DNA of 64,000 nucleotides, from assembly GCF_009858335.1 (NCBI RefSeq), contig NZ_VMSE01000001.1:1860001-1924000 (forward strand), in the 5' to 3' direction. The stretch's first letter is position 1; every line of letters begins with the position of its first letter. This DNA comes from Methylovorus glucosotrophus. GTDB taxonomy: Bacteria > Pseudomonadota > Gammaproteobacteria > Burkholderiales > Methylophilaceae. Made by a program: the position numbers and the translations under genes. The notes under the pieces are model-generated. The model was not told the DNA's origin and did no database searches. It worked only from the letters and a program-made list of their open reading frames with translations. Shown piece by piece: positions 1-64,000 of the stretch.

Positions 1-1571
1 ACTTCCCACTTGGCACCGACTTCGGTGTTCTTGAATTTTTCCGGGTCAAAGGTGCTGGTCACCACTGTCAGCGAGGTCAGCTGGTCGCCTGCGCGTGGCA
101 CATAGGACTGGCTGTAACTGGCATACAGAGACACAGGCTCAACAGGCTTGTAGATCAGGCCCGCACGCGGCGAGAAAAGATCGTCGTCGGATTTGATTTT
201 CTGACCGGAAATCTGATTTTTGAAATCGACATCGAATTTATCCAGACGCGCGCCCACAATCACTTGCCACTGCGGGTTCAGGATAATCTGATCCTGCAGG
301 TAAAACGCGGCCACATCCACCTGGCTGCGGTTGCGAGTTTGCAGGTTGGTAAAGCTAATCGGGCCATTGAATACAGGATTCTGCGCCGACTGCGTCGTGG
401 TCAGTGTGCCGGTGGAGTTGGGTCTGTAGCGGACGTTATCGGTGTCCTGCCGGCCAAGCTCCATGCCGACCAACAGCTTGTGGGTGACCGCACCCTGCTT
501 GAGGGTATAGAGCAAGTCGGTCTGGTTGAACAGATTTTCGCGCTGGGTATCATCGCGATAGGCGGCGACGGTGTAGTTGCCGCTGGCATCCACGGCGCTG
601 TTGGCAAACACGTTCTGGTAATACTTGTCGAAGTCGGAATAGCGCGTGCGGTTTCTCAGTAACACGCCGTTGTCAAAGCTGTGTTCGACCAGTGCGCTGT
701 AGTTCTGGGCTTCAATTTCCGTGGGGCTCTTGGCGGCATTGCCGAAGAAAGTCGACTCGTTGGTGGCAAATGGCCGGCCATTTTGTGAAGGAATGCCCCG
801 GTCTGCCGTGCGGTGGTCGGTGAAATACTCCGCGCTGAGCACGACTTTGGTTTTCTCAGTTGGGAACAGCGTCACGGTCGGGTTGATGCCGTAACGGCGC
901 AATGACACGCCATCGCGGTAGCTATCGGCATTTTCTACCATCGCATTCAGGCGGAAAGCCGCCGCTTCATTGATGGCCTGCCCGATATCAATGCTGCCTC
1001 GACGCTGGTCATACGAACCCGCTTGCAGCGAAATCTCGCGCACGGGATCCCAGCCCGCCTCCTTGCTGACGCGATTGACCACACCACCGGCGCCGCCACG
1101 CCCAAAGATCATGCCATTGGCGCCGCGCAATACTTCCACGCTTTCAATGTTATAAAAATCCCGGTAGTACTGAACATCATCCCTGACGCCATCGAGGAAA
1201 AAGTCACCCGTACTGGCATTGCCGCGAAACACGACGGTATCGCGATTGCCCTCACCCTGCGCCATGCCCACTCCCGGGGTGTAGCGTATGGCATCTTCCA
1301 TGCTGCGGATGGCCTGATCCTTGATTTGCGACTGGCTGACCACGGTCACGGCCTGCGGTACGTCTTTCAGCGGCGTATTGGTTTTGGTGGCCGTGGTGCT
1401 GGACTTGGTGACATAGCCATCGGTCTTGGCGGGTTCGGTCACTTTATTGGACGTGACCTCCACCTGGGGCAGTGTCGTGGTGGCTTCTTCTGCATAGGCA
1501 ATGGCAGGCAATGCCGCCAGCATCAGACAGAGGGTTTTAACGGGAAAGCAAGGAGTCGCGTGAGGATGCAT
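1..1571 (-). CDS. TonB-dependent siderophore receptor (C-terminus beyond window)
   Basis: At least 523 codons are open from ATG 1571 to the left edge, so the end of the beta-barrel is missing. A signal peptide ends near AIAYA|EEA and is followed by a TonB-box-like LPQVEVTS. A plug domain follows, with PLKDVPQAVTVVS, a TPGVG segment, FLDGVRDDVQYYRD and EVLRGANGMIFGRGGAGG, all typical of ferric-siderophore receptors of the FhuE/Fiu type. It should import a ferric siderophore across the outer membrane using TonB energy. No strong Shine-Dalgarno is visible; M17 is an alternative start. A Fur-like site lies just upstream. Substrate cannot be assigned. Confidence 0.9.
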   Translation of the reverse strand, partial: MHPHATPCFPVKTLCLMLAALPAIAYAEEATTTLPQVEVTSNKVTEPAKTDGYVTKSSTTATKTNTPLKDVPQAVTVVSQSQIKDQAIRSMEDAIRYTPGVGMAQGEGNRDTVVFRGNASTGDFFLDGVRDDVQYYRDFYNIESVEVLRGANGMIFGRGGAGGVVNRVSKEAGWDPVREISLQAGSYDQRRGSIDIGQAINEAAAFRLNAMVENADSYRDGVSLRRYGINPTVTLFPTEKTKVVLSAEYFTDHRTADRGIPSQNGRPFATNESTFFGNAAKSPTEIEAQNYSALVEHSFDNGVLLRNRTRYSDFDKYYQNVFANSAVDASGNYTVAAYRDDTQRENLFNQTDLLYTLKQGAVTHKLLVGMELGRQDTDNVRYRPNSTGTLTTTQSAQNPVFNGPISFTNLQTRNRSQVDVAAFYLQDQIILNPQWQVIVGARLDKFDVDFKNQISGQKIKSDDDLFSPRAGLIYKPVEPVSLYASYSQSYVPRAGDQLTSLTVVTSTFDPEKFKNTEVGAKWE

Positions 1572-1592
1572 ATGGGGAAATCTTTACCTATT

Positions 1593-1620
1593 GTGATATT
1601 GATAATTGTTTACAATTGTA
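1593..1620 (-). promoter_or_regulatory. Possible Fur box
   Basis: The AT-rich stretch TGATATTGATAATTGTTTAC, 22-50 nt before the receptor start, resembles the GATAAT-repeat Fur consensus. The match is weaker than the one before the second receptor, so this is a candidate only. Confidence 0.4.
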
Positions 1621-1711
1621 AATTGTAGTAAAGATTTTCCCCCGCTGGCAATCGCTGAATGGATTGCATCGCATTTCTTGCACATGAATAAGTGGCCTTG
1701 AACGCAGGCAT

Positions 1712-1741
1712 AAAAAAAGCACACGCCCAAAGGTTGTGTGC
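1712..1741 (-). terminator. Rho-independent terminator of the PepSY/cytochrome operon
   Basis: On the minus strand a GCACAC/GTGTGC stem is followed directly by seven T residues. It lies 45 nt after the stop of the gene ending at 1786. Confidence 0.8.
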
Positions 1742-1785
1742 ATTTTCAGTCAGGCTGCGATACAGCCTGCAACGGTCAAGGTGCG

Positions 1786-2565
1786 CTACAACATGCCAAG
1801 CGCAGCCCAGATAGTGGCCACCAGAGAAGCGCTAATCAGGCCTGCCATGACCAGGCGTGATTGACGCATTTTGGTCCACAGCAATACGCCGGTAATCGAA
1901 AGCACGATCATGGCACCTGCGATGGTATCTGCCAGCAACACCCAGGCTACATTGGCCCCCACGCCTTTGTGCATGTTCATGATGTATGCCCAGGCATTGG
2001 CATCTTCGCGATGAATGGTCGCAAACTGATTTCCGGCAATATACTCGGCGCGAATACGCATTTGCGGCATGCGAAACTCCACTTCCCATTTCGCAGGTTG
2101 CGACATGTCGCGCCCCATGAAGCGAGCGTCATGCTCGCCTTTTTCGCGCATCACCGACCCTTGCGCGCCCTTGTCCTTATCCCCTTTACGTGGCTTGCGC
2201 TCCAATGGATCATGTTGAATGTCCAGCGCCTGCTGCACAAACGCGGTAAACGCTTTCGCATTTTGCGGATAAGGCTGCGGCACGCTGAGCTGGATTTCAC
2301 TTTCTTCCATCTGCGCGGCCGGAATCTTCATGACGGCACGATGATTGAGCAAGAAACCCGTGAGTCCAAACAAGAGCCCCAATACGGCGCCCCAGAGGCC
2401 AAGCCAGCCATGGATTTTTCTTAACAGGCGGAGGGTACGGCCGCGTTGTGCGTTTTGTTGTGCGAGTGTTTTTTGCATGGGAAAAATATCAACGAAAAAA
2501 GAGGTGCATAAACTAACGTGCCCGGCTGCTATCGGGAAGAGGCAGCCAGACGCAGGCGTGGACAT
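1786..2565 (-). CDS. PepSY-associated TM helix protein
   Basis: The 259-aa reading has a tryptophan-rich first helix (RKIHGWLGLWGAVLGLLFGLTGFLLNH) of the kind that opens PepSY_TM proteins. A periplasmic loop of about 120 residues follows, then two more membrane helices. Such proteins sit in the inner membrane and are often found beside siderophore receptors, probably reducing or handling ferric complexes. The ATG immediately follows the TAA of the upstream gene (TAAATG). The first 29 residues look atypical and ATG 2478 (MQKTLAQ) may be the true start; neither start has a clear SD. Confidence 0.75.
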   Translation of the reverse strand: MSTPASGCLFPIAAGHVSLCTSFFVDIFPMQKTLAQQNAQRGRTLRLLRKIHGWLGLWGAVLGLLFGLTGFLLNHRAVMKIPAAQMEESEIQLSVPQPYPQNAKAFTAFVQQALDIQHDPLERKPRKGDKDKGAQGSVMREKGEHDARFMGRDMSQPAKWEVEFRMPQMRIRAEYIAGNQFATIHREDANAWAYIMNMHKGVGANVAWVLLADTIAGAMIVLSITGVLLWTKMRQSRLVMAGLISASLVATIWAALGML

Positions 2566-3069
2566 TTACATTTTTTTGCGCAGGAGCATGCCTTTAATGA
2601 GATTGGTGCGCTGAATGCGGGACATCAGCAGCACTGCAGCCACATGCACAAGCACTAGGACCTGCAGGCAAGAGGACAAATAGCCATGCCATACAACCGG
2701 CCAATCCTCACCCCAAAATGCATCGGTACGGCTTACCCAGCCTGTCAGGGCCAGCATGGCGAGCAATAGCCACATCAGATAGACCGCCCATTGCCCGAGG
2801 GGATTATGCCCCACATGATGCTCCGCCCGCCGATGCATGATGGATTGGATATGCATACTCAGCTGCCTGCCACCCGGCCAATAAAAGCGTGCCATCTGGA
2901 CGGAAGTCAACAGGCCATACATCACCCTGGCAACCACCATAACCACCGCGGCATAGCCCAAATTGCGATGCCACTCACCGGTTTCATTAAACCAGTTCAC
3001 CACGACGATAGCCGCCACCAGCCAGTGGGTCAGCCTCACGAACCAAGGCCAGACAGCCCCGTCACGCAA
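2566..3069 (-). CDS. Cytochrome b561-type membrane protein
   Basis: This 167-aa protein has four predicted helices and opens with WFVRLTHWLVAAIVVVNWF, a common start of the b561/hydrogenase-type cytochrome b family. Histidines at about residues 15 and 34 and in the later helices (WHGYLSS, LVHVAAVLL) could bind heme b. It probably moves electrons across the inner membrane, perhaps to the neighbouring PepSY_TM partner. It lies between two PepSY genes, 2 bp from the upstream one and with no gap to the downstream one. Confidence 0.75.
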   Translation of the reverse strand: MRDGAVWPWFVRLTHWLVAAIVVVNWFNETGEWHRNLGYAAVVMVVARVMYGLLTSVQMARFYWPGGRQLSMHIQSIMHRRAEHHVGHNPLGQWAVYLMWLLLAMLALTGWVSRTDAFWGEDWPVVWHGYLSSCLQVLVLVHVAAVLLMSRIQRTNLIKGMLLRKKM

Positions 3070-3071
3070 GC

Positions 3072-3344
3072 TTAACGCTCCACTTCCGCTTTAATGATGA
3101 CGAAGGTTTTCATGTCGAAATAAATCTCGACCTTTTTGCCTTCCTTGTTCCAGCCGTAGATTTCGTAGCAATTGCCGTCAATCTTGAATTTCTTGATCTT
3201 GTAGCCTTCATCCGCCAATGCTTGTTTCAAGGTATCTTCAGATGCCCACTCCTCTTTGGGGTAAGCAGGACAATTGGCCGCCGCCCACGCATGCATGGTC
3301 GACAACAGCAGAAGAGCACCCAGGCTCCATGTACGTAATTTCAT
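3072..3344 (-). CDS. Periplasmic PepSY-domain protein
   Basis: A 90-aa secreted protein with a cleavable signal peptide ending near HAWA|AANC. The rest (EDTLKQALADEGYKIKKFKI, then EVYFDMKTF-like strands) is a single PepSY_2-type domain. ATG 3344 was chosen over an ATG ten codons earlier because GAGGAGTG lies about 9 nt upstream of it. It is the first gene of the PepSY/b561/PepSY_TM operon. The domain may bind peptide or ligand; its function here is unknown. Confidence 0.75.
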   Translation of the reverse strand: MKLRTWSLGALLLLSTMHAWAAANCPAYPKEEWASEDTLKQALADEGYKIKKFKIDGNCYEIYGWNKEGKKVEIYFDMKTFVIIKAEVER

Positions 3345-3358
3345 CAAATATTCACTCC

Positions 3359-4039
3359 TCAGGTATCGGCCCACATCCGGATCAGATTGTGATAATTGCC
3401 GGTTAATCGTATAACGGCCGCGTTATCCCCCACCTGTTCACGCAGGGTCGCAATCGCGGCATCCATATCAAACAGCAGTGTGCGCTGGGCATCTTCACGG
3501 ATCATGCTTTGTATCCAGAAAAAACTCGCCAGACGCGCGCCCTGGGTAACAGGCCGCACATGATGCAAACTGGTGCCGGGATACAGCACCATATCGCCCG
3601 CTGGCAGCTTGACCATCTGGTGACCATAGGTATCTTCAATCACCAGTTCCCCACCCTCGTAACTCTCCGGGTCGGCAATAAACAAGGTGCAGGAAATATC
3701 GGTACGCACGTGCATGCCAGAGATGGCGTGGGTTCTCACGGAGTTATCGATATGCGCACCAAAATCCATACCTTCGCGGTATTGATTGAACAATGGCGGA
3801 TAGATTTTCTTGGGTAATGCTGCAGAGAAAAACAAGGCATTGCGACTAAGCGCCTTGAGCACGATCTGCCGCGCCTGCTCCGCTTCGGCGGAGGTTTCCG
3901 GTAGCTGGATATTGCGTTTGACCTGCTCAGACTGGGTGCCAGCGGTGACTTTGCCGTCAGTCCATGTGGCCGCTGAGAGAATCTGACGCATATGCGCGAG
4001 CTCTTCAGCATTGAGGACCCGGGGAATATGTAACAGCAT
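3359..4039 (-). CDS. Fe(II)-dependent PKHD-type hydroxylase, PiuC/YbiX-like
   Basis: This 226-aa protein matches the YbiX/PiuC family in length and motifs: a double-stranded beta-helix with [10 protein letters not shown] supplying the H-x-D pair, SLHHVRPV supplying the distal histidine, and [10 protein letters not shown] with the 2-oxoglutarate-binding region. The family is iron-regulated and typically lies next to a Fiu/PiuA receptor, as it does here (70 bp downstream). It is cytoplasmic and its substrate is not known. Confidence 0.85.
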
Positions 4040-4064
4040 CTTGAAAACCTATTCTGTAAATGCA

Positions 4065-4091
4065 GCAAAGCCGGAAATTATCCGGCTTTGC
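4065..4091 (-). terminator. Inverted repeat after the Fiu-like receptor
   Basis: GCAAAGCCGGA and its reverse complement flank a 5-nt loop between the receptor and the hydroxylase gene. There is no long T-run on the minus strand, so this may be an attenuating hairpin rather than a full terminator. Confidence 0.5.
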
Positions 4092-4108
4092 TGGGAACGA
4101 ACAAGAGA

Positions 4109-6373
4109 CTAGAACTTCAACTCTGTCGTCAGGATTGCCTGTCTGCGATTACCAGGGACGGAGAAGCCACCGTTATCGTAAATGGCATCATAATACTCTT
4201 TGTCGAACAAGTTCTTCACATTCAAACGCACTGCCCATTTGGGTTGCTCGTAGGCCACCATGGCATCCCAGCGAGTATAGCCGGGCAGCTTGTTTGGCGT
4301 AAATTCACCATTTGGGAAAATTGCACTTGCATTGGTCGTGGATGGGTTATAACCATAACGTTCGCCTTTTGCTTCGAAGCCACCGCCGACTTTCCAATTC
4401 TCCGCAAATGTATACGTCGTCCACATATTGAACGTGACGGGTGGAGTATTGCGTGCCCGTTGACCTTTGAATCGCGGATCCGCAGAAGTGATTACCCCCG
4501 TATTCGCGTTGACGTTTTCTGCCACCTCCAGAATTTTGGCATCCATAAAGGCAAGGCCGCTGAAGACTTCCCAATTGTCCGTGACCCGGCCAGCCACTTC
4601 AAACTCAATACCATCGGTACGACGCTTCTTGGTAAGGACAGAAGCCGTGGACTCCAGATCAGTACTGCGCTCCCAGTCCTTGGTCGTGCGATAGATTGCT
4701 GTACGGAAGGATAAATCACCATCAAGGAATAGCCACTTGCCGCCCAGTTCGGCCGTCTTGCTTCTTTCAGGCGGAAGAGGAGTCACCGTCAATTGATACA
4801 AATCCGCTGTTGGGCTGAATGAGTCGCTCCAACTAAGATAATAGTGGGTTGCATCATTCTGATGCCATGAGAGTCCTGTACGGTAGCTGTTTTCCCCGTA
4901 GCTCAGGCTAGGTGAAGTCGCGCTAGAGTAATCGGCGCGCATCTCATCGCGCCGCACACCGAGTAACACCTCCCATTTGGGAATGAATTCGATGCTATCT
5001 TGCACATACAATGCATAGTTATCAGCCTTGAATTTAGTTGCTGCACCTGTTACCTGGCTGCTGGTGTAATAAGGATTAGCGGTTGTACCGAGGTTACGCA
5101 AGGCTTGGCGATATGAGTCTTCCTTCAAATATTCGATACCGGTCAAAAATTGGTGCTTCATGCCAGCGAGATTAAACTTGGTAATGAAGTCAGACTGTAA
5201 GGTCAATGTCTCGTAGTCCATTTTTCGTGTGACATTACCGCCAACGCCAAGAGTATCCGTAGGCAAGAGAGTCGCACTTGGGGTTTTTGCCCAATATGCA
5301 CGTTCATAATCCGCATGGCGCAATTGGGTACGAATTTGCGTATCGTCATTGAACTTATGCGTGAAAATCGCAGTACTGATGCGGGTATCACTATTATCGA
5401 AGTTCTTGTTACCGCCATAGAAAGTGCTATCGTTGATGGTGCCACCAGCCACGGCTCGATTAATAGGGCGACCATTCACGAAATTGATCCCATAATCAGG
5501 CACATCGCGCGTCTGTGTATATACATGGTTCAAGAACAACTCATTATCAGTACCAATCCCGGCACCAAAGCTTACTGCAATACCTTCACGATCTAATGAA
5601 GGTCTATCCCCATTTGCAGGATTTTTGCGGTACGTCTCTTCGTAGCGATCCATGACATTTACACGAATCGCCGCTGTCTCGGTCAACTGCTTGTTGAAGT
5701 CGCCAGTGAACTGACGGTAATCGTAAGTCCCCAGACTTCCTGTAATACGGTTTTCATCCTCAAGCTTGGCCATTTTGGTGACTTGGTTGATCACGCCACC
5801 CGCCTGGCCACGACCAAACAGCATCGCTGCGGACCCACGCAATACATCCACTTGCTCAAGATTGAATGTTTCACGATTGTATTGTGCAGTATCGCGGATT
5901 CCATCAAGGTAAATATCCCCGAAAGTATAAAAACCACGCAACATCATGTTATCACCAGCTCTACCACCTTCCGCAGCATTGAAAGTCAAGCCAGAAACGT
6001 TGCGTAACGCCTCACGGAGAGAACCAACCTGTTGCTCATCCATCAACTTGCGAGTTACGGAAGTTACCGCCTGCGGTACATCCTGAGGATCCTGCAGCAT
6101 CTTGCCCACGCGAGTCTTGGTTGCCTGATAGCCATCTTTTTCTTTCTTATCGGCGGTATCACTCACCTTAACGACAGGCAACTCTTGTGCGGTTTCGCTG
6201 GCTGCTGTCTGTGCAGCAGCGGTTGTCTCGGCAGCAAACGCAGGTGTTGCCATCAGCAAGGAAGCCATCATGGCGCCCACTGGGAAAACCCGGGAAGCGG
6301 AACAAATAGATATTGAAGTCTTTCCAGCATTCGGAGTCAGGCTGGAAAGGATTGACCCTTTTGATAGAACCAT
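4109..6373 (-). CDS. TonB-dependent catecholate-type siderophore receptor, Fiu/PiuA-like
   Basis: A full-length 754-aa outer-membrane receptor. It has a long signal peptide ending near TPAFA|AET, a plug at about residues 80-230 (DPQDVPQAVTSVTRKL, NVSGLTFNAAEGG, YLDGIRDTAQYNRETFNLEQVDVLRGSAAMLFGRG, split here by segment) and a 22-strand-type barrel ending in LTTELKF with a terminal Phe. AAAAGGA precedes ATG 6373. Pairing with the PiuC-type hydroxylase suggests a catecholate substrate such as monomeric catechols. A strong Fur-box-like sequence lies about 80 nt upstream. Confidence 0.9.
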   Translation of the reverse strand: MVLSKGSILSSLTPNAGKTSISICSASRVFPVGAMMASLLMATPAFAAETTAAAQTAASETAQELPVVKVSDTADKKEKDGYQATKTRVGKMLQDPQDVPQAVTSVTRKLMDEQQVGSLREALRNVSGLTFNAAEGGRAGDNMMLRGFYTFGDIYLDGIRDTAQYNRETFNLEQVDVLRGSAAMLFGRGQAGGVINQVTKMAKLEDENRITGSLGTYDYRQFTGDFNKQLTETAAIRVNVMDRYEETYRKNPANGDRPSLDREGIAVSFGAGIGTDNELFLNHVYTQTRDVPDYGINFVNGRPINRAVAGGTINDSTFYGGNKNFDNSDTRISTAIFTHKFNDDTQIRTQLRHADYERAYWAKTPSATLLPTDTLGVGGNVTRKMDYETLTLQSDFITKFNLAGMKHQFLTGIEYLKEDSYRQALRNLGTTANPYYTSSQVTGAATKFKADNYALYVQDSIEFIPKWEVLLGVRRDEMRADYSSATSPSLSYGENSYRTGLSWHQNDATHYYLSWSDSFSPTADLYQLTVTPLPPERSKTAELGGKWLFLDGDLSFRTAIYRTTKDWERSTDLESTASVLTKKRRTDGIEFEVAGRVTDNWEVFSGLAFMDAKILEVAENVNANTGVITSADPRFKGQRARNTPPVTFNMWTTYTFAENWKVGGGFEAKGERYGYNPSTTNASAIFPNGEFTPNKLPGYTRWDAMVAYEQPKWAVRLNVKNLFDKEYYDAIYDNGGFSVPGNRRQAILTTELKF

Positions 6374-6448
6374 AGCGTATTCCTTTTAAAAGTTATTGAT
6401 GTTTGATTGAAAGTGGCTGGCTTTAAGCATGGCTATTGGCTTGCGATT

Positions 6449-6474
6449 ATGTTAATGATAACGATTACCATTCG
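6449..6474 (-). promoter_or_regulatory. Fur box before the Fiu-like receptor; intergenic region 6374-6706
   Basis: TTAATGATAACGATTACCAT is close to the 19-bp Fur palindrome. It sits 80-100 nt upstream of the receptor start, where repression by Fe-Fur would be expected. The rest of the 333-bp intergenic stretch shows no convincing gene until the TTG-started ORF at 6707. Confidence 0.75.
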
Positions 6475-6706
6475 TTAAATAAAGTAAAGAGTTGGGACTT
6501 GTTGCAGAAACACAACACAAAACATGTCTAATCCGTGAAGCCCGTCACATATCAAAACAACAGCTTGCGATGTCTCCGTGGCCTAAAAGCCACATAACAG
6601 CTGTCCTTTTCTGTCCTACAAGGACATAGGATAGAAGCCGATAGCCACTACACTGGCTTATGCTTATGATGACTGGCACCAACACTTACAAAAAAGGGGA
6701 AATAAA

Positions 6707-6883
6707 TTGAGCAGCATCATCGGAATTCTGATTTTGATCGCCGACATTTTTGCCATTATCAAAATTGCGCAAAGTTCAGCGGATACTGTCGCCAAGCTGT
6801 TGTGGATACTGGGTGTGCTGGTATTCCCGGTCTTGGGTCTGATTGTCTGGTATCTGGCCGGGCCAGGCGGCAAAAAGGTGTAA
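6707..6883 (+). CDS. Small PLDc_N-type membrane protein (TTG start)
   Basis: A 58-aa product begins at a TTG preceded by AGGGGAA. It reads SSIIGILILIADIFAIIK, a short polar linker, then LLWILGVLVFPVLGLIVWYLAGPGGKK. These two helices with a conserved P-x-x-G-x-x-x-W-Y pattern are typical of the PLDc_N (phospholipase D nuclease N-terminal) family of small inner-membrane proteins. It is followed by a bidirectional terminator. The lack of an ATG makes it easy to miss. Confidence 0.75.
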   Translation: MSSIIGILILIADIFAIIKIAQSSADTVAKLLWILGVLVFPVLGLIVWYLAGPGGKKV

Positions 6884-6899
6884 GCGGATTTGCATGCAT

Positions 6900-6931
6900 A
6901 AAAAAGCCGGGGAAAATTTCCCGGCTTTTTT
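6900..6931. terminator. Bidirectional terminator
   Basis: An A-run, the stem AGCCGGGG/CCCGGCT and a T-run serve both the plus-strand gene ending at 6883 and the minus-strand gene ending at 6946. Confidence 0.85.
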
Positions 6932-6945
6932 ATGCTCATCGTTGT

Positions 6946-8646
6946 TTATATGGCATATCGCAGTGAGACAACCCCTACTTCAAGGATATCGGCGAAGGTG
7001 ATCGCCATCCAGGCGACGGTCATGGTGACGGCGGCCCCCACCTTGGCGACCTTGGGCTTGATATCAAAAGCGACACAAATACGCTCTTCATTAGAACTGA
7101 ACGGGATGGTGCGATGAAAGAGTGACGAAGGGAACAGCACAATATCGCCCACTTGCGGCGCGATCACCTTCACCGGGAAATCATCATGCTGGCGTGGGTA
7201 TTCGTCCCCATCCGTACTGAACTCAATACTGCCATCATGCTCGCCCTGTTTTTCCTTAGGGATTGCCAGGTAAACACAGCCGCTGAGCCAGCCGATCTCG
7301 TGGATATGCGAGGTGAGATGTCCGCCTTTTTGCATTTTCACGTACCAGGAACTGGTGAACTCGATGTCATCCGGGAAGCCTTCAATCAATTCGCAATCCT
7401 GTCCGGCATAGCGCTCACGGAATGCCTGTACTTGCTGTTTGATCAGCTGCGCCAGGGTTTTAAAAGAAGCTTCGGAGCGTTTGAACAGATTGCCCGCCGA
7501 CTGTATGCCATGATGTAGCCGGCCCTGCTTGCGCTCGGCAATTTCGGTGAGGGTAATATCTTTCAGCAGCGCATTCAGCAAACTGCTGTCCTGCTCGGCC
7601 AGAGGAGCGATGCGGCTATGGAAGACATACTCCATGGGCTGCGGGCAAAAGCGATAGGGATCTGGCACGCCAAAGTTGGTCGCGTAATGCGTAGACAAGG
7701 TCGCCAGGAAAGGCGAGGCATGGGTATCGCCCATGACCTGGGGCAAGCGCGCCTTGAATGCATCAAACTGCTCGGATTTATAAAGGCAGTACAGGATGCG
7801 CTCTTGCCAATCGCCCAACTGCGAGCGCTCAAAATAAGGTATTGCCTGGGCATATTCACGCGCAAGATATAAAAACTCGGCCAGATTGTAGTTGGCGGCA
7901 GCATGCGCTGCATCCAGACTCAAGGCATGCTGATAGGCTTTGACTGCCTCATCCATATTGCCCTGATCGCGCAGTGCCTCACCCAGGTTGTTCCAGGCAT
8001 CAACATAATCAGGCTGCATGCGCAGCGCCGAGCGGTATGCCGTTACGGCATCTTCCAACTGACCGTGATCGCGCAATGCGGTGGCGAGATTAAAGTAACC
8101 ACGCGGATCTGCATGGATCTCAAGTGCCTTGCGGTAACTGGCAATGGCATCTTCCATCTTGCCCTGCTTCTGCAACACCGTACCCAGATTGCCATGTGCT
8201 TCATAAAACGTGGGCTGCATGGCCGCCGCTTTGCGATAACTGGGGATGGCTTCTTCATAACGCCCCAGGGTTTGCAAGGCAAAGCCCAGGTTGAAATAAG
8301 CAACTGCAAGATCAGGTTTCAGGGAGATGGCTTTGCGATAGGAAGCAATGGCCTCGTCCATGCGGCCCAAATGCCCCAGCACCACGCCAAGGTTGAAATG
8401 TATTTCAGCGATTTTGGGTTCAAGCGCAATCGCACTTCGATAACTGGCTGCTGCATCGGCGTATTTTTGCTGCGACTCCAAGGCGATGCCGAGCACATTG
8501 TGCAGCATCAGCGTCTGTGGATATTGACGCAACATGGATCTCGCCGTCGCCTCCGCCTGCGGCATATGCCCCGCATTTAAAAGCCCGATTAACGCTTGCA
8601 TCTCACTCTGGCCAGGCTGTCTCGCCTGTTGAAATCCGGTTTTCAT
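6946..8646 (-). CDS. TPR-repeat protein with C-terminal 2OG-Fe(II) oxygenase domain
   Basis: 566 aa. Residues about 15-290 hold eight or so tetratricopeptide repeats (for example AYFNLGFALQTLGRYEEAIPSYRKA, given here as its core ALQTLGRYEEAI). The C-terminal part carries a putative 2-oxoglutarate/Fe(II) oxygenase: LTSHIHEIGWLSG provides a histidine pair, FSTDGDEYP follows, and SSLFHRTIPF gives the distal histidine. The domain usually ends near CVAFDIKPK; here about 35 extra residues follow, ending close to the terminator. It may hydroxylate a protein or peptide recruited by the TPRs. Substrate unknown. Confidence 0.8.
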   Translation of the reverse strand: MKTGFQQARQPGQSEMQALIGLLNAGHMPQAEATARSMLRQYPQTLMLHNVLGIALESQQKYADAAASYRSAIALEPKIAEIHFNLGVVLGHLGRMDEAIASYRKAISLKPDLAVAYFNLGFALQTLGRYEEAIPSYRKAAAMQPTFYEAHGNLGTVLQKQGKMEDAIASYRKALEIHADPRGYFNLATALRDHGQLEDAVTAYRSALRMQPDYVDAWNNLGEALRDQGNMDEAVKAYQHALSLDAAHAAANYNLAEFLYLAREYAQAIPYFERSQLGDWQERILYCLYKSEQFDAFKARLPQVMGDTHASPFLATLSTHYATNFGVPDPYRFCPQPMEYVFHSRIAPLAEQDSSLLNALLKDITLTEIAERKQGRLHHGIQSAGNLFKRSEASFKTLAQLIKQQVQAFRERYAGQDCELIEGFPDDIEFTSSWYVKMQKGGHLTSHIHEIGWLSGCVYLAIPKEKQGEHDGSIEFSTDGDEYPRQHDDFPVKVIAPQVGDIVLFPSSLFHRTIPFSSNEERICVAFDIKPKVAKVGAAVTMTVAWMAITFADILEVGVVSLRYAI

Positions 8647-8718
8647 CTCTACATTCCCTTGTACTTGCCACGCCAGGCACTGGGTAAACCGTCCAAAGAT
8701 TAGCGCAATGCCGTCGTT

Positions 8719-8740
8719 TAGTCTAGACAGTATAGTCTAG
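8719..8740. repeat. Paired TAGTCTAG repeats
   Basis: TAGTCTAG occurs at 8719-8726 and 8733-8740, 14 bp apart, upstream of the TPR gene. The first copy is embedded in the palindrome GTCTAGAC. CTAG is generally under-represented in proteobacteria, so a protein-binding site is possible. Confidence 0.35.
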
Positions 8741-8838
8741 TCGTTATAACCGGGTTAATGCTAAGACAAATCGCTTATGAAGAAGGTCGGAAGAAATGAA
8801 TTTTCAGGGATAAAACAAGGTTGGCGAAATCACGAGAA

Positions 8839-9141
8839 TCAGCGCCACATGACGTTACTTTTATTTTGCTGGGCGGATTCAAATAGCGCAATCAATGGCA
8901 GTGCTCGATTCTTGAGACTAACACCCGCGCCCTCACCACCGTCATCTCCATCGTCCGCACCTGCGATCACTTCGGTATCGCCTTCGGTTGCCTGTTTCAA
9001 TCGTTGCAGGGCTGCAGGCACGTCTTCAGCCAATATTGCCCCGGGCACCGTACCACTGTGCCCGATCAAACTCAGAAGCTGATGGGCAACCTCGTTGAAC
9101 ATGCTGATATCACTATAACGATCTGTCGAAAAAGTTATCAT
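8839..9141 (-). CDS. DUF1840 family protein
   Basis: 100 aa. The layout matches DUF1840: an N-terminal MITF-strand, a helix with FNEVAHQLLSLIG, VPAALQRL, an acidic low-complexity linker (DDGDDGGEG) and a C-terminal SLKNRALPLIALFESAQ helix. The family is small, cytosolic, mostly betaproteobacterial and without known function. It appears to be a single-gene unit. Confidence 0.8.
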   Translation of the reverse strand: MITFSTDRYSDISMFNEVAHQLLSLIGHSGTVPGAILAEDVPAALQRLKQATEGDTEVIAGADDGDDGGEGAGVSLKNRALPLIALFESAQQNKSNVMWR

Positions 9142-9242
9142 CCGTCTTTACCTTTTATCTTGTTTTTGTTGATGCACCGCTTGGGCTAATGCGCCCTGCG
9201 GTTGGAATGCATGGTTATTGCCTGCTCACGTGAATCCTTGTC

Positions 9243-9644
9243 TTAGAGGGCGACAGAAGTTGCCGTAACGCGTCGGCGGGGCTTGCCTGTGGTGACGACT
9301 TGCGGCCGTGTGTTCAGTACCAGTTCGCCCGCCACGCTGACTTCCACAGCCACCTTGGAAGCCACAGCACGTGAACTCCACTGCCCCAGCACTTCCATTA
9401 CGTAGGCGCAAGGCATCGCATCGAGATCAATCAATATGCATTTTTGTTTTGCTGCCGCCTCTGGATAAATCCTTAGCAGGCGTGGATCGGTAGCCAAGCG
9501 CAGGTAGTGTGCCATCTTTTTTTGCACGGCAAACGCATCCAGTTCATCAAGACGTCTTTTTTCGTAAATACCCAAGCGAAATACATTTTCGCAGCTCATT
9601 ACAAAATCAATGACATCCTCGCGTGCAACCCCGGACTTTGACAT
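9243..9644 (-). CDS. Hypothetical protein
   Basis: 133 aa from ATG 9644, chosen because AGGGGT sits 6 nt upstream; the reading frame extends 28 codons further without an SD. There is no signal peptide or membrane helix. A helical N-terminal half (YEKRRLDELDAFAVQKKMAH) is followed by a more beta-like half and a basic tail, GKPRRRVTATS. I do not recognise the family. Confidence 0.65.
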   Translation of the reverse strand: MSKSGVAREDVIDFVMSCENVFRLGIYEKRRLDELDAFAVQKKMAHYLRLATDPRLLRIYPEAAAKQKCILIDLDAMPCAYVMEVLGQWSSRAVASKVAVEVSVAGELVLNTRPQVVTTGKPRRRVTATSVAL

Positions 9645-9921
9645 GCTAACCCCTAGTAGATATGGATAAAGTAGATGTGGATAAATCAGCCGCCCCATGG
9701 CGCGAACCATGCGCGGGACTGGTTGCATAGATTATTGCTTATGCATCGTGGCACGCATGATCGGTCAAGCCCTGATTTTGATGTCAGAAAGCACTGACAG
9801 AAGCCCGTCGCGTCAATAATTCCTACATGGAATTAAGCCATTAGCGGATGCTGACGCCAGGAGCCATACCTTACCTTGAAGGTGCACCAAGCAATAACTA
9901 CAAACTACCAAGGAGATCATC

Positions 9922-10200
9922 ATGAAACTTATTGTCAGCATGCTATGCAGTGTAATGCTGCTTGTAAGCAGCACCATTTCGTTCGCAGAATCTACACAAG
10001 GCAACTCCACTACGACGACACCACCAGAGCAAATGGAAAAGTCCCACAATACAGACCATAACGCCAAGCAGCCCTCTCAAGATGGCACATCTACCGGCAG
10101 TGGCAATGATATTCAAAAGCTGAAAAAGAAATCCGAAACAGAAAGCAAAGCCAACAAGTCGCGCGATATGCAGAAAGAAAACAGTGGCAGCAGCTATTGA
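9922..10200 (+). CDS. Small secreted hydrophilic protein
   Basis: 92 aa with a clear signal peptide (MKLIVSMLCSVMLLVSSTISFA|ES) and a mature part that is almost entirely polar: Thr/Ser/Pro-rich, then Lys/Glu-rich (DIQKLKKKSETESKANKSR). AAGGAGA precedes the ATG. It looks intrinsically disordered and periplasmic. It ends at a bidirectional terminator. No family recognised. Confidence 0.7.
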   Translation: MKLIVSMLCSVMLLVSSTISFAESTQGNSTTTTPPEQMEKSHNTDHNAKQPSQDGTSTGSGNDIQKLKKKSETESKANKSRDMQKENSGSSY

Positions 10201-10252
10201 TCGCTGCGAGTTACTGTGAGATGTGATGCGTAATTAATAAATCGCGTAAATA

Positions 10253-10280
10253 AAAAAGGCTCCACATGGGAGCCTTTTTT
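10253..10280. terminator. Bidirectional terminator
   Basis: A6, stem GGCTCC/GGAGCC, T6, between convergent genes ending at 10200 (+) and 10300 (-). Confidence 0.9.
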
Positions 10281-10299
10281 ATGTGTACTTACTGCCAGA

Positions 10300-11076
10300 T
10301 TACGCTTGCTTGTTAGCCTTGCGACGAGCACTGAAGCCAACAGCTGCAATGCCTGCCATCATCATGGCGTAGGTAGAAGGCTCTGGTACGGCCGAGATGC
10401 AGTGCAGAACGTAGTCAGACTGGTTGTTGCATTTGCCGCTACCACACAGACCTGCTACGGCGGTGAACGAAAGCGCACTTACTTGCTTGTTGCCGAATGG
10501 ATTGGCAATCGCCCACAGCGCAGCACCCTTATCCGTTGCTGGGCTCAAGTTCGTGACTGAACCTGGGCCAGTCCAGTCAGCCGTTTTGATGCCAACAGCC
10601 GTCAAGAAGTAATCTTGTTTGGTGCCATCCAGGAAAGTCGCGGTGATCTTGGCCTTTTCATTGACATCACCATACTCAGGACCATCAAACAGCAAGCCCA
10701 GCGTGATATTCGTAATGATGATGTTCTTGGTGAATGAAACATCAATGCGTTCACCAATGTCGATTTCACCTGAGGTCTTGCCGGAGATACCTACACCGGT
10801 GTAACCCGCCTGGGTTTTCTTCTCGAACTTGCCACCAACAGCAGTGAACGTGGCATCGGTATCAGGAATGAAGTTTTTGAAAGTTTGCGTGCTTTTGCCA
10901 TCCTTGAAATCCGAACCAAAAATGCTGTTATCAGGATCACATACCGCGCAACCATCGTGTGAAGTACTGTACTTGCCATCACGCTCGTTCTTGTCACCCT
11001 TGCCAGAGTTGTTAGCAGATGCATTCAGGCTGAATACAGCCAGCGCCACCATCAAGCCGATTTTGAATTTATTCAT
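10300..11076 (-). CDS. PEP-CTERM sorting-domain protein
   Basis: 258 aa. An N-terminal signal peptide ends near NASA|NNS. The C-terminus has the full PEP-CTERM signal: VPEPSTY, a hydrophobic helix and the basic tail RRKANKQA. Such proteins are exported and processed by an exosortase, usually with exopolysaccharide. The middle has a CxxCD-like pair (CAVCD), GLCGSGKC and beta-rich segments. No exosortase gene is in this window. Confidence 0.85.
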   Translation of the reverse strand: MNKFKIGLMVALAVFSLNASANNSGKGDKNERDGKYSTSHDGCAVCDPDNSIFGSDFKDGKSTQTFKNFIPDTDATFTAVGGKFEKKTQAGYTGVGISGKTSGEIDIGERIDVSFTKNIIITNITLGLLFDGPEYGDVNEKAKITATFLDGTKQDYFLTAVGIKTADWTGPGSVTNLSPATDKGAALWAIANPFGNKQVSALSFTAVAGLCGSGKCNNQSDYVLHCISAVPEPSTYAMMMAGIAAVGFSARRKANKQA

Positions 11077-11148
11077 GATTTTCGTTCCCCGTTGTTGTTG
11101 AATGATTGTTGGAAGCCATTCTAGGGAACGAGCGATAGGGCGACCATT

Positions 11149-11176
11149 GTACCGTGGTACACCTGTACTTCAGTAC
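11149..11176. repeat. Two tandem GTAC-N4-GTAC palindromes
   Basis: GTACCGTGGTAC (11149-11160) and GTACTTCAGTAC (11165-11176) are 16 bp apart, about 75-100 nt upstream of the PEP-CTERM gene. The spacing is close to one and a half helical turns. They could be an operator pair or part of a promoter. Confidence 0.4.
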
Positions 11177-11228
11177 AATACGGCCGCGTCAGCCTGACTC
11201 GTCGATACGCTCGCAAGCGAGGTATACT

Positions 11229-11756
11229 TTACTGTGCATTCTCCAGTTTCAATAGCCTGTCTTTGACGACCTGGGCAAGGTTGGCTGCAGTGCGTATGGT
11301 CGTGTTGCGATCAGTCCAGGAGCTTTCCAGCTGCGAGGATTTGGACATGAGCACTTGATGGGTTTTGATATCCACCAAGAGCAATCTCGGGTACACAAAG
11401 AGATAGGTTGGCTTCAAAGCCACACCAATCAGCAGATAATCCGCCCCACTTCCCTCTGCCAGCCTTGCTGCATTCTCGATGTTGTTATAAAGATAGGTAG
11501 CAGACTGGCTTGCCATGGCCGCCTTGATCGCCTCATTCGGCGGGACAAGGTCAATATCCTTCTCGGCAAGCTTTTCATGAAACGCTGACGACAGCAGCGC
11601 TATGCGCTCCAGCTCTTCCGGGGCATTCGGGATATCCGTCATGTCATTCAGCTGAAAATCCAGCGCCATGACCTTGGGACGAGGCTCTGCCTGGGCGCTG
11701 CTAACGGAAAGGCTGAGGCAACAGCACAAGCCGAGGACGGTGAAAAAACGCTTCAT
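11229..11756 (-). CDS. Secreted DUF2380/DUF3280-like protein
   Basis: 175 aa with a signal peptide ending near SSAQA|EPR. The mature part begins with KVMALDFQLNDMTD, then LSSAFHEKLAEKDIDLVPP, a helix, GADYLLIGVALKPTYLFVYPRLLLVDIKT and a C-terminal coil. This order resembles the periplasmic DUF2380/DUF3280 group, which has an anticodon-binding/TolB-N-like fold and unknown function. The family call is moderately certain. Confidence 0.6.
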   Translation of the reverse strand: MKRFFTVLGLCCCLSLSVSSAQAEPRPKVMALDFQLNDMTDIPNAPEELERIALLSSAFHEKLAEKDIDLVPPNEAIKAAMASQSATYLYNNIENAARLAEGSGADYLLIGVALKPTYLFVYPRLLLVDIKTHQVLMSKSSQLESSWTDRNTTIRTAANLAQVVKDRLLKLENAQ

Positions 11757-11885
11757 GTGGGAATACCTTGAGAGTCACTGCGGTGAAAAAACCAGGAAAG
11801 AGGTACTTACTCAGGTAGGACTGCACTAGAGAGTATAGGTTGCGCTAAATCGCCACCAAACTCGCTGAAAGCAATATGGAGCAGG

Positions 11886-13247
11886 TCAGATCGATGCGAG
11901 CTTCAGGCACATGCCCAGCAGGCCAGACGCCAGAATCACCGGGATAACGCCAATCTTGAACCGAAAAATGGCCAGCACCGCAGCCAGCGCTAGCAGCAAG
12001 GCAACCCAATCCACCGCGGCATCCAGCCCTTGCGGCCACATGACGTGATACGCAAAAAACACCGCCAGATTGACTATCACGCCGACCACTGCTGCCGTAA
12101 TCGCAGAGAGTGGCGCAGTAAATTTCAGTTTGCCATGGGTAGTCTCGATAAACGGCCCGCCCAGCAGAATGAATACAAAGCTCGGCAGAAAGGTAAAGAA
12201 GGTCACAATGCCCGCCGCCGCAAACGCAGAAGCCACGGTGGCGCCTGCGCCAAACACCTCGTTTACCCATCCCCCCACAAAGCCGACAAAGGTCACTACC
12301 ATGATGAGCGGCCCCGGCGTTGTCTCGCCTAATGCCAGGCCATCGATCATCTGCGGGGCGGTGAGCCAGTGATAATGCTCCACAGCGCCCTGATACACAT
12401 ATGGCAACACCGCGTAGGCACCTCCAAAGGTCAACAAAGCCGCCTTGGTAAAAAACCAGCCCATCTGCGTATACGCCCCATGCCAGCCATACGCCGCCAT
12501 CAGGCCGCCCATAGCCACTAGCCAAAGACCCAGGCCAGTCAACGCCACTCGCCATAAGCTGGCCCAGCTAAAGACAGCATGCGCTGGCGCAGGCGTATGG
12601 TCATCGATCAATGCAGGCCCCACACTTCCAGCAGCAGGGCCATGGCCCCCACCCACCTTGAAATACAGCGGAAAATATTTACCGCCCAGATAGCCGATCA
12701 GGCCAGCGGAAACAATAATCAACGGGAAAGCCAGCTTGAACACAAATATGGCCAGAAACGCCAGCACCGCAATGCTCCACAGCACGCGGTTTTTAAGCGT
12801 GCGCAGGCCTATGCGGTAGGCCGCAAACATCACTATCGCCACCACCGCGGGCTTGATTCCATACAACACCCCCGCCACAGCAGGAACAGACCCATAAGCC
12901 ATGTAGATCCAGGCCAGGCCCGTCAATATGAAAAACGATGGCAGCACAAACAAACCACCGGCGACAATTCCGCCCCAGGTACGATGCATCAACCAGCCGA
13001 TATAGGTCGCCAGCTGCTGCGCTTCCGGGCCGGGCAACACCATGCAGTAATTCAGGGCATGCAAAAAACGCTGATCAGAAATCCAGCGTTTTTTCTCCAC
13101 CAGATCGTGATGCATGATAGCAATCTGCCCTGCGGGCCCGCCAAAACTGATAAAGCCCAACTTGAGCCAATACCAGAACGCCTGCGCCAGAGAGACCGGC
13201 TGAGGGGCTGGGGTTGTGAGGTATACCGAAGTGGTTTTAGTGCTCAT
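11886..13247 (-). CDS. chrA: Chromate transporter ChrA (long-chain, two CHR domains)
   Basis: 453 aa with about 11 membrane helices. Two homologous CHR domains are visible: the first has GFISFGGPAGQIAIMH, EKKRWIS and NYCMVLPGPEAQQLATYIGW; the second has KAALLTFGGAYAVLP and IDGLALGETTPGPLIMVVTF. The family exports chromate by a proton-coupled mechanism. It stands alone without a chrB regulator. Confidence 0.9.
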   Translation of the reverse strand: MSTKTTSVYLTTPAPQPVSLAQAFWYWLKLGFISFGGPAGQIAIMHHDLVEKKRWISDQRFLHALNYCMVLPGPEAQQLATYIGWLMHRTWGGIVAGGLFVLPSFFILTGLAWIYMAYGSVPAVAGVLYGIKPAVVAIVMFAAYRIGLRTLKNRVLWSIAVLAFLAIFVFKLAFPLIIVSAGLIGYLGGKYFPLYFKVGGGHGPAAGSVGPALIDDHTPAPAHAVFSWASLWRVALTGLGLWLVAMGGLMAAYGWHGAYTQMGWFFTKAALLTFGGAYAVLPYVYQGAVEHYHWLTAPQMIDGLALGETTPGPLIMVVTFVGFVGGWVNEVFGAGATVASAFAAAGIVTFFTFLPSFVFILLGGPFIETTHGKLKFTAPLSAITAAVVGVIVNLAVFFAYHVMWPQGLDAAVDWVALLLALAAVLAIFRFKIGVIPVILASGLLGMCLKLASI

Positions 13248-13339
13248 AAGACCTCAAGCCAGAGTCGAACCTGTTTGAATGCAAGCCCACATGCGCGAGC
13301 AATTTCGTACCTTGCCAGTGAGAAATCTGGCGGCAAGCA

Positions 13340-13708
13340 TCAATCCACATTCTGCCCAATACGCCAGAGCACACCCGAGGGGTCGGTCAGGCAAAAATCC
13401 CGCATCCCCCATGTTTGCGTCTCCAAAGGCCAAATTTTAACCGCATATTTTTTCACGACACCACTATCATCAATATGGCGCCACCACGCCTCCACATCAT
13501 CCACCAGGATATGCATCATGAAATTTTCAGCAAACCCCTCCGTACAATAATCCTGCAGCAGAAAGCTCACCCCTCCAAAATGAAAATAGGCAACCCCGCC
13601 ACCTTCTGACGCCATGGTGAAGCCAATATCGGTATAAAACTGCTTGGACAAGGCAAAGTCTTTGGACGGGACGAAGGCTTTGATTTCGGTAATATGTAGG
13701 TTGGACAT
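13340..13708 (-). CDS. VOC (glyoxalase/bleomycin resistance) superfamily protein
   Basis: 122 aa with the beta-alpha-beta-beta-beta plan of a single VOC module: ITEIKAFVPSKDFALSKQFYTDIGF, VSFLLQDYC, HILVDDVEAWW, MRDFCLTDPSGVLWRIGQN. Small stand-alone VOC proteins act as metal-dependent enzymes or antibiotic-binding proteins; the ligand here is unknown. Confidence 0.8.
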   Translation of the reverse strand: MSNLHITEIKAFVPSKDFALSKQFYTDIGFTMASEGGGVAYFHFGGVSFLLQDYCTEGFAENFMMHILVDDVEAWWRHIDDSGVVKKYAVKIWPLETQTWGMRDFCLTDPSGVLWRIGQNVD

Positions 13709-13803
13709 GGTGACGCCTGAATTGCGATAGGGACAAGAATTTGAACAAGAATGAAAAATGCACCTCGCACCTTGCTCTTTTTAGGTACGAGACTGGGATG
13801 AAA

Positions 13804-14079
13804 TTATGCGAATTTATCCAGTGAGGCCATCAAGATGGATACCCCCTTTATAAACGATTTTCCACTTGCCACCAACTCTAGCATAGAAGGTTTATGCTTC
13901 ACACCAGCCAGTGCGAACTCGCATTCGTAGTCCGCCTCATCAGTTTCAGAGACATAGCACGGGAAAACATCGAGATCGCCAGTTTCCGCCTTGGGGGGAT
14001 TTTCAGCATTCTCTGGATGATTTGATCTTATAAAGTACAACAGGATCACTTTTATACATCTCGGAAAAATAGCAGGCAA
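13804..14079 (-). CDS. Hypothetical protein overlapping the glycosyltransferase 3' end
   Basis: This 91-aa frame overlaps the last 77 bp of the next gene. The overlapping N-terminal part looks artefactual, while the downstream part (GDLDVFPCYVSETDEADYECEFALAGVKH, then MLELVASGKSF) has normal coding composition. It could start at TTG or GTG inside the overlap, or be a remnant of a longer gene. No family recognised. Confidence 0.35.
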   Translation of the reverse strand: MPAIFPRCIKVILLYFIRSNHPENAENPPKAETGDLDVFPCYVSETDEADYECEFALAGVKHKPSMLELVASGKSFIKGVSILMASLDKFA

Positions 14080-15787
14080 AGTCCTCTTTCAAGGAAATGC
14101 TTTTAAATACATCCTGATTGATCATCAGGTTTTCAAATCCCATACTAACTAACTTGTCGTGCAAATCACTTGAGCTCAGGTCAACGAAATCTCTATAGCG
14201 ACCGGGTCCAAAATGATCGCCCCATGTCTGATTCTTCATGTAATAGACGGCATATTCCATACCAAACTGGTATGTATTACCTTTGGCATATTTATTCTGA
14301 AACTCAATAGCCTCATAGCCTGGTATTCTTTTATTAAGGAATTTTTCACGCACAGTTTCATTCCAGGTAACCGATTTAAGAGATGAATTTGTAGCAACTA
14401 AGCCTACAACCATAAATGCAATAAGTACCGTAGAAGAAATGGCGAGAGATAATTTCCTTACTTTTTCCGTTTCAATATAAACACCGTTATTCATTCTTTT
14501 AATTACTTCAACGAGTAAAAATTGGGAAATATAGACAACTGCTACGGCTGAGAAAACTGCCAGTAGCGGATAAAGTGGAAGCAGATATCTTGGGTAATGC
14601 GAAATAATCATCCATACTGCAACTGAATATACACAAAAAATAACCAATGATCTGATAAAACGCTCTGAATATACTTTCCCATTCAACAAGCAAAATGGGG
14701 CAGCCCACAATAACCAATGAGGCCAACCTTTTACAGTACTAAGCTCAATGAATTGTGATCTGAAATCCTCAGCATTCCAATCATAAAAACCGAATATTTT
14801 TCCGCCCATAGGGGAAAATGGATCACCGGTAATCACAAAATTTCTGAAATACCAATAAGCACAAGGAATCAGTAAAAGCAAAGTTAGCTTCAAAAACACT
14901 TCAACTTTTACCCTCTTCACTACGAGTAACACAAAGAAAATCGGCAAAAACATGAGTGCCTGGTATTTGGTCCCAGCAGCAAGTCCCATAAAAAAAGCAG
15001 CCACATAAAGCAACGCGTTATTTTTTGGATTTTCTGACCAGGAATAAAATGAAATGACAGCGGCAACGATAAATAAAGTAAGCCCCATATCAATATAGGC
15101 ATTGCCAAAATAGGACCTCGAAATTTGCAACCAAATCAATACCGATAAAACAGCAACAAAAGAATCAAAATAGCGTTTTGCCACTTGGTATATCAGAACG
15201 GCGGTTAGCCATCCTGCCAATGCATGCAACAAATGCGGAAAAATATCATCCACCAGGATCATTCCTGCGGCGTAAAGCAACTCATAGTTATATGGAAACC
15301 ATGGATACCTTATCCATTCATTCACCGTCAACTTACCAGCCATTATCCATTGCTGGGCATGAGGCAAGTGATACATCACTTCATCCCATGCTGAGGGTGA
15401 ATGCAATGGTTTTAAAAGTGTAGGTAATACACAGAGTACTAATGAAAAAATGTAAATTTTTCTGGATTTTCCAAGAGATTTACATCCCTCAAAAAAGGTC
15501 TGTCTTTGATTTTTATCTTGGAAATAAGAGAACAAGATTACCGAGGATATGACGATTCCCACAGCGATGATCATTGCGAGTGCTGTAAAATTCAAAAGTC
15601 CAAGAATTGAAATGAGCTGAATCAGGCAGATGACAGCCCCCAATCCAAGCGATATTTGAATGGGATGTCGAATACTCCCCAAGTCTCCAATAGCGGATGA
15701 TGAGCGTGCCACAAGATGCCCTATGCCCCAAAAAGACATGATGGCCACCATCAAGATAAGATAATGATAAATAAAGAATTTAAACAT
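14003..15787 (-). CDS. GT-C type membrane glycosyltransferase-like protein
   Basis: About 594 aa with ten or more membrane helices. The first periplasmic loop has HSPSAWDEVMYHLPHAQQWI, resembling the acidic donor-binding motif of GT39/GT83 (PMT, ArnT) enzymes. The C-terminal soluble part (ETVREKFLNKRIPGYEAIEF) ends in VVLYKIKSS. It would transfer a sugar from a polyprenyl carrier on the periplasmic side. Base composition is visibly more AT-rich than its neighbours, suggesting horizontal acquisition. ATG 15787 (MFKFFIYHY) is preferred to one 23 codons upstream. Confidence 0.7.
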   Translation of the reverse strand: MFKFFIYHYLILMVAIMSFWGIGHLVARSSSAIGDLGSIRHPIQISLGLGAVICLIQLISILGLLNFTALAMIIAVGIVISSVILFSYFQDKNQRQTFFEGCKSLGKSRKIYIFSLVLCVLPTLLKPLHSPSAWDEVMYHLPHAQQWIMAGKLTVNEWIRYPWFPYNYELLYAAGMILVDDIFPHLLHALAGWLTAVLIYQVAKRYFDSFVAVLSVLIWLQISRSYFGNAYIDMGLTLFIVAAVISFYSWSENPKNNALLYVAAFFMGLAAGTKYQALMFLPIFFVLLVVKRVKVEVFLKLTLLLLIPCAYWYFRNFVITGDPFSPMGGKIFGFYDWNAEDFRSQFIELSTVKGWPHWLLWAAPFCLLNGKVYSERFIRSLVIFCVYSVAVWMIISHYPRYLLPLYPLLAVFSAVAVVYISQFLLVEVIKRMNNGVYIETEKVRKLSLAISSTVLIAFMVVGLVATNSSLKSVTWNETVREKFLNKRIPGYEAIEFQNKYAKGNTYQFGMEYAVYYMKNQTWGDHFGPGRYRDFVDLSSSDLHDKLVSMGFENLMINQDVFKSISLKEDFACYFSEMYKSDPVVLYKIKSSREC

Positions 15788-15964
15788 GGGCCATGTCTTG
15801 CTGATTGTTATGGTTGGCAATATTGGGATGCATTGAAAAAGTAATCTCGGTACCAAAAATCAGAATGCCCATCAAGCAAACTCACTTCAGGTCATTTTTA
15901 TGAAACAGGCCGAGGATATCTGTTTACAAATCAAGCGAGCGTGATATTGGACACATATCAGCAA

Positions 15965-16028
15965 AGAGGTAGAGAGGTAGAGAGGTAGAGAGGTAGAGAG
16001 GTAGAGAGGTAGAGAGGTAGAGAGGTAG
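15965..16028. repeat. Octanucleotide tandem repeat (AGAGGTAG)x8
   Basis: Eight perfect head-to-tail copies of AGAGGTAG in the intergenic region left of the prophage. The 423-bp gap 15858-16280 contains no gene: it holds this repeat, attL at 16140-16155 and otherwise nothing I can identify. Confidence 0.95.
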
Positions 16029-16139
16029 AAATCTCATAGCATTGACTGCTGAATTTGATGCAAGCTGGCCTTGAAAAGCAATCCCAGCGCTTACACTTCT
16101 TACAGGCCAACCACAGACAAGGCAGGACGCAGGTGTTTG

Positions 16140-16155
16140 TGGTGCCCTCGACAGG
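16140..16155. other. attL core
   Basis: TGGTGCCCTCGACAGG, identical to 56189-56204. It is the complement of the last 16 nt of tRNA-Arg including CCA, left behind at the distal end of the prophage. Confidence 0.9.
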
Positions 16156-16280
16156 CACCAATCATGGCTTAAAATAACGGGATTCAAGCCATATAGTGTG
16201 ATTAAAACGGTTTGACCAAATTGCTATACAAAGCCTTGCGGATGGCAAATCAAAAGGTCACGCGTTCAGCAAATCGAATG

Positions 16281-16814
16281 TTACTCGCATTTATGCGTCT
16301 TGCAATATGTATCCCAAGCATGTCTCAGGGCGTCGTACTGGGCTGTTGTTTCTGTGCAGTCGTTGGCAAGTCGAGTAAATACCGGGTCTTGGTCTCCCCT
16401 GCCTTGGGTAAATACTTCGGCGGGGATGGAAACGCCGGACACTCCCCCGGCGGGAGCTGAATTGTTGGCTGGCTGCTGCATGCGGTCAGCCAGATAGCGA
16501 TAAACAACATTGGGATTGTTCGCATAATATTCTTGGGCCCTTTTGAAAGTATCGTTGTAAGCGTTGGCGAGCACGATCCTGCTTTGGGAATCCTCTGCTT
16601 TGATGGCCGCTATCTCGCCAGCTCGGTTTTGCCTGGCATTACGAATTTCGGCTTTCACCTCTGCCAGCTCTCGCACTGCCTTATCGCGCTGGTTGGTAAT
16701 CACTAAAATATAAGTAATTGCCGATGCCACAAAGACGGCCAAAGCGACGGCGCCAGCTATGGCTGTGTACGCTTTTACCTTGTCAGTGAAAAACCCGATA
16801 ACCCACTTGATCAT
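16281..16814 (-). CDS. Rz-like inner-membrane spanin
   Basis: 177 aa: one N-terminal membrane anchor (ALAVFVASAITYILVI) followed by a coiled-coil region (RDKAVRELAEVKAEIRNARQ) and a polar C-terminus. This is the plan of an i-spanin, which joins an outer-membrane partner to fuse the membranes in the last step of lysis. Its start overlaps the endolysin stop by 4 bp, and an Rz1 gene is nested inside it. Confidence 0.8.
   Translation of the reverse strand: MIKWVIGFFTDKVKAYTAIAGAVALAVFVASAITYILVITNQRDKAVRELAEVKAEIRNARQNRAGEIAAIKAEDSQSRIVLANAYNDTFKRAQEYYANNPNVVYRYLADRMQQPANNSAPAGGVSGVSIPAEVFTQGRGDQDPVFTRLANDCTETTAQYDALRHAWDTYCKTHKCE
16325..16525 (-). CDS. Rz1-like outer-membrane spanin lipoprotein (nested)
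   Basis: 66 aa read in another frame wholly inside the Rz gene. It has a short signal sequence with lipobox WLTAC, then a proline-rich mature part (QLPPGECPAFPSPPKYLPK). A proline-rich lipoprotein nested in Rz is the classic Rz1 arrangement of lambda. Confidence 0.8.
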   Translation of the reverse strand: MRTIPMLFIAIWLTACSSQPTIQLPPGECPAFPSPPKYLPKAGETKTRYLLDLPTTAQKQQPSTTP

Positions 16815-17347
16815 GCTGCTACCCCCAGCGCCTTCTTGGCGCGTGCGTAATATTTCAGCCTGTCATCGTATCCATTTAGGCCACCATTGATCCGGCGCGT
16901 GATCTTTTCAAAGTCACCGGCATCGGCCGGCGCGTTGAGCCCGCGTGACTTCCAGAACCAGCAGGCAGACCGGCATGCATCTTTCGGCTTTTCCAGTAGC
17001 TCGGGGTATTTGATCAGGGTCAGCTCGTCACCGTAGAGGGCATTGCTGCATGCCTTGTAATTGGCGCGGCCGGTGATTTGGATCAAGCCCCGGCCCTTAA
17101 AGCGTTTCCCGTCTCCTGGCTCGGTGTTGCCAAGGCTAGCGCGCCCCTCGTATGCTTCACCGCTGGCCAGCTCGCGGGTATATCTCAGTTCGCCGGACTC
17201 GTGGGCAATCTGGGCAAGGAATGCGGCCTGCTGCAGCGGGGTCTTGATGTCGAATTCCACCATGGCGGAATTGAGGGGCAGGAGGAATTCACTGAGGCGC
17301 GTGACGCCTAAGGGCATGATGCTGCGGGCTTGGTCGAAGGTGATCAT
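16811..17347 (-). CDS. Glycoside hydrolase family 19 endolysin
   Basis: 178 aa without a signal peptide. GH19 motifs are present: AFLAQIAHESGELRYTREL with the catalytic-acid Glu in HESGE, GRASLGNTEPGDGKRFKGRG, QITGRANY and a C-terminal TRRINGGLNGYDDR. It would cleave peptidoglycan glycan strands after holin-mediated release. It overlaps both neighbours by a few bases, forming a tight lysis cassette. Confidence 0.88.
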   Translation of the reverse strand: MITFDQARSIMPLGVTRLSEFLLPLNSAMVEFDIKTPLQQAAFLAQIAHESGELRYTRELASGEAYEGRASLGNTEPGDGKRFKGRGLIQITGRANYKACSNALYGDELTLIKYPELLEKPKDACRSACWFWKSRGLNAPADAGDFEKITRRINGGLNGYDDRLKYYARAKKALGVAA

Positions 17348-17625
17348 TAAAATCCCCCAAGTACCGTGGTACGTTTCGCATTTTGGAGTCGCCTATCGAA
17401 AAGCAGATACCCCGCAACACCCAGCAGAAATAGGGGGGCGCCCCAATTAAACCCAAACGCAACAGCAAAAGCCCCGGCCGCCAAAAATCCAATGCTTAAG
17501 CTAAATGCAAAAAACTTCCAGCGAGCTGGCCAGGTTTCTCTGCGCAAAAATGAAACGATGTGGACAGCCCGGACAAAAATGACGCAAGCTGCTGCAAACA
17601 ATATGAAGTCAACAGGATTAAGCAT
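17347..17625 (-). CDS. Small membrane protein, holin/antiholin candidate
   Basis: 92 aa with three predicted helices (FILFAAACVIFVRAVHIV, WKFFAFSLSIGFLAAGAFAV, APLFLLGVAGYLLF) and a basic tail. It lies directly upstream of the endolysin. Position and topology suggest a holin or its partner, but sequence alone does not prove it. Confidence 0.6.
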   Translation of the reverse strand: MLNPVDFILFAAACVIFVRAVHIVSFLRRETWPARWKFFAFSLSIGFLAAGAFAVAFGFNWGAPLFLLGVAGYLLFDRRLQNAKRTTVLGGF

Positions 17626-17998
17626 TATCGCTACCCCATTTCTTTTTAGCCCATGTGAAGCCGACAGGCCCCAGAATGGGCACGATTACCCCGATGAGTA
17701 ATGGCAAAATGAAAAATAAATTCTCTTTTGTCAGGAATACAAAGTAATGACTGATTGCATCTGCGGCCGCTGGCGAGCCATACCCAGCGATCAACATAGT
17801 CAAGAATATCCCTGCGTATGTTTTTCTCGGCTTGTCAAAAGCATCCTGCCAAGCACATACCGCAAAAGCCCCAATCAGGCCAAGTACAAAGGCTTCTGGA
17901 GCTGCTCCCAAAAACTGGCCATGCTGCAATGCAAATGACTGCCCAGCTGCATAAGCTAGACCGCCAGCAATAGCAGCATGTGAAATTGGCTCGGCCAT
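17618..17998 (-). CDS. Small membrane protein, holin candidate
   Basis: 126 aa with three to four helices (AFVLGLIGAFAVCAW, IFLTMLIAGYGSPAA, LFFILPLLIGVIVPILG) and a charged tail, WAKKKWGSDNA. It overlaps the following membrane gene by 8 bp. It is the first gene of the lysis cassette and the better holin candidate of the two. Confidence 0.6.
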   Translation of the reverse strand: MAEPISHAAIAGGLAYAAGQSFALQHGQFLGAAPEAFVLGLIGAFAVCAWQDAFDKPRKTYAGIFLTMLIAGYGSPAAADAISHYFVFLTKENLFFILPLLIGVIVPILGPVGFTWAKKKWGSDNA

Positions 17999-18007
17999 AT
18001 ACTTCCC

Positions 18008-18382
18008 CTAAATCTCAAGTGGTTGGAGCAAGGCATCTTTGCGCCCAGCATCTAACAGGCCGGCCGCGATCAACGCGTCAATACCAGCCGCCACACGCGG
18101 ATCTGTAATATCGACATACGAAGCCATGGCCATGCGGTCATACCAGAGCTTTACCGCTGGATTGCTCATCGTCGCGCCGACTACTGCCAGCTGTTCTGCC
18201 TCGGTGAAGCGGTCAAGGTATTCCAATGAGGTGAACTTGGTTAGCAGCACCGTCTTAGGAGTTAAGTGACTCGCTATTTCAGCCTCAGTCATGGCGGTAA
18301 ATTCATCTGTAATCTGATCATCTTGCGAGCCATCATCCTCAAATGCCCATACGCCACCATTCGCTTTTTTGTAATATTTCAC
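18008..18382 (-). CDS. Hypothetical protein after the tail fibre
   Basis: 124 aa, acidic and soluble. It opens with MKYYKKANGGVWAFEDDGSQ, and the C-terminal half is helical (AAGIDALIAAGLLDAGRKDALLQP). Its place directly after the fibre gene would fit a fibre-assembly chaperone or a small virion protein; I do not recognise the family. Confidence 0.6.
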   Translation of the reverse strand: MKYYKKANGGVWAFEDDGSQDDQITDEFTAMTEAEIASHLTPKTVLLTKFTSLEYLDRFTEAEQLAVVGATMSNPAVKLWYDRMAMASYVDITDPRVAAGIDALIAAGLLDAGRKDALLQPLEI

Positions 18383-18392
18383 GGCGGATTCC

Positions 18393-19490
18393 TTAACTTA
18401 ATTCGTGCCAGTAAGTGCCAGTAGCTCCGGCGCCTGTGTTTACTGCTTGGTATGTGCCACCCGGCGGCACAATTGCACAAACTTGCCCCGCGATTACCAC
18501 ACTAGATGACCCAGCAAAGCCAACTTGATGCCCATCCACCAATAACGTGACTTGGCTAGATGCTGCAGGGAAGGTGACGCCGACAGAAACAAACCTAGGT
18601 TTGGAACCAGTATTGGTGTATGTAGTATTGAAAAACCGTGATACCCCGGCAAGGTTGCTGCCGTAGGCTTGGCCTATGCCCAAATACTTATCAGCATCCC
18701 ATGCCGGCGCAACCCCAGCGCCCTGGGCCGTCAGGATTTGGCCTGCAAGTCCAGTCCTATCCAGAATTCCAAGCCCTGATTTAACTTTCTTCTTTTTGTT
18801 GCTGTCGCTGGTATCTGAGAAAACAAGAAAGTCAGCCGCTTGATCAAAAGCCACTTCAGGAAAATCGACATTAAGAGCAGCGTTAGCAGCACTGTCCGCC
18901 GCGCTCGCCGCCGATGTAGCCGCCGATGATGCGCTATTTGAAGAGTTAACTTCGGAAGTAGCGGCATTTCCCGCCGAGGTTGAGGCGGAGCTAGCACTTG
19001 AAGATGCAGATGCTGCAGAGGATGTTGCTGAAGAAGCAGATGCAGCGGCGGAGGCAGCGGACGAAGCAGCTGCCGCAGCATTAGCGGCGCTCGTTCCATC
19101 GCCTGAAATGGGCATCCAGAATGATTGGGTGAATACCGTTCCGGAGTTATGAGGCGTGATGCATATCTGAGCAACATTCGAAAACATAACAATGTCTTTG
19201 AATGCATAGTTTGTATTGGCAGTCCAATTTCCCCGCGGGTTTGTATTGCCTACAGATAAAATGGCGCGGGTTTGCTCTGATAGGGTATGTGGCTCAACTG
19301 AAGCATCCATTAACTTGTTATCGTCGCGCTGGATCTTCTTGAGATTGGAATTTATGGCATTGATGGATGAGCTGATATTGGCAAGCTCATTGTCAACGGC
19401 CGGGGTCCGGACGGTAGATCGCCCGGCGGTCTGGTTTGATTCTTCAGTGGCGAATCCTACTGTGGGGGTGTAATTCGGGGCGAATGACAT
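18393..19490 (-). CDS. Tail fibre protein
   Basis: 365 aa. The centre (about residues 135-200) is an almost pure Ala/Ser tract of repeated SAAS/ASSA units, of the kind that forms trimeric coiled stalks in phage fibres. The N-terminal part should bind the virion; the C-terminal part (VTFPAASSQVTLLVDGHQVGF, PPGGTYQAVN) is beta-rich and ends in YWHELS. It would bind the host surface. It is the first gene after a late promoter. Confidence 0.75.
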   Translation of the reverse strand: MSFAPNYTPTVGFATEESNQTAGRSTVRTPAVDNELANISSSINAINSNLKKIQRDDNKLMDASVEPHTLSEQTRAILSVGNTNPRGNWTANTNYAFKDIVMFSNVAQICITPHNSGTVFTQSFWMPISGDGTSAANAAAAASSAASAAASASSATSSAASASSSASSASTSAGNAATSEVNSSNSASSAATSAASAADSAANAALNVDFPEVAFDQAADFLVFSDTSDSNKKKKVKSGLGILDRTGLAGQILTAQGAGVAPAWDADKYLGIGQAYGSNLAGVSRFFNTTYTNTGSKPRFVSVGVTFPAASSQVTLLVDGHQVGFAGSSSVVIAGQVCAIVPPGGTYQAVNTGAGATGTYWHELS

Positions 19491-19514
19491 GGGGCGCTCC
19501 TGTTAGTTGCCCCA

Positions 19515-19548
19515 ATGCTACTTATCCAGCCTGCACTCCATGCGATTT
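19515..19548 (-). promoter_or_regulatory. Phage late promoter, copy 5 (fibre/lysis unit)
   Basis: Reading minus strand: AAATCGCATGGA (19548-19537), 16 nt, then TAGCAT (19520-19515). The transcript would start about 20 nt before the fibre SD. Same layout as four other copies. Confidence 0.8.
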
Positions 19549-19575
19549 GACATTCCAATATGCTAAAGTTACGGG

Positions 19576-19746
19576 ATGACGCATATAGACTATGTGGTAT
19601 ATAAATTAATTGGCCTCGTCCTGCTCGTTTTCTTCGTCCATCTTTTCTACGGTCTGATCACAGGGCGGACCATAGAGGAAGACAGGCGAAGAAATTCAAA
19701 GCTTAATCACGTGAAACAGCCAGAACGGGAGCTGATCGAGAAGTAG
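19576..19746 (+). CDS. Small single-span membrane protein on the opposite strand
   Basis: 56 aa: MTHIDYVVYKLIG, a hydrophobic helix (LVLLVFFVHLFYGLI), then a charged tail (EEDRRRNSKLNHVKQPERE). It overlaps the 3' end of the minus-strand gene by 44 bp. The translation has a convincing membrane-protein pattern, but the SD is weak and no clear promoter is seen. Confidence 0.5.
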   Translation: MTHIDYVVYKLIGLVLLVFFVHLFYGLITGRTIEEDRRRNSKLNHVKQPERELIEK

Positions 19747-21592
19747 CCTCGCCAAGACCGGCCAGAAGGCTGCGGACGACTTCTGATTGCGCGCTGGGCT
19801 TTTGCGCGGCGGCCTGCATGAGATCAGCCGCGGTTTGAGGGTTCAATAGAGATAAAGCAAGTTTCTCTGCCAGCTGGGCATTGGCCTTCTTGTAGCCGAC
19901 ATCCGCCGCCTTAGATACGATATTCCCCACAATACCTGCGGGTGCAAATTTCGTGATACCTGTAGGAATGCCTGCACGCTCAATCATGTTGCTGTATGCC
20001 AGATTCTGCACGGTATTGGAGCCAACTCCGCGCCCAGCCGTTTCGGCATAGTCCTTCATCAGCAAGGATTGCTTGAGGTTATCCAGCATTTTCAGCTGCT
20101 CTGGTGTAAGCACTTTTTCGAGTGTCGCAGTCGGACGCCCGGTCACTCGCTGGGCAGTCTTATCACTGATGGCAGCGGCTGTTTTTGCAGGAGTCAAATT
20201 CCCGCGGAAATCTTTTGATTTGTTCGCTATCTCCGCAATGATATCGGCCTGGTTAAGTGGCGCTGACAGCTCAGCGTACTGCTGATTGGCCTGTAAATAT
20301 TCAGGCAACTGTTTGCCAAGCTCATCCACAAATGCACCACGGGTACCCTGAACAGCGCGAAGCTCATTACCACCGATACCCGTCATTGGCGATGCATTTG
20401 CAATGTCATCAAGCGCCATCTTAAGGTACTGCGCGCCCTGCCCGGTCATATTTTCAAGATCAAAGGTCTGGCCAGCCTCATTGGCCAATTGCTTCGCCCG
20501 GGCAATTGCACTTTGCATGGATGGCCGCTGCAATAGCGCGTCAAGTTCTGGAGTTATCGTCACGGGAGATGCCTTGGCCTGCTCGTACAGGCCCTTTGTA
20601 GCAGTGTCGCGCGCGGTAATAGCTGCCTGCTTGTCTGGAATCAGACCATCAAGGGCTGCCAATCTGGCATCTTGATTTGCCACCTGGCGCAAAGCCATTT
20701 CATTTGTTGCAACGGGATTGTTGGCTACTGCAGAACGCTGCAAGGCAGCAAGGCCTGGATTCTGCGCAACTTCGGCTGCCGTAGGATTTACGCCGGGTAT
20801 GAGACCGTCTGCCGCCTTCAAATTGCGAATGGCGTCATCAGCGTACCCACCGGTTACGCCGTTAAGGGCGCGCCCCACGATAGCATCTTGGCCACCTTCA
20901 TAAAAAGGCTCTATCAAGGATTTTGCGGCGGCAGGAATCTTTGAAATAGTGCTACCTGCAACCCCGGCAACTTTAAGCGCAACGGGGAGAACACCGCCAA
21001 TTACACCGCCTTTTACAGCATCGTCAGGATTAACAGCCCCAGCTGTAGCAGCGCCGTTGATCGTGCCGCCTGCCACGCGAGTGAGGCCGTTTACAATAGC
21101 GCTACCGCCCGGGCTGCCGAGCGTCATGCCACCTGACTGTATCGCGGTCCCAAGTTTGGTTAAACCCAAAGCCTTTGTAGCAGCACCCAGGCCGGCGCCG
21201 ATAGGCATAGTGGCTTCGATGTCCCCAATGAGGCGGCCGGCTTTAAATGAAGTGGTGTCACGATTGGCATTGAGCTCTTTATCAAATTCAGCCTTATTGC
21301 CTTTGGCAAAGCTGCCGCCTTCCTTGCCTTGGACGTAATCAATGACACGATTAATAGGGGTCATTAGGTTCTGGCTGATGTTCATCGCCGAATCAAGCTG
21401 GCCCTTGTAAAAGTCGGCGGCGCGATCGCCAAATGTTCTGGCCGGAGCTTTCTTGCCGCCATCAATGTGCGTAACACCGCGCGAAAACTCTTTTGAGGCG
21501 CGACCTTGTATCTGCTCCGGGGTTATATCATCCGGAACATTGTTGTATTGATGGGTGCTGCCATCGTCAAAGGTAATCGTCACATTGCGCAT
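19703..21592 (-). CDS. Internal virion/ejection protein
   Basis: 629 aa. The N-terminus (TITFDDGSTHQYNNVPDDITPEQ) is a short beta domain seen in phage internal proteins. A long Gly/Ala-rich segment (PIGAGLGAATKAL, GGVIGGVLPVALKVAGVAG) could insert into membranes, followed by helical repeats. It is the last of four consecutive genes in the place where P22 has ejection proteins gp7, gp20 and gp16. It should be carried in the capsid and injected with DNA. Confidence 0.65.
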   Translation of the reverse strand: MRNVTITFDDGSTHQYNNVPDDITPEQIQGRASKEFSRGVTHIDGGKKAPARTFGDRAADFYKGQLDSAMNISQNLMTPINRVIDYVQGKEGGSFAKGNKAEFDKELNANRDTTSFKAGRLIGDIEATMPIGAGLGAATKALGLTKLGTAIQSGGMTLGSPGGSAIVNGLTRVAGGTINGAATAGAVNPDDAVKGGVIGGVLPVALKVAGVAGSTISKIPAAAKSLIEPFYEGGQDAIVGRALNGVTGGYADDAIRNLKAADGLIPGVNPTAAEVAQNPGLAALQRSAVANNPVATNEMALRQVANQDARLAALDGLIPDKQAAITARDTATKGLYEQAKASPVTITPELDALLQRPSMQSAIARAKQLANEAGQTFDLENMTGQGAQYLKMALDDIANASPMTGIGGNELRAVQGTRGAFVDELGKQLPEYLQANQQYAELSAPLNQADIIAEIANKSKDFRGNLTPAKTAAAISDKTAQRVTGRPTATLEKVLTPEQLKMLDNLKQSLLMKDYAETAGRGVGSNTVQNLAYSNMIERAGIPTGITKFAPAGIVGNIVSKAADVGYKKANAQLAEKLALSLLNPQTAADLMQAAAQKPSAQSEVVRSLLAGLGEATSRSAPVLAVSRD

Positions 21593-21598
21593 AGTGGT

Positions 21599-23008
21599 CT
21601 ACCAGTTAGAAACAGAGGGTTCTTTTTTACCTGACTCAATCGAAGTCTTTGGCGCATCAAACTCTGAAAAATCCAGCGGTGGCGCATCGTAATTCCGGCG
21701 CAGGTTTGCAACCTTTGCTTTGCGAATGCTGATAGCTCGATTGTTGATGTTCTGGATTTCCTGCAGGCGCTTCGCCACTACCTTCGGGTCATTAAGATTG
21801 GTCAGCAACTCATTCCAGGCGCGCTGGGCATCGCCATCGGTTTGCACGCCTTTATTCAGAAGCAATGAGGAATTCCGCGCCTTTTCCAAGGTGGCTATAA
21901 GTGTCTGGTATCCCTGGCTTGATTCATCGCTGATCCCAAGGGAGTTCTTGGCCCCAGCCCAGAGATTATCCACGGGGCCAAGTTTGATGGTTCCGTCTTG
22001 AACCTGCTTTTGCAAGGCCGCCAAATCAGCATTGGTGCCAGAAACAGCCCCGATTGTCTCCAACTCTTCTTGCTGGAGCTTCAGGGCTGGGGTTGGCAGT
22101 GGTTTGTTGCTGTAGGTCTTGCCATCCGCCGTCGCGGGAGCCTGGCTTACTGGCTTGTTCCGTTCGTTTGCCGTCTTGGCCGTGACCAGCCCGACATTGG
22201 CGTTATTTAAGCCAGCCGCAGAGGTGCGCTGCGCTGCTAATGCCCTCTCGCTGCCAACCTTACTTTGATTGACATCGACTTTGGATCGGCCTATGTCACC
22301 AATATTGAACTGGCCGGTGACATTATCACCGACGCCATTTTCCGAGAAGTCATACAGCGGCTTATTGTCCAGCACCATGAATTGGCGCGCCGCGTCCTGC
22401 AACTGTTCTGGACTTGCGCCTGAATCGCTCAGCTGCCGAAGCTTCTCAAGCTTCCAAACATCGGCCGCGTTACCTTTAGTTGCCGCATTGCGCACAGCAA
22501 CATCTGTGGGCGTCTGAGAGCCAGACAGGAAAGCAGCCTTGTCGGCTTCCTGCAGGCCTTTGTAAATCGTCTCTGGATTGCCTTCACCCGCATAAACACC
22601 CTGCTTGATGGCGCCATAGGTGCGCCGGAACTTGTTCTCAAGCTCGGGGGAGTAGCCTTGTGGCTTCACGTACTCTGGCGTGCTGCTATTGGATAGGTCA
22701 CGCAAACCATCTGGCATGAAGTTTGGCTTATCCTGCGAGCCCAGGCCATAATTGCCACCGCTTTTGAAGCCTTGTACCAAGGCGTCTGCTAGCGGTTTAT
22801 CCACCCCAAGTTGTAATGCCGCAAATTCAGCAGGATCACGCGACAGATCCCGCTGGGCACCTTCTAACTTTGCCCGGCCAAGCTCGTTTTGAGTGCGTAG
22901 CAATTCCGCCTGTGCTGCATCACGCTGCCCTTGGCGATAACCGGTTGGATCATAGGCGCCACTAAGTGCGCGACCGAGACTTAAGCCTAATTGAGAGTTA
23001 GCGGCCAT
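21599..23008 (-). CDS. Internal virion/ejection protein
   Basis: 469 aa, largely helical and soluble. The N-terminus (LGLSLGRALSGAYDPTGYRQGQRDAAQAE) is small-residue rich, followed by coiled-coil stretches. The C-terminal third (AGAKNSLGISDESSQGYQTLIATLEKARNSSLL) is typical of podoviral internal proteins. It lies 6 bp from the next gene in the ejection-protein cluster. Confidence 0.6.
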   Translation of the reverse strand: MAANSQLGLSLGRALSGAYDPTGYRQGQRDAAQAELLRTQNELGRAKLEGAQRDLSRDPAEFAALQLGVDKPLADALVQGFKSGGNYGLGSQDKPNFMPDGLRDLSNSSTPEYVKPQGYSPELENKFRRTYGAIKQGVYAGEGNPETIYKGLQEADKAAFLSGSQTPTDVAVRNAATKGNAADVWKLEKLRQLSDSGASPEQLQDAARQFMVLDNKPLYDFSENGVGDNVTGQFNIGDIGRSKVDVNQSKVGSERALAAQRTSAAGLNNANVGLVTAKTANERNKPVSQAPATADGKTYSNKPLPTPALKLQQEELETIGAVSGTNADLAALQKQVQDGTIKLGPVDNLWAGAKNSLGISDESSQGYQTLIATLEKARNSSLLLNKGVQTDGDAQRAWNELLTNLNDPKVVAKRLQEIQNINNRAISIRKAKVANLRRNYDAPPLDFSEFDAPKTSIESGKKEPSVSNW

Positions 23009-23016
23009 ATCTACTC

Positions 23017-23628
23017 CTATCGATTCATTGCATAGTTACCAACGCCAGGAGCGGCGCCAGTAAGCAACCCACCGGCCAAGCTACCGGTATTGCGAACACC
23101 ATTTAACTGGGTGTTGTAATACCCGCGGTTAACCGCTTGCTTTCCGGCTATGCCCGCCAAGTCTGTATTCAGATTACCCATCAATTCCGATTCGCCTTGG
23201 TACAGATTGCCGTTGGCATTGGCCCGCCCCATCAGCATGGCGCGCTTCATAATGTCGGCTATTGAGTTTTCGCTTGCCTTTTCACGTGCCGCTGCATAGT
23301 CGCTGGACAGATTGCCTTCTGCATACTTCGGAACCTCGGCGCCACCTTCATTGCCGGTAGAATCCTTCAGGCCAGCCAGAAGCTTCTCGGTGTTGGTGTC
23401 GGCGGATTGTTCATAGCGATCAGCACGCGCCGTTGGATCATAGGTCTTCGCGGTGAAATCGGTAATCAGGTTTCCTTTTTCCTTGGAAAGTCGCGCATCG
23501 GCCTCTGCCGCTTGGTTAACAATCTTTTGCTGACGATCTGCCGCATCATTGGCAGATTCCTGCTGCAGGTAGGTTCCAGCTCCCGCCACCGCCGTTGTAA
23601 GTAATGCCGCTTCTGCTCCGGTGCACAT
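23017..23628 (-). CDS. Internal virion protein candidate
   Basis: 203 aa. It begins MCTGAEAALLTTAVAGAGTYLQQ, a small-residue helix, then has a polar helical middle and a Gly/Asn-rich end (GSLAGGLLTGAAPGVGNYAMNR). The pattern resembles small podoviral ejection proteins such as P22 gp7 in position and length, not clearly in sequence. Confidence 0.6.
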   Translation of the reverse strand: MCTGAEAALLTTAVAGAGTYLQQESANDAADRQQKIVNQAAEADARLSKEKGNLITDFTAKTYDPTARADRYEQSADTNTEKLLAGLKDSTGNEGGAEVPKYAEGNLSSDYAAAREKASENSIADIMKRAMLMGRANANGNLYQGESELMGNLNTDLAGIAGKQAVNRGYYNTQLNGVRNTGSLAGGLLTGAAPGVGNYAMNR

Positions 23629-23636
23629 ATTGCCTC

Positions 23637-24359
23637 CTAGCTAAATTTGCTTGAGCTACCGTTGTAGCTGCTATTGTTGTTGTAGTAAGGTTTTGCGCTG
23701 TAAGCAGTGCTGTAACCCGGCGTTGCCGCACCGCTGTATCCAGCGTTATAAGCTTGCTGCTGCTGGGTAGCGCGAAGAGCATCAAAGAAACCTGCCAGGC
23801 TCGCAGTGCTAGCCTCGTCAGCAGCGGCTTTGGCATTATTCGACATGCCTTCATAAGCCTGCTGCGCGGCCTGATCCGCTGTTAAACCGGCTTGAATGGA
23901 TGTGACAATCTTTTGTCTGGTTCCAGTATCAGCTGACCTGGCATTATTGGCTGCCTGAATGCCAAGGTTATTGGCGCGTAAAACGCCCTGGTTAAATCGA
24001 TCGGTTACCTCAGCATTCGCATCCACATCGCGACTGCCTCCGGATAGGCCCTGGCGAGCCAACTGGAAATTCAAGTCACGCCCGGTGATATCGCGCTCTT
24101 TGTTGAGGTCCACCATGGCGTTATTGGTGAAATCAGTGGCAACCTTACCGTATAGCTTTTCACGTTCGGCTTTTGCTTCGCTATTATCTGAGTCAGCGCC
24201 GAATATTTTATTGACCTGGGCAATTGCTGCCGCAATGCGTCTATCTTCAGCGGCTTTTCGTTCGGCCGCGCCGCCGTCGCCACCACCGCCCCCGCCGCCT
24301 CCATAAAGGGTGAAGGAACTAACTAGACATGGGATAAATTTATGAAGAGAAAGGAACAT
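23637..24359 (-). CDS. Internal virion protein candidate, Gly-tract N-terminus
   Basis: 240 aa. A hydrophobic start is followed by GGGGGGGGDGG, a long charged coiled-coil (AERKAAEDRRIAAAIAQVNK) and a Tyr/Asn/Ser-rich tail. It is the first gene of the ejection-protein unit, directly after a late promoter. Translation could also begin further in; the first 20 residues look unusual. Confidence 0.55.
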   Translation of the reverse strand: MFLSLHKFIPCLVSSFTLYGGGGGGGGDGGAAERKAAEDRRIAAAIAQVNKIFGADSDNSEAKAEREKLYGKVATDFTNNAMVDLNKERDITGRDLNFQLARQGLSGGSRDVDANAEVTDRFNQGVLRANNLGIQAANNARSADTGTRQKIVTSIQAGLTADQAAQQAYEGMSNNAKAAADEASTASLAGFFDALRATQQQQAYNAGYSGAATPGYSTAYSAKPYYNNNSSYNGSSSKFS

Positions 24360-24386
24360 GAGCGCGGCTCCATTTTTAATGACTGC

Positions 24387-24420
24387 AAGATAACAGCAGC
24401 ACCGCTACTCCATGCGATCA
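24387..24420 (-). promoter_or_regulatory. Phage late promoter, copy 4 (ejection-protein unit)
   Basis: TGATCGCATGGA (24420-24409), 16 nt, then TATCTT (24392-24387). The first two bases of the upstream element diverge, because they form part of the stop codon of the preceding GNAT gene. Confidence 0.7.
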
Positions 24421-24855
24421 GGTCATCGTCTTGCAGAAAATCTCGCCAACAGGCTTGAAGCCAAGGGCTTGGTAAAGTCTGGTTGCATTGGGATTGCCAG
24501 TGCTTATGCCGGGCCGGATTTGAACAGCCCCCATCATCGTGCACCAATCCTCGAAGCGCTTGATCATCTTGACCGCCATGAGCCCATTGCGGTGCTCTGG
24601 CTCGATATAGAGGCTGTAATCTATGCCAACCAAGTCATTGCTATACCAAGGGCGATATACATCGCCCAGCATGGCCCCGACAATGGCATCATCCTTTACG
24701 GCAACAATGAAGAACCCTGCTGCATGCAGGGTATGGCACATGGCTTCCACCTTCTCATAGGAGTAATCAAGATCCTTGAAGCTTGATTCGGCATGAAGCC
24801 TAGCGCCAATCTCGGCCACACGTGGGATATCTGCGATTTCACCGAATCTGATCAT
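24418..24855 (-). CDS. GNAT-family acetyltransferase within the virion operon
   Basis: 145 aa with a GNAT fold: FIVAVKDDAIVGAMLGDV, then DYSLYIEPEHRNGLMAVKMIKRFEDW containing the acetyl-CoA loop (RNGLMA), and the C-terminal GNPNATRLYQALGFKPVG. It sits between the stabilisation protein and the ejection proteins. Such enzymes are found in many podoviral structural operons; the substrate is unknown and it could modify a host or virion protein. Confidence 0.8.
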   Translation of the reverse strand: MIRFGEIADIPRVAEIGARLHAESSFKDLDYSYEKVEAMCHTLHAAGFFIVAVKDDAIVGAMLGDVYRPWYSNDLVGIDYSLYIEPEHRNGLMAVKMIKRFEDWCTMMGAVQIRPGISTGNPNATRLYQALGFKPVGEIFCKTMT

Positions 24856-24857
24856 GG

Positions 24858-26267
24858 CTACATGGGCCCGAGCGTGTCGAAATAGTAGGTGAGCTGATGT
24901 AGCTCAAAATCTTCATCAGTCGTGTTTGTCAGCACCGGTGCAATATTCGTGGCCAGCAGCTCAACCGGGTACATATAGCTGCTGCGGGTATCGCCTTGAA
25001 CTGTTACTGGCGGGTCGGTGATCAACGTAGTATTGCGCGGGTCGAATCGATGAGAAATTTGGCATTCTCCAGTAACTACGGCATCCATGCCATGGATATG
25101 CTTGAGCATGCCAGGCTCTTGGAAATCCAGATAGGCCAGCTCTATAGATACGGTATATAGCTCACCATCGTCTGTCTTAACGTCACGGTCTACCTTGTAG
25201 ACATCATCACCGCTGCGGATATACAACTCCGCATTCAGCTCGTCTATATAGTCAAGATCAAAGGGGAACTCATAGACCGACCATGCAGAGACCTTTGATG
25301 TACGGCTGAAGGTGTAAACCATGGCCTTGTTGCCTGAATAGAGCCAGAACTGGCCGCCGCCGCGGTAATACTGCGCGCGCGGATTACCCAAGTCGATATA
25401 TGCAGCCTTCAGAAGCTCGCGATCAATCGGTGATCCGACATCCGCATCGATCAAGTTTGTAGTGACATCCTGCCTGGTAATCGTCCGGACACCCGCAGGG
25501 CTGAAGAAAAATACATCACCGGCCATGTTGGCGTGGCTGTATGGATAGACTGAGCCCACATCTACGGCTTGCTCGAAAGCGTTTTTGGCAGGATCTACAT
25601 CGACTGCCCAGACCTGGGCGGAATCTGGGAAGAAAACAACCAACTTGCTTGTGTAATAACCAAGTGCGGTGGACAGGTTGCTCCCGGCCTGCTGAAGTCC
25701 AACGGGAAGAAAGCCAGCATCATTGGCCGTGGTCCAGTCGCGAGGTGCATTTGTCTTGCAATATCTGACCGTGTCGCCATTAACCCCAATGGACCATATC
25801 TTAGAGCTGATCTTAATGACTTGCTTGGTGTTTGGGCAGTTTACATCCGCGATGTGAGTTGCCCCGGGAGCTGCGCCATCAAGATAATGATGCCGGATTG
25901 ATGCGTCCGTGTACTCTACCGAGGCGTACATGAACCCATTGAAAATATCAGCAAAATGTACCTTGCTTAGGTCAAGTGCCGCACTCGTGTTATGCCGCAC
26001 ATTATTTGCCTTGAATAAGGTATTGGCGTGATTTATGGTTGAGGTGCCGCCGTAAAACGTGTGCAGCTTTCCACCGCCGGCAAACAGGCCTGTAGTGCCT
26101 GCCTCAAGGGTGGTAACTTTGGTGGTTCCTGGGCGCTTCCGAATGGTTCTGCCCTCGGTGGTATACGCGTTTTTCAGAACACGAAGGCGGTTCGCATCTG
26201 AAGTTGATGCGCCCTTTCGTAGGTCAAGGCCGAAATCAAAGCGATCAAACGATATGCGACGAGGCAT
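24858..26267 (-). CDS. Head-completion/DNA stabilisation protein, P22 gp10-like
   Basis: 469 aa, close to the 472 aa of P22 gp10. It opens with PRRISFDRFDFGLDLRKGAS and is rich in beta-propeller-like strands (VFFPDSAQVWAVDVD, GDVFFFSPAGVRTITRQD). It would form the tail hub that plugs the portal after packaging. Its order after the adaptor gene matches P22 (gp4, gp10). Assignment rests on length, order and fold pattern. Confidence 0.7.
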   Translation of the reverse strand: MPRRISFDRFDFGLDLRKGASTSDANRLRVLKNAYTTEGRTIRKRPGTTKVTTLEAGTTGLFAGGGKLHTFYGGTSTINHANTLFKANNVRHNTSAALDLSKVHFADIFNGFMYASVEYTDASIRHHYLDGAAPGATHIADVNCPNTKQVIKISSKIWSIGVNGDTVRYCKTNAPRDWTTANDAGFLPVGLQQAGSNLSTALGYYTSKLVVFFPDSAQVWAVDVDPAKNAFEQAVDVGSVYPYSHANMAGDVFFFSPAGVRTITRQDVTTNLIDADVGSPIDRELLKAAYIDLGNPRAQYYRGGGQFWLYSGNKAMVYTFSRTSKVSAWSVYEFPFDLDYIDELNAELYIRSGDDVYKVDRDVKTDDGELYTVSIELAYLDFQEPGMLKHIHGMDAVVTGECQISHRFDPRNTTLITDPPVTVQGDTRSSYMYPVELLATNIAPVLTNTTDEDFELHQLTYYFDTLGPM

Positions 26268-26268
26268 G

Positions 26269-26931
26269 CTATACCTGTTGGTCAGCCGTCACGTTGTCGT
26301 AAGGACCGTAAACCGGATCTCGCTTGCTCCACAGCGTTTTTCCGCGGTAACGCTGTTTCACTTTTATCAGTAGCGCATCAAGTTGACTGGCGTAGGTCTG
26401 GGCATCAGGCTGACGGTAATGCGCCTTGGCATTGGAAAGTGCATGCAGAAAAACAATACCATCGGGCAGGCTTAACCTATCCGTATCGACAACCAGGGGA
26501 GCCAATACACGGATGTATTCAAAGCGTAATTGGTAGTCTGCTGAAGGTGGAACCGGCCATAACTCAAGCTGGTCCCGGCGCTCATACTTCATTGGCACGT
26601 TACCGGAGGCTATGCCGCGATCCGTTTCATTGATGCCTTCGCGCAACGGTATCCAGCGACCATTCCAGTACACGCTGATACTGATAATCCGATCAACATT
26701 GCAGTCAATTGGATAGTCATAGAACTGCTGGTCAGCGCCGGTATTCCGGATTTCCGTTGACTTGAGTTCCAGCCAGTCAACGTGAGGGTAAAGCTGCTCT
26801 TGCGCATCCCTGATCATGCTATCAATCAACTGTGAGTTGACGACGCCGGCCTGCCCTGCCATGCCGAAGCCAAGCCGAGTCTGGATATCAGACCGGACAG
26901 AACCCAGGGTGCGCTTGAGCGGGAGCGCCAT
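26269..26931 (-). CDS. Portal-tail adaptor, P22 gp4-like
   Basis: 220 aa. The N-terminal helices (RTLGSVRSDIQTRLGFG, IDSMIRDAQEQLYPHVDW) and the beta insert (QQFYDYPIDCNVDRIISISVYWNGRWIPLREG) follow the plan of podoviral head-to-tail adaptors that bind below the portal ring. It overlaps the upstream gene's stop by one base and lies next to the stabilisation gene. Confidence 0.7.
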   Translation of the reverse strand: MALPLKRTLGSVRSDIQTRLGFGMAGQAGVVNSQLIDSMIRDAQEQLYPHVDWLELKSTEIRNTGADQQFYDYPIDCNVDRIISISVYWNGRWIPLREGINETDRGIASGNVPMKYERRDQLELWPVPPSADYQLRFEYIRVLAPLVVDTDRLSLPDGIVFLHALSNAKAHYRQPDAQTYASQLDALLIKVKQRYRGKTLWSKRDPVYGPYDNVTADQQV

Positions 26932-27335
26932 TATTCAGCTGCCTTGGCTTCTTCAATGGCGGTAGTGAGCTTTTCAATACCCCAGTTCTTATTTGCCTTG
27001 ATACCGAGAGCCAGCGCTTCAGCCAGAAGAGCTTGCTTGTCATCACCGACAACCGGGCCAAAGTCAGCTTCAAACTCTGACAGATTGCGCCAGACACGAG
27101 TTGTCGGGTTTGGCTCATCGCCATTGCCGCGATAGTATTCTTGCAGGCGCACATACTCATCTTCGGTATCAAAGGAGCCTTCAGCGATAGGAGGGGCGTC
27201 ATCAGTCACCTCCACAGCATCCTCGCCCAACTGCATACGCAGCACTTCAACTTCATGGGGGAAGATGGTGACAGGGGTTTTGCTGCCTTCGCCACGCTTT
27301 ACCAGCGCCACAACATAGGGAAGAGTTACTTTCAT
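26931..27335 (-). CDS. Minor structural protein with HeH/SAP-like C-terminus
   Basis: 134 aa from ATG 27335, which has GGAG 6-9 nt upstream; 16 further in-frame codons lack an SD. The first part is beta-like (VTLPYVVALVKRGEGS), the middle acidic. The C-terminal DDKQALLAEALALGIK-x4-WGIEKLTTAIEEAK has the helix-extended-loop-helix pattern seen in small phage proteins next to capsid genes. Confidence 0.6.
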   Translation of the reverse strand: MKVTLPYVVALVKRGEGSKTPVTIFPHEVEVLRMQLGEDAVEVTDDAPPIAEGSFDTEDEYVRLQEYYRGNGDEPNPTTRVWRNLSEFEADFGPVVGDDKQALLAEALALGIKANKNWGIEKLTTAIEEAKAAE

Positions 27336-27362
27336 TTTGGTTCTCCAGTTACAAAGGGAATA

Positions 27363-27380
27363 GGGCCGGTTTCCCGGCCC
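27363..27380 (-). terminator. Hairpin after the major capsid gene
   Basis: GGGCCGG-TTT-CCCGGCCC-type stem in the gap between the capsid stop and the next start. With no T-run it would act as an attenuator or mRNA-end stabiliser, separating the highly expressed capsid from downstream genes. Confidence 0.5.
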
Positions 27381-27386
27381 CATTTG

Positions 27387-28445
27387 TTACGCTAGAGCCA
27401 GCACAGCGTTGCTGTTACGCTTGCCGCAACCCAGACCGAACTTGCTGGTCATAGCGAAGTGGTATGTGTACTGGTCGATTGGGCGACCTGGATAACGCAT
27501 ACGCATAAAGTCTTCGCTGTCGCGGTGCAGCTGAATGCCGCCGCTGGTCTCTGCGGACAGGTTCAGCATGTAGCAACGCTTGGCCCATGGAATGGCAGGA
27601 GCGGACAAGCCGAAATTTGTGTCAAAGTCGGGCACATAGGTCAGCGGGATGCCATCAAACTTCAAGGTGTCTGTGGCCATGTCGATAGACAGCTTGGAAC
27701 CGCCGCCATAGGTAACCTGGGTGACGTTAGCAGCGATCACTGCATTGCGCAGGGCGTCATAAAACGCAGAGCCCACGAAAATGTGAGTGAAGCGGCCCTT
27801 GCGGCGTTGAATATCACGCTTGGATTGCTCCAGCGCATCGAGCAGCACAGCCAAGCTGGTACCCAAGCCTGTGCGCGCAATGTTCTGCCAGTAGGTGTTG
27901 CTTGCAGCGATATTGCCGATAGTGCCGGACGTAGGTGCGGTAGACACAATGGCATCAATGCCAGGTTGCGCATTGGTATATTGGGAGCCATCCAGCCACA
28001 ACAGGCTGTGCACGTGATCTTTGACGCCTTCTTTCAGCGCTGTGAACTGAGACACGATCATGTTTGTCAGCTGGACAGCTTCGCTTGCCGTGGCAGTGGA
28101 TTTGCCGATGTCATCATTGACCTTGATGCCGGCGCGCAGCAACTCATCCTCGGACAGCACAAAACCGTCATGGTGATTCATCCAGTCCCACTTGGATAAA
28201 TCATTCGGATTGCGGCTGTTGTAGGTTACGCGGCCATTGCCAGAATAGAGCTGGCCATTGGCGTCATTGGATTTGAAGATGTTGATGGTGAAGCCATCAA
28301 TACCGCCAACGATGTCTTTGGCCTTTGGCGTCAGGGCATCCAGCAAAGGACGCTCAACGTTCATCTGATCAACGGGGGTGTTCTTTTGGTAAGCGGTAAT
28401 CGCCACCTTGCCGATACGGGCAATTTCGGTTGCATTTAAAGCCAT
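27387..28445 (-). CDS. Major capsid protein
   Basis: 352 aa, no signal peptide. Segments such as FVLSEDELLRAGIKVNDDIG, VLLDALEQSKRDIQRRKGRFTHIFVGSAFYDALRN and FMRMRYPGRPIDQYTYHFAMTSKFGLG fit an HK97-fold capsid subunit. It follows a scaffold-like gene and the portal, the expected order, and has a strong AGGAG before ATG. No prohead protease is evident, matching a scaffold-dependent podovirus. Confidence 0.8.
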   Translation of the reverse strand: MALNATEIARIGKVAITAYQKNTPVDQMNVERPLLDALTPKAKDIVGGIDGFTINIFKSNDANGQLYSGNGRVTYNSRNPNDLSKWDWMNHHDGFVLSEDELLRAGIKVNDDIGKSTATASEAVQLTNMIVSQFTALKEGVKDHVHSLLWLDGSQYTNAQPGIDAIVSTAPTSGTIGNIAASNTYWQNIARTGLGTSLAVLLDALEQSKRDIQRRKGRFTHIFVGSAFYDALRNAVIAANVTQVTYGGGSKLSIDMATDTLKFDGIPLTYVPDFDTNFGLSAPAIPWAKRCYMLNLSAETSGGIQLHRDSEDFMRMRYPGRPIDQYTYHFAMTSKFGLGCGKRNSNAVLALA

Positions 28446-28534
28446 GGTTACTCTCCTAAACTATGAAATAGGTTCACTTCATGGTTGGGCGAGACCAGAA
28501 CAGCCCTGCGTGGTGACGAATCCACTTACAGTCC

Positions 28535-29584
28535 TTACTCGGCAAGGCCGAGGTCTTGCAGCACAGCTTCTGCAGGTGTGGCCGCAGATGCCGGGCGCGA
28601 CGCGCCAAAACCATTGCCACGCAAAGGCTGTGCTTGTGATCGCTGAGAGCTTCGCTGTGCAGTAAGCGACTTCTTCAGCGACTTGTATTGAATTTCAAGG
28701 ATTCCGGGCCATTGCGAAGGCGGGAACCGCTTGCCGATTTCTTCCAGGTCCTGTTTCAGGTAAGGAAGGATTGCCGGAAAATCAGGATCTGTTGATTGCC
28801 AGCTCTTTTGCAGTGCCTCGACATCAGAAACGGCCTTATCAATCACTTGCGTCTGCTGCTCTTGCAGCTGCCGCTGCTCGTTCATTCCTGCACTTTGGCG
28901 CTGAGCCCTTTCTTGCAGAGAGCGAGCACGAGCCACTTCCAGCGCAGTTGGCTCATCCAACTCAAGATTTTCAACCCGCTGAGCAATATCAGGGTACTGG
29001 TCCAGGATTGATGCGCTGATCTGAATGCGTCGCCCATGTGCGGCTTCAAATTGTCGAATCTGGTCGGCAATAATGGCTTGGAATTTATCCGCATCCCCAG
29101 TCGCCAACACTTGGCGATATTCGGAGAAATTCACCAGGTCATTTGCGGCGTTTTCGTCGCTGAAACCAAGTTGCCGGAGATGGTCAAAGCTTTCCTTGAA
29201 CTGCATCACACTGGCTTCAAGCTTATCGGCGCGTTCCTTTTCTGTTTTGTAGCCCTCGGTCACCTTCCGGAAACGCTCATTGGTGTTCGGGTTACGGGAC
29301 ATCAATGGCTTCAGGTCATCATCCGTGATGGCCTTGTCATCAACGGGCTTTTGTTCAGCAGCTTCATCTGCTGGCTTTTGTTCCTCGGCATTACCTGCGC
29401 CAGCCTCTACATCGGCAGCAGAATCATCGCCAAGGCCAAGCTCAGTCAATACCGCTTCAGAAGGGTCTTCTACAGGTTCATCGGCAGCAGAATCATCAGC
29501 CGATGTGGCATCGGCTTCGCCATCAACAGCCATAAGGGAGAAATACGCGGCCAATCGAAACAGCCATTTGAGGGAAAACAACAT
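28535..29584 (-). CDS. Scaffold protein
   Basis: 349 aa. It has a very acidic N-terminal third (SADDSAADEPVEDPSEA, EQKPADEAAEQKPVDD), then a long helical/coiled-coil region rich in Gln/Glu and a basic C-terminus (SLTAQRSSQRSQAQPLRG) as scaffold proteins use to bind capsid. It precedes the capsid gene. ATG 29584 has an AAAGGTG SD but gives a hydrophobic first 17 residues; ATG 29533 gives a plainer N-terminus without an SD. Confidence 0.75.
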   Translation of the reverse strand: MLFSLKWLFRLAAYFSLMAVDGEADATSADDSAADEPVEDPSEAVLTELGLGDDSAADVEAGAGNAEEQKPADEAAEQKPVDDKAITDDDLKPLMSRNPNTNERFRKVTEGYKTEKERADKLEASVMQFKESFDHLRQLGFSDENAANDLVNFSEYRQVLATGDADKFQAIIADQIRQFEAAHGRRIQISASILDQYPDIAQRVENLELDEPTALEVARARSLQERAQRQSAGMNEQRQLQEQQTQVIDKAVSDVEALQKSWQSTDPDFPAILPYLKQDLEEIGKRFPPSQWPGILEIQYKSLKKSLTAQRSSQRSQAQPLRGNGFGASRPASAATPAEAVLQDLGLAE

Positions 29585-29617
29585 AGGTCGGCACCTTTAT
29601 CTACACGTTTGTGCCGC

Positions 29618-29651
29618 ATTGTGAATCTCTCAAAATCAATCCATGCGATTT
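29618..29651 (-). promoter_or_regulatory. Phage late promoter, copy 3 (scaffold/capsid unit)
   Basis: AAATCGCATGGA (29651-29640), 16 nt, then CACAAT (29623-29618). It follows the portal terminator by about 20 bp, so the scaffold-capsid genes form a new transcription unit. Confidence 0.8.
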
Positions 29652-29672
29652 CTGAATATGCTTAACAGGCAT

Positions 29673-29696
29673 AAAAAAGACGGCCAAGGCCGTCTT
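29673..29696 (-). terminator. Terminator after the portal gene
   Basis: Stem AAGACGGCC/GGCCGTCTT followed on the minus strand by six T residues, 6 nt after the portal stop at 29702. Confidence 0.88.
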
Positions 29697-29701
29697 GAGG
29701 T

Positions 29702-31909
29702 TTAGTCGATAACTACCACTGGAGTGGGTGGGTCATCGACTTCGGGAATTGTCTGCGCTGGAACACTTACCATCATCTGAGCAAGATCGCGCAGGCTTTG
29801 GGCCATGCTGGATATTTCGCTGATTGCTTGGGCCTGCCCTTGCAAAAGCATTGATAGGCCGTCATTTGCCATCTGCTGCTGTTCGGCACCGGTCACGGCT
29901 TGATGCTCTTTCAGGGTTTGCTCACGCTCCTTGATATCCACTTCGCGGCTTTTCAGTTCATAGCCTTGCTTCAAGGTGCTGTTTTCCTGCTGGAGCTGAG
30001 ATACCTGCTGCGACATACCCTGAATCTGCTGTTTCATGGCATTAATGTTCTGCATGACTTCAGGCGGCAATTCCTCCTGGGCGCCCTCTTGCTCACCATC
30101 CTCGCTCTCTGGCTTTTCAGGCAGCCCAAGCAATTGGCGGGCATCAAGGCGTTCATCGAACCGGCGCAACGTTTCGTCCAGCAGGTTGATAATGGTTTCA
30201 GCTGTCTTGTTGTCGCCATTCTGTTTTGCGGCGGTAATCTGCTCGATAGCTTTTTGCAGGAGCGGGAGAAGTTGCAGCCATTGATCACGCTCGCGCATCT
30301 TGTTTGGTTTGGCGGTTGAACCGGCGCGGATACCAACCTCCACCAGGCGGAACATCTGTTCCTGTGAAAGCTGGGGCCATACTGCCTTTTCACCGTAGCG
30401 GCGGGCAATCTCTTCTTGGCTCACATTCTGCAATAACAAATGTGCGGCATACTCGGCCATGTCGGAAAGCCAGTCTTCAAGCACATCCAGATATTCACCT
30501 TGCCGCGATGACATGCCAGCACTCTGGATTTCAGCTTCTGTGGCAGTCTTCGCTACACGTACGGCGCCGCTTGCTGCATCCTGAGAGTTAGATACCTTCT
30601 CAATGTCATAGAGAATGTCTGAAGTCTCATACATCTGTGCGTTGTATGGAATTTCGGGGAGGCTGGCCAGCTGGTCTGCCAATGGTCGCGTCGGGTCCGC
30701 TGAAACACCTATCACATCATCCTTGATGTTGCGGCCATTGATCGCGGATATTTCACTATCGGTGATATCAGACGCCTTATTGATAATGCGAATGGGGATA
30801 TTCTTTTTGCGATGCTCCGAAGCGTTTGTTCTGCGCGTGTTGTACTCGTCCTGCAGCTCAATAAGCTGCTCCACCATGGATTTAGGATCACGAATACCAT
30901 CTACGCGGCGGAATTGGAGCGGGAAGAAGGAATACCACTGCGAACCGAATTTCTCGGGCTGCTGTGGATCTCGTGCGAAGACCGGCACGCCATCACATAG
31001 CGTGTACATGGTCATGTCATCCTTTGACCATACCTCCCATACATAGACGAGCTTGTCATCCTCATCCACGTTGGTTTCTGCGGTCTCTTCATCCTCAGTG
31101 TCACTGATGTACTTCTTAGAACCGCTTGGCGGAGCCTTGCCAAACATGGCTTTGAATTTCCCGACCGTCATGCGCACTCTTTGCGCTATGGCGCCTGCCT
31201 GGCGGTATTCATCAATGTCCCGAATGGAATCGTCCATAATAACGATGTCTTCAACAGGGATGATGTCGATAGCAAGATATTCTGACTCAACAACCTCAAG
31301 TTGCTTTTGCAGAGCCTGCATCTGCTGGCCAAGCTCAAATTTCTTCGCCTCGTGATCAGCGCAATCACCGCCCTGCTCTGAGGTTTCCTTGATGAGCAGC
31401 TCAATACGCATCAGATTGTCCTGGGCATCATTTAGCTGGTTCTTTATAACGGGATCTGTTCTGGTCTCACGGTGCCAGATAACCTTTGCCCAAGCTCGCA
31501 AGGCAGTAAGCGCGCCACGGACGGCTGTTTTGCCGCGAATCTTGAGCTTTGTCTCTTTGACAAAGTAATCATTCAAGGCCTGCTCTAGCGTTTCAGCAAA
31601 CGGCTTGGCGAGCGGATATTCTGCGGTATTGATGCGCTGATTGAGCGTTACGGCTATTTCTGGCGCCTTGGCATAGATGCTCGGCTGGACGGTTTCAAGT
31701 GCCGAACCGATGAGATTGACCCGGACAAGGCCTTTATCATCATCGCCTTCGGGATCGCCGTTAGCATACTCGCGAGCCTTCTTCCAGCTGTCGCGCCGGG
31801 CTTTCATGCCCTTTTCGTATGCCTTTACACGCTTGTGTAAGCGTTTGGCAGCGGCGTTTTGTTCCTCGCCGCCACCATCCTTTTCTTCGTCGATAATTTC
31901 CAGCGACAT
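29702..31909 (-). CDS. Portal protein
   Basis: 735 aa, the usual size for P22-type portals. A DKGLVRVNLIGSALETVQPSIYAKAPEIAV region opens the core; FFPLQFRRVDGIRDPKSMVEQLIELQDEYNTRR is a typical portal core segment. The C-terminal 200 residues are helical and Gln-rich (ENSTLKQGYELKSREVDIKEREQ), like the P22 barrel. It would form the dodecameric DNA gate. It starts 2 bp after the upstream small gene. Confidence 0.85.
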   Translation of the reverse strand: MSLEIIDEEKDGGGEEQNAAAKRLHKRVKAYEKGMKARRDSWKKAREYANGDPEGDDDKGLVRVNLIGSALETVQPSIYAKAPEIAVTLNQRINTAEYPLAKPFAETLEQALNDYFVKETKLKIRGKTAVRGALTALRAWAKVIWHRETRTDPVIKNQLNDAQDNLMRIELLIKETSEQGGDCADHEAKKFELGQQMQALQKQLEVVESEYLAIDIIPVEDIVIMDDSIRDIDEYRQAGAIAQRVRMTVGKFKAMFGKAPPSGSKKYISDTEDEETAETNVDEDDKLVYVWEVWSKDDMTMYTLCDGVPVFARDPQQPEKFGSQWYSFFPLQFRRVDGIRDPKSMVEQLIELQDEYNTRRTNASEHRKKNIPIRIINKASDITDSEISAINGRNIKDDVIGVSADPTRPLADQLASLPEIPYNAQMYETSDILYDIEKVSNSQDAASGAVRVAKTATEAEIQSAGMSSRQGEYLDVLEDWLSDMAEYAAHLLLQNVSQEEIARRYGEKAVWPQLSQEQMFRLVEVGIRAGSTAKPNKMRERDQWLQLLPLLQKAIEQITAAKQNGDNKTAETIINLLDETLRRFDERLDARQLLGLPEKPESEDGEQEGAQEELPPEVMQNINAMKQQIQGMSQQVSQLQQENSTLKQGYELKSREVDIKEREQTLKEHQAVTGAEQQQMANDGLSMLLQGQAQAISEISSMAQSLRDLAQMMVSVPAQTIPEVDDPPTPVVVID

Positions 31910-31911
31910 GG

Positions 31912-32223
31912 TTAGTCGATATCAGACAGAAGAGTAGCTTGGATATTGCCGCTGGTATATGCGGTGACATTGAAGCGGATGAATTGCGCCAGCGTCACTT
32001 GCTGAATGTTGAGGCCGGGGCCGGTAACAGCAGCAGCGCCTGGAGCTGTGCCCCATGTGGAACCATCTTGGGATGTTTGCAGGATGGCAGAGCCAACGAA
32101 TGCACCGCCCGGCGATCCAATAATGGCCGCAACGGTCATACCCGGCAAAAAGCCAGCCTCAGTGGTTGAAATTGTGGCGCCAGCAGCGAGCGCTGCCAGA
32201 ATTGCGGATTGCTTGATTTTCAT
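31912..32223 (-). CDS. Hypothetical protein before the portal
   Basis: 103 aa, Ala/Gly/Thr-rich with alternating strands (LQTSQDGSTWGTAPGAAAVTG, QFIRFNVTAYTSGNIQATLL). It could be a small decoration protein; the composition fits a secreted or virion-exposed beta fold. It shares the late promoter and a 2-bp junction with the portal gene. Confidence 0.6.
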   Translation of the reverse strand: MKIKQSAILAALAAGATISTTEAGFLPGMTVAAIIGSPGGAFVGSAILQTSQDGSTWGTAPGAAAVTGPGLNIQQVTLAQFIRFNVTAYTSGNIQATLLSDID

Positions 32224-32265
32224 GGGATTCTCCTAGCTTGGAATTGACTGTTAACAGCAGTCCAC

Positions 32266-32299
32266 ACTCTAACTACGCCAGTTTTAATCCATGCGATTT
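32266..32299 (-). promoter_or_regulatory. Phage late promoter, copy 2 (portal unit)
   Basis: AAATCGCATGGA (32299-32288), 16 nt, then TAGAGT (32271-32266), followed by GTGTGG as in copy 1. Confidence 0.82.
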
Positions 32300-32315
32300 A
32301 GAGGGAGGTCGAATA

Positions 32316-32415
32316 CCAGCCCCGAAGGGCTGGCGATCTACCCGGCCCCTCCTCAAGGGCCTAGCAGCAAGTTATTCAGGCTTGCCACCTTTTCGGGCCT
32401 AGCTTACCGAAGGCC
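32316..32415 (-). ncRNA. Stem-loop-rich intergenic segment
   Basis: The 323-bp gap 32224-32546 has no minus-strand gene. Four GC-rich hairpins lie in a row: 32396-32415 (GGCC/GGCC), 32367-32385 (GCAAG/CTTGC), 32344-32361 (GGCCC/GGGCC) and 32316-32333, which on the minus strand is CCAGCCC-UUCG-GGGCUGG with a UUCG tetraloop. It may be a terminator array for the upstream unit or a structured RNA. Confidence 0.4.
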
Positions 32416-32460
32416 AGGCACCTGCCGTTGCGGGCGGGTTCTTCTAGTACTTAAGTACAA

Positions 32461-32489
32461 TTGCAATAAATTTCCCGTCTTGCCATACT
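32461..32489 (+). promoter_or_regulatory. Sigma70-like promoter for the small plus-strand gene
   Basis: TTGCAA, 17 nt, CATACT, ending 57 nt before the ATG of the 38-aa ORF. Confidence 0.5.
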
Positions 32490-32546
32490 TCACTAAACGG
32501 CAACAAAGCCGTAATAACTATATGAGTCAGGAAACGGGGAATTACC

Positions 32547-32663
32547 ATGTCAAACACACTGCTGTGGCTGTGTCTTATCGTTATTGTTGCGGGCCTTATC
32601 ATCTTTGGTCTTGTTTCAAAAACGGCCAAAGAACCTATCGAAGATCACTACAAAATCTGGTAA
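32547..32663 (+). CDS. 38-aa single-span membrane peptide (moron candidate)
   Basis: MSNTLLWLCLIVIVAGLI followed by IFGLVSKTAKEPIEDHYKIW: one membrane helix and a short charged tail. GGGGAA lies 6 nt before the ATG and a promoter-like pair is upstream. It is the only plus-strand gene between two late units and its stop abuts the stop of the SGNH gene, so it may be expressed in the lysogen. Confidence 0.6.
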   Translation: MSNTLLWLCLIVIVAGLIIFGLVSKTAKEPIEDHYKIW

Positions 32664-34058
32664 CTAAGTCAGCTTGTACAGTTCAGGATTGCCGATATCA
32701 ATTATTGATGCGCCGGTAGACGCGGCCACTTTAATGGCAACGAAAAACTCAAGCGACGTAATATCCACATCCAGCAACCTTGGCGGAGTTAAGCGCTTGC
32801 CTGATCCTGATTTTTGCGGGTAGGTAATAGTTGGCTCTTCTGTCGTATTTGGCTCGAACATCCCATACATCTGAGCAGTTCCATTAATTCTGTTCGTTGC
32901 GGCCAAGCGATTAAGACCGGAGTTTCCAGATACTTGGAACTCAAACCCTGATTGAATAATGTCACCCTTTGCGACGAGCGCTGCCAGGCCTGTAGTGTTG
33001 GTGGTCTTGAGATAGATCACACTTGCGCTTGCGCCTGCATTAGTAATAGCCAGTCGGATCATATTAGGGGCAAGTGGCGTTACAGTAACTGCTGCATTTC
33101 CTGATGCAACTTGAACATTCCAACCTGCAGGAATATTGCCTGGATTAGTGATTGTTCCAGACCCTGGGGTATTAGTGCCGCCCGTAGTTCCCCAAACATC
33201 CTGTACTAAATTAGCGCCCTTTGTTTTGTACCTTGTGAGGTTAACTTTTTTAGCAATGTTGTTGAACATTGCATAGCCAGATACCTGCGCACCAGACGAT
33301 GTGAAATGAATACCGTCATCAGAGCGCAGCAGATTGGGAAGAGCATCCAAAGCTGCGGATGATGGGTCAACCATTGCACTGTATGTGTCATTCCATATCA
33401 CATTGCTGTACTTCTTGCACATTGACTGCAGGCCAGCATTGATAAGTGGGATAAGGTAAGCGCGGACCTTTGCTCCCGTTGAACCAGATTGGTAAATTGG
33501 ATTGATAGAGCAAATGACAATAATTTTCTTGGAGGCAAGTCCAAGGATTATTTGCTCCATCACTGAGATGATCGTTTGCACCGCATCATTATTTGAAAGG
33601 GTGGAATTTAGGTTATTAATCCCCCCTCTCACTATCGCGCACTCATTTGTATCCGCCGCGGCCAACGGAACCTGGACAGCCAGGATTTCTTCCAGGGTAC
33701 GCCCGCCAATGGCGTAACAGTTAACAATGTCAAACCCGGTCAGGCCATATGCCATCGCCAAGTCGTTATACCAGGCAATTTCAGAGTTTGAGTATGTGCC
33801 AGATGACAAGACGCCACCAGATTGCGGCAACCCATAAGCAATTAGCGAGTCTCCTAAAGCCGATGTTGAGGATTTTGCTGCAATTAGCGACGACCCTCCG
33901 GTAAGCGGAGGGATGGGGTCGGCTATATTGGTAAGAATTGCCGCGCCTTCTGAAATCAACTGATTTGCATTGACATCAGAAAGAGCATTCCCCATCCAGT
34001 CCGTATATAGGCCACGTGGGATAAGCAGCGAGTTAACTTTCAGCACATGGATATTCAT
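32664..34058 (-). CDS. SGNH/GDSL hydrolase-domain virion protein
   Basis: 464 aa. The catalytic blocks are visible: block I ALGDSLIAYG with Ser71, GGRTLEEIL, block III RGGINNLNS and block V DGIHFTSSG with the Asp/His pair. The domain spans about residues 60-270; the C-terminal part is beta-rich. Such esterases in phage structural units deacetylate surface polysaccharide or act on cell envelope. It is transcribed alone from a late promoter, between terminase and portal. Confidence 0.8.
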   Translation of the reverse strand: MNIHVLKVNSLLIPRGLYTDWMGNALSDVNANQLISEGAAILTNIADPIPPLTGGSSLIAAKSSTSALGDSLIAYGLPQSGGVLSSGTYSNSEIAWYNDLAMAYGLTGFDIVNCYAIGGRTLEEILAVQVPLAAADTNECAIVRGGINNLNSTLSNNDAVQTIISVMEQIILGLASKKIIVICSINPIYQSGSTGAKVRAYLIPLINAGLQSMCKKYSNVIWNDTYSAMVDPSSAALDALPNLLRSDDGIHFTSSGAQVSGYAMFNNIAKKVNLTRYKTKGANLVQDVWGTTGGTNTPGSGTITNPGNIPAGWNVQVASGNAAVTVTPLAPNMIRLAITNAGASASVIYLKTTNTTGLAALVAKGDIIQSGFEFQVSGNSGLNRLAATNRINGTAQMYGMFEPNTTEEPTITYPQKSGSGKRLTPPRLLDVDITSLEFFVAIKVAASTGASIIDIGNPELYKLT

Positions 34059-34089
34059 ATGGGCGCTCCGAAGGGTGATTTTCGGTCAC

Positions 34090-34123
34090 ACTCTATCGGC
34101 GGAGCTTCCATTCCATGCGATTT
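34090..34123 (-). promoter_or_regulatory. Phage late promoter, copy 1 (SGNH gene)
   Basis: AAATCGCATGGA (34123-34112), 16 nt, then TAGAGT (34095-34090) followed by GTGTG. It begins 5 bp after the terminase stop. Confidence 0.82.
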
Positions 34124-34127
34124 GAGA

Positions 34128-36668
34128 TCAGGAGCGGTATCGGCTGCGCTGCTTGGTCTCTTTTGAAGCGGCATACACCCATGCCACGGTGCCAACTTCC
34201 ACTTTTTTTCGCTTGCTCTCGGTATCTTTGATGTAAGGCCTTGCCATACAGCCATAGCGGAGCGCGTCTGGGCCGTGATCCTCTAAATCGCTGTCAACAT
34301 CTTCTGCATCGTGCTCATCATGCTGCAGGGCTGGCAGCGTTCGTATAAGGTGGACGCAGGTCTCGAAAATGAACAGCATCGGGTTTCCGTCATCATCACC
34401 GTCGAGGCGGATTCTTACCTGCTCCCAGCCTGGCTTGCGTTTGTTATCGCCTGGGCGCCATTGCACTTTTTCTTTACGCATTGTCTCGGCAATGCTGATG
34501 CCGCCGTTCTCGCTGAAGATGGCAGGATCAGCGACACCCCAGCCACCCTGTGCTGTCGTTTCTTTACGGTCTTTGCGGTAAATCTCTTTCGCCACCTTGT
34601 CGGCGGTCATTTTCAAACCAACGTTCGGCTCACCTTCTTTCATGCCATAGTACTCACGATAGACAATCAGCGCTCCACGCGGGAAGGCTGGCAGCGTGCC
34701 ATCAGAAACGGCTATCCAATAGCACGCAAAAGGCTTTGCAGAGCCCCAGTCGAATGAGCGGTATTTCGTCCAGTGCGAAGGAATAGCCATGGGCTTTATA
34801 ACGTGGCGCTCTCGCTTGAATTCAGTAAAGAATGCCCCAGCCACAATATCCCAATCCCCCTCAAGCATCGCTCGAACCATCGCTTCGCTACCCAATCCAG
34901 CCAACTTGTCGGCATAATCTTCTTCCATGCTAGGGTTATCCTGAAGCTTGGCTGGAATGTACTGGCGAAGCATGCCGCCTTCTGTATTTGGCATGCGGCG
35001 GATCGTGAGTGGCGTCACATTATCGATAAATGCCATTTTCACCCAATGATGACCTATACCGCCTGGGTTGGCACCAGCCATCACCATGGGCAATCGCGCC
35101 CTATGTTCTTCGGGTATCAAGTCTTGAAGCGCGCCAAGGCGGCAGCGGCCGCGAAGGAATCGGTAAATGGTATCCGTGAAATGGGTTAGCTCATCTATCA
35201 ATAGGACGTGAATTTCAGCCCCCTGATATTTGAGCCGGTCTTTTTCGTGCTGGCAATGGCACAGGTGAATCTTGGAGCCATTCCAGAAGATGATCTGGTT
35301 ATCCGAGAGATTCAGCTTCACCCACTTGGAAACAATCATGTCGGCCAGCAGCGCAGGAAAGCTGGAAGGGCCCTCCATATGGTTTTTCCACAAGTCCTGA
35401 TAGGTGCGGCGGAATAGGTAAATCTGGATGCCTGGCACCAGCATTGCCCAAGCAATGGCCAGCACGCGCATCAGATGACTGTTATGCGTTGGCACCATGC
35501 CACGCCCAGCCAGAAAAAGATGGGAGGGCGAATCCACCTGAATACAGCGAACTGGCACGCTTTCGATTGCCTCTACCGACTTAACCATGCGCCATCGCTG
35601 CGTGCCGCGCTCTTGAGTAACCAATCTTTCCGCTTTGCGTCGCAGATGGAATACCTGCTTTGTCGTGGTGAATTTGACTCGATACTTTGGGCCGCAATCT
35701 TTGCCATTCAGACGCGCAACTCCCGTTCTGATCGTGGACTTAATGCCCAGAGAAGCTAGCAGCTCATGTACCGACTCAATAAGGGCACGATCACAGTTAT
35801 CAAACTCACAGGCTCCGCGCAGGTTGCAGGTGCCGTCTGTGTCCATCAGGCCTCTAAGCAACTCCATACGTTGGTGCTCAGAAGCTCGCAAATACACGGA
35901 TGGAATTTCTTTGCTCTGGATAATACCTAGCGCGCGAAGCTTACCCTGCAGGCCTAGAATGCCATACGCGTACTTGTTCGCTGGGCGCTTTCTCACTTCA
36001 TAGCCTCTTGCAGATATTTCATCAACTATCTGAGCATCGGCTGTCGCAATCGCACCCTGCCCCCTTGTGCCGTCGCCCAGCCAAACACCAAGAACATACG
36101 GATCAATAGGGAGAGAAATTTCATCCAGCGCGAGCCCTGGGCACACAACTATAGAATGATTCGTCCTTTTCCCAACCATCAATGACGCCGCCATTTGCTG
36201 GGTTGTAACTATTGAACCTGTTGGAGGGGGCAAATACTCAAACTCTCTACAGGCGTTCAGCTCTGCCATGTCATTTCGCTTGCCAGTGCCGCGCTTTGCC
36301 CTTGACTGCCTGCGAGCCTCTCTAAATGACTCAGTGCGCCTAGATAGCGCAGTACGCTCTGCATTACTGAATGTCAGCCACTGATGGCTAGCATCAGCAA
36401 TGATCTGCTCTCCGTCGCAGAAGGTGACCTGGTAACATGGCCGCCCGCTCATTATTTCAGTGGCAGCAACAACAGTGCATGGCTTTCCGCTTTCATCAAA
36501 AACGGCATCGCCTACTTGAATGGCGCCCATCGTCGTCCAGCCTGAAGGTGTTGGAATAGGCGTGTCAATTGCAAGCGCCTTTCCACCCCCCGCCGCCCCG
36601 CCATATAGGATTTCAGTTGCCTCGCTGTGAAATGCCAGCGATTGTTTCTCGTGCAGCTCCAGATCCAT
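34128..36668 (-). CDS. Terminase large subunit containing an intein
   Basis: The 846-aa precursor is a 480-aa terminase interrupted after residue 30. Joining the exteins restores the Walker A motif GGAAGGGK|SHLMR. The C-extein has Walker B (IHVLLIDELTHF), a motor coupling region and an RNase H-like nuclease with DWGSAKPFACYW, GVADPAIF and EDHGPDALRYGC supplying acidic residues. The protein pumps DNA into proheads and cuts it. Without protein splicing the ATPase cannot form. Starts 1 bp overlapping the small-subunit stop. Confidence 0.93.
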   Translation of the reverse strand: MDLELHEKQSLAFHSEATEILYGGAAGGGKALAIDTPIPTPSGWTTMGAIQVGDAVFDESGKPCTVVAATEIMSGRPCYQVTFCDGEQIIADASHQWLTFSNAERTALSRRTESFREARRQSRAKRGTGKRNDMAELNACREFEYLPPPTGSIVTTQQMAASLMVGKRTNHSIVVCPGLALDEISLPIDPYVLGVWLGDGTRGQGAIATADAQIVDEISARGYEVRKRPANKYAYGILGLQGKLRALGIIQSKEIPSVYLRASEHQRMELLRGLMDTDGTCNLRGACEFDNCDRALIESVHELLASLGIKSTIRTGVARLNGKDCGPKYRVKFTTTKQVFHLRRKAERLVTQERGTQRWRMVKSVEAIESVPVRCIQVDSPSHLFLAGRGMVPTHNSHLMRVLAIAWAMLVPGIQIYLFRRTYQDLWKNHMEGPSSFPALLADMIVSKWVKLNLSDNQIIFWNGSKIHLCHCQHEKDRLKYQGAEIHVLLIDELTHFTDTIYRFLRGRCRLGALQDLIPEEHRARLPMVMAGANPGGIGHHWVKMAFIDNVTPLTIRRMPNTEGGMLRQYIPAKLQDNPSMEEDYADKLAGLGSEAMVRAMLEGDWDIVAGAFFTEFKRERHVIKPMAIPSHWTKYRSFDWGSAKPFACYWIAVSDGTLPAFPRGALIVYREYYGMKEGEPNVGLKMTADKVAKEIYRKDRKETTAQGGWGVADPAIFSENGGISIAETMRKEKVQWRPGDNKRKPGWEQVRIRLDGDDDGNPMLFIFETCVHLIRTLPALQHDEHDAEDVDSDLEDHGPDALRYGCMARPYIKDTESKRKKVEVGTVAWVYAASKETKQRSRYRS
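35481..36578 (-). other. Class 3 intein with LAGLIDADG endonuclease in TerL
   Basis: 366 aa (precursor residues 31-396). It begins with Ala and ends THN before Ser+1. Block A is ALAIDTPIPTPSGW; block B ADASHQWLTF gives His65 and Trp67; block F VRCIQVDSPSHLFLAG gives Cys345; block G VPTHN gives Thr364. Trp, Cys and Thr form the WCT set that defines class 3 inteins, where the block F Cys attacks the N-junction in place of residue 1. The endonuclease motifs VLGVWLGDG and LRGLMDTDG keep their acidic residues. Confidence 0.92.
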
Positions 36669-37141
36669 TAACGCTTTCCGGTGGTGACGATATTGATTTG
36701 CGGGATAAGGTCTTTGCCGTCCTTGCCGGTGAGCTCCTGCTTTTCAGTCCACATGGCCAAGTGCTTTCCAAGTAGCTCAAAGCCTCGTAGTACATTTTTA
36801 GCATCGAATGTGAATGCAGGAGCAATCTCTCCAGTTGGGGTTTCGACAAGCACCCGCTCTCCAGAGCGATCAAAGACTGCTTCAGCTTGCCGACAACGCT
36901 CTATTGTTTCCACAATGCCTTTGATGACGTAATCCTGAGTAATCTCAGTCCGCTTTTCACGGTCTTTCATAAGTTCATCGACTTTACTTCTAACGCTAAC
37001 ATTGGCTAACAATCTGGCACCCTGCTCATTCGCCGTCTTCTCGCTATACCCAGCCCTGATAGCAGCCTGTGTTGCATTCAGATCGATGAGGTACTCCTGG
37101 ACAAACATTGCTTGCTTTGGTGTGAGTTTTTTCTCGGCCAT
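36668..37141 (-). CDS. Terminase small subunit
   Basis: 157 aa from ATG 37141, which has AGGAG upstream. The N-terminal LTPKQAMFVQEYLIDLNATQAAIRAGYSEKTA (read in two halves) is the DNA-binding HTH of the Terminase_2 family. It recognises the packaging site and loads the large subunit. The frame runs into the large subunit gene with overlapping stop and start. Confidence 0.9.
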   Translation of the reverse strand: MAEKKLTPKQAMFVQEYLIDLNATQAAIRAGYSEKTANEQGARLLANVSVRSKVDELMKDREKRTEITQDYVIKGIVETIERCRQAEAVFDRSGERVLVETPTGEIAPAFTFDAKNVLRGFELLGKHLAMWTEKQELTGKDGKDLIPQINIVTTGKR

Positions 37142-37145
37142 TCGC

Positions 37146-37412
37146 TTAAATCTCCTGTGACGATGTATCAACCGGCACCGTCATGCCGAACACCTTGGTG
37201 TATTGGATGGATTTGAAGACGTGTACGGGGTTATGCCCATCAATACGAACCCTGTTCATTTTTACCGTGCCCTGCTCGGCCATGCGCTGAAGTATCTTTA
37301 AAGCTGTCTTGGCCGGGATGCCTGCGCGGGTTGCAATCGCTGCGACTGGCTGCCATGTGGAAAGCAGCTGGTCTATCACGATCTGTTCATCTACCTTTTT
37401 AGCCTCGGCCAT
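37146..37412 (-). CDS. Small winged-helix-like protein
   Basis: 88 aa. IDQLLSTWQPVAAIATRAGIPAKTALKILQRMAEQG has the helix pattern of a winged HTH, followed by a beta wing (KMNRVRIDGHNPVHVF). It lies 4 bp before the terminase small subunit. It could be a DNA-binding regulator of late genes or a packaging accessory; the family is not recognised. Confidence 0.6.
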   Translation of the reverse strand: MAEAKKVDEQIVIDQLLSTWQPVAAIATRAGIPAKTALKILQRMAEQGTVKMNRVRIDGHNPVHVFKSIQYTKVFGMTVPVDTSSQEI

Positions 37413-37428
37413 ATTTCATCCCCTTTAT

Positions 37429-37599
37429 TCACACGCCTAAACGGCCCTTACCTGTTTGATTGACATACTCCCGGATCAAATACCAATGCACGCTGCTTTC
37501 GGGCCGAATTAAGTATCTTGCCGCCCGCGCTAATAGATTTTCTCGCCGGTAAAGCATGTGGTTTCTTTTCCTGGCTTGCTTCTGGTTTCTGTTCATCAT
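37429..37599 (-). CDS. Small basic hypothetical protein
   Basis: 56 aa, strongly basic (NRNQKQARKRNHMLYRREN). ATG 37599 with AAGGA upstream is preferred to a TTG eight codons earlier that overlaps the preceding gene. Possible nucleic-acid binder; nothing more can be said. Confidence 0.5.
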   Translation of the reverse strand: MMNRNQKQARKRNHMLYRRENLLARAARYLIRPESSVHWYLIREYVNQTGKGRLGV

Positions 37600-37619
37600 T
37601 TGTTCCTTGGTGGATGAGC

Positions 37620-37952
37620 TCAAATCTCACGTACCTCGCGCCCCATCAACTTCATGAGCTTGCGCTTGATGATGTAATCTTTGGTCTTCACCCCTTTGGT
37701 GTCCTCAATAACCTGCTGGCCATTCTCGGTGTAGACGAAATCGGCGATGTACTTGACGGCGAGCTCCTTGCGCATGCCGCCCTTTTGCGGCGGTACCAGC
37801 TCAAAGGCAACCTGAAGCTGCAAGTCTTTGATCAGGCCCGCACGCTCCAGTAACTTCAGTTCACCGTAGCGTTTCGCCTCTTTCTTGCTGTCGAACTTGA
37901 TCCCATCAATCTCGACGCGGATGTTGTTGTATTTGAATCGGGCGCTCACCAT
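37620..37952 (-). CDS. DUF1064 family nuclease-like protein
   Basis: 110 aa. It matches DUF1064: GIKFDSKKEAKRYGEL, then LQLQVAFELVPP, YIADFVYTENGQQVIEDTKG and DYIIKRKLMK. The E-x..D-x..E-D-x-K layout is that of a PD-(D/E)xK nuclease, and the family is often proposed to resolve junctions in phage DNA. It overlaps its upstream neighbour by 7 bp. Confidence 0.82.
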   Translation of the reverse strand: MVSARFKYNNIRVEIDGIKFDSKKEAKRYGELKLLERAGLIKDLQLQVAFELVPPQKGGMRKELAVKYIADFVYTENGQQVIEDTKGVKTKDYIIKRKLMKLMGREVREI

Positions 37953-38155
37953 TCCACCTTTGCTGGCTCTTCGGCCTGATGCTCAGCAACATGGATGACT
38001 TCGCCAGTCAGGTGGTGCTTAACGACTGCCCGTTTTTTATTCACCGAGTCTCCGTAGATGTTTGCCCAATAAACAGCCGCGTAACGGTGCATAGGCAAGT
38101 GAGGCTCTTTAACGACGCCATCAACTTCAATAACCCAAACCTTGTTGCTGCTCAT
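37946..38155 (-). CDS. Hypothetical protein
   Basis: 69 aa, probably one beta-alpha-beta unit (KVWVIEVDGVVKEPHLPMHRYAAVYWANIYGD). It is translationally coupled at both ends. No family recognised. Confidence 0.55.
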   Translation of the reverse strand: MSSNKVWVIEVDGVVKEPHLPMHRYAAVYWANIYGDSVNKKRAVVKHHLTGEVIHVAEHQAEEPAKVEW

Positions 38156-38493
38156 GCCACCACCTTTTCTGATTGGTACCCAACCTCATCCAGCCAGCCG
38201 TTTTTCTCATACAGCGCGAAAGTCCGTGCCCGGCCCTCATCAAACAGGCGCACGGCCTCGGCGCGTGGCAGGACCATGCCAGCCTGGCCGTCATAGACCA
38301 TGTGGCAGTGGTGACAGCTGGCCACGTGCTGATCATCAGCGGCCTTGATCCCCTTCCCTTTGCCGTGCGCGCCCTGGTTGCTATGGGCTGGCTCACAGCC
38401 GTCAACGGCATAGCCGGTGCAATCAGGCAGGCGGAACTGGCACTCGTTGATGCGGTGGGCGAGGTTCAGGAGCTTGCGATTGCGGAGAATCAT
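38152..38493 (-). CDS. DUF1364-like HNH/zinc-finger nuclease protein
   Basis: 113 aa. Cysteine and histidine pairs (ECQFRLPDCTGY, CEPAHSNQGAHG, VASCHHCHMVYDG) follow the pattern of the DUF1364 phage family, which resembles HNH nucleases with a structural zinc. Phage versions lie in the nin-like region between replication and late genes, as here. Confidence 0.75.
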   Translation of the reverse strand: MILRNRKLLNLAHRINECQFRLPDCTGYAVDGCEPAHSNQGAHGKGKGIKAADDQHVASCHHCHMVYDGQAGMVLPRAEAVRLFDEGRARTFALYEKNGWLDEVGYQSEKVVA

Positions 38494-39740
38494 GCTGCAG
38501 CCTCCAGTTCCATCAATTCCGATACGGCCTGAATCCGGCTACCAATCCAGTGCATGCAGGGTACGGCCATGGAGTTGCCCAAGGCTTTGTAGCGCGGGCC
38601 GTCAGCTGCTGGTTTGTTCCTAAATGGGATAAGGGTGTAATCGTCTTGGAAGCCCTGCAGGCGTTCGCACTCGCGAGGGGTGAGGCGGCGGACTTGCATG
38701 GCCGACATAACTGCGTGCTTGTCGCCCTTTGTCAGGGTAAACATAGGATCATTTGCACCGCCAATGCCCATGCCATGACCTTTTCCTGACTGGTTGCCGC
38801 TTCCGTCCGTGCCTGCATGACGTGTGGCCATGTCATTAATTGGGAGGACTGTGACAAGGCCATGCTCATCTTTGTAGCCGCTATGTGCATCACCATTGCT
38901 GGTCTTATTTGGAGCGACTTGCGCAATATATGGTGCTTCATGGTTGCAGTTCAGCGTCGGCGCCATGTCATCACCGATTTCGGCACCGGCCTGACCGGTT
39001 GCAACGCATAGAGTTGCAATCATGTGACCGCAAGCAGCATCTTGCGCGCCTGCGCTTCTTCCTGTTCTTGCTCCGATAGTTCCTGCGACAAAATGGCCTG
39101 CCGCTGCTCCCTCAGGTCTTCCTCCAGCGCCACCGCTGAAAGCGCCCGCTGTAATTGCTCCGGCAACGTCTTGCCCCGCTTGTCGGCTCGGCGCAGGATG
39201 CCCCTGCAGGCTGTGGCGCTCAAAAAGTACCGCTGCGGCAGGTCTCCAGTCTCCAAGATATCCGACAACGAACACACGGCGGCGGCGCTGGGCCACTCCG
39301 AAGTATTGAGCGTCAAGAACTCGGTAGGCGAACCCATACCCGAGTTCGCCCAGCATCCCGAGGAAGGTGCCAAAATCCCGTCCTTTGTTGCTGGACAAGA
39401 CGCCGGGGACGTTCTCCCAAACCAGCCAGGCGGGCCCAAGTCTGCGAGCAAGCGCACCGAACTCAAGCATGAGGTTGCCACGCGGGTCATCCAGTCCAGC
39501 TCTGAGTCCCGCGACTGAGAAGGATTGGCATGGGGTTCCTCCGACGAGAAGATCGATAGCTGCATATTGGCCTTTCTGGATAGTTGTAAAATCCCCGTGC
39601 AATGGCACGTCCGGATAGTGGTGCGCCAGCACGGCGCGGGGGAAAGCCTCAATCTCTGAGAAAAATGCAGGCTTCCAGCCGAGACCGTGCCAGGCAGCTG
39701 TGGCCGCCTCAATTCCTGAACAAACGGATCCGTAGATCAT
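38490..39740 (-). CDS. DNA cytosine-5 methyltransferase
   Basis: 416 aa with the C5-methylase motifs in order: SVCSGIEAATAAWHGLG (I), GGTPCQSFSVAG (IV, with catalytic PC), VWENVPGVLSS (VI), VAQRRRRVFVVG (VIII), a long target-recognition segment at about residues 190-330 and PRYKALGNSMAVP (X). It uses SAM to methylate cytosine in DNA. No restriction enzyme is adjacent, so it probably protects phage DNA from host restriction. Confidence 0.92.
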   Translation of the reverse strand: MIYGSVCSGIEAATAAWHGLGWKPAFFSEIEAFPRAVLAHHYPDVPLHGDFTTIQKGQYAAIDLLVGGTPCQSFSVAGLRAGLDDPRGNLMLEFGALARRLGPAWLVWENVPGVLSSNKGRDFGTFLGMLGELGYGFAYRVLDAQYFGVAQRRRRVFVVGYLGDWRPAAAVLFERHSLQGHPAPSRQAGQDVAGAITAGAFSGGAGGRPEGAAAGHFVAGTIGARTGRSAGAQDAACGHMIATLCVATGQAGAEIGDDMAPTLNCNHEAPYIAQVAPNKTSNGDAHSGYKDEHGLVTVLPINDMATRHAGTDGSGNQSGKGHGMGIGGANDPMFTLTKGDKHAVMSAMQVRRLTPRECERLQGFQDDYTLIPFRNKPAADGPRYKALGNSMAVPCMHWIGSRIQAVSELMELEAAA

Positions 39741-40189
39741 GCTGCTGCCCTCTGCTTGTTCTGATCCTGATAAAAAGCCTTTGCCTCAGCGGCGCATACC
39801 GCCAGCAGCTCAGTTGGCTGCCTGATCCAAAATTCACGGTTGTAGACGACCATCTGGCGGAGCTTGTCCAGCTCTTCGGCGGAAACGCCCCACTTGCCGG
39901 TGCGCTCCCAGCGCTTCTGAATGCTCACAATGGCGGGCTTGAATTCCTTCTCAGCATGGAGAAGTGCATAGCGGCGCTCATCGCTGGATTGCCCGGCGAT
40001 CAGTAGCAGGTTGAGCATGTCCTGCAAGGCCATGAAATCATCGTCGGTTGGCGTGCCATGGGCGAAGACATTCACATGGCGCCACTCACGCGATTCAAGT
40101 TTGGTTTCCTCTATGCCGCGCATGACCAGAATGGGAGCCTTGGGCTTGAGGCCGTAATTGACGTTGCGCTTTTTGCCGCGTTTTTTCAT
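39737..40189 (-). CDS. Hypothetical phage protein
   Basis: 150 aa, highly basic at its start (KKRGKKRNVNYGLKPKAP), then helical (DDDFMALQDMLNLLLIAG, LHAEKEFKPAIVSIQKRW). It is coupled to both methyltransferase genes by 4-bp overlaps. No known domain recognised. Confidence 0.6.
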   Translation of the reverse strand: MKKRGKKRNVNYGLKPKAPILVMRGIEETKLESREWRHVNVFAHGTPTDDDFMALQDMLNLLLIAGQSSDERRYALLHAEKEFKPAIVSIQKRWERTGKWGVSAEELDKLRQMVVYNREFWIRQPTELLAVCAAEAKAFYQDQNKQRAAA

Positions 40190-40866
40190 AGCAGTGACTC
40201 CTGCTTAAACTCGTCGCGCTCTACCTGATCGTAAGCATCGCCAAACATGGATACTTGCGCCGTCTGCTTGCGTATGCGATTGCATGCAGCTTGGTAGTAG
40301 TCAGGATCAAGCTCGCAGCCTACAAACTCATAGCCCATGTAATGCGCGGCAATCGCGCTTGAACCGCTACCAAGGTGAGTGTCTAGGATTCGCTGGCCCG
40401 GCTTCGCATAGTTGGTCAGCAGCCATTCATAGAGCTTTACTGGCTTTTGGGTTGGGTGAATACGTTCAGCATCTGCATTTTGTGGACGTTGATAATATGT
40501 TTTCGCCGATGCCTCAAATGATGTCCAAGCAAATTCACAACTTGCAAAGCTAACGCTTTCTGGTTGCTGTTTATCCCAAATCAAAAAACATCTCGTTGGT
40601 GGAAGGTCGAAATAATTTCCACCCCAAATAATTTGTTGCAATGAAATCCTCTTTAACTCATTGAAATATTCAATCGATGGCAAATATGAATCCCAATCCT
40701 TCCCCTTCCCGCCATAATGTCCAAGGCGTCCACTACTGTTAATATCTATCCCATAAGGCGGATCAACAATCGCCAGATCAAACGCCTTGTCAGGTAGCGT
40801 AGCCATGTACTCCATGCAATCGCCTAGGTACAAAGTAGACTTTCCTATTTGCGTGCTTTCCATCAT
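40186..40866 (-). CDS. DNA N6-adenine (or N4-cytosine) methyltransferase
   Basis: 226 aa from ATG 40866, which has AGGAG upstream and overlaps the preceding stop as ATGATG. The catalytic motif LAIVDPPYGIDI comes first, and the SAM-binding ILDTHLGSGSSAIAAH comes near the end, the beta-class order. DPPY favours adenine as target. The sequence resembles phage orphan methylases that counter restriction or set regulation. Confidence 0.88.
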   Translation of the reverse strand: MMESTQIGKSTLYLGDCMEYMATLPDKAFDLAIVDPPYGIDINSSGRLGHYGGKGKDWDSYLPSIEYFNELKRISLQQIIWGGNYFDLPPTRCFLIWDKQQPESVSFASCEFAWTSFEASAKTYYQRPQNADAERIHPTQKPVKLYEWLLTNYAKPGQRILDTHLGSGSSAIAAHYMGYEFVGCELDPDYYQAACNRIRKQTAQVSMFGDAYDQVERDEFKQESLL

Positions 40867-41384
40867 TCCCCAAACTCCTGCAGAATCGAATCCATCATTT
40901 CGGCCCGGCCCTGCTCGTTCAGGTGTGGCCATAGGTATTTCATTGCATGCTCGCCGCGAAGGAAGGCCATAGCGCTTTCATGAAACTCACGCATTGCGCC
41001 CTCTTCCAGCTCTGAGTAGCTGATTGACTTCGGCACGGGGATAACGCCACCTTTGGCGCCGGCCATCCAGGTAACGAACCCGCTGCCGATTTTCAGCCAG
41101 TCGCGGAACATCTCGAATTGCTCAATTCGCTGCTGCCCGTCGAATACGGCCTGCTCGATTGCCATGTGGCGGCGATGAAACTTCCCACTGCGCGCTTTAT
41201 GGGTAGTGATGGTCGCCATTTCGCCTGGCTCCATGGCTAAAAACCCGTTCCAAAAGCGGCGCCACCTTTTTTTCCCCAGCTCGCCTACGCCGTCGATGAT
41301 CCCGAAAATCACAGCGCGCACGGCCTCAGCCTGCTCCGGGGTGATCTTCTGGCCTGGCTTACGGAATAATTGGATTTCAGGCAT
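40863..41384 (-). CDS. DUF1367 family phage protein
   Basis: 173 aa from ATG 41384 (MPEIQLFRKPG). GEMATITTHKARSGKFHRRHMA and the C-terminal half with PVPKSISYSELEEGAM-REFHESAMAFL (in segments) match DUF1367, common in lambdoid nin-like regions. Function is not established. Its start overlaps the stop of the zinc-finger gene upstream (ATGCCTGA). Confidence 0.75.
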   Translation of the reverse strand: MPEIQLFRKPGQKITPEQAEAVRAVIFGIIDGVGELGKKRWRRFWNGFLAMEPGEMATITTHKARSGKFHRRHMAIEQAVFDGQQRIEQFEMFRDWLKIGSGFVTWMAGAKGGVIPVPKSISYSELEEGAMREFHESAMAFLRGEHAMKYLWPHLNEQGRAEMMDSILQEFGE

Positions 41385-41556
41385 CAGATTGAATCTCCGC
41401 AATAAGCTGATCCATGGCAGGCTTTCCGTGCTGGGTGCGATAGACCTGCAACCACCGGCGCTTGTACCAGTCCGGGAGCATGCGCAACCAGCGCACCAAG
41501 CACGCCCGGCAGTTCATGTTGAAGGTGTATTTCTTTTGGCAGCATGGGCATGGCAC
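41377..41556 (-). CDS. Small zinc-finger protein (GTG start)
   Basis: 59 aa beginning at GTG that directly follows the upstream TGA (TGAGTG). The N-terminus MPCPCCQKKYTFNMNCRAC has a CxxC pair repeated (C3/C6 and C16/C19), fitting a zinc ribbon; the rest is basic and aromatic (RWLRMLPDWYKRRWLQVYRT). Coupling at both ends and an intact frame support it. Easily missed because of the GTG. Confidence 0.65.
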   Translation of the reverse strand: MPCPCCQKKYTFNMNCRACLVRWLRMLPDWYKRRWLQVYRTQHGKPAMDQLIAEIQSDA

Positions 41557-42216
41557 TCACACACCCACCTTGGCGCGGACATCTGCCAGCTTCGAGCGTG
41601 CGGCCTGTTTCTGCTCATCGGTGAGATCAGCCTTGCCGCTCAACATCTTCATGGACGGCAGGGCATTCACGATGGCGCCGGCAATGGGTGGTGGTAACAA
41701 TGCGGCTGCATGGCTGGGACTGATACGTCCACGTGCCACGGCATCATCAAGCGCCTGCTTGCGGCCTTCTGGTTCGTGGCCTAGGCTGGGGAACCATTGC
41801 GGAGCAATTCCCTTCAGTTTGTTCTGGCTAACAATACGGTTGTAGGCGTCCTTGAATGCCATGCGCGCGGCGATCATGTCACCCTCTTCAATCAGCGGAT
41901 GTGCAATTCCCATGGCGTCGGCAATCTCAGAATTAAGCACTGCGCTGGCATTTTCGTCATGGGGGTACATTGCCCATGCCTCGTCAGCACCTGGACGGCC
42001 ATCGGGACTCAGATTGTCAATTTCCCGCTGGATGCCGGCCTGGTTAAATCTTGGCTGATTCAGACGGACGTTTCGCAATGCGTTCTCCATCAGGCCAATG
42101 TCGTATTGCTGAAAGTCCTTGGCCATGTATGCCAGCGCCACGCCAGACAGCTCGTACCCCATGAGCTCGGCAGTGGCAGCCAGCATCTGAACCAGCTTCG
42201 TTTGGTTTTCGTTCAT
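41557..42216 (-). CDS. Replication accessory protein candidate
   Basis: 219 aa from ATG 42216, which has GGAGAGG upstream and overlaps the replication gene's stop (ATGA). Conserved phage segments include GRPGADEAWAMYPHDE, EEGDMIAARMAFKDAYNRIV and WFPSLGHEPEGRKQAL. It occupies the position of lambda P after an O-like gene, so a helicase-loading role is possible, but no AAA motif is seen. Confidence 0.6.
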   Translation of the reverse strand: MNENQTKLVQMLAATAELMGYELSGVALAYMAKDFQQYDIGLMENALRNVRLNQPRFNQAGIQREIDNLSPDGRPGADEAWAMYPHDENASAVLNSEIADAMGIAHPLIEEGDMIAARMAFKDAYNRIVSQNKLKGIAPQWFPSLGHEPEGRKQALDDAVARGRISPSHAAALLPPPIAGAIVNALPSMKMLSGKADLTDEQKQAARSKLADVRAKVGV

Positions 42217-43136
42217 GCTGCCTCTCCAAGAATTTTCATTGCATCGCCAACGGCATTTGCATTGCTTTGGGATTTGTCTAGCTGACGCGCTTTGGTCTGC
42301 GTGATGGGGTTGCCTGTAGCCCACTCCATGCGAAGCTTTTCGGCGTCTGAAAGTAGGCAATCCACAACATGAGCCCGGCTGACGTAGTAGCTGTTGTTGT
42401 TGGTCAGGAAGAAGGCGGCAACATGCGGGGCCTCTTCAAACCCAAGGCGCTGCACGAATTGCTTGATCACGGAATTGACCTTGGCATTTCGGACTGCCTC
42501 TGTACCGTAGCGCTTGAAGTAGGCGGCCTGGTATGCAGCCCAAGTTTGTTTGCAGGCAGCTTGCAATTCCGTTTCCGACTTTTGAGGTGCCGCTGCCGAT
42601 TTTTCGGCGGCGGGAACCACTGCTCCTGTTCTTGTTCCTGCTCCTGCTAAATGCTCCTGTTCTTGTTCTTGCTCCTGTTCTTGGCTTACAAGGGCCTTGG
42701 AAGGGGCTTCAACATCGCGGCATTCAGACATGAGAAATTTGGATTGGTATTTCTCGAAGAAAGGCTTCAAATAAGGGCTTTCAGGCTGTGCGTTGTATTC
42801 GTTCTGCACCCCCTTAACCCTCAAATCCTTCTCGGTTAACTGCTCACCTATCTGGTAGGTAGCCATTTCATGCACCCAGACCACCTCAGAAGCATCATCG
42901 TAGGAGCAAAATCCAGCTTCAATGGCACCTTGAAGGCCCTTGGAAGCCCCTTCTATGGATAGTCCGCATTCATGGGCAATATAGATTTTTGGCAGGTAGT
43001 ACATCCCCAGCATGTTCGCGTGCGTGCAGGTCATGAGATAAAGGGCCACCAGTTGGCACTCGACCCCTTTGCTGCGCAGCTTTTTACCTGTGGCGCCAAT
43101 CCAGAACTGAGGGCTGACTTTTGAATAATCGCGCAT
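42213..43136 (-). CDS. Replication initiator, O-like
   Basis: 307 aa. The N-terminal 100 residues (FWIGATGKKLRSKGVECQLVALYLMTC, IYIAHECGLSIEGASKGLQGAIEAG, read in segments) form a winged-HTH as in phage replication proteins. A low-complexity hinge (QEQEQEQEQE then AGAGTRTGA) follows, then a helical C-terminal domain that could bind a loader. Lambda O has the same plan, with the origin inside the hinge. Confidence 0.65.
   Translation of the reverse strand: MRDYSKVSPQFWIGATGKKLRSKGVECQLVALYLMTCTHANMLGMYYLPKIYIAHECGLSIEGASKGLQGAIEAGFCSYDDASEVVWVHEMATYQIGEQLTEKDLRVKGVQNEYNAQPESPYLKPFFEKYQSKFLMSECRDVEAPSKALVSQEQEQEQEQEHLAGAGTRTGAVVPAAEKSAAAPQKSETELQAACKQTWAAYQAAYFKRYGTEAVRNAKVNSVIKQFVQRLGFEEAPHVAAFFLTNNNSYYVSRAHVVDCLLSDAEKLRMEWATGNPITQTKARQLDKSQSNANAVGDAMKILGEAA
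42621..42682. repeat. 31-bp imperfect tandem repeat in the replication gene
   Basis: TGCTCCTGTTCTTGTTC opens copies at 42621-42651 and 42652-42682. Because 31 is not a multiple of 3, the two copies are translated in different frames (QEQEQE and AGAGTRTGA). Position corresponds to the lambda origin iterons. Confidence 0.75.
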
Positions 43137-43138
43137 GG

Positions 43139-43558
43139 CTATACGTTCACCGACAGCGTAGAAATACCGGAATAAAGGCGTAACTCTTTGCGCGCCAAAG
43201 GGCGTGATTCGAGACGTGCTGGGCGGTCTTTGATGCGGTAGATACCATCCACGCCATAGCGGGAATCATCAGGCACAGTTTCATCAACAGAGGGGGCGTA
43301 TTTAAGCCCATGAACAGCTGCAATGAAGGTGTTGTAGCCATTGCGCTCAACGGTCACCAGTCCGGCGCGTTTAAGCGCGTGTACGTGGCCTCTCATGCCC
43401 TCGATATTGATGTGCATGCATTCGGCTGGATATGCGGCGACAAGTTGACGGTGCAGGCTGATATAGCCGTTTACCGTGGTTTGGAGAACATCCAGAATGC
43501 AGACGCGGAGCTTGTGCGTGTCCAGGCGTTCGTTCTTGATCATGATCACATTACTCAT
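43139..43558 (-). CDS. Winged-helix-like hypothetical protein
   Basis: 139 aa from ATG 43558 with GGAAGGG upstream. The helices DTHKLRVCILDVLQTTVNGYISLHRQL and IEGMRGHVHALKRAGLVTVERNGYNTF (in segments) fit a winged HTH that distinguishes DNA ends or sites. It lies directly before the replication initiator. Regulatory or replication role possible. Confidence 0.55.
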   Translation of the reverse strand: MSNVIMIKNERLDTHKLRVCILDVLQTTVNGYISLHRQLVAAYPAECMHINIEGMRGHVHALKRAGLVTVERNGYNTFIAAVHGLKYAPSVDETVPDDSRYGVDGIYRIKDRPARLESRPLARKELRLYSGISTLSVNV

Positions 43559-43694
43559 CGGCGCGCCCTTCCGTATCCATGTGGGCTTCATCTGATAAAC
43601 CGTCAGCAACCATTTGAGATGTCCATGCGCAGTACCAGAGAAGAAGCGCTATTGCCGCAGCGAACAGAAATAATCCAAGAAGCAAATATGTCAT
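43551..43694 (-). CDS. 47-aa single-span membrane protein
   Basis: MTYLLLGLFLFAAAIALLLW then a short acidic tail (GLSDEAHMDTEGRADE). AAGGAGGG lies 6 nt before the ATG, and the ATG overlaps the upstream stop as ATGA. The strong SD and coupling make it a real gene. Confidence 0.7.
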   Translation of the reverse strand: MTYLLLGLFLFAAAIALLLWYCAWTSQMVADGLSDEAHMDTEGRADE

Positions 43695-44071
43695 GCTGCC
43701 CTCCTTGCTTTTCTGAGCAATAGCTCTTGTTCAAGCTCATAAATTTCTCTGTCTTCGTCATCGACAAAAACAAACCTTCCACCAACCCGCATGCACATGT
43801 ACTGAAGCAAGTAGACGGACCCGGATTCCTCCATAACCTTGATCAATTCATCAATACCCAAAGCCGCCCGGCCGTTCTGTGCCCGGCTCAATACTTCACG
43901 AGCCTTGCCGATTTTTTCGGCAAGCGTGTCTTGTGTGTAGTTGGAATGAAGGCATGTCTTCGTGAGTGCCATAGGACCCGACTTGCATTGCTTGACCAGT
44001 AAATCAGGCGCCATTTCAAGCTTTGGAGCCTGCGCTACCAGTACGGGAAACATCTGTTTTGTAGGGTTCAT
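43691..44071 (-). CDS. CII-like transcriptional regulator candidate
   Basis: 126 aa. A central HTH-like segment, YTQDTLAEKIGKAREVLSRAQNG, is followed by LGIDELIKVMEESG and a C-terminal coil (DEDREIYELEQELLLRK) that could oligomerise. It is the second gene downstream of Cro, after a terminator, which is the place of lambda cII. Tandem 10-bp repeats lie just upstream. Function inferred from position and HTH. Confidence 0.55.
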   Translation of the reverse strand: MNPTKQMFPVLVAQAPKLEMAPDLLVKQCKSGPMALTKTCLHSNYTQDTLAEKIGKAREVLSRAQNGRAALGIDELIKVMEESGSVYLLQYMCMRVGGRFVFVDDEDREIYELEQELLLRKARRAA

Positions 44072-44080
44072 GTGCGTCTC

Positions 44081-44100
44081 GGTGACAGTTGGTGACAGTT
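44081..44100. repeat. Two tandem GGTGACAGTT repeats
   Basis: GGTGACAGTT occurs twice without spacing, 10 nt upstream of the CII-like gene. Ten-bp direct repeats put both copies on one DNA face, as with CII sites (TTGC-N6-TTGC, also 10 bp apart). Confidence 0.6.
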
Positions 44101-44111
44101 GAAATTAGGTT

Positions 44112-44143
44112 AAAAAAATACAGGTGCGGTACCTTGCACCTGT
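44112..44143 (-). terminator. Terminator after cro (tR1-like)
   Basis: Stem ACAGGTGC/GCACCTGT followed on the minus strand by ATTTTTTT. It separates cro from the CII-like gene, as tR1 does in lambda; an antiterminator would be needed to express downstream genes. Confidence 0.85.
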
Positions 44144-44146
44144 CGG

Positions 44147-44356
44147 TTAAGCGGCCTTGCGGTCTTGAGGGTTGTTGATGAGCTTGAGTATCGGCTTGAT
44201 AGGTTTACCAAGTCGAACAGCAGCACCAACGACATGATCGGTCTGTTGCTGGGTCAGCTCTTCTGGCCATTGACTGATCCGTGACCGGTGGTAACCGAGA
44301 CCACGTGCTAACTCAGCCCTTGTCCCGAAAAGCTCAACTGCTTGTTTCTTTAACAT
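44147..44356 (-). CDS. Cro-like repressor (YdaS/Cro type HTH)
   Basis: 69 aa. KQAVELFGTRAELARGLGYHRSRISQWPEELTQQQ (in segments) is a complete HTH of the Cro/YdaS type, followed by VVGAAVRLGKPI. It is divergent from the CI gene and 77 bp away, with operators between. It would repress CI and favour the lytic route. Confidence 0.8.
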   Translation of the reverse strand: MLKKQAVELFGTRAELARGLGYHRSRISQWPEELTQQQTDHVVGAAVRLGKPIKPILKLINNPQDRKAA

Positions 44357-44367
44357 AGGATGAATCC

Positions 44368-44450
44368 GTTTAAATAACTAAACCAATTTTAGTCCTCTAA
44401 ACTAATAGAAGTCAAGCATACAAAACAATTTTATGATTAACATGCTAAAC
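44368..44450. promoter_or_regulatory. OR-type switch region with three operators and PR
   Basis: Three 16-bp sites of the form GTTTA-N6-TAAAC: GTTTAAATAACTAAAC (44368-44383), TTTTAGTCCTCTAAAC (44387-44402) and GATTAACATGCTAAAC (44435-44450). The cro promoter on the minus strand has -35 TTGACT (44415-44410) and -10 TAAAAT (44391-44386) with an 18-nt spacer, overlapped by the second site. The third covers the CI start codons. Confidence 0.75.
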
Positions 44451-45158
44451 ATGAATAATTTGCAGAGTAGAATCGAATTTGCCGTGGTTGAGTGGCAGAA
44501 GAAAAACGGTCGCCCCTTTAAGAGGACGTACCTTTTCGATTACATTGGCGCGCACAAGCTTTCAAATGTGTCGATGCCAAGCCGCGCCACCGTGTCGCTA
44601 TGGTTCAATGGCCCAACAAAAGAAATAAGCGCAGACCTTAATGGATTAGTTGCTGATTTCTTTGGGGTTGATCCTGAGTGGTTGCGCACTGGAAGGCCTG
44701 GCGCTATAAATGACAACGCCCACGAAGGGCCAACACTAGAAAAATTTAGGGTAGCTCCAGTAGTAGGGCAAGCCCAGCTTGGGGATGAGGGGTATTTTGT
44801 GGAGCTTGAATATGCGGTTGGATTTGGGGATGGCTTTATTGAGTGGCCAACCAAAGACCCAAATGCCTATGCGGTAAGATGCGTCGGCGACAGTATGAAG
44901 CCGCGCATACGCCATGGTGAATTTGTTGTGGTGGAACCAGGCCACCAACCCACGCCTGGCGATGATGTACTAGTTAAATGTCTGGAAGGTCGCGTTATGG
45001 TGAAAGAGCTGCTATTTATTCGCGATGGACAGGTCCATCTGGGATCGGTCAATGAGTCGCACCCCAAAATCACCATAGACCAGTCGCAAATTGATGTGAT
45101 GCACTATGTCGCAGGGATTGCCCGCAGTCCAATGTTTAAACGATTGATCCAGGAGTAA
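44433..45158 (+). CDS. CI-like repressor, S24 peptidase family
   Basis: 241 aa. The N-terminal half has a DNA-binding domain (SRATVSLWFNGPTKEISADLNG). The C-terminal half is a LexA/CI peptidase with CVGDSMKPRIRHGEFVVVEPG (Ser) and GRVMVKELLF (Lys). A likely cleavage region is around VVGQAQLGDEG. It maintains lysogeny and would self-cleave after SOS activation. No SD precedes the three clustered ATGs (44433, 44442, 44451); a leaderless mRNA as from lambda PRM is possible. Confidence 0.87.
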   Translation: MINMLNMNNLQSRIEFAVVEWQKKNGRPFKRTYLFDYIGAHKLSNVSMPSRATVSLWFNGPTKEISADLNGLVADFFGVDPEWLRTGRPGAINDNAHEGPTLEKFRVAPVVGQAQLGDEGYFVELEYAVGFGDGFIEWPTKDPNAYAVRCVGDSMKPRIRHGEFVVVEPGHQPTPGDDVLVKCLEGRVMVKELLFIRDGQVHLGSVNESHPKITIDQSQIDVMHYVAGIARSPMFKRLIQE

Positions 45159-45163
45159 CAGCC

Positions 45164-45463
45164 ATGGTAAGAATCTTTTTGCTAATCGCCCTTCTCACCG
45201 GCTGCGCCTCTGCCGACTTAAATAAAGTGCCAGAAGGCATGCGAGTCAAAGACGAGAAATCAGTATCTGCCTGCGAGTTCAAGGGTGAGGTTAATGGAAT
45301 ATCTTCCCTTTACGGCTTATTTGCCGAGGTTGCTTTGTCGAACGCAAGAAAACAAGCTTTTGCTCAAGCTGCAGAGCTCGGCGCCAATACGATTGTCTGG
45401 AAACCTCAGGTTGCTCAGTATGGGTCAACCTCGGCCAATGGCAACGCCTACCGCTGCCCTTAA
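45164..45463 (+). CDS. Small lipoprotein downstream of CI
   Basis: 99 aa with a lipobox LLTGC after a short signal sequence. The mature part (SACEFKGEVNGISSLYGLFAEVALSNARKQAFAQAAELGANTIVW, in segments) resembles the DUF4156-type surface lipoproteins. It starts 5 bp after the CI stop and is probably co-transcribed, so it should be made in the lysogen and change the cell surface. Confidence 0.7.
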   Translation: MVRIFLLIALLTGCASADLNKVPEGMRVKDEKSVSACEFKGEVNGISSLYGLFAEVALSNARKQAFAQAAELGANTIVWKPQVAQYGSTSANGNAYRCP

Positions 45464-45481
45464 CCTTGACTGGGTATAACT

Positions 45482-45985
45482 ATGGCTCTTATTAAGTGCA
45501 AAGAATGCAAAAGCCAAATTAGCAGTAAAGCCAAGGTATGTCCGAACTGTGGCGCTCCAGTAAAAAAAGAAGCCACTTTATTAGGGTGCCTTACGGTATT
45601 TCTTTTGGTTGGATTTGTTATTTTCCTATTTAGTGACGGTGACAAAGAGACAGCTACAAGCACTTCGGAAGCCAAGCAAGAATGCGCGAGTGACGATCTG
45701 AGTTGCCTCGGGAATAAAGGGATATTAAGCGCTAGTGTTTATTGCCAAGATCCAGTAGAGCGCTTGGCGAAGTACAGCATGAAGTGGACAGATGGGATTT
45801 TGGAGCCAAAATTCAGTAGATTCATGTGGAAAGACAAGAATAAAGGCGAGATCACCTATATAGGTGATAAGGCTCAGTTTCAGAATGGCTTTGGTGCGTT
45901 CATGACGGTCATTTATGAATGTGATATGGCGAATGACAATAAGACAGTCATTGGCGCCAGGGTTACCGAAGGTCGGCTTCCGTAA
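45482..45985 (+). CDS. Zinc-ribbon membrane protein downstream of CI
   Basis: 167 aa. The N-terminal IKCKECKSQISSKAKVCPNCG is a CxxC-x13-CxxC zinc ribbon, followed by one membrane helix (LLGCLTVFLLVGFVIFLF) and a secreted-side domain with four cysteines (ECASDDLSCLGNKG, VYCQDP, VIYECD). It is likely part of the CI transcript. Candidate lysogenic conversion or exclusion factor. Confidence 0.65.
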   Translation: MALIKCKECKSQISSKAKVCPNCGAPVKKEATLLGCLTVFLLVGFVIFLFSDGDKETATSTSEAKQECASDDLSCLGNKGILSASVYCQDPVERLAKYSMKWTDGILEPKFSRFMWKDKNKGEITYIGDKAQFQNGFGAFMTVIYECDMANDNKTVIGARVTEGRLP

Positions 45986-46137
45986 AGCCTTTTACTATCC
46001 ACCAGCGGTATCTAAGCGATCTATATTGGATTAAGTTAAGACTGAGAGGAATGCTCGTAGTTGTAGTGTTTACGCTAATATTAATTTGCTAACTACTATG
46101 TTTCGTAAGTATTTTCCTCGTGCTGTTGTTTTTAATT

Positions 46138-46181
46138 GTTTACTTAAGTAAACTTCTTGCTGACGGTGTCGTCAATATAAA
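46138..46181 (+). promoter_or_regulatory. Separate promoter with a perfect CI-type operator near -42
   Basis: GTTTACTTAAGTAAAC (46138-46153) is a perfect palindrome with the same half-sites as the other operators. Directly after it come TTCTTG (46154-46159), 16 nt and TATAAA (46176-46181). A start near 46188 puts the operator centre at about -42, where lambda CI bound at OR2 activates PRM. The rest of the gap 45986-46217 shows no gene. Confidence 0.6.
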
Positions 46182-46217
46182 GCCGAATCATTTCATGCAA
46201 GGCTTTTAGGAGGTTTT

Positions 46218-46427
46218 ATGGAACATATGAGAAAGATTGCTACAAAAGTGCTTGATTTTACTGCACGTACATCGAAAACCCTTTCGCCGGCTGAGTACAT
46301 AACATTCAGCGCTAATAGCCGCAATCAGATTAAACGCGTTAAATTCGTTGCTCCCAAACTTGGCTCTGAAGGCTTCGGCAAGTTTGAAGTTGAGCTGTCT
46401 TCTCCTGTATACGAGATGGAAGCGTGA
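46218..46427 (+). CDS. Small soluble protein of the lysogenic cassette
   Basis: 69 aa with a strong AGGAGG 5 nt before the ATG. Basic, beta-rich (RNQIKRVKFVAPKLGSEGF then GKFEVELSSPVYEMEA). No known domain. Its stop overlaps the next start by 4 bp (GTGA), so both are produced together. Confidence 0.65.
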   Translation: MEHMRKIATKVLDFTARTSKTLSPAEYITFSANSRNQIKRVKFVAPKLGSEGFGKFEVELSSPVYEMEA

Positions 46428-46834
46428 CCGATAATCAAGATCAGCCATTGGCTCAAAACAACCAGCTTGATACGATTGCATCATCTCTTTCTGTAATAAT
46501 TGAGCAGCAGCAGCAGGAAGTTGGCATAAAGAACCGGGAACTTGACGTAAGAGAGCATGAAATATCGTCAAATGAGAGGATAGCTTTAGCAAGCATACAG
46601 GCCCAGTCTCAATACCGAGCTGACAATGCCGGGAAGTACAATGCCCATCTTATTCATCGCTACTGGTTTATTGGAACAGTAACCTTCATGGTATTAGCAT
46701 TTGCGGCTTTTGCCATCACTCACGAATCCAAAGACATTATTATTGACTCAATTAAGATGATACTTGGTTTTTCGGCTGGGGCCTTTGGTGGATACCATTG
46801 GGGGAAATCAAAATCTGGGAAAGATGACCAGTAA
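46424..46834 (+). CDS. Coiled-coil protein with two membrane helices (GTG start)
   Basis: 136 aa: a cytoplasmic coiled coil (DTIASSLSVIIEQQQQEV, KNRELDVREHEISSNER) followed by two helices (WFIGTVTFMVLAFAAFAI, IKMILGFSAGAFGGYHWG) and a charged tail. Topology resembles prophage superinfection-exclusion or effector membrane proteins, but there is no family match. The start is a GTG coupled to the previous stop. Confidence 0.65.
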   Translation: MTDNQDQPLAQNNQLDTIASSLSVIIEQQQQEVGIKNRELDVREHEISSNERIALASIQAQSQYRADNAGKYNAHLIHRYWFIGTVTFMVLAFAAFAITHESKDIIIDSIKMILGFSAGAFGGYHWGKSKSGKDDQ

Positions 46835-46851
46835 ATAATTATTTAATGCAC

Positions 46852-46906
46852 AACCGCCTCCGGGCGGTTTTTTATTGCCACGTCCCGCACTCGCGGGATT
46901 TTTTTC
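46852..46906 (+). terminator. Tandem terminators closing the lysogenic operon
   Basis: Two hairpins follow each other: AACCGCC-TCCG-GGCGGTT with a T-run (46852-46875), then TCCCGC-x4-GCGGGA with T7 (46883-46906). They isolate the lysogenic genes from PL. Confidence 0.9.
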
Positions 46907-46946
46907 GCCTTTCTAAACCACGTCTGTTAAATGCACAATCCATTTT

Positions 46947-47006
46947 GTTTAGTTAACTAAAAATAAATGTTGACTTGATTAAACTTTATTGTTTATCATG
47001 CTTAAC
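46947..47006 (+). promoter_or_regulatory. PL-type early promoter with two operators
   Basis: -35 TTGACT (46970-46975) and -10 TATCAT (46994-46999), 18 nt apart. Operators GTTTAGTTAACTAAAA (46947-46962) and GTTTATCATGCTTAAC (46991-47006) flank and overlap it, so bound CI would shut it. It drives the plus-strand early operon. Confidence 0.75.
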
Positions 47007-47039
47007 ATATTAAGTCGACACTAAACAAGTGGAGGTTGC

Positions 47040-47399
47040 ATGAGATTCAACACAGAAATCGGCGGGTTTGAAATCCACTCGATGCCCAGCAATACGCAGG
47101 TGGCGATTTGCACGAGCTTTTACGTTCGTGAGGAATTGCGCGGCCAGGGTAACGCTTACATCCTGCACAACAAGCAGTTGGAGCGCCTGATTGATCTTGG
47201 CTATGACTTCGCCTATTGCACGGTGACTGGCGACAACCCTGCACAGTCCCGCGCTATTGCAAAAGCTGGCTGGATGTTGGATCACACGTTCTACAACTCC
47301 CGTCTCGGCGTCACCACTCAATGTTGGTCAATCAACGTCCATGAGACGCGCAATAAAGAGCTGGCCGACATCATGGCCCGCGAACTGGTGGAGACATAA
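47040..47399 (+). CDS. GNAT acetyltransferase-like early protein
   Basis: 119 aa. CTSFYVREELRGQGNAYILHNKQLERLIDLGYDFAYCTV (in segments) carries the GNAT motif A with RGQGNA, and DNPAQSRAIAKAGW corresponds to motif B. GGAGG precedes the ATG. It is the first gene under PL, where phages often place host-takeover proteins; the substrate is unknown. Confidence 0.75.
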   Translation: MRFNTEIGGFEIHSMPSNTQVAICTSFYVREELRGQGNAYILHNKQLERLIDLGYDFAYCTVTGDNPAQSRAIAKAGWMLDHTFYNSRLGVTTQCWSINVHETRNKELADIMARELVET

Positions 47400-47401
47400 C
47401 C

Positions 47402-47593
47402 ATGGGCAGCCAATTCCCTCGCATTGCGAATATCAACGAGCGCGCCAGCGATCTCCTGCAGGAGGCTATCAACAAGCATGCCGTATTGCAGCGCAAGCCC
47501 GGCCATAACCAGCTGGTCATTCACGATCACTTGATTAAAGGCTATCGCCAAGTATGCGTGCCTGTTCATCCAACTGGAGGTGCAGCAGCATGA
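47402..47593 (+). CDS. Small early protein
   Basis: 63 aa, polar and helical (NINERASDLLQEAINKHAVLQRK). It starts 2 bp after the GNAT stop. No family recognised. Confidence 0.55.
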   Translation: MGSQFPRIANINERASDLLQEAINKHAVLQRKPGHNQLVIHDHLIKGYRQVCVPVHPTGGAAA

Positions 47594-47841
47594 GCACTCA
47601 ACTTTTCCGCGTTTGGTGCAAGTTCGAGCCAGATCACGTAAACCCGCTGACGGGTAGGCGCGGGCAGTGGCGGGTAACGCGTACAGCCCCATTTTCTCCT
47701 AATCGTGCCAGATTATTTTATACATCAGTACGCTTTGAAGGAGAGCTGGCGGTGCTGACTACCAAAGTTTACCGTCGCGGCAGCATCATCCGCCCTCACA
47801 AAGAACTCAACCGCGTGCTGGCATTGCGAGGTTCAGCATGA
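47590..47841 (+). CDS. Small early protein
   Basis: 83 aa from ATG 47590, coupled to the preceding stop (ATGA) with GGAGG upstream. Basic with beta strands (LFRVWCKFEPD, RARLFYTSVRFEGELAVLTTKVYRRG in segments). A longer frame from 47554 overlaps the neighbour and lacks an SD. Unknown function. Confidence 0.55.
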   Translation: MSTQLFRVWCKFEPDHVNPLTGRRGQWRVTRTAPFSPNRARLFYTSVRFEGELAVLTTKVYRRGSIIRPHKELNRVLALRGSA

Positions 47842-48053
47842 GCGCCACTACCGTCCGCCCCGGTCTGCGCACGCAGGTGCGCCAGATACTTGAGCGCATT
47901 GGCGATAACGCCGCCGCTTATGGCATCACCGCTGACGAGCTCGCATTTCTCAACAGCATGCGCATGCGGAATATCGCATTCGGCACCCAGCGCCAGGCTG
48001 AAACCGGCCAGCGCATCTATGACAAGGTTTTCAGTAAGCAGGAGGCCGCATGA
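47838..48053 (+). CDS. Small early protein
   Basis: 71 aa, helical and basic (RTQVRQILERIGDNAAAYG, FLNSMRMRNIAFGTQRQAE). Overlaps both neighbours by 4 bp. Unknown function. Confidence 0.55.
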   Translation: MSATTVRPGLRTQVRQILERIGDNAAAYGITADELAFLNSMRMRNIAFGTQRQAETGQRIYDKVFSKQEAA

Positions 48054-48421
48054 GGGGTGACATCAAAAATGCTGTTATCACGAGCGCCACATTATCTACC
48101 AGTGATCGCGGAGTTCTTGACTGCTGGGTGACATTAGACCTTGGTGGAGCAAGCCAAGGATTCGGCGGCTACGCTCTTTACCTGCCAGCTTCATTTAAGA
48201 ATTTTCAACTTTTGAGTACTGCTGGTCATTTCATTTACCGTTGCATGGAGGTTGCTGGCGTTGAAGAGTTTTCAAAATTGCCAGGCAAAGCAATCCGTAT
48301 TGATGCTGATTCTGGCTGCATTTATGGAATAGGTCACATTGTTAAAGACGACTGGTTTTATCCAGAAGACGATTTTAATCCGCCAGTGGATGCTGAGTTT
48401 GATCAGGATGAAAAATCATGA
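48050..48421 (+). CDS. Hypothetical early protein
   Basis: 123 aa. SDRGVLDCWVTLDLGGASQGFGGYALYLP and HFIYRCMEVAGVEEFSKLPGKAIRIDADSGCIYGIGHIV (in segments) show a compact alpha/beta domain with an acidic tail. Similar proteins occur near phage recombination genes. Function unknown; coupled at both ends. Confidence 0.6.
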   Translation: MRGDIKNAVITSATLSTSDRGVLDCWVTLDLGGASQGFGGYALYLPASFKNFQLLSTAGHFIYRCMEVAGVEEFSKLPGKAIRIDADSGCIYGIGHIVKDDWFYPEDDFNPPVDAEFDQDEKS

Positions 48422-48654
48422 AGCCCACCGACTCAACCTTGCGCAAGTGGTACGAGTGCTTGCTGATCATCATTGGCTTCTCTGGACTTCTTACCGTGCT
48501 CTCATTGGTGGACCTGAATGACCGCCGCTGGGAAAACCCAACCCCGGAAATCAAGGTGAGCAAAGACACAGAGACCACAGAGGCTACCGAATTAACCAAC
48601 GAGCAGATGGTGTTCCTTGCCGGTCTGCATAACCCACTATCTCAGGAGAAATAA
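48418..48654 (+). CDS. Small membrane-anchored early protein
   Basis: 78 aa with one N-terminal helix (CLLIIIGFSGLLTVLSLV) and an acidic C-terminal tail. Coupled to the upstream stop; the Bet SD lies in its last codons. Function unknown. Confidence 0.55.
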   Translation: MKPTDSTLRKWYECLLIIIGFSGLLTVLSLVDLNDRRWENPTPEIKVSKDTETTEATELTNEQMVFLAGLHNPLSQEK

Positions 48655-48655
48655 C

Positions 48656-49534
48656 ATGGCAGCAACAAATGTGGCTGTGATGCCCACAAAAAACACTACC
48701 TTGCTGAAGAAGTTTGCTGACCGCTTTTCGGTAGACCAGGCCGAGGTGATGAACATTCTGAAGGCTACGGCCTTTAAACAGCGCGACGGGCAGCCGCCAG
48801 CCTCTGATGAGCAGCTTTTTGCCCTGATGATCGTTGCTGACCAGTACGGCCTCAACCCATTCACCAAGGAAATCTACGCTTACCCAGACAAAAGCAACGG
48901 CATTGTGCCTGTTGTCGGGGTGGATGGCTGGTCACGAATTGTCAATGAGCATCCCATGATGGATGGCATTGAGTTCCGCTACTCAGATGAAACGGTCCAG
49001 CACAAAGGCAAAACCTGCCACGTATGGATTGAGGCCGTGATTACCCGCAAGGATCGTAATAAGCCAATCGTGGTGCGCGAATACTTTGACGAGGTAGTGC
49101 GCAGCGTCAACTTCACGACCCCATGGGATACCCACCCAAAGCGTATGCATCGCCATAAAACTTTCATCCAAGGCGGCCGCGTCGCCTTCGGTTTCGGCGG
49201 TATTTATGACGAAGACGAAGCCCAGCGAATCATGGAAAAAGACATCACTGCAGATGTCGTCAATGAAACGCACGCCAGCAAGCCAGAGGTTCCGGTACTG
49301 GATGAACAGACATTCAAGAGCATTGCTGACAAGTACCGCCAGAGCGTTACAAGCGGCAAGAAGTCTGTCGCAGACTTTATTTCATGGGTGGAAAACAAAG
49401 GCGCATTGCTGACTGATGCGCAAAAAGCCGAGGTCCAGTCATGGGCCCCTAAAACCACCACCGTCGAAGGCGAAGCCACCGAAGTTGATGATGACTTTGT
49501 GACCGAAATGAACCAAGAAGAAGGGAAGCAATAA
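48656..49534 (+). CDS. bet: Bet-type single-strand annealing recombinase
   Basis: 292 aa from ATG 48656, which has AGGAGA upstream. Family motifs: LMIVADQYGLNPFTKEIYAYPDKSNGIVPVVGVDGWSRIVNEHP (in segments), TCHVWIEAVITRKDRNKP, TTPWDTHPKRMHRHK and AFGFGGIYDEDEAQRI. It pairs complementary single strands during phage recombination together with the exonuclease encoded next (1-bp overlap). Confidence 0.92.
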   Translation: MAATNVAVMPTKNTTLLKKFADRFSVDQAEVMNILKATAFKQRDGQPPASDEQLFALMIVADQYGLNPFTKEIYAYPDKSNGIVPVVGVDGWSRIVNEHPMMDGIEFRYSDETVQHKGKTCHVWIEAVITRKDRNKPIVVREYFDEVVRSVNFTTPWDTHPKRMHRHKTFIQGGRVAFGFGGIYDEDEAQRIMEKDITADVVNETHASKPEVPVLDEQTFKSIADKYRQSVTSGKKSVADFISWVENKGALLTDAQKAEVQSWAPKTTTVEGEATEVDDDFVTEMNQEEGKQ

Positions 49535-51117
49535 TGAAACGCACCGTATTGAACGTACAGCAAGGCACTCCAGAATGGCTGGCAGCGCGCGCCGCCAGTG
49601 ACGGCACGGCATCAGAAGCCGCGACCGCTGCAGGCAAGGGCAAGTACCAGAAGCGCAACGACCTGCTGGCCCAGCGCAAGACGGGCATCACGCCAGATGT
49701 CAGCGCCAGCACCCAAGCTTTGTTTGACCGTGGCCATGCCACCGAGGCCGCCGCGCGCCCCATGGCCGAATCCATCATTGAGGATGAACTGTCACCAACC
49801 ACGATCACACTTGAAGTCGAAGGCCTGACGCTGCTCGCCAGCCTGGATGGCATCACATTCGATGATGAAACCATTTTCGAGCACAAGCTGTGGTCTGAAA
49901 AGCTGGCCGCCCAGGTTCGCGCCGGCGAGCTGGAAGAGCACTACACCATCCAGATGGATCAGGAACTGCTGGTATCCGGCGCCAAGCGCTGCCTGTTCAT
50001 GTGCTCCGATGGCACAGAAGCCAACTGCGTATGGATGTGGTACGAGTCCAGCGAAGAAAAGGCCCGCAAGGTAATTGATACCTGGCACCAGTTCAAGAAA
50101 GACCTAGCCGAGTTCGTGCCAACCGCGGCGCCAGAGCAAGTAAAGGCCGAGGTTGTCATTGAGTTGCCAGCCCTCTTCGTGCAGGCCAAGGGTGAAATCA
50201 CGACCAGCAACATGAAGGAGTTTGGCCTGGCGCTGGCCGACCGTCTTAAAACGGTGCGCGCTATCGAGCTGGTTACGGATCAAGACTTCGCGAATGCCAA
50301 ACAGTATGCCGCGATGTTCCGCGATCAGATCAAGAAGCTTGAGGCCGCCCAGGAATCCATGCTGTCCCAGACCGCCAGCATCGGTGAAGCAAAACGCCTG
50401 ATGGATGCATGGGCCGAGGATCTGCGTGTAACCGCGCTCAAGTTGGAAAAGGATGTGAAGCGCGAGGACAAGGCCAAGAAGGAAGCCATGATCCTGAAGG
50501 CTCGCCAAGCGTTTATTGATTACGTCGCCACCCTTGAGAAAGAAACGGATGGCATTCGGGTATCTCAGCAGTTACCTGACTTCGCTGGCTTCATCAAGGG
50601 CAAGCGGAACTATGCAAGCATGCAGGACGCCATTGATACAGCACTGGCGAACGGCAAGGCCTCTGCTGACGCTGCCGCACGCGACATCCGCACCAAGCTG
50701 GCCTGGTACCGTGGTGCCGCTGCCGGGCATGAAATCATCTTCGCTGATCTGTCCACGATCATTACCAAGCCCGAGGACGATTTTAAGCTGGTCGTGAAAA
50801 CCCGTCTTGACCAGCACAAGCAGGACGAAGAAAAGCGCCTGGAAGATATCCGCCAGCAAGAGGCCGCCAAGCTTGCTGCTGAGGCAATGAAGCCGGCCGA
50901 GCAAGAAACCAGTGTTGAGGTCAATGCCAAGATTGAGCCCGAGCCAGTGGCCCAGGTCTCCCCTAAAACTGTCAGCGTAAACCCTCAATATTTTTCCGGT
51001 GCACGCCCAACAAAAGCAGAGCTAGTTGCTGTGGTTGCCAAGGCATATTCAGCAAATCAGGATCTGGCAGAGGTATGGCTCAATGCTGCATTCGGACCCA
51101 TGGCCAAGGCTGCATAG
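49534..51117 (+). CDS. YqaJ/lambda-type exonuclease with long C-terminal extension
   Basis: 527 aa. Residues 1-195 are the nuclease: GTPEWLAARAASDGTASEAATAAG, RGHATEAAARPMAE, LLASLDGITFDDETIFEHKLW with the D-x-E-x-K acidic core, and HYTIQMDQELLVSG. The rest is a long coiled coil and small C-terminal domain (KTVRAIELVTDQDFANAKQY, AMFRDQIKKLEAAQE) resembling a DUF1351-type protein. The fusion is about twice the length of lambda Exo. It resects double-strand ends for Bet. Confidence 0.88.
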   Translation: MKRTVLNVQQGTPEWLAARAASDGTASEAATAAGKGKYQKRNDLLAQRKTGITPDVSASTQALFDRGHATEAAARPMAESIIEDELSPTTITLEVEGLTLLASLDGITFDDETIFEHKLWSEKLAAQVRAGELEEHYTIQMDQELLVSGAKRCLFMCSDGTEANCVWMWYESSEEKARKVIDTWHQFKKDLAEFVPTAAPEQVKAEVVIELPALFVQAKGEITTSNMKEFGLALADRLKTVRAIELVTDQDFANAKQYAAMFRDQIKKLEAAQESMLSQTASIGEAKRLMDAWAEDLRVTALKLEKDVKREDKAKKEAMILKARQAFIDYVATLEKETDGIRVSQQLPDFAGFIKGKRNYASMQDAIDTALANGKASADAAARDIRTKLAWYRGAAAGHEIIFADLSTIITKPEDDFKLVVKTRLDQHKQDEEKRLEDIRQQEAAKLAAEAMKPAEQETSVEVNAKIEPEPVAQVSPKTVSVNPQYFSGARPTKAELVAVVAKAYSANQDLAEVWLNAAFGPMAKAA

Positions 51118-51175
51118 CCATGAGCGAAAGTGGAATTGAAGATTACGAGCAATACAAAAACTAGCACTCTCTCAT

Positions 51176-51213
51176 CCCGCCAGTCTTACCCCCTTTGGTT
51201 GGCGGGTCTTTTT
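51176..51213 (+). terminator. Terminator after the recombination genes
   Basis: CCCGCCA/TGGCGGG stem followed by TCTTTTT. It would limit transcription into the downstream accessory genes unless antitermination occurs. Confidence 0.75.
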
Positions 51214-51260
51214 CAAGCCTTGTGACAGATGGCTTGGAAAAGATACTCAGGAGAATAGCC

Positions 51261-51341
51261 ATGGCAAAACGACATAGAAGCAAGGGCTCAGATCGCCGCC
51301 AGCGCAAGTTCGTGCGGGCGCGGAAAGGACACCTGGTTTAA
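51261..51341 (+). CDS. 26-aa basic peptide
   Basis: MAKRHRSKGSDRRQRKFVR then ARKGHLV. AGGAGAA lies 6 nt before the ATG. Half of the residues are Arg or Lys, which suggests nucleic-acid binding, for example an N-like antiterminator peptide. The gap 51118-51425 otherwise holds only the terminator. Confidence 0.4.
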   Translation: MAKRHRSKGSDRRQRKFVRARKGHLV

Positions 51342-51425
51342 CCGCCACCCTCCCTTAACCCCTGCCGATGCCTTCGGGCCATATAACTTGAATATGGGGA
51401 ATCGGACTTACTTGAGGATACTTAA

Positions 51426-51749
51426 ATGAGCCTGGATGTGACATTAACAGCAGTTAGAGAAACAAGTGTATACAGCAGAAACATAACGCACAACCTAACA
51501 AAGATGGCTTCTGAGGCTGGTATATACAAGCATTTGTGGAGACCTGAGGAAATTGGAATCACTAAAGCAAGTGAGCTAATAAAGCCATTGGAAGATGCTC
51601 TTGATTTACTAAAAAGTGATCCTGATGGGTTTGAGCAATTTAATGCCTCCAATGGTTGGGGAACATATGCTGGATTTGTAGATTTTGTGAAAGATTATTT
51701 AGAGGCATGCAAAAGCAATCCGGATGCAACCATTAGCGTCGACAGGTAG
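51426..51749 (+). CDS. Conserved phage protein
   Basis: 107 aa. The pattern NITHNLTKMASEAGIYKHLWRPEEIG and NASNGWGTYAGFVDFVKDYLEACK (in segments) recurs in many siphophage and podophage early regions, but no function is established. AT-richer than its neighbours. Confidence 0.7.
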   Translation: MSLDVTLTAVRETSVYSRNITHNLTKMASEAGIYKHLWRPEEIGITKASELIKPLEDALDLLKSDPDGFEQFNASNGWGTYAGFVDFVKDYLEACKSNPDATISVDR

Positions 51750-51756
51750 CACGACT

Positions 51757-51960
51757 GGCTCACGTACGAGCCACCACAGGAGCCAGCCCTTTGCCTGACT
51801 AGCAACATTGGAGAAGTAGTCAGCTTCAATGGAAGGGTTGGTTCCTGTGGTGAAGCGGAATGGTGATCCGCGTCAAGTCGCAGATGAGGCTTAGATAAAC
51901 AGTTCGCGGCACAGAGGTGCCTCAAGCCGGAGATTCACCACCGGCCACCACTTTAACTGA
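51757..51960 (+). ncRNA. Candidate structured RNA in the early operon
   Basis: Successive stems: GGCTC/GAGCC (51757-51772), a 20-bp helix between 51772-51791 and 51833-51852 whose two non-Watson-Crick positions are G-U pairs only on the plus strand, an inner CTGACT/AGTCAG hairpin (51795-51823), GCGGA/TCCGC (51856-51872) and GGCAC/GTGCC (51914-51927). No ORF with an SD covers the interval. Confidence 0.55.
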
Positions 51961-51965
51961 GAGGA

Positions 51966-52163
51966 ATGATGATGGCATTAGATTACAAGCAAGCAAAAGA
52001 AAACCTTACAGCGCATGTTGCCAAGATCACTGAGCAGCGCGATGAATTGCTGGAAGCGCTGAAAGCCATGCTGACACATATGGGCATGGACGAAGACGAA
52101 TGGAATAAGCCTACGTTTGATCAGGCCCGTGCCGCCATCGCCAAAGCCGAGCAAGAGAACTAA
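51966..52163 (+). CDS. Small coiled-coil protein
   Basis: 65 aa from one of three clustered ATGs (51966, 51969, 51972); GAGAGG favours the third. It is helical (ENLTAHVAKITEQRDELLEALKAML). Its last codons (AAIAKAEQ) are shared at DNA level with the next gene's end. Confidence 0.55.
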   Translation: MMMALDYKQAKENLTAHVAKITEQRDELLEALKAMLTHMGMDEDEWNKPTFDQARAAIAKAEQEN

Positions 52164-52166
52164 TCA

Positions 52167-52454
52167 ATGAAGCGCAAAGGTCGGCATCATTGTTATGTAC
52201 ACATTCTCGAACATCGCGACTACAAGCCTGGAGATTTACCACCGGAAGGCTATCTTGAATGGCATGCATGGGCAGATGTGCAACGTAAGGCGGGAATAAA
52301 ACAAACGCAATGTGGGAAGTGCGGTCTTTGGCGGACTCCGCAGGAGCTTAGCGGCGAAACGATGAAATGGACTTCGCAAAGCCGTAAGGGGCCAATAGAA
52401 CAGACTGCGCCAATATGCCACAAGTGTGCAGCCATCGCCAAAGCCGAGCAATAA
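52167..52454 (+). CDS. Zinc-finger-like small protein
   Basis: 95 aa with two Cys pairs, QCGKCGLW and ICHKCAAI, forming a probable zinc ribbon; Trp-rich N-terminus (GYLEWHAWADVQRKAG). It ends with the same AAIAKAEQ-coding sequence as its neighbour. Function unknown. Confidence 0.55.
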   Translation: MKRKGRHHCYVHILEHRDYKPGDLPPEGYLEWHAWADVQRKAGIKQTQCGKCGLWRTPQELSGETMKWTSQSRKGPIEQTAPICHKCAAIAKAEQ

Positions 52455-52488
52455 CCTAGCAGTAGTCCATGAGAAAAGGATATAGGAA

Positions 52489-52728
52489 ATGAGTGAGATT
52501 AATACAGGCGGACCAGCGTTTCCAGTCATTGCAGAAAATGGGATGGGGCATGTTTCCAGCGGCGTTACGGTTCGCGATTACTTCGCCGCAAAGGCTTTGC
52601 AGGGATTACTGCCCGCCGGAGATCCTCGTGGACGGAGTGCTTATACAGAAATGTCCTCTGACGAACTTGCCAAGTCAGCATACCAAATTGCCGATGCAAT
52701 GATACGCGAGCGGGAGCAGCAACCATGA
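52489..52728 (+). CDS. Conserved small phage protein (GGPAFP family)
   Basis: 79 aa. The phrases GGPAFPV, SSGVTVRDYFAAKALQGLL and AYQIADAMIRERE recur in short early proteins of many phages. No function is established. Downstream gene overlaps by 4 bp. Confidence 0.7.
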   Translation: MSEINTGGPAFPVIAENGMGHVSSGVTVRDYFAAKALQGLLPAGDPRGRSAYTEMSSDELAKSAYQIADAMIREREQQP

Positions 52729-53030
52729 CCACCAAGGACAAGGATATGAGTGAACAAAGCATTGAGCAGGAGCTGTTTGAAGCGTGGTACGGGGCGCCAA
52801 GGAAACTAGAGCGCTCAGAATCAGGCTACAAGTTTATGGCGGCGCATACCGACTGGACAACATGGAAAGCCGCCCGCGCTCCCCTGCTAGCCCGCATTGC
52901 CGAGCTGGAGGCGAAGTTAGACGTTGACTATATAGCGCAAGTAATTCGCATGGTAGACGGCAATCACTCCATGGGTGCTGGCGCTTTGGCTGAGGCGATT
53001 GTCGACGCAATACGGGGGAATGAGTGTTGA
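52725..53030 (+). CDS. Small early protein
   Basis: 101 aa; FEAWYGAPRKLERSESGYKFMAAHTDWTTWKAA (in segments) followed by a coil (LLARIAELEAKLD) is a common phage accessory pattern. ATG 52746 is an alternative start. Function unknown. Confidence 0.55.
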   Translation: MTTKDKDMSEQSIEQELFEAWYGAPRKLERSESGYKFMAAHTDWTTWKAARAPLLARIAELEAKLDVDYIAQVIRMVDGNHSMGAGALAEAIVDAIRGNEC

Positions 53031-53224
53031 GATGGGTAGAAAAAGGTGGGTTTAGGCGGGAAGTTTATGTAAATGAACAAGGGAAAATACTAGGGCGTAT
53101 TGAGTACTTTGCCGCGATGGATTACGTCGCAGCGTTCATATACGGTGTTGGGGATATTGGCACCTATATAGACATGCCAAGCGCTAAAAAAGCCGTCGAG
53201 GATTACGTGAGGAACAACAAATGA
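53024..53224 (+). CDS. Small early protein (GTG start)
   Basis: 66 aa; FRREVYVNEQGKILGRIEYF and SAKKAVEDYVRNNK suggest one alpha/beta domain. It begins at GTG or TTG inside the previous gene's end. Function unknown. Confidence 0.5.
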   Translation: MLRWVEKGGFRREVYVNEQGKILGRIEYFAAMDYVAAFIYGVGDIGTYIDMPSAKKAVEDYVRNNK

Positions 53225-53727
53225 TCACTGAACAACGCCTTAGATTTGAGGCAAAGCATAAGGTGCCGGATGGGGTCGTATGGAGCGAAAAACTCAACTG
53301 TTACACAAAGACTTTCCCGTCATCTAGAAATGATTCATGGGTAGCGATCCAAAATGCCCTCTGGCAAGGCTATCAGTCGGCACTGGAAGACAGGCAGGGG
53401 GAGGCTGTGGTGTGGCCCAATGGTTGCGATGAAACGGTTCCACAAGCCCTCCGCTATTTAGCAGAGCATGAAAGGCCCGCAGGCGGCAACGACAGTTTCA
53501 ATAGCGAGCATCTGCATCAACTGGCCGATGAGATTGAAGAAATGGCAGGCAAGCCGCTATTCACATCGCCCCAGCCCGCACAGCCAGACCAATGGAACGC
53601 GGCGATAGAGGCGGCGGCAGATACTGCGCATGATGCGATTCATGAAGCAATCTACAAGATAGATGATTGTGTGCCTGTTAAAGCGGCTGTAGTAGCCGCC
53701 ATTCTCGCGCTGCGCAAGGGGGCATGA
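53221..53727 (+). CDS. Hypothetical early protein
   Basis: 168 aa with SRNDSWVAIQNALWQGYQSAL and a C-terminal helix (VKAAVVAAILALRKGA). Modular accessory protein with linker DRQGEAVVWPNG. Overlaps neighbours by 4 bp. Function unknown. Confidence 0.55.
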   Translation: MITEQRLRFEAKHKVPDGVVWSEKLNCYTKTFPSSRNDSWVAIQNALWQGYQSALEDRQGEAVVWPNGCDETVPQALRYLAEHERPAGGNDSFNSEHLHQLADEIEEMAGKPLFTSPQPAQPDQWNAAIEAAADTAHDAIHEAIYKIDDCVPVKAAVVAAILALRKGA

Positions 53728-54020
53728 TGAGCCAAGACGTTGAGTGCCCATATTGCTCCGAGTGGAATGAAATAAATCACGATGATGGCCGAGGCTATGC
53801 AGAGGGAGAGATGCACCAACAAGAATGCTGGCAATGTGCCAAAACATTCACTTTTAACACGCAGATACATTTTAGCTATGAAGCTTTTAAAGCAGATTGC
53901 TTGAATGATGGGCCTCATCAATATGAAAAGACGCACACGATCCCCAAAGAGTACGCCCGCCTACGGTGCAAGTGCTGCGGTGACGAGAAACCGCTAGATT
54001 ACAAGGAGCCTACCCCATGA
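53724..54020 (+). CDS. Zinc-ribbon early protein
   Basis: 98 aa with CPYCSEWNEI, ECWQCAKTF and a later CKCCGDE: two CxxC pairs at the N-terminus make a zinc ribbon. Possibly binds nucleic acid or a host protein. Coupled on both sides. Confidence 0.55.
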   Translation: MMSQDVECPYCSEWNEINHDDGRGYAEGEMHQQECWQCAKTFTFNTQIHFSYEAFKADCLNDGPHQYEKTHTIPKEYARLRCKCCGDEKPLDYKEPTP

Positions 54021-54439
54021 CCAACGACATTATAGAGATAGCCAAGTCGGCAGGCAGCGCGAACTATACGTATACCAATGGGACGACTGGCGGCCCAGCG
54101 GAAATTACGCTGATTATTTTCAACAATGAACAGCTCACCAAATTCGCCGAGCTGATACAGGCTAGGGCTGTGCCGGATGGGTATGTGGTGGTGCCAGTGG
54201 AGCCGACTGAGGTCAATTACCGGCTTATGTTTACAGAAGCTATGCATGCGCTGGCAGAGGTTGATAGATTGCTCGGCTTACCTAGTGATGGGTGCAATGA
54301 TCCACAAATTACAGTGAGCGCTCTTAAAGATTATATGGCTGGAATGACTGATGTAATCCATTCCAGAAATTCCTTGATAGACGCTAACTACCAACTTGCT
54401 GCTGAAGTGGAAGCAGCCGCACAGAAAGGGAGCGTATAG
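54017..54439 (+). CDS. Hypothetical early protein
   Basis: 140 aa; helical C-terminal part (AEVDRLLGLPSDGCND, NYQLAAEVEAAAQKG). The phrase VPDGYVVVPVEPT is common in phage accessory genes. Function unknown. Confidence 0.55.
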   Translation: MTNDIIEIAKSAGSANYTYTNGTTGGPAEITLIIFNNEQLTKFAELIQARAVPDGYVVVPVEPTEVNYRLMFTEAMHALAEVDRLLGLPSDGCNDPQITVSALKDYMAGMTDVIHSRNSLIDANYQLAAEVEAAAQKGSV

Positions 54440-54441
54440 CC

Positions 54442-54525
54442 ATGGATCAATTGTTAGCATTTTTATTAGGCGTTGTGATTGGACTATTCATAATCGCCTT
54501 AATAGTAAAGATTACAGGTGAATAG
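54442..54525 (+). CDS. 27-aa membrane peptide
   Basis: MDQLLAFLLGVVIGLFIIAL then IVKITGE: a single helix and almost nothing else. AGGGAG precedes the ATG by about 9 nt and the next gene starts 2 bp after. Small membrane peptide of the early operon. Confidence 0.5.
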   Translation: MDQLLAFLLGVVIGLFIIALIVKITGE

Positions 54526-54526
54526 C

Positions 54527-54847
54527 ATGGATGACAGGGAAATGCTGGAGTGGGCGGCAAAGGCTGCTGGGCTGCCTGTTGTGTTTGACGGACACCTGCC
54601 AAAACTGAAAGTAGGCGGTGGCAAGATTGGCGCGTGGCGCAACTGGAACCCGCTTGAGGACGATGGTGACGCGCTGCGACTGGCTGTGAAGTTGAATATT
54701 CCAGTCAGCCCGGAACCGGCTAACGGGTCAACATGGGTATGCAAAGGTGAATTACAGGTCTTTGAAATGCACGGCGATGACCCATCCGCCGCCACCCGCC
54801 GCGCAATTGTCCGTGCTGCCGCCGCTATCGGCAAGGAGGGGAAGTGA
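54527..54847 (+). CDS. Hypothetical early protein
   Basis: 106 aa from ATG 54527 (MDDREMLEWAAKAAG). GAWRNWNPLEDDGDALRLAVKLNI and a C-terminal ATRRAIVRAAAAIG are typical of a widely spread phage early protein without assigned function. Confidence 0.6.
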   Translation: MDDREMLEWAAKAAGLPVVFDGHLPKLKVGGGKIGAWRNWNPLEDDGDALRLAVKLNIPVSPEPANGSTWVCKGELQVFEMHGDDPSAATRRAIVRAAAAIGKEGK

Positions 54848-55038
54848 TGGAAACCATGAGCTGCCGCGAAGTGGCCGCCTATCTTGGCTACAGCTACTTC
54901 TATTTCATGCGCGAGATTAAAACGGACGAGTCATTTCCAAAACCGATTCGCCGAAAGACTCTGCACGGGCTTGGACACGCAAAATACGAGAAGGCCGACA
55001 TCGAGCGCTACAAGCAAGGACTCAAGGCAGCGGCTTAA
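54847..55038 (+). CDS. AlpA-like HTH protein, probable excisionase
   Basis: 63 aa from ATG 54847 with AAGGAGGGG upstream. MSCREVAAYLGYSYFYFMREIK is a MerR/AlpA-type HTH, then FPKPIRRKT and a recognition tail KYEKADIERYKQGL. It is the last gene of the PL operon and faces the integrase with 4 bp overlap, so it probably acts as Xis. Confidence 0.7.
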   Translation: METMSCREVAAYLGYSYFYFMREIKTDESFPKPIRRKTLHGLGHAKYEKADIERYKQGLKAAA

Positions 55039-56027
55039 TCTAGCTTGTCGGCTAGGTTTTCCGCTGTCTCATTGTAGTAAATCATAAGCATCTTTAAATC
55101 CTTGTGCCCCACTATTCTTGCCAGCTCCAGCACATTAAACACCTTCGCCAGTCGCGTGATAGCCAAGTGCCTGGTATCGTGAAACACAATATTGTCTATT
55201 CCGGCCAGCGCTTTGATCTTTCTAAAGTGACTGACTATCTGCGACTCTTTCAGATTAAAGATTGATTCGCCCTCAATATCTACTCGCTTCACGTTCTCAA
55301 TGATCTGCAAGGCCCGTGTCGATAAAGGCACGTCGCGCACGCCTGCCCTGGTCTTTGATGCCTTTACCTTTGCCACACGGCCAGATACATCGGAAAGCCG
55401 CAAGCCGCATATTTCCTTTTCCCGCATGGCTGTCTCTATCGCAAACAGAAAAGCCGCTCCAGTGCGCGCAATGACGGTATTAGGCACCTCATCATCAGCA
55501 TAGCCGGACGCATGCACGACGGCATCAATCTGATTCTGCGTTATTAGGGTATCTCTCGGCGGGGCATGCTGGGGGCGCTTAATGCTGCTCATGGGGTTGA
55601 CCTTGATCCATCCCCATTCATTGATCGCTACGGTGAATACATTGGAGAGCATATTCATTTCGCGGATGATCGTGGACCCCGAGACTACTTTCATGCGCTT
55701 GTCCCGAAACTTGGTAAATTGCATCTTTGTCAGCGCTTCAAGCTTGGTTTTGCATATCTCCGGCTCATCACGAATAAAAGCGTTGATCCTGATGCGTTCC
55801 TTGCGTTCACCTGACTTACGCACGCTGACCTCATCCCGGTATTTTTCCAGCAGGCTGCCAAAGGTGATATTTTTTACCCCAGCTTCGCTCTTTTCCAGCT
55901 CCAGCTCTGTCATATTGGCCCATGACTGCGCCTCACCCTTGGTGCGGAACGTCTTCACCTTGCGCTGATATTTTACCGAGACTTCGGCGCGCCATTTTCC
56001 TGATGCGGTTGGTTTGATGGATGCCAT
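55035..56027 (-). CDS. int: Tyrosine recombinase integrase
   Basis: 330 aa. An N-terminal arm-binding domain (KVKTFRTKGEAQSWANMTE) and core-binding SAM-like domain precede the catalytic domain with Arg in AMREKEICGLRLSD, HDTRH (His, Arg), GHKD and Tyr in MIYYNET. It joins attP to the tRNA-Arg 3' end. It starts only 160 bp from attR. No clear SD is visible. Confidence 0.92.
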   Translation of the reverse strand: MASIKPTASGKWRAEVSVKYQRKVKTFRTKGEAQSWANMTELELEKSEAGVKNITFGSLLEKYRDEVSVRKSGERKERIRINAFIRDEPEICKTKLEALTKMQFTKFRDKRMKVVSGSTIIREMNMLSNVFTVAINEWGWIKVNPMSSIKRPQHAPPRDTLITQNQIDAVVHASGYADDEVPNTVIARTGAAFLFAIETAMREKEICGLRLSDVSGRVAKVKASKTRAGVRDVPLSTRALQIIENVKRVDIEGESIFNLKESQIVSHFRKIKALAGIDNIVFHDTRHLAITRLAKVFNVLELARIVGHKDLKMLMIYYNETAENLADKLD

Positions 56028-56032
56028 GCGAT

Positions 56033-56107
56033 TAGTGGAAATGGATAGTGGAAACTAGTGGAAACGTTTCGCAATATATCACAAAGAACCGCAAAGAATC
56101 GCAAAGC
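56033..56107. repeat. Repeats between int and attR, probable arm-type sites
   Basis: TAGTGGAAA occurs three times (56033-56041, 56046-56054, 56056-56064). Next to it three 10-bp units of the form CRCAAAGMWY run from about 56080 to 56109. Phased short repeats beside an attachment core are typical of integrase arm or Xis sites. Confidence 0.6.
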
Positions 56108-56188
56108 TTTAAATTGCCTGAAACGGCATGATAAAAGGCTGAAAGCCCTACTGGCGCGGGCTTTAGAGAGGTGATGCAGAAAATAAAA

Positions 56189-56204
56189 TGGTGCCCTCGA
56201 CAGG
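56189..56204. other. attR core
   Basis: Same 16 bp as attL at 16140-16155. It lies inside the tRNA-Arg gene as its 3' end, so the host keeps an intact tRNA. Confidence 0.92.
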
Positions 56205-56264
56205 AGTTGAACCTGTGACCCTTCGCTTAGGAGGCGAATGCTCTATCCACTGAGCTACGAGGGC
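56189..56264 (-). tRNA. tRNA-Arg (anticodon CCT)
   Basis: 76 nt including encoded CCA. Acceptor GCCCTCG pairs with CGAGGGC; D arm GCTC-AGTGGATA-GAGC; anticodon arm TTCGC-CTCCTAA-GCGAA with CCT; T arm with GGTTCAACTCC. It is the integration site of the prophage. Confidence 0.96.
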
Positions 56265-56366
56265 AAGGCCGTTATTTTCGCATAAAAAACGTTGCAGTAA
56301 ATTTGCAAATACAAAATCGCGGTCAGGCTTGTTATGATGAATATCTTTGTTCTGCGGGCTTTACCA

Positions 56367-56900
56367 ATGAAAATCCTTCTTGCGTCTGCTTTTGTGTTTC
56401 TCGGCTTTCTGCTTTACCGCTCATTTGCCATGGCGAGCCCTTTGCCGCAGGTGGGGCAGGCGGCACCGCATTTTTCGCTCACTGGCATCAAGGGTGACGT
56501 GCATGGCTTGAATGATTACCAAGGAAGCTGGCTGGTGCTGTACTTCTACCCCAAGGACGATACGCCGGGCTGCACCAAGGAGGCTTGCAGCTTCCGCGAT
56601 GACATGGTGCAGCTGGAAAAACTGGGCGCGAAGATTGTAGGCATTAGCGTGGATGACACCGAGTCGCACGCTAAATTTGCCAAAAAGTACAATCTGCCGT
56701 TTCCATTGCTGTCAGATACCAATGGCAAAGTGGCTGCCAGTTATGGCGCCTTAACCAATCTTGGCATCATCAAAATCGCCAAGCGCTATACCTTCCTGAT
56801 CAATCCTCAGGGCCAGATTGCCAAGGTCTACCAAAGCGTGGATACTTCGCGCCACTCGCAGGAAATTATCGATGATTTGCGCCAGCTCAGCGCGCGGTAA
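56367..56900 (+). CDS. bcp: BCP-type peroxiredoxin with N-terminal anchor
   Basis: 177 aa from ATG 56367 (11 more codons are open upstream). A hydrophobic N-terminus (ILLASAFVFLGFLLY) anchors or exports it. The peroxiredoxin domain has VLYFYPKDDTPGCTKEACSFRD with the peroxidatic Cys and a second Cys five residues on, as in BCP. It reduces peroxides, here probably in the periplasm, using thiol reductants. Confidence 0.85.
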   Translation: MKILLASAFVFLGFLLYRSFAMASPLPQVGQAAPHFSLTGIKGDVHGLNDYQGSWLVLYFYPKDDTPGCTKEACSFRDDMVQLEKLGAKIVGISVDDTESHAKFAKKYNLPFPLLSDTNGKVAASYGALTNLGIIKIAKRYTFLINPQGQIAKVYQSVDTSRHSQEIIDDLRQLSAR

Positions 56901-56936
56901 CAGATTTGCCCACATCAGCTAAAGGAACCACCCCTC

Positions 56937-57164
56937 ATGAAAAAACTGCTATTGATCGCCATCCTGGCATCGCTCTCGGCATGTACCACACCCAATTCCA
57001 AGCCTAACCGCGAATGGATCAGCGTGAACTGTAACGGCTTTGCCTCCTGGGACAAATGCAATGAAAAAGCCAAGGCCTATTGCCCGAATGGTTTTGAAAT
57101 TGGCAGCAAAGAAGAAAGCCTGATCGAGCAGAAACGCATCATGGAGTTTTCCTGCAAGCCTTAA
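56937..57164 (+). CDS. Small cysteine-containing lipoprotein
   Basis: 75 aa with lipobox LSAC (ILASLSAC|TTP). The mature part has four further Cys (VNCNGF, DKCNEK, AYCPNG, FSCKP), probably disulfide-linked. AAAGGAA lies 11 nt before the ATG. Followed by a strong terminator. Function unknown. Confidence 0.7.
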   Translation: MKKLLLIAILASLSACTTPNSKPNREWISVNCNGFASWDKCNEKAKAYCPNGFEIGSKEESLIEQKRIMEFSCKP

Positions 57165-57182
57165 CTGGCAGGCTTGAAATGC

Positions 57183-57212
57183 AAAAGAGCCATCGATGAT
57201 GGCTCTTTTTTT
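57183..57212 (+). terminator. Rho-independent terminator
   Basis: AGAGCCATC-GAT-GATGGCTCT followed by T6, 20 nt after the lipoprotein stop; A-rich on the other side, so it may also serve the convergent gene. Confidence 0.9.
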
Positions 57213-57230
57213 ATGCCTTGCGCTGCCGTT

Positions 57231-57590
57231 TTATTTTTTGACCGGCGCAGGGACGCTGCAGCCACTGTAGGTATTTTCCGGTGTAACCACCAAGGTAGCC
57301 TCTTGCCCCAGGATCGTCAGCGTCGATACCCCGTTGCTGAAAGAAGTGCCGGATTTAGCCAGGGCGAACTCGCGCTCAGGCAGGATCACCCAGGCAGTGG
57401 CGCCGTTATCCAGCATGCGTACATAGAACTTCCTGTTTTTTTCGCAGACATAGGCGGTTGAGTTAGCCGGTGCCCCTGGCACAGACGCGACCTCATCCCC
57501 GCCAAACGGCCAGACTTTCACGCTGCTGCAGGCGCTCAGCATCATGACCACAGAACCAGCTGCCAACCATCGGTAATTCAGATTATTCAT
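57231..57590 (-). CDS. MliC-like lipoprotein (lysozyme-inhibitor family)
   Basis: 119 aa with lipobox LSAC at about residue 21. The mature part has YVCEKNRKFYVRML and ATLVVTPENTYSGCS, an 80-residue beta barrel like MliC/C-type lysozyme inhibitors. Two Cys could form the family's disulfide. The gap 57591-57879 up to the divergent transglycosylase has no clear gene. Confidence 0.7.
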   Translation of the reverse strand: MNNLNYRWLAAGSVVMMLSACSSVKVWPFGGDEVASVPGAPANSTAYVCEKNRKFYVRMLDNGATAWVILPEREFALAKSGTSFSNGVSTLTILGQEATLVVTPENTYSGCSVPAPVKK

Positions 57591-57879
57591 AACCCCACCA
57601 CTACCTTAAAACCAAAGTGTGCCATATTGCCAGTTGCACTCCGGGCTTACAAGCCGGGCACACGAAACGGGAAGATTTGGGGGAGCAAACGAGATTGCGG
57701 CCAGCAACAAACAGTCTGCCGGCCGCCGCTTTTGTGAGAAAGCTGATTCATCATAGGGGCCAAGCGCCAGCTCAACAATGAGCGGTGACAAGAATGGTCC
57801 AGTGGCGGGCAGCCATATTCATTGTAATCCCTCGCTGTGCTGTCATGCCCTGTTCATATCCGTTGGATATGCTTGCGCC

Positions 57880-58503
57880 ATGCGGCATTCACTCACCCTC
57901 CTCTTTTTGCTTTTGCTGATGGCGCCATGGCGGGCTGATGCCGATATCTACATGCTGAAAAATGACGCCGACGAGATCGTGCTCAGCAATTTACAGCCAC
58001 CCGAAAACGCGACCGGTTATAAAGTGCTGGTCAGCGAAGATGCATCGCAGCATCCAGCATCGCATGCCAGCCGCCCTTCCCCGCTTTCAAAGACCAGCTT
58101 GCCCTATGCCGCCAGCGTGCAGCAGGCGGCCAGACTCACCGCGATCGAGCCCGCCTTATTGCACGCCATCATGCATGTGGAATCCGGGGGCAATCGGCAG
58201 GCGCTGTCGCCCCGTGGCGCCGCCGGCTTGATGCAGTTGATGCCCGCCACCGCCAGACGCTATGGTGTGCGGGATCCACTGGATGCCAGGCAGAATCTGC
58301 TGGCCGCTGCCCAATATCTGCAGTCGCTCAAACAACAGTTTCATGGCGATATGTCGCTTATGCTCGCCGCCTACAATGCCGGGCCGCAGGCCGTAATACG
58401 GCATGGCTACCAGGTGCCACCCTATGCGGAAACCCAGCGCTACGTGCCCCACGTGCTGCAGCATTATCGCCAGTTGCAGCAGCGCATTTCCGGCATGCCC
58501 TAG
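57880..58503 (+). CDS. Lytic transglycosylase (SLT domain) with DUF4124-like N-terminus
   Basis: 207 aa from ATG 57880 (signal peptide MRHSLTLLFLLLLMAPWRADA). A DUF4124-like part (DIYMLKNDADEIVLSNLQPP) precedes an SLT domain at about 80-205: HAIMHVESGGNRQALSPRG with catalytic Glu, AAGLMQLMPATA and LMLAAYNAGPQAV. It cuts peptidoglycan in the periplasm, perhaps to let the neighbouring secretion or pilus machine through. Confidence 0.85.
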   Translation: MRHSLTLLFLLLLMAPWRADADIYMLKNDADEIVLSNLQPPENATGYKVLVSEDASQHPASHASRPSPLSKTSLPYAASVQQAARLTAIEPALLHAIMHVESGGNRQALSPRGAAGLMQLMPATARRYGVRDPLDARQNLLAAAQYLQSLKQQFHGDMSLMLAAYNAGPQAVIRHGYQVPPYAETQRYVPHVLQHYRQLQQRISGMP

Positions 58504-58505
58504 CT

Positions 58506-59042
58506 TTAGGGTTGCGTGGCGCCCGCACCTGGCGTGGCGGCCTCCTCCGGCTCCAGCAGTTGCTGCCCGAATACCCACTGGCTATAGCGGCTCGCGCCTT
58601 TAAACCCGCGGTCATCCGAGGCAAAGCCCGCCTGTTTGATGGGCTTTTCCGTCGAAAGACTGTAAATGCCGATTATGCGTCCGCGCTGCCTGATCAGGCC
58701 CCACTCGGCGCTGCCGGTGATCGGGTCATCGTATCGTTTGCGAAGGTGCCGCTTGATGTTGGGGTAGCGTTTATCCAGCAACAGGTCATCCAGGCTGGCC
58801 GGATACATATTGACACCCGAGGGATTCGCCGCCTGATAACTGGCAATCGCCGCCCGGTACTGATGCCCCACAAACAAGAGCTGCTTTTCCTTTTCGGCAC
58901 GCAGCTGGTGATGCCAGCGCATGCCCACCGCAGCAAGTCCAACACCGGCAATGGCGATCATCAGCAACAGCCCGATATAGCTGAATCCGCGCTGTTCGCC
59001 GCGGCGATATTCGCTGGCCGTAGCTGCCCTACCATTCGGCAT
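58506..59042 (-). CDS. Pseudopilin (GspG/PulG-like) 3
   Basis: 178 aa from ATG 59042. A prepilin-type leader ends RGEQRG|FSYIGLLLMIAIAGVGLAAV, where Glu+5 is replaced by Gly, so this subunit lacks the usual acidic residue. The pilin-like domain has YPASLDDLLLD and RKRYDDPITGSAEWG. It would be cleaved by the prepilin peptidase. Confidence 0.75.
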   Translation of the reverse strand: MPNGRAATASEYRRGEQRGFSYIGLLLMIAIAGVGLAAVGMRWHHQLRAEKEKQLLFVGHQYRAAIASYQAANPSGVNMYPASLDDLLLDKRYPNIKRHLRKRYDDPITGSAEWGLIRQRGRIIGIYSLSTEKPIKQAGFASDDRGFKGASRYSQWVFGQQLLEPEEAATPGAGATQP

Positions 59043-59463
59043 AGGCCGTTCCATCGCGTCCATTGCCCGGCGCCCCGCTACGGATGTCATACACCGCCCC
59101 CGCACTGCCCGCCTCCACACCATTCACATTCACTTCCGGCGCGATCAGCACCCAGGTCTCGCGTGAACCGGTGATGGGGTCTGGTGGCACGGCGCGCAGA
59201 TAATGCAGACTCACCAGTTCCTCCAGCGATGCCGGATAGCGCTCATGGTCCCCGTAAAACTTGTCGATGGCTTCGCGCATCACATTGAGATCATGCCTTA
59301 GTGTGGATTCACGGGCCTTGTCCACACTATGAAAATAGCGTGGTACCGCCACCGCAATCAGCAAGGCGACGATGGTCATTACGACCATGAGTTCGATCAG
59401 GGTAAAGCCCTTCAAGCGCTTGCGGCTAGGGCCGTTGCTACCAGTCACGGTACCAGCTCCCAT
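59029..59463 (-). CDS. Pseudopilin (GspG-like) 2
   Basis: 144 aa. The leader ends in KRLKG|FTLIELMVVMTIVALLIAVAVP with Glu+5. YPASLEELVSLHYLRAVPPDPITGS is the GspG-type core. A GTG at 59448 (VTGSNGPSRKR) with GGGAG upstream is an equally good start. The gene overlaps its neighbours at both ends. Confidence 0.8.
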   Translation of the reverse strand: MGAGTVTGSNGPSRKRLKGFTLIELMVVMTIVALLIAVAVPRYFHSVDKARESTLRHDLNVMREAIDKFYGDHERYPASLEELVSLHYLRAVPPDPITGSRETWVLIAPEVNVNGVEAGSAGAVYDIRSGAPGNGRDGTAYAEW

Positions 59464-59911
59464 TAATCGCCTGCTCCGGGCTTTTGGAATACACATCGTA
59501 AACATCCACACCTTCGCTGGGCGCATCGGCCTCGCTCTGGTAGCTACGCTGGCCCCAGGTATCAGCCGGGGCCAGCGTCAGATCATGATTGAGAGGATCG
59601 CGTGGAATCTTGCGGATGAAGCGGATGATTTTCCTGTCTGGCCGCGTCTGGTCCTGCACGCCGCGCTCCAGCACATCCAGACTGGGCGGATAGCCGGACT
59701 GGTCCAGCCCGCGCTTGATCTTGCCTTCGTCATAGGCCAGTTTGTAGGCATCCAGCGCCTCGCGAATCTGGCGCAAGCAGGTGCGCAACTCGGCCTCCTT
59801 GTTGCGCTTGAGTGTGAGCTGCAGCACCGGCATCGCCGCCGCAGCGAGGATAGACACGATCACCACCGTGACCACCATCTCGATCAGCGTGAATCCGGCG
59901 CGGGACTTCAT
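59438..59911 (-). CDS. Pseudopilin (GspG-like) 1
   Basis: 157 aa. Very short leader MKSRAG|FTLIEMVVTVVIVSILAAAAMP with Glu+5, then YPPSLDVLERGVQDQTRPDRKIIRF-type core and PRDPLNHDL. It overlaps the secretin stop by 4 bp (ATGA). Three pseudopilins in a row indicate a type II-like pseudopilus. Confidence 0.85.
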   Translation of the reverse strand: MKSRAGFTLIEMVVTVVIVSILAAAAMPVLQLTLKRNKEAELRTCLRQIREALDAYKLAYDEGKIKRGLDQSGYPPSLDVLERGVQDQTRPDRKIIRFIRKIPRDPLNHDLTLAPADTWGQRSYQSEADAPSEGVDVYDVYSKSPEQAINGSWYRDW

Positions 59912-61935
59912 CGCGACAGGTCCACACCTTCCACTGCCGGTTGTGCTGCAGGCGCTGGGACAGCGTTGACGGGCGCCGTGGGCGCCGTCTGGCTGGCATT
60001 GGCTGCTGCAGGAGCAGGCTGGGCAATGGCAGCATCTTCAGAAGAGACACCAGTGGTATCTGCTGCCACGGCTTCAGAAGTAGACTCCTCCGCCGGTCCA
60101 CTGGCAGCCGGGCTGCCACCGCCAGCGGGCGCTGCCAGCTGCGGCTTGTCCGAAATGCCATTCTCGGTACCTGACCAGTATTCGGAAATTTCCGCGTCAG
60201 GCCGCCGGATATTGCCCAGAATGCGTGGCGTAATCGCCAGCACGATTTCGGTCTTGTTCTTGCGGTCTTCCTGATTGGAAAACAGCCGCCCGAGGATGGG
60301 AATATCGCCCAGCGCAGGCAGCTTGCTGGCGTTTTTGCGCTCTTCATCCTGTATCAGCCCGGCCAGTATCTGCATCTCGCCATCCTTCAGCCGCAACAGC
60401 GTGCTGGCATTGCGCGTGCCTATGGTATACACCGTGGCGCCATTGCGCGTGGTGGTGCGGTCGCCCAGCGAGCTCACCTCCAGGCCGATCTTGATATTGA
60501 CGAAATCATCCAGCGTGATGCGCGGCTCCACATCCAGCTTGAGGCCGACATCGATATAGGTCACGTTTTCTGAAATGCCGACATTGGCGGTGGAGGTGGT
60601 GGTGATAATCGGCACCTTGTCGCCCACCAGTATCTTGGCCTTCTCGTTATTGCGCACGCGTATGCGCGGGTTGGAAATAAGATTGACGTCACCTGTGGTT
60701 TTGCGGAAATTGACCGCCGGGTTGGGCGAGACATCAAAGCGGCTGGAATTAAGATTGAGCAAGCCTTCCAGCGTCAGTGGCGAATCCGTTGCCACGGTAG
60801 ACGTGACCGCAATACCCGACCCCGCCGTGGAGGTGGTCACGGGGATGCGGCTATTCACCGAAATCTGGTTGGGGTAGGCAATGCCCAGCTCCTGCAGGCG
60901 GCTGCGGCTGATTTCCAGCACCTCGATTTCCAGCATGACTTCAGGATCAGCCAGGTCATTCGCCGCCACCAGTTTTTCGGCGATATGAATCACCTCCGGC
61001 GTATCGCGCATGACGATCATATTAAGCCGCTCGTCCACCACCACATCCTTGGTCTTGAGCACGGTTTTCAGGGTGGAGGCCACCTGTTTTGCCGAGGCAT
61101 TGGTCAGGTAAAAGCTGCGTATCATCAGCTCCTTGTAGTCTTTTACCTTCTGCGGCGTATTGGGGAAAATAAGCGCGCTGGTTTCGGTGAGAGCTTTCTT
61201 CTGCAGGCCATTGGTCGCCAGCACCATCTCAATGGCATCTTCAATCGAGGCCTTGCGGATATACACCGTGGCCTTGGCATCGGCGCGAATATCCTTGTCC
61301 AGAATGAAGTTGATGCCAGTGGCGCGCGACAGCGCCTCGAATACCATCTTGATATTGGCATCGCGAAACTCCAGGCTCACCGGTTTCTGGAATGGCGGCT
61401 TGAGGCGTGGCGGCTCCGTCTGCGCCACATCGCGGCTAGCGCGTATGCTGGCCTGCAACTGCTGCGCTTCCTTGTTATCCGGGTTTTCCATCAGGATATT
61501 GCGCAATATCGACCAGGCGCCCTCGCTATTCTGGTTGTCCAGCATGGCGCGTGCCTGATCCAGCCGTTTGCTGTGGGCATATTCGCGGGTGATGCTGGCC
61601 TTGCCGGCAATCGCCCGCACATTGTTGGGGGCAAGCGCAATCACGCGGTCATACAGGGCGTTGGCTTCAACAAAATGGCCGGCGTTGCGCTGCTTTTCCG
61701 CCTCGGTCAGCAATTCCTGCACCGCCTGCTCCTGCGTAATCAATATATCTTTGCGTGGCACGGCGGCCTCGGGCTTGGCCTGCAGGTTTTCCTCTGCGCT
61801 GTGTACCCGCGTTTCGGGGGTATCGCCCTTGACCTCGGACTTGGGCCAAGGCGCAAAGGCGCAGGCATTGAGCATGGTCAGCATTAACAGGCTACAGAGT
61901 GTTGAAAGGCGAACAGGTTTCATCGTGGGTTTCAT
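59908..61935 (-). CDS. Secretin (GspD/PulD/MshL family) lipoprotein
   Basis: 675 aa from ATG 61935. A lipobox LNAC suggests outer-membrane anchoring. Residues about 70-170 contain TPR-like repeats (FVEANALYDRVIALAPNN), then secretin N domains (VSLEFRDANIKMVFEALSRATGINFILDKD) and the C-terminal gate with VGDKVPIITTT, VGLKLDVEPRIT and IPILGRLFSNQ (segments). It should form the outer-membrane channel of the neighbouring pseudopilus system. The last 110 residues are Ala/Pro-rich and atypical. Confidence 0.88.
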   Translation of the reverse strand: MKPTMKPVRLSTLCSLLMLTMLNACAFAPWPKSEVKGDTPETRVHSAEENLQAKPEAAVPRKDILITQEQAVQELLTEAEKQRNAGHFVEANALYDRVIALAPNNVRAIAGKASITREYAHSKRLDQARAMLDNQNSEGAWSILRNILMENPDNKEAQQLQASIRASRDVAQTEPPRLKPPFQKPVSLEFRDANIKMVFEALSRATGINFILDKDIRADAKATVYIRKASIEDAIEMVLATNGLQKKALTETSALIFPNTPQKVKDYKELMIRSFYLTNASAKQVASTLKTVLKTKDVVVDERLNMIVMRDTPEVIHIAEKLVAANDLADPEVMLEIEVLEISRSRLQELGIAYPNQISVNSRIPVTTSTAGSGIAVTSTVATDSPLTLEGLLNLNSSRFDVSPNPAVNFRKTTGDVNLISNPRIRVRNNEKAKILVGDKVPIITTTSTANVGISENVTYIDVGLKLDVEPRITLDDFVNIKIGLEVSSLGDRTTTRNGATVYTIGTRNASTLLRLKDGEMQILAGLIQDEERKNASKLPALGDIPILGRLFSNQEDRKNKTEIVLAITPRILGNIRRPDAEISEYWSGTENGISDKPQLAAPAGGGSPAASGPAEESTSEAVAADTTGVSSEDAAIAQPAPAAANASQTAPTAPVNAVPAPAAQPAVEGVDLSR

Positions 61936-61951
61936 AGATGGGATCGCGTGG

Positions 61952-62554
61952 CTAGCGGTCAGTCGGTTGATCGTCAGGCGATGGAGCAAGTGCCACCACC
62001 GGATTGGCTGTCTTGCTAAGCACCACGGTGCTGTTCAGGGGCAGATAGGTCAGGTACAAGGAGCGCTGGTCCACACTATCCAGCCGCCACACTTGCTCTA
62101 TGGTCTGACCGGGGCTGACGCTGAGTACGCGGTTACCGGCGGTCAGAAACACCAGATTGCCGCCGGGCGCATCGTCCATCTGCCCCATGTACTGATAGGG
62201 CAAGGCAGGCGCCACGGGCTTCACGACCTCGGCCAGCGTGGCTGTGTTCTCATGGCTCGCCGCTGGTGCGATATGCCAGGCATGCGCCTGCCATAAATCC
62301 TGGCCCGCCTGCTGCATGGCGTGTGCCTGACGGGCTCGGCTGAGCGCCAGGTCGGGCAGGCCCGAGGTCTGGCTTTCGATGAGATTTGACGCCAGTCGCG
62401 ATGGCGGGGCTGGCGTTAGCCGGGGTCGGGATGCCGCGGTGTGCTGCACCGTCATCTCTTCTTCCTCGTCTTCCGCATCCACCAGATAGATGGCGAGCAG
62501 GGTCAAGGCGAGAGCGCCAGCCAGGGCCCATTGTCTCGGTTGCAGCCGCTTCAT
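61952..62554 (-). CDS. GspC/MshK/PilP-like periplasmic linker protein
   Basis: 200 aa from ATG 62554 overlapping the upstream stop (ATGA). One N-terminal anchor (WALAGALALTLLAIYLV), an acidic stretch and a C-terminal beta domain (LPYQYMGQMDD, VFLTAGNRVLSVSPGQTIEQVWRLDSV in segments) match the periplasmic linker between inner complex and secretin. Confidence 0.7.
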   Translation of the reverse strand: MKRLQPRQWALAGALALTLLAIYLVDAEDEEEEMTVQHTAASRPRLTPAPPSRLASNLIESQTSGLPDLALSRARQAHAMQQAGQDLWQAHAWHIAPAASHENTATLAEVVKPVAPALPYQYMGQMDDAPGGNLVFLTAGNRVLSVSPGQTIEQVWRLDSVDQRSLYLTYLPLNSTVVLSKTANPVVALAPSPDDQPTDR

Positions 62555-63102
62555 GTGCCCTCGCCTCGCAACAGCCACACATAGCTCAGTTTCACCTCGG
62601 CTTCGTCGTCCTGAATGCCATCGCGCTTGATGCTGATGTCGCTGAGCCCCAGCGTGGGAAAGCGCAGCGCCGCCTGGGCAATGAAGGCGCGCAGCGCCCC
62701 ATAGCGCGCCTTGACCGGCAGAGTGATCTCGTAGCGCTGCAAGGCCGTGTTATCGCGCTGATGCGATAACTTGTAATCGCCCATCACCAGGTTCATGCCA
62801 CTTTCCTGCGCGAGCTTATGCAGCGCACGCAGCAGTTCAGACAGGCTGTCCTGCGGTGGGAACTGCGCATAGAACTGTTGCAGTTGCTGGCTTTCGGCCA
62901 ATACGGGCGCTGGCCTGGCCTGGGCTTTGGGTTGCGCCTGCATCCACTCCAGCTGCTCGCGCAGGGTTTGCAGCTTTTGCTGTGCGGGCAGCATTACCAA
63001 CAGGCCAAACAGCATGAGTAATATCATCAGCAGCAGCCCCACCTGCCCGGCTGTTCCCAGCCAGAACCGCAAGGTGTCTATCGTGCGCAGCAACTGCGTC
63101 AT
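62551..63102 (-). CDS. PilO/GspM-like protein
   Basis: 183 aa with one anchor (GLLLMILLMLFGLLVMLP), a coiled coil (QQKLQTLREQLEWMQ) and a ferredoxin-like C-terminus (LPVKARYGALRAFIAQAALRFPTLGLSDISI in segments). It would pair with the upstream PilN-like protein in the inner-membrane platform. Confidence 0.75.
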   Translation of the reverse strand: MTQLLRTIDTLRFWLGTAGQVGLLLMILLMLFGLLVMLPAQQKLQTLREQLEWMQAQPKAQARPAPVLAESQQLQQFYAQFPPQDSLSELLRALHKLAQESGMNLVMGDYKLSHQRDNTALQRYEITLPVKARYGALRAFIAQAALRFPTLGLSDISIKRDGIQDDEAEVKLSYVWLLRGEGT

Positions 63103-63665
63103 GGCGCCACCTGCAAGGTTTCAAGCGGTATTGAAACGGGCATGTCATGCCAGGTCGCGATCAGCACCACGCGCCAGGGCTGCTCGGCCTGCTCCTGCTG
63201 CTTTTCATGCTTGAGCAGAATGACATGGCTGAATTGCGGCGTGGCTTCCAGGCGCTGCATGTAATCGAACACCGCATCGCGACTGTCCGCTTCGGCGGAG
63301 AGCTTGAGTTGGCGTTTGCGCGCATCCGGCTCTATGCCCAGTAGCGCAAAGTCCGGGCTGCTGGCTGCCTCGAGCCCGGCAAACAGGTCGCCCCATGGAA
63401 TCTGCAGAAAATCCGCCAGGCTGCGTGCCTGCTGTATGGCGTGCTGGGTGGCAGGCGAAGATGCCTGGCGCGGCTGACGTGACGGCGCCAGCCCAGCCTG
63501 TTTGCTGGCCTCTGCCAGCGCCGACTGCACGGCTTCTGTCTGATGCTGAATCGCCGCATACCCCTGCCAGCCAATCAGCGCCAGTAGTATGCCCGCCGCG
63601 GCCAGCAGGCGTCCCCAGCCCTTTGGCTGGTTATCGGCAATGAAATCCACCCGCAATGCACGCAT
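63099..63665 (-). CDS. PilN/GspL-C-like protein
   Basis: 188 aa from ATG 63665 with AGGTGG upstream (a GTG three codons earlier is possible). One anchor (LLAAAGILLALIGWQGYAA), a coiled coil and a C-terminal ferredoxin-like fold (LLGIEPDARKRQLKLSAEA, VFDYMQRLEA). Partner of the PilO-like product. Confidence 0.75.
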   Translation of the reverse strand: MRALRVDFIADNQPKGWGRLLAAAGILLALIGWQGYAAIQHQTEAVQSALAEASKQAGLAPSRQPRQASSPATQHAIQQARSLADFLQIPWGDLFAGLEAASSPDFALLGIEPDARKRQLKLSAEADSRDAVFDYMQRLEATPQFSHVILLKHEKQQEQAEQPWRVVLIATWHDMPVSIPLETLQVAP

Positions 63666-63666
63666 G

Positions 63667-64000
63667 CTAGCCACCTACCCATGCCGCAGCAGGCGATGCC
63701 AGCTTGCTCATAGACCGCTCATGGCTGAACACCGGCACAGCCTGCCAGCCCATCTCGGCCAGGCTAGCTTGCAAGGCTGGCCAGGCAGCGGAATGGGCTG
63801 CCGCCAACGCGACATTTACATAGAGCTTGCCTGGCACCAGGGGCGCATCGCCCAGCAACACCATCTCGCGCTGAAGCAACGCTAGCAGCTGCTGCTGTGG
63901 CCAATCCTGCGCATGGCTGGCACATGCACTGAACGCCAGCCAGCCACCATCCCGCATCAGCGCCAGATGGATACGGCCCGCCTCTACCTGCACCAGCCCG
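63667..64000 (-). CDS. PilM/GspL-N-like protein (N-terminus beyond window)
   Basis: At least 111 aa, open to the right edge. The visible C-terminal part (VLLGDAPLVPGKLYVNVALAAAHSAAWPALQ in segments) has no membrane helix. Position before the PilN-like gene suggests the cytoplasmic actin-like platform component, but not enough is visible for a firm call. Confidence 0.5.
   Translation of the reverse strand, partial: GLVQVEAGRIHLALMRDGGWLAFSACASHAQDWPQQQLLALLQREMVLLGDAPLVPGKLYVNVALAAAHSAAWPALQASLAEMGWQAVPVFSHERSMSKLASPAAAWVGG

Follow-up and report, generated by a model that had tools for sequence, protein, structure and literature searches.

A conserved box in the -35 place of five proposed late promoters of a Methylovorus glucosotrophus prophage, and a small winged-helix protein as its candidate reader

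How are the late genes of a Methylovorus glucosotrophus prophage switched on together when they are spread over several transcription units? The window analyzed here, a stretch of 64,000 nucleotides (contig NZ_VMSE01000001.1, positions 1,860,001 to 1,924,000), contains the 12-mer AAATCGCATGGA on its minus strand, in four exact copies at 34123, 32299, 29651 and 19548 and in a fifth, at 24420, with two mismatches. A previous, sequence-only reading had reported these five copies and, exactly 16 nt past each, a -10-like hexamer; both are present throughout, the hexamers being TAGAGT, TAGAGT, CACAAT, TATCTT and TAGCAT for copies 1 to 5. The explanation that we favor, with a probability of about 80% for the whole of it, is that the five sites serve a temperate tailed phage as activator-dependent late promoters and are read by an 88-aa protein that is encoded at 37146-37412 on the same strand.

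All five copies lie directly upstream of a structural unit, with the next start codon 53, 64, 55, 49 and 46 nt past the box, in agreement with what had been proposed. Written as ATCGCATGGA-N16-hexamer, promoter 1 (34090-34121, minus strand like all the others) precedes an SGNH/GDSL gene (32664-34058), and the genes for the small and large terminase subunits (34128-37171, minus strand, assigned with PHROGs) lie upstream of it. Promoter 2 (32266-32297) precedes a 103-aa gene (31912-32223) and the portal gene (29702-31909). An intrinsic terminator-like hairpin at 29677-29696 (minus strand) follows the portal gene, where the sequence-only reading had seen a terminator, and lies ahead of promoter 3 (29618-29649), which precedes a gene in the scaffold position (28535-29584) and the capsid gene (27387-28445). 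The hexamer of this site, CACAAT, misses the first T of TANNNT. Promoter 4 (24387-24418) overlaps the stop codon of a GNAT gene, the mismatched bases of its box being part of that TGA, and precedes 23637-24359. Promoter 5 (19515-19546) precedes a fibre-like gene (18393-19490) and the genes downstream of it. The labels scaffold, ejection and fibre are putative throughout.

With the hexamer placed at -12 to -7, the box occupies -38 to -29, with its center at about -33.5. That nothing resembling TTGACA stands there had been claimed before, and a search with the sigma70 consensus bears this out, since it gave no match overlapping any of the five sites. It did give a weak sigma70-like match (9/12) at 32254-32227, about 12 nt past promoter 2, which counts against our explanation.

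In the window, the 12-mer with up to three mismatches is not commoner than expected (68 occurrences, against a shuffle mean of 78), so that what carries the signal is the exact copies, together with where they lie and how they are spaced. Without mismatches, the 12-mer is present five times in the host genome, four of them within the prophage; the fifth copy lies over the start of an open frame, which we take to be ftsB, and was rejected as a further promoter because it lacks promoter context. A similar frequency in the host genome had been named beforehand as a finding that would speak against phage-specific promoters. Instead, the 2.9-Mb host genome contains ATCGCATGGA-N16-TANNNT at four places, all within the prophage (reversed-pattern control, 0), and 198 other genomes contain it nine times, against ten for the reversed control. 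A weight matrix built from 31 sites of relatives only, scanned over window positions 14001-56100, ranks the five window sites 1 to 5 (25.9, 24.7, 21.5, 17.3 and 21.8 bits for promoters 1 to 5); the next best matches score 10.7 bits on the minus and 9.8 bits on the plus strand. Across the phage family the two-part motif is found 35 times in 389,185 bases, compared with a mean of 0.04 and a maximum of 1 in shuffled sequences, and in 50 distant loci not once in 534,577 bases; the laxer NANNNT version gives 42 and 1. The host-genome, 198-genome, weight-matrix and family counts together rule out a chance origin of the motif.

A motif search across the prophage and its relatives had been suggested as a check. 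In uncultured relatives whose portal proteins are 51-60% identical, the box recurs with its 16-nt spacing ahead of orthologous units, and conservation is mainly seen in the box, in its distance from the -10 hexamer, and in the A and T of that hexamer. Searching 16 records for the box only gave 47 sites (near-copies L009, L012, L016, L022, L059, L063 and L127 were omitted), 36 of which, from 15 records, lie 35-65 nt ahead of an ORF start (range examined, 35-75 nt). TANNNT stands at offset 16 in 28 of these 36 and at any other offset from 4 to 39 in at most four; 34 of the hexamers have A at position 2 and 35 have T at position 6, with a near-random spacer. The eight sites that depart from TANNNT are window site 3, two sites of G008, one each of L055 and L058, and all three of the GC-rich G006 (GAACCT, GACGAT, TGTACT). 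Seven of the 11 sites without an ORF start in range have TANNNT at 16.

Gene by gene, a box within 130 nt was found ahead of the 103-aa gene in 12 of 14 records, the scaffold gene in 10 of 10 (one a near-copy), the fibre orthologue in 7 of 7, SGNH in 1 of 2 and g240 in 1 of 5. It was found within this distance of none of the following: portal, capsid and GNAT (0/13 each), g150, g220 and g469 (0/14 each), g203 (0/11), the regulator (0/11), terS (0/7), terL (0/4) and g629 (0/1). This tally included the near-copy L063 and dropped genes whose first 40 residues were unaligned. Five scaffold leaders were lost from it (G006, G007, G009, L055, L058), and all five contain the box on reading, L058 with ATGCTG at 16. 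The capsid count of 0/13 reflects the reach of the tally, because G008 has a box, ATCGCATGGG with TACTCT, 128 nt ahead of its capsid gene, just outside the 130 nt; three fragments that begin at or in the capsid gene (L060, L070, L072) have no box within one mismatch. In distant relatives, a box within one mismatch precedes g220 in 3 of 38 cases and no other gene. Scaffold leaders also bear an additional conserved stretch.

The box might instead be a repressor operator or an RNA element acting in antitermination, processing or translation, and the position of 36 of the 47 sites 35-65 nt before an ORF start, like the further conserved stretch in scaffold leaders, would suit this. However, it is the 16-nt spacing to an A...T hexamer that is fixed, not the distance to the start codon, and the sites offer no TTGACA-like -35 for a repressor to cover. 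We therefore regard an operator or RNA element as very unlikely, and continue with the box as part of a promoter.

The strand distribution is in line with this: in eight phages the motif occurs 27 times on the late strand and never on the other. With conservation in relatives and background levels in host genomes, this supports the original description of the sites as phage-specific late promoters. Six of the 27 lie inside GNAT genes. A box-like site with TANNNT at 16 is present within this gene in six of seven relatives (G002, G003, G004, G006, G008, G009), whereas at the GNAT end both the window (promoter 4) and G007 carry the promoter, in the same place. As the internal site spells a conserved S/R-M-G ... 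Y-I/V, coding constraint may explain these copies, which are included in the 27 and, where they fit the pattern, in the 35 family matches; one of the 36 ORF-linked sites (L055, 19304) resembles them. An extra viral-contig match (L023) was rejected as a promoter since it is internal to an open frame, presumably that of an acetyltransferase.

Which protein reads the box? Two candidates with a helix-turn-helix had been put forward. One of them, encoded at 43139, has no match in the seven relatives, one of which (G008) lacks the early region, and was set aside; the other, the 88-aa protein, is strongly favored and is very probably the reader, because it is the sole protein outside the late block that is found in all seven. 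Its gene lies within 0.5 kb upstream of a terminase gene in the window and in all seven relatives, while the region further upstream encodes proteins that are found, at best, in four of seven. The contig of G008 begins just before the regulator, so that early proteins can reach at most 6/7. AlphaFold2 predicts a winged helix with a C-terminal hairpin (mean pLDDT 80.4), and structure comparison lists generic winged helices (Zur, Z-alpha, TFE, MarR) with no single telling match. Pfam gave nothing above cut-off, with winged-helix and other models below it, and PHROGs, NCBIfam and PDB sequences gave no coherent match; the same four resources gave none for the set of 123 related proteins, its own included (up to 93 tested). 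A tblastn search of 50,697 deposited phage records with the protein returned no match.

The protein and the box tend to occur together. Genome searches with the regulator hit 1 of 399 (its own), 0 of 4 and 0 of 399 genomes, and searches with the capsid protein 3 of 199 (its own and two at 32-36%); a scan of genome contigs for more prophages yielded one locus, L055. A locus that was retrieved via the regulator, L123, has the box with TAATCT at 16. In L134, whose regulator is diverged (31%), the 673 nt that follow terL contain no box. In the distant set L071-L121 no regulator was seen within the DNA fetched; these relatives are also without the two-part motif (about 535 kb), and the box without its -10 occurs twice, by estimate about chance level. 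Because a single clade transmits the regulator along with the late block, this co-occurrence is not fully independent evidence.

The same data bear on the idea that the box is a -35 element for an alternative sigma factor of the host, or the site of a host regulator. Its position at the -35 place would fit, but the two-part motif is found nowhere else in the host genome, stays at background level in 198 others, is kept among phages of 42-66% GC, and is absent from the distant phages in which no regulator was seen. A host factor thus seems hardly credible, and a reader encoded by the phage is preferred.

G007 provides a further hint that this reader is the 88-aa protein. All four of its boxes begin with AAC, not ATC (three are AACGCATGGA, one is AACACATGGA), and its regulator, alone among the nine aligned regulators with known phages, has H where K/R stands; 89 of 93 proteins have K/R at this position, and two more regulators, outside those nine (P0118, P0120), also have H. 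Box and recognition helix thus both differ in this one case, which suggests a joint change. Co-occurrence, gene position, predicted fold and this one case all point to a link between protein and box.

The promoters could be real and yet be read by another phage protein, for instance the conserved GNAT protein, some component of the virion or a partner of the 88-aa protein, as AsiA is for MotA. Ten more sense-strand proteins are also present in all seven relatives, and a family search covered seven of them, all but those at 23017, 23637 and 31912. All ten, however, are encoded inside the block that the promoters would drive (23017-32223), no DNA-binding family passed for the seven searched, and the helix-turn-helix protein at 43139 has no match in the relatives. 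We consider another reader unlikely. Either an activator or an altered RNA polymerase had been envisaged initially. The bases that sigma70 region 2 reads are the A and T of the -10, which are kept here, and the proteins shared by all seven relatives are the 88-aa protein and late-block proteins only, with no sigma-like gene among them; an altered polymerase or phage sigma factor is therefore unlikely, and a putative activator is favored.

From the motif with its spacing, conservation and positions, the co-occurrence with the protein, and the predicted fold, we infer the following model of binding, activation and timing. The RNA polymerase of the host, carrying the main sigma factor, would read a weak -10, TANNNT at -12 to -7, and an asymmetric box of 10-11 bp, ATCGCATGGA(A/T), spanning one helical turn from -38 to -29, would stand in for the -35 in a fixed 16-bp register. 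The 88-aa protein, probably expressed from an early or middle operon just before terminase, would bind the box, probably as a monomer, and hold or recruit polymerase, possibly through contact with sigma or the beta flap. The portal, scaffold/capsid, ejection, fibre/lysis and SGNH units would thereby be switched on together. In the boldest form of the model, a single winged-helix monomer of less than 10 kDa, bound to a box of one turn, would by itself perform everything that sigma region 4 does at the -35, with the DNA unmodified, and in this clade of uncultured phages the box would evolve in step with one residue of the recognition helix. This form is possible but distinctly tentative.

The late-gene switch of this prophage is apparently undescribed. 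A literature search for winged-helix phage late activators, the box and phages of the host group returned nothing relevant, subscription papers being mostly outside its reach. Word counting in 14 loci above 12 kb from distant capsid relatives, in search of other late motifs, gave nothing outstanding; as this method recovered the window box, but not clearly those of G002 and G004, its silence says little. For this phage clade the analysis provides a sequence-defined late regulon, with a box, a spacing, five target units and one candidate activator, and a motif by which the late transcription units of uncultured phages can be recognized in their sequence. Being so small, the protein lends itself to direct biochemistry and, with a box over the -35 zone, would offer a simple setting for studying how a minimal activator replaces the contact of sigma region 4.

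Several known systems are similar in part. In T4 middle promoters, too, a sigma70 -10 is used together with the box of a phage factor in place of the -35 (PMC6755090). However, the MotA box is centered at -30/-31, not at about -33.5, AsiA remodels sigma region 4, and MotA, with its double-wing domain, acts on middle genes, whereas our candidate is an 88-aa winged helix for late genes and no second shared early factor was found in the seven relatives. A check for MotA homology gave no coherent match among PHROGs or PDB sequences, and generic winged helices in the fold comparison. P1 Lpa likewise is one activator for many (11) late promoters (PMC10695390), but its site is a 9-bp inverted repeat, unlike the asymmetric box at -35. 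P2 Ogr and P4 Delta serve several late operons, each with its own activator site (PMC3931495), as proposed here, yet that site is TGT-N12-ACA and the protein a CX2CX22CX4C zinc finger, while the 88-aa protein contains no cysteine. Mu C acts at several late promoters and overlaps the -35 at Pmom, but it is a dimer and binds upstream of the -35 at the others (PMC4461284), in contrast to the proposed monomer on a box at -35. RinA/Ltr of staphylococcal phages place packaging, structural and lysis genes on one transcript, from a promoter ahead of the packaging genes; the five promoters described here lie downstream of terminase, and the box precedes neither terS (0/7) nor the regulator (0/11 records). 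GafY/GafZ of the Caulobacter gene transfer agent are phage-derived and activate promoters with a poor -35 via the housekeeping sigma factor (PMC11150451), as would be the case here, but GafY binds far upstream and requires IHF, and GafZ binds a palindrome between -35 and -10, whereas our box is asymmetric and lies at -35. With a conserved box in fixed register with a -10 ahead of late units, the sites would belong to the general class of activator-dependent, sigma70-type phage late promoters.

Five copies of a 12-mer, four in full and one with two mismatches, had been read on the minus strand at 34123, 32299, 29651, 24420 and 19548 (sites 1 to 5), each with a -10-like hexamer 16 nt further on; all five copies are present, and the hexamer stands at that distance in every one. 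A start codon lies 46-64 nt beyond the 10-mer ATCGCATGGA (the box) at all five sites, and the mismatches of copy 4 are confined to two bases, both part of an upstream stop codon. Phage specificity, which the sequence-only reading had also proposed, holds against the host: the 2.9-Mb genome contains five exact 12-mers, four of them inside the prophage, and four matches to the two-part motif ATCGCATGGA-N16-TANNNT, all in the prophage; site 3 has the hexamer CACAAT and is hence not counted in this search. In 198 other genomes, from the host's genus, family and order, the two-part motif occurs nine times, a single copy in each of nine genomes, compared with ten occurrences of a reversed-pattern control. 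In a Methylibium MAG of 4.2 Mb, one 32.8-kb contig, the relative L055, holds four of the ten exact 10-mers.

A portal protein search of viral contigs collected 17 loci, including the window's own phage, with portal identities of 51-60% to the non-self loci. The portal label comes from how a phage record with 28% identity is annotated; a PHROGs search with the protein gave no match. Most of the 17 loci carry the box with new flanking sequence, and the relatives read at greater length were seven longer contigs with a GC content of 42-66%. Every occurrence of A[TA]CGCATGG[AG] was collected in 16 records, 47 in total, of which 36 stand 35-75 nt ahead of an ORF start. Among these 36, TANNNT follows at offset 16 in 28, and in 0 to 4 at any other offset from 4 to 39. 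The box columns are invariant or nearly so, partly since the search pattern demands them, and the spacer is close to random. The hexamer lay outside the pattern, and has A as its second base in 34 of 36 sites and T as its sixth in 35; sigma70 region 2 is the part of the sigma factor that flips such -10 bases out of the DNA duplex. With a weight matrix built from 31 non-window sites, the five window sites take ranks 1-5. Eight phages contain 27 two-part sites (box with at most one mismatch); every one is on the late strand, and six are within GNAT genes. The GNAT acetyltransferase gene (24418-24855, minus strand) lies within the structural block and is matched in all seven relatives; within the gene, six of these (G002, G003, G004, G006, G008 and G009) have a site resembling the box and followed by TANNNT at 16, which may reflect either coding constraint or a moved promoter, unlike the window and G007, where the promoter is at the end of the gene.

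Boxes were then counted gene by gene within 130 nt upstream. They precede the 103-aa gene ahead of the portal in 12 of 14 records (it is missing in L014, a fragment, and in L134, a distant locus), the scaffold-position gene in 10 of 10, one of these records being a near-copy of another, and the fibre gene in 7 of 7, six with the -10 A and T at 16. None was found within that distance upstream of the portal, capsid or GNAT genes (0/13 each), the genes g150, g220 and g469 (0/14 each) and g203 (0/11), the regulator (0/11) or terS (0/7), which together places the boxes at the heads of transcription units; G008 has an additional box 128 nt upstream of its capsid gene. As the regulator and terminase genes lie upstream of the first box, they would need transcription from elsewhere. 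The scaffold leaders (28535-29649, minus strand, in the window, and those of the relatives), read by hand to include rows lost by the gene-by-gene search, begin with a box in 14 of 14, having been chosen by it. ACGTG is common to 10 of the 14, and further on, just ahead of the start codon, GGTGCCGAC is present in 11; this conservation exceeds the needs of a promoter and ribosome site, and perhaps reflects translational control of the scaffold.

Several other genes of the prophage deserve mention. An SGNH/GDSL gene (Pfam; 32664-34123, minus strand, including its own late promoter copy) lies between the terminase and 103-aa genes and looks like inserted cargo, since only G007 matches it, partially and at another place in its genome. 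The terminase large subunit (34128-36668, minus strand) has 846 aa, compared with 463-507 aa in six relatives, and what looks like an intein, a LAGLIDADG domain (Pfam) inserted past the Walker A GGGK. A gene read as a tyrosine integrase (55035-56264) adjoins tRNA-Arg(CCT), the likely attachment site, and the early region has a pair of genes for DNA methyltransferases, at 38490-39740 and 40186-40932, both minus strand.

Comparison of sense-strand window proteins with the seven relatives (blastp, E 1e-4, ORFs of at least 40 aa) found eleven matched in all seven: ten in the late block, and the 88-aa protein (37146-37412, minus strand), whose gene is at most 0.5 kb upstream of a terminase gene in each relative. 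The best of the other early-region proteins are matched in four of seven, six being the most attainable because the G008 contig begins just ahead of the 88-aa protein gene. The other candidate reader, the HTH protein at 43139, is matched in none of the seven in the same search. AlphaFold2 predicts the 88-aa protein as a winged helix, made of helices 2-15, 23-30 and 34-47 and of strands 50-56 and 62-68 in the wing, plus an additional hairpin (70-74/77-81), at a mean pLDDT of 80.4 that falls toward the C-terminus. Among 93 sequences W20, D58 and N61 are invariant, and the wing reads R-x-D-G-H-N-x-V-H in most. All Pfam matches were below cut-off, PHROGs and NCBIfam matched only one or two of the 93 members with weak E-values, PDB gave one chain (E 0.26), and INPHARED none; a large protein set contains 123 matches at E 0.001. 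One relative of the 88-aa protein, P0074 (153 aa), has an N-terminus that resembles, by reading, a piece of terminase small subunit.

Regulator (the 88-aa protein) and box also occur together. In 50 distant capsid relatives (26-41%) the regulator was not seen in the fetched DNA, and their 534,577 bases contain no copy of the two-part motif (one with the laxer NANNNT); in the family it occurs 35 times in 389,185 bases (42 with NANNNT). Searching with the regulator gave three new loci: L123 has a box with TAATCT at 16, L127 resembles a near-copy of G002, and L134, with a strongly diverged regulator, shows no box in 673 nt past terL. In G007 all four boxes begin AAC, and position 35 of the regulator, in the recognition helix, is H, where 89 of 93 sequences have K or R; two other proteins also have H. 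Such an apparent joint change, a single case, is suggestive but not proof. In G008, G is the last base of the three boxes that stand nearest ahead of the 103-aa gene, the scaffold gene and the capsid gene, although ATCGCATGGA without a -10 is also nearby, at 2504.

If the hexamer is taken as -12 to -7, the box, at -38 to -29, occupies the part of the promoter that belongs to sigma region 4. Asymmetric and one turn long, it suits binding by a single, monomeric winged helix. The 88-aa protein would most likely bind the box there and hold polymerase by touching sigma region 4, the beta flap, or the two together. As far as the available description goes, the MotA box shares this working principle (PMC6755090), but box position, predicted protein fold and gene class are all unlike, and among the seven relatives no shared second early factor of the AsiA kind was found. 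Nor does the system fit membership of Lpa, Ogr, Mu C, RinA/Ltr or GafY, in so far as the partial descriptions compared cover them. The promoter class formed by the window boxes is real and its general kind is known; no earlier description of the class itself was found, and its probable activator, the 88-aa protein, belongs to a family for which the searches gave no described counterpart.
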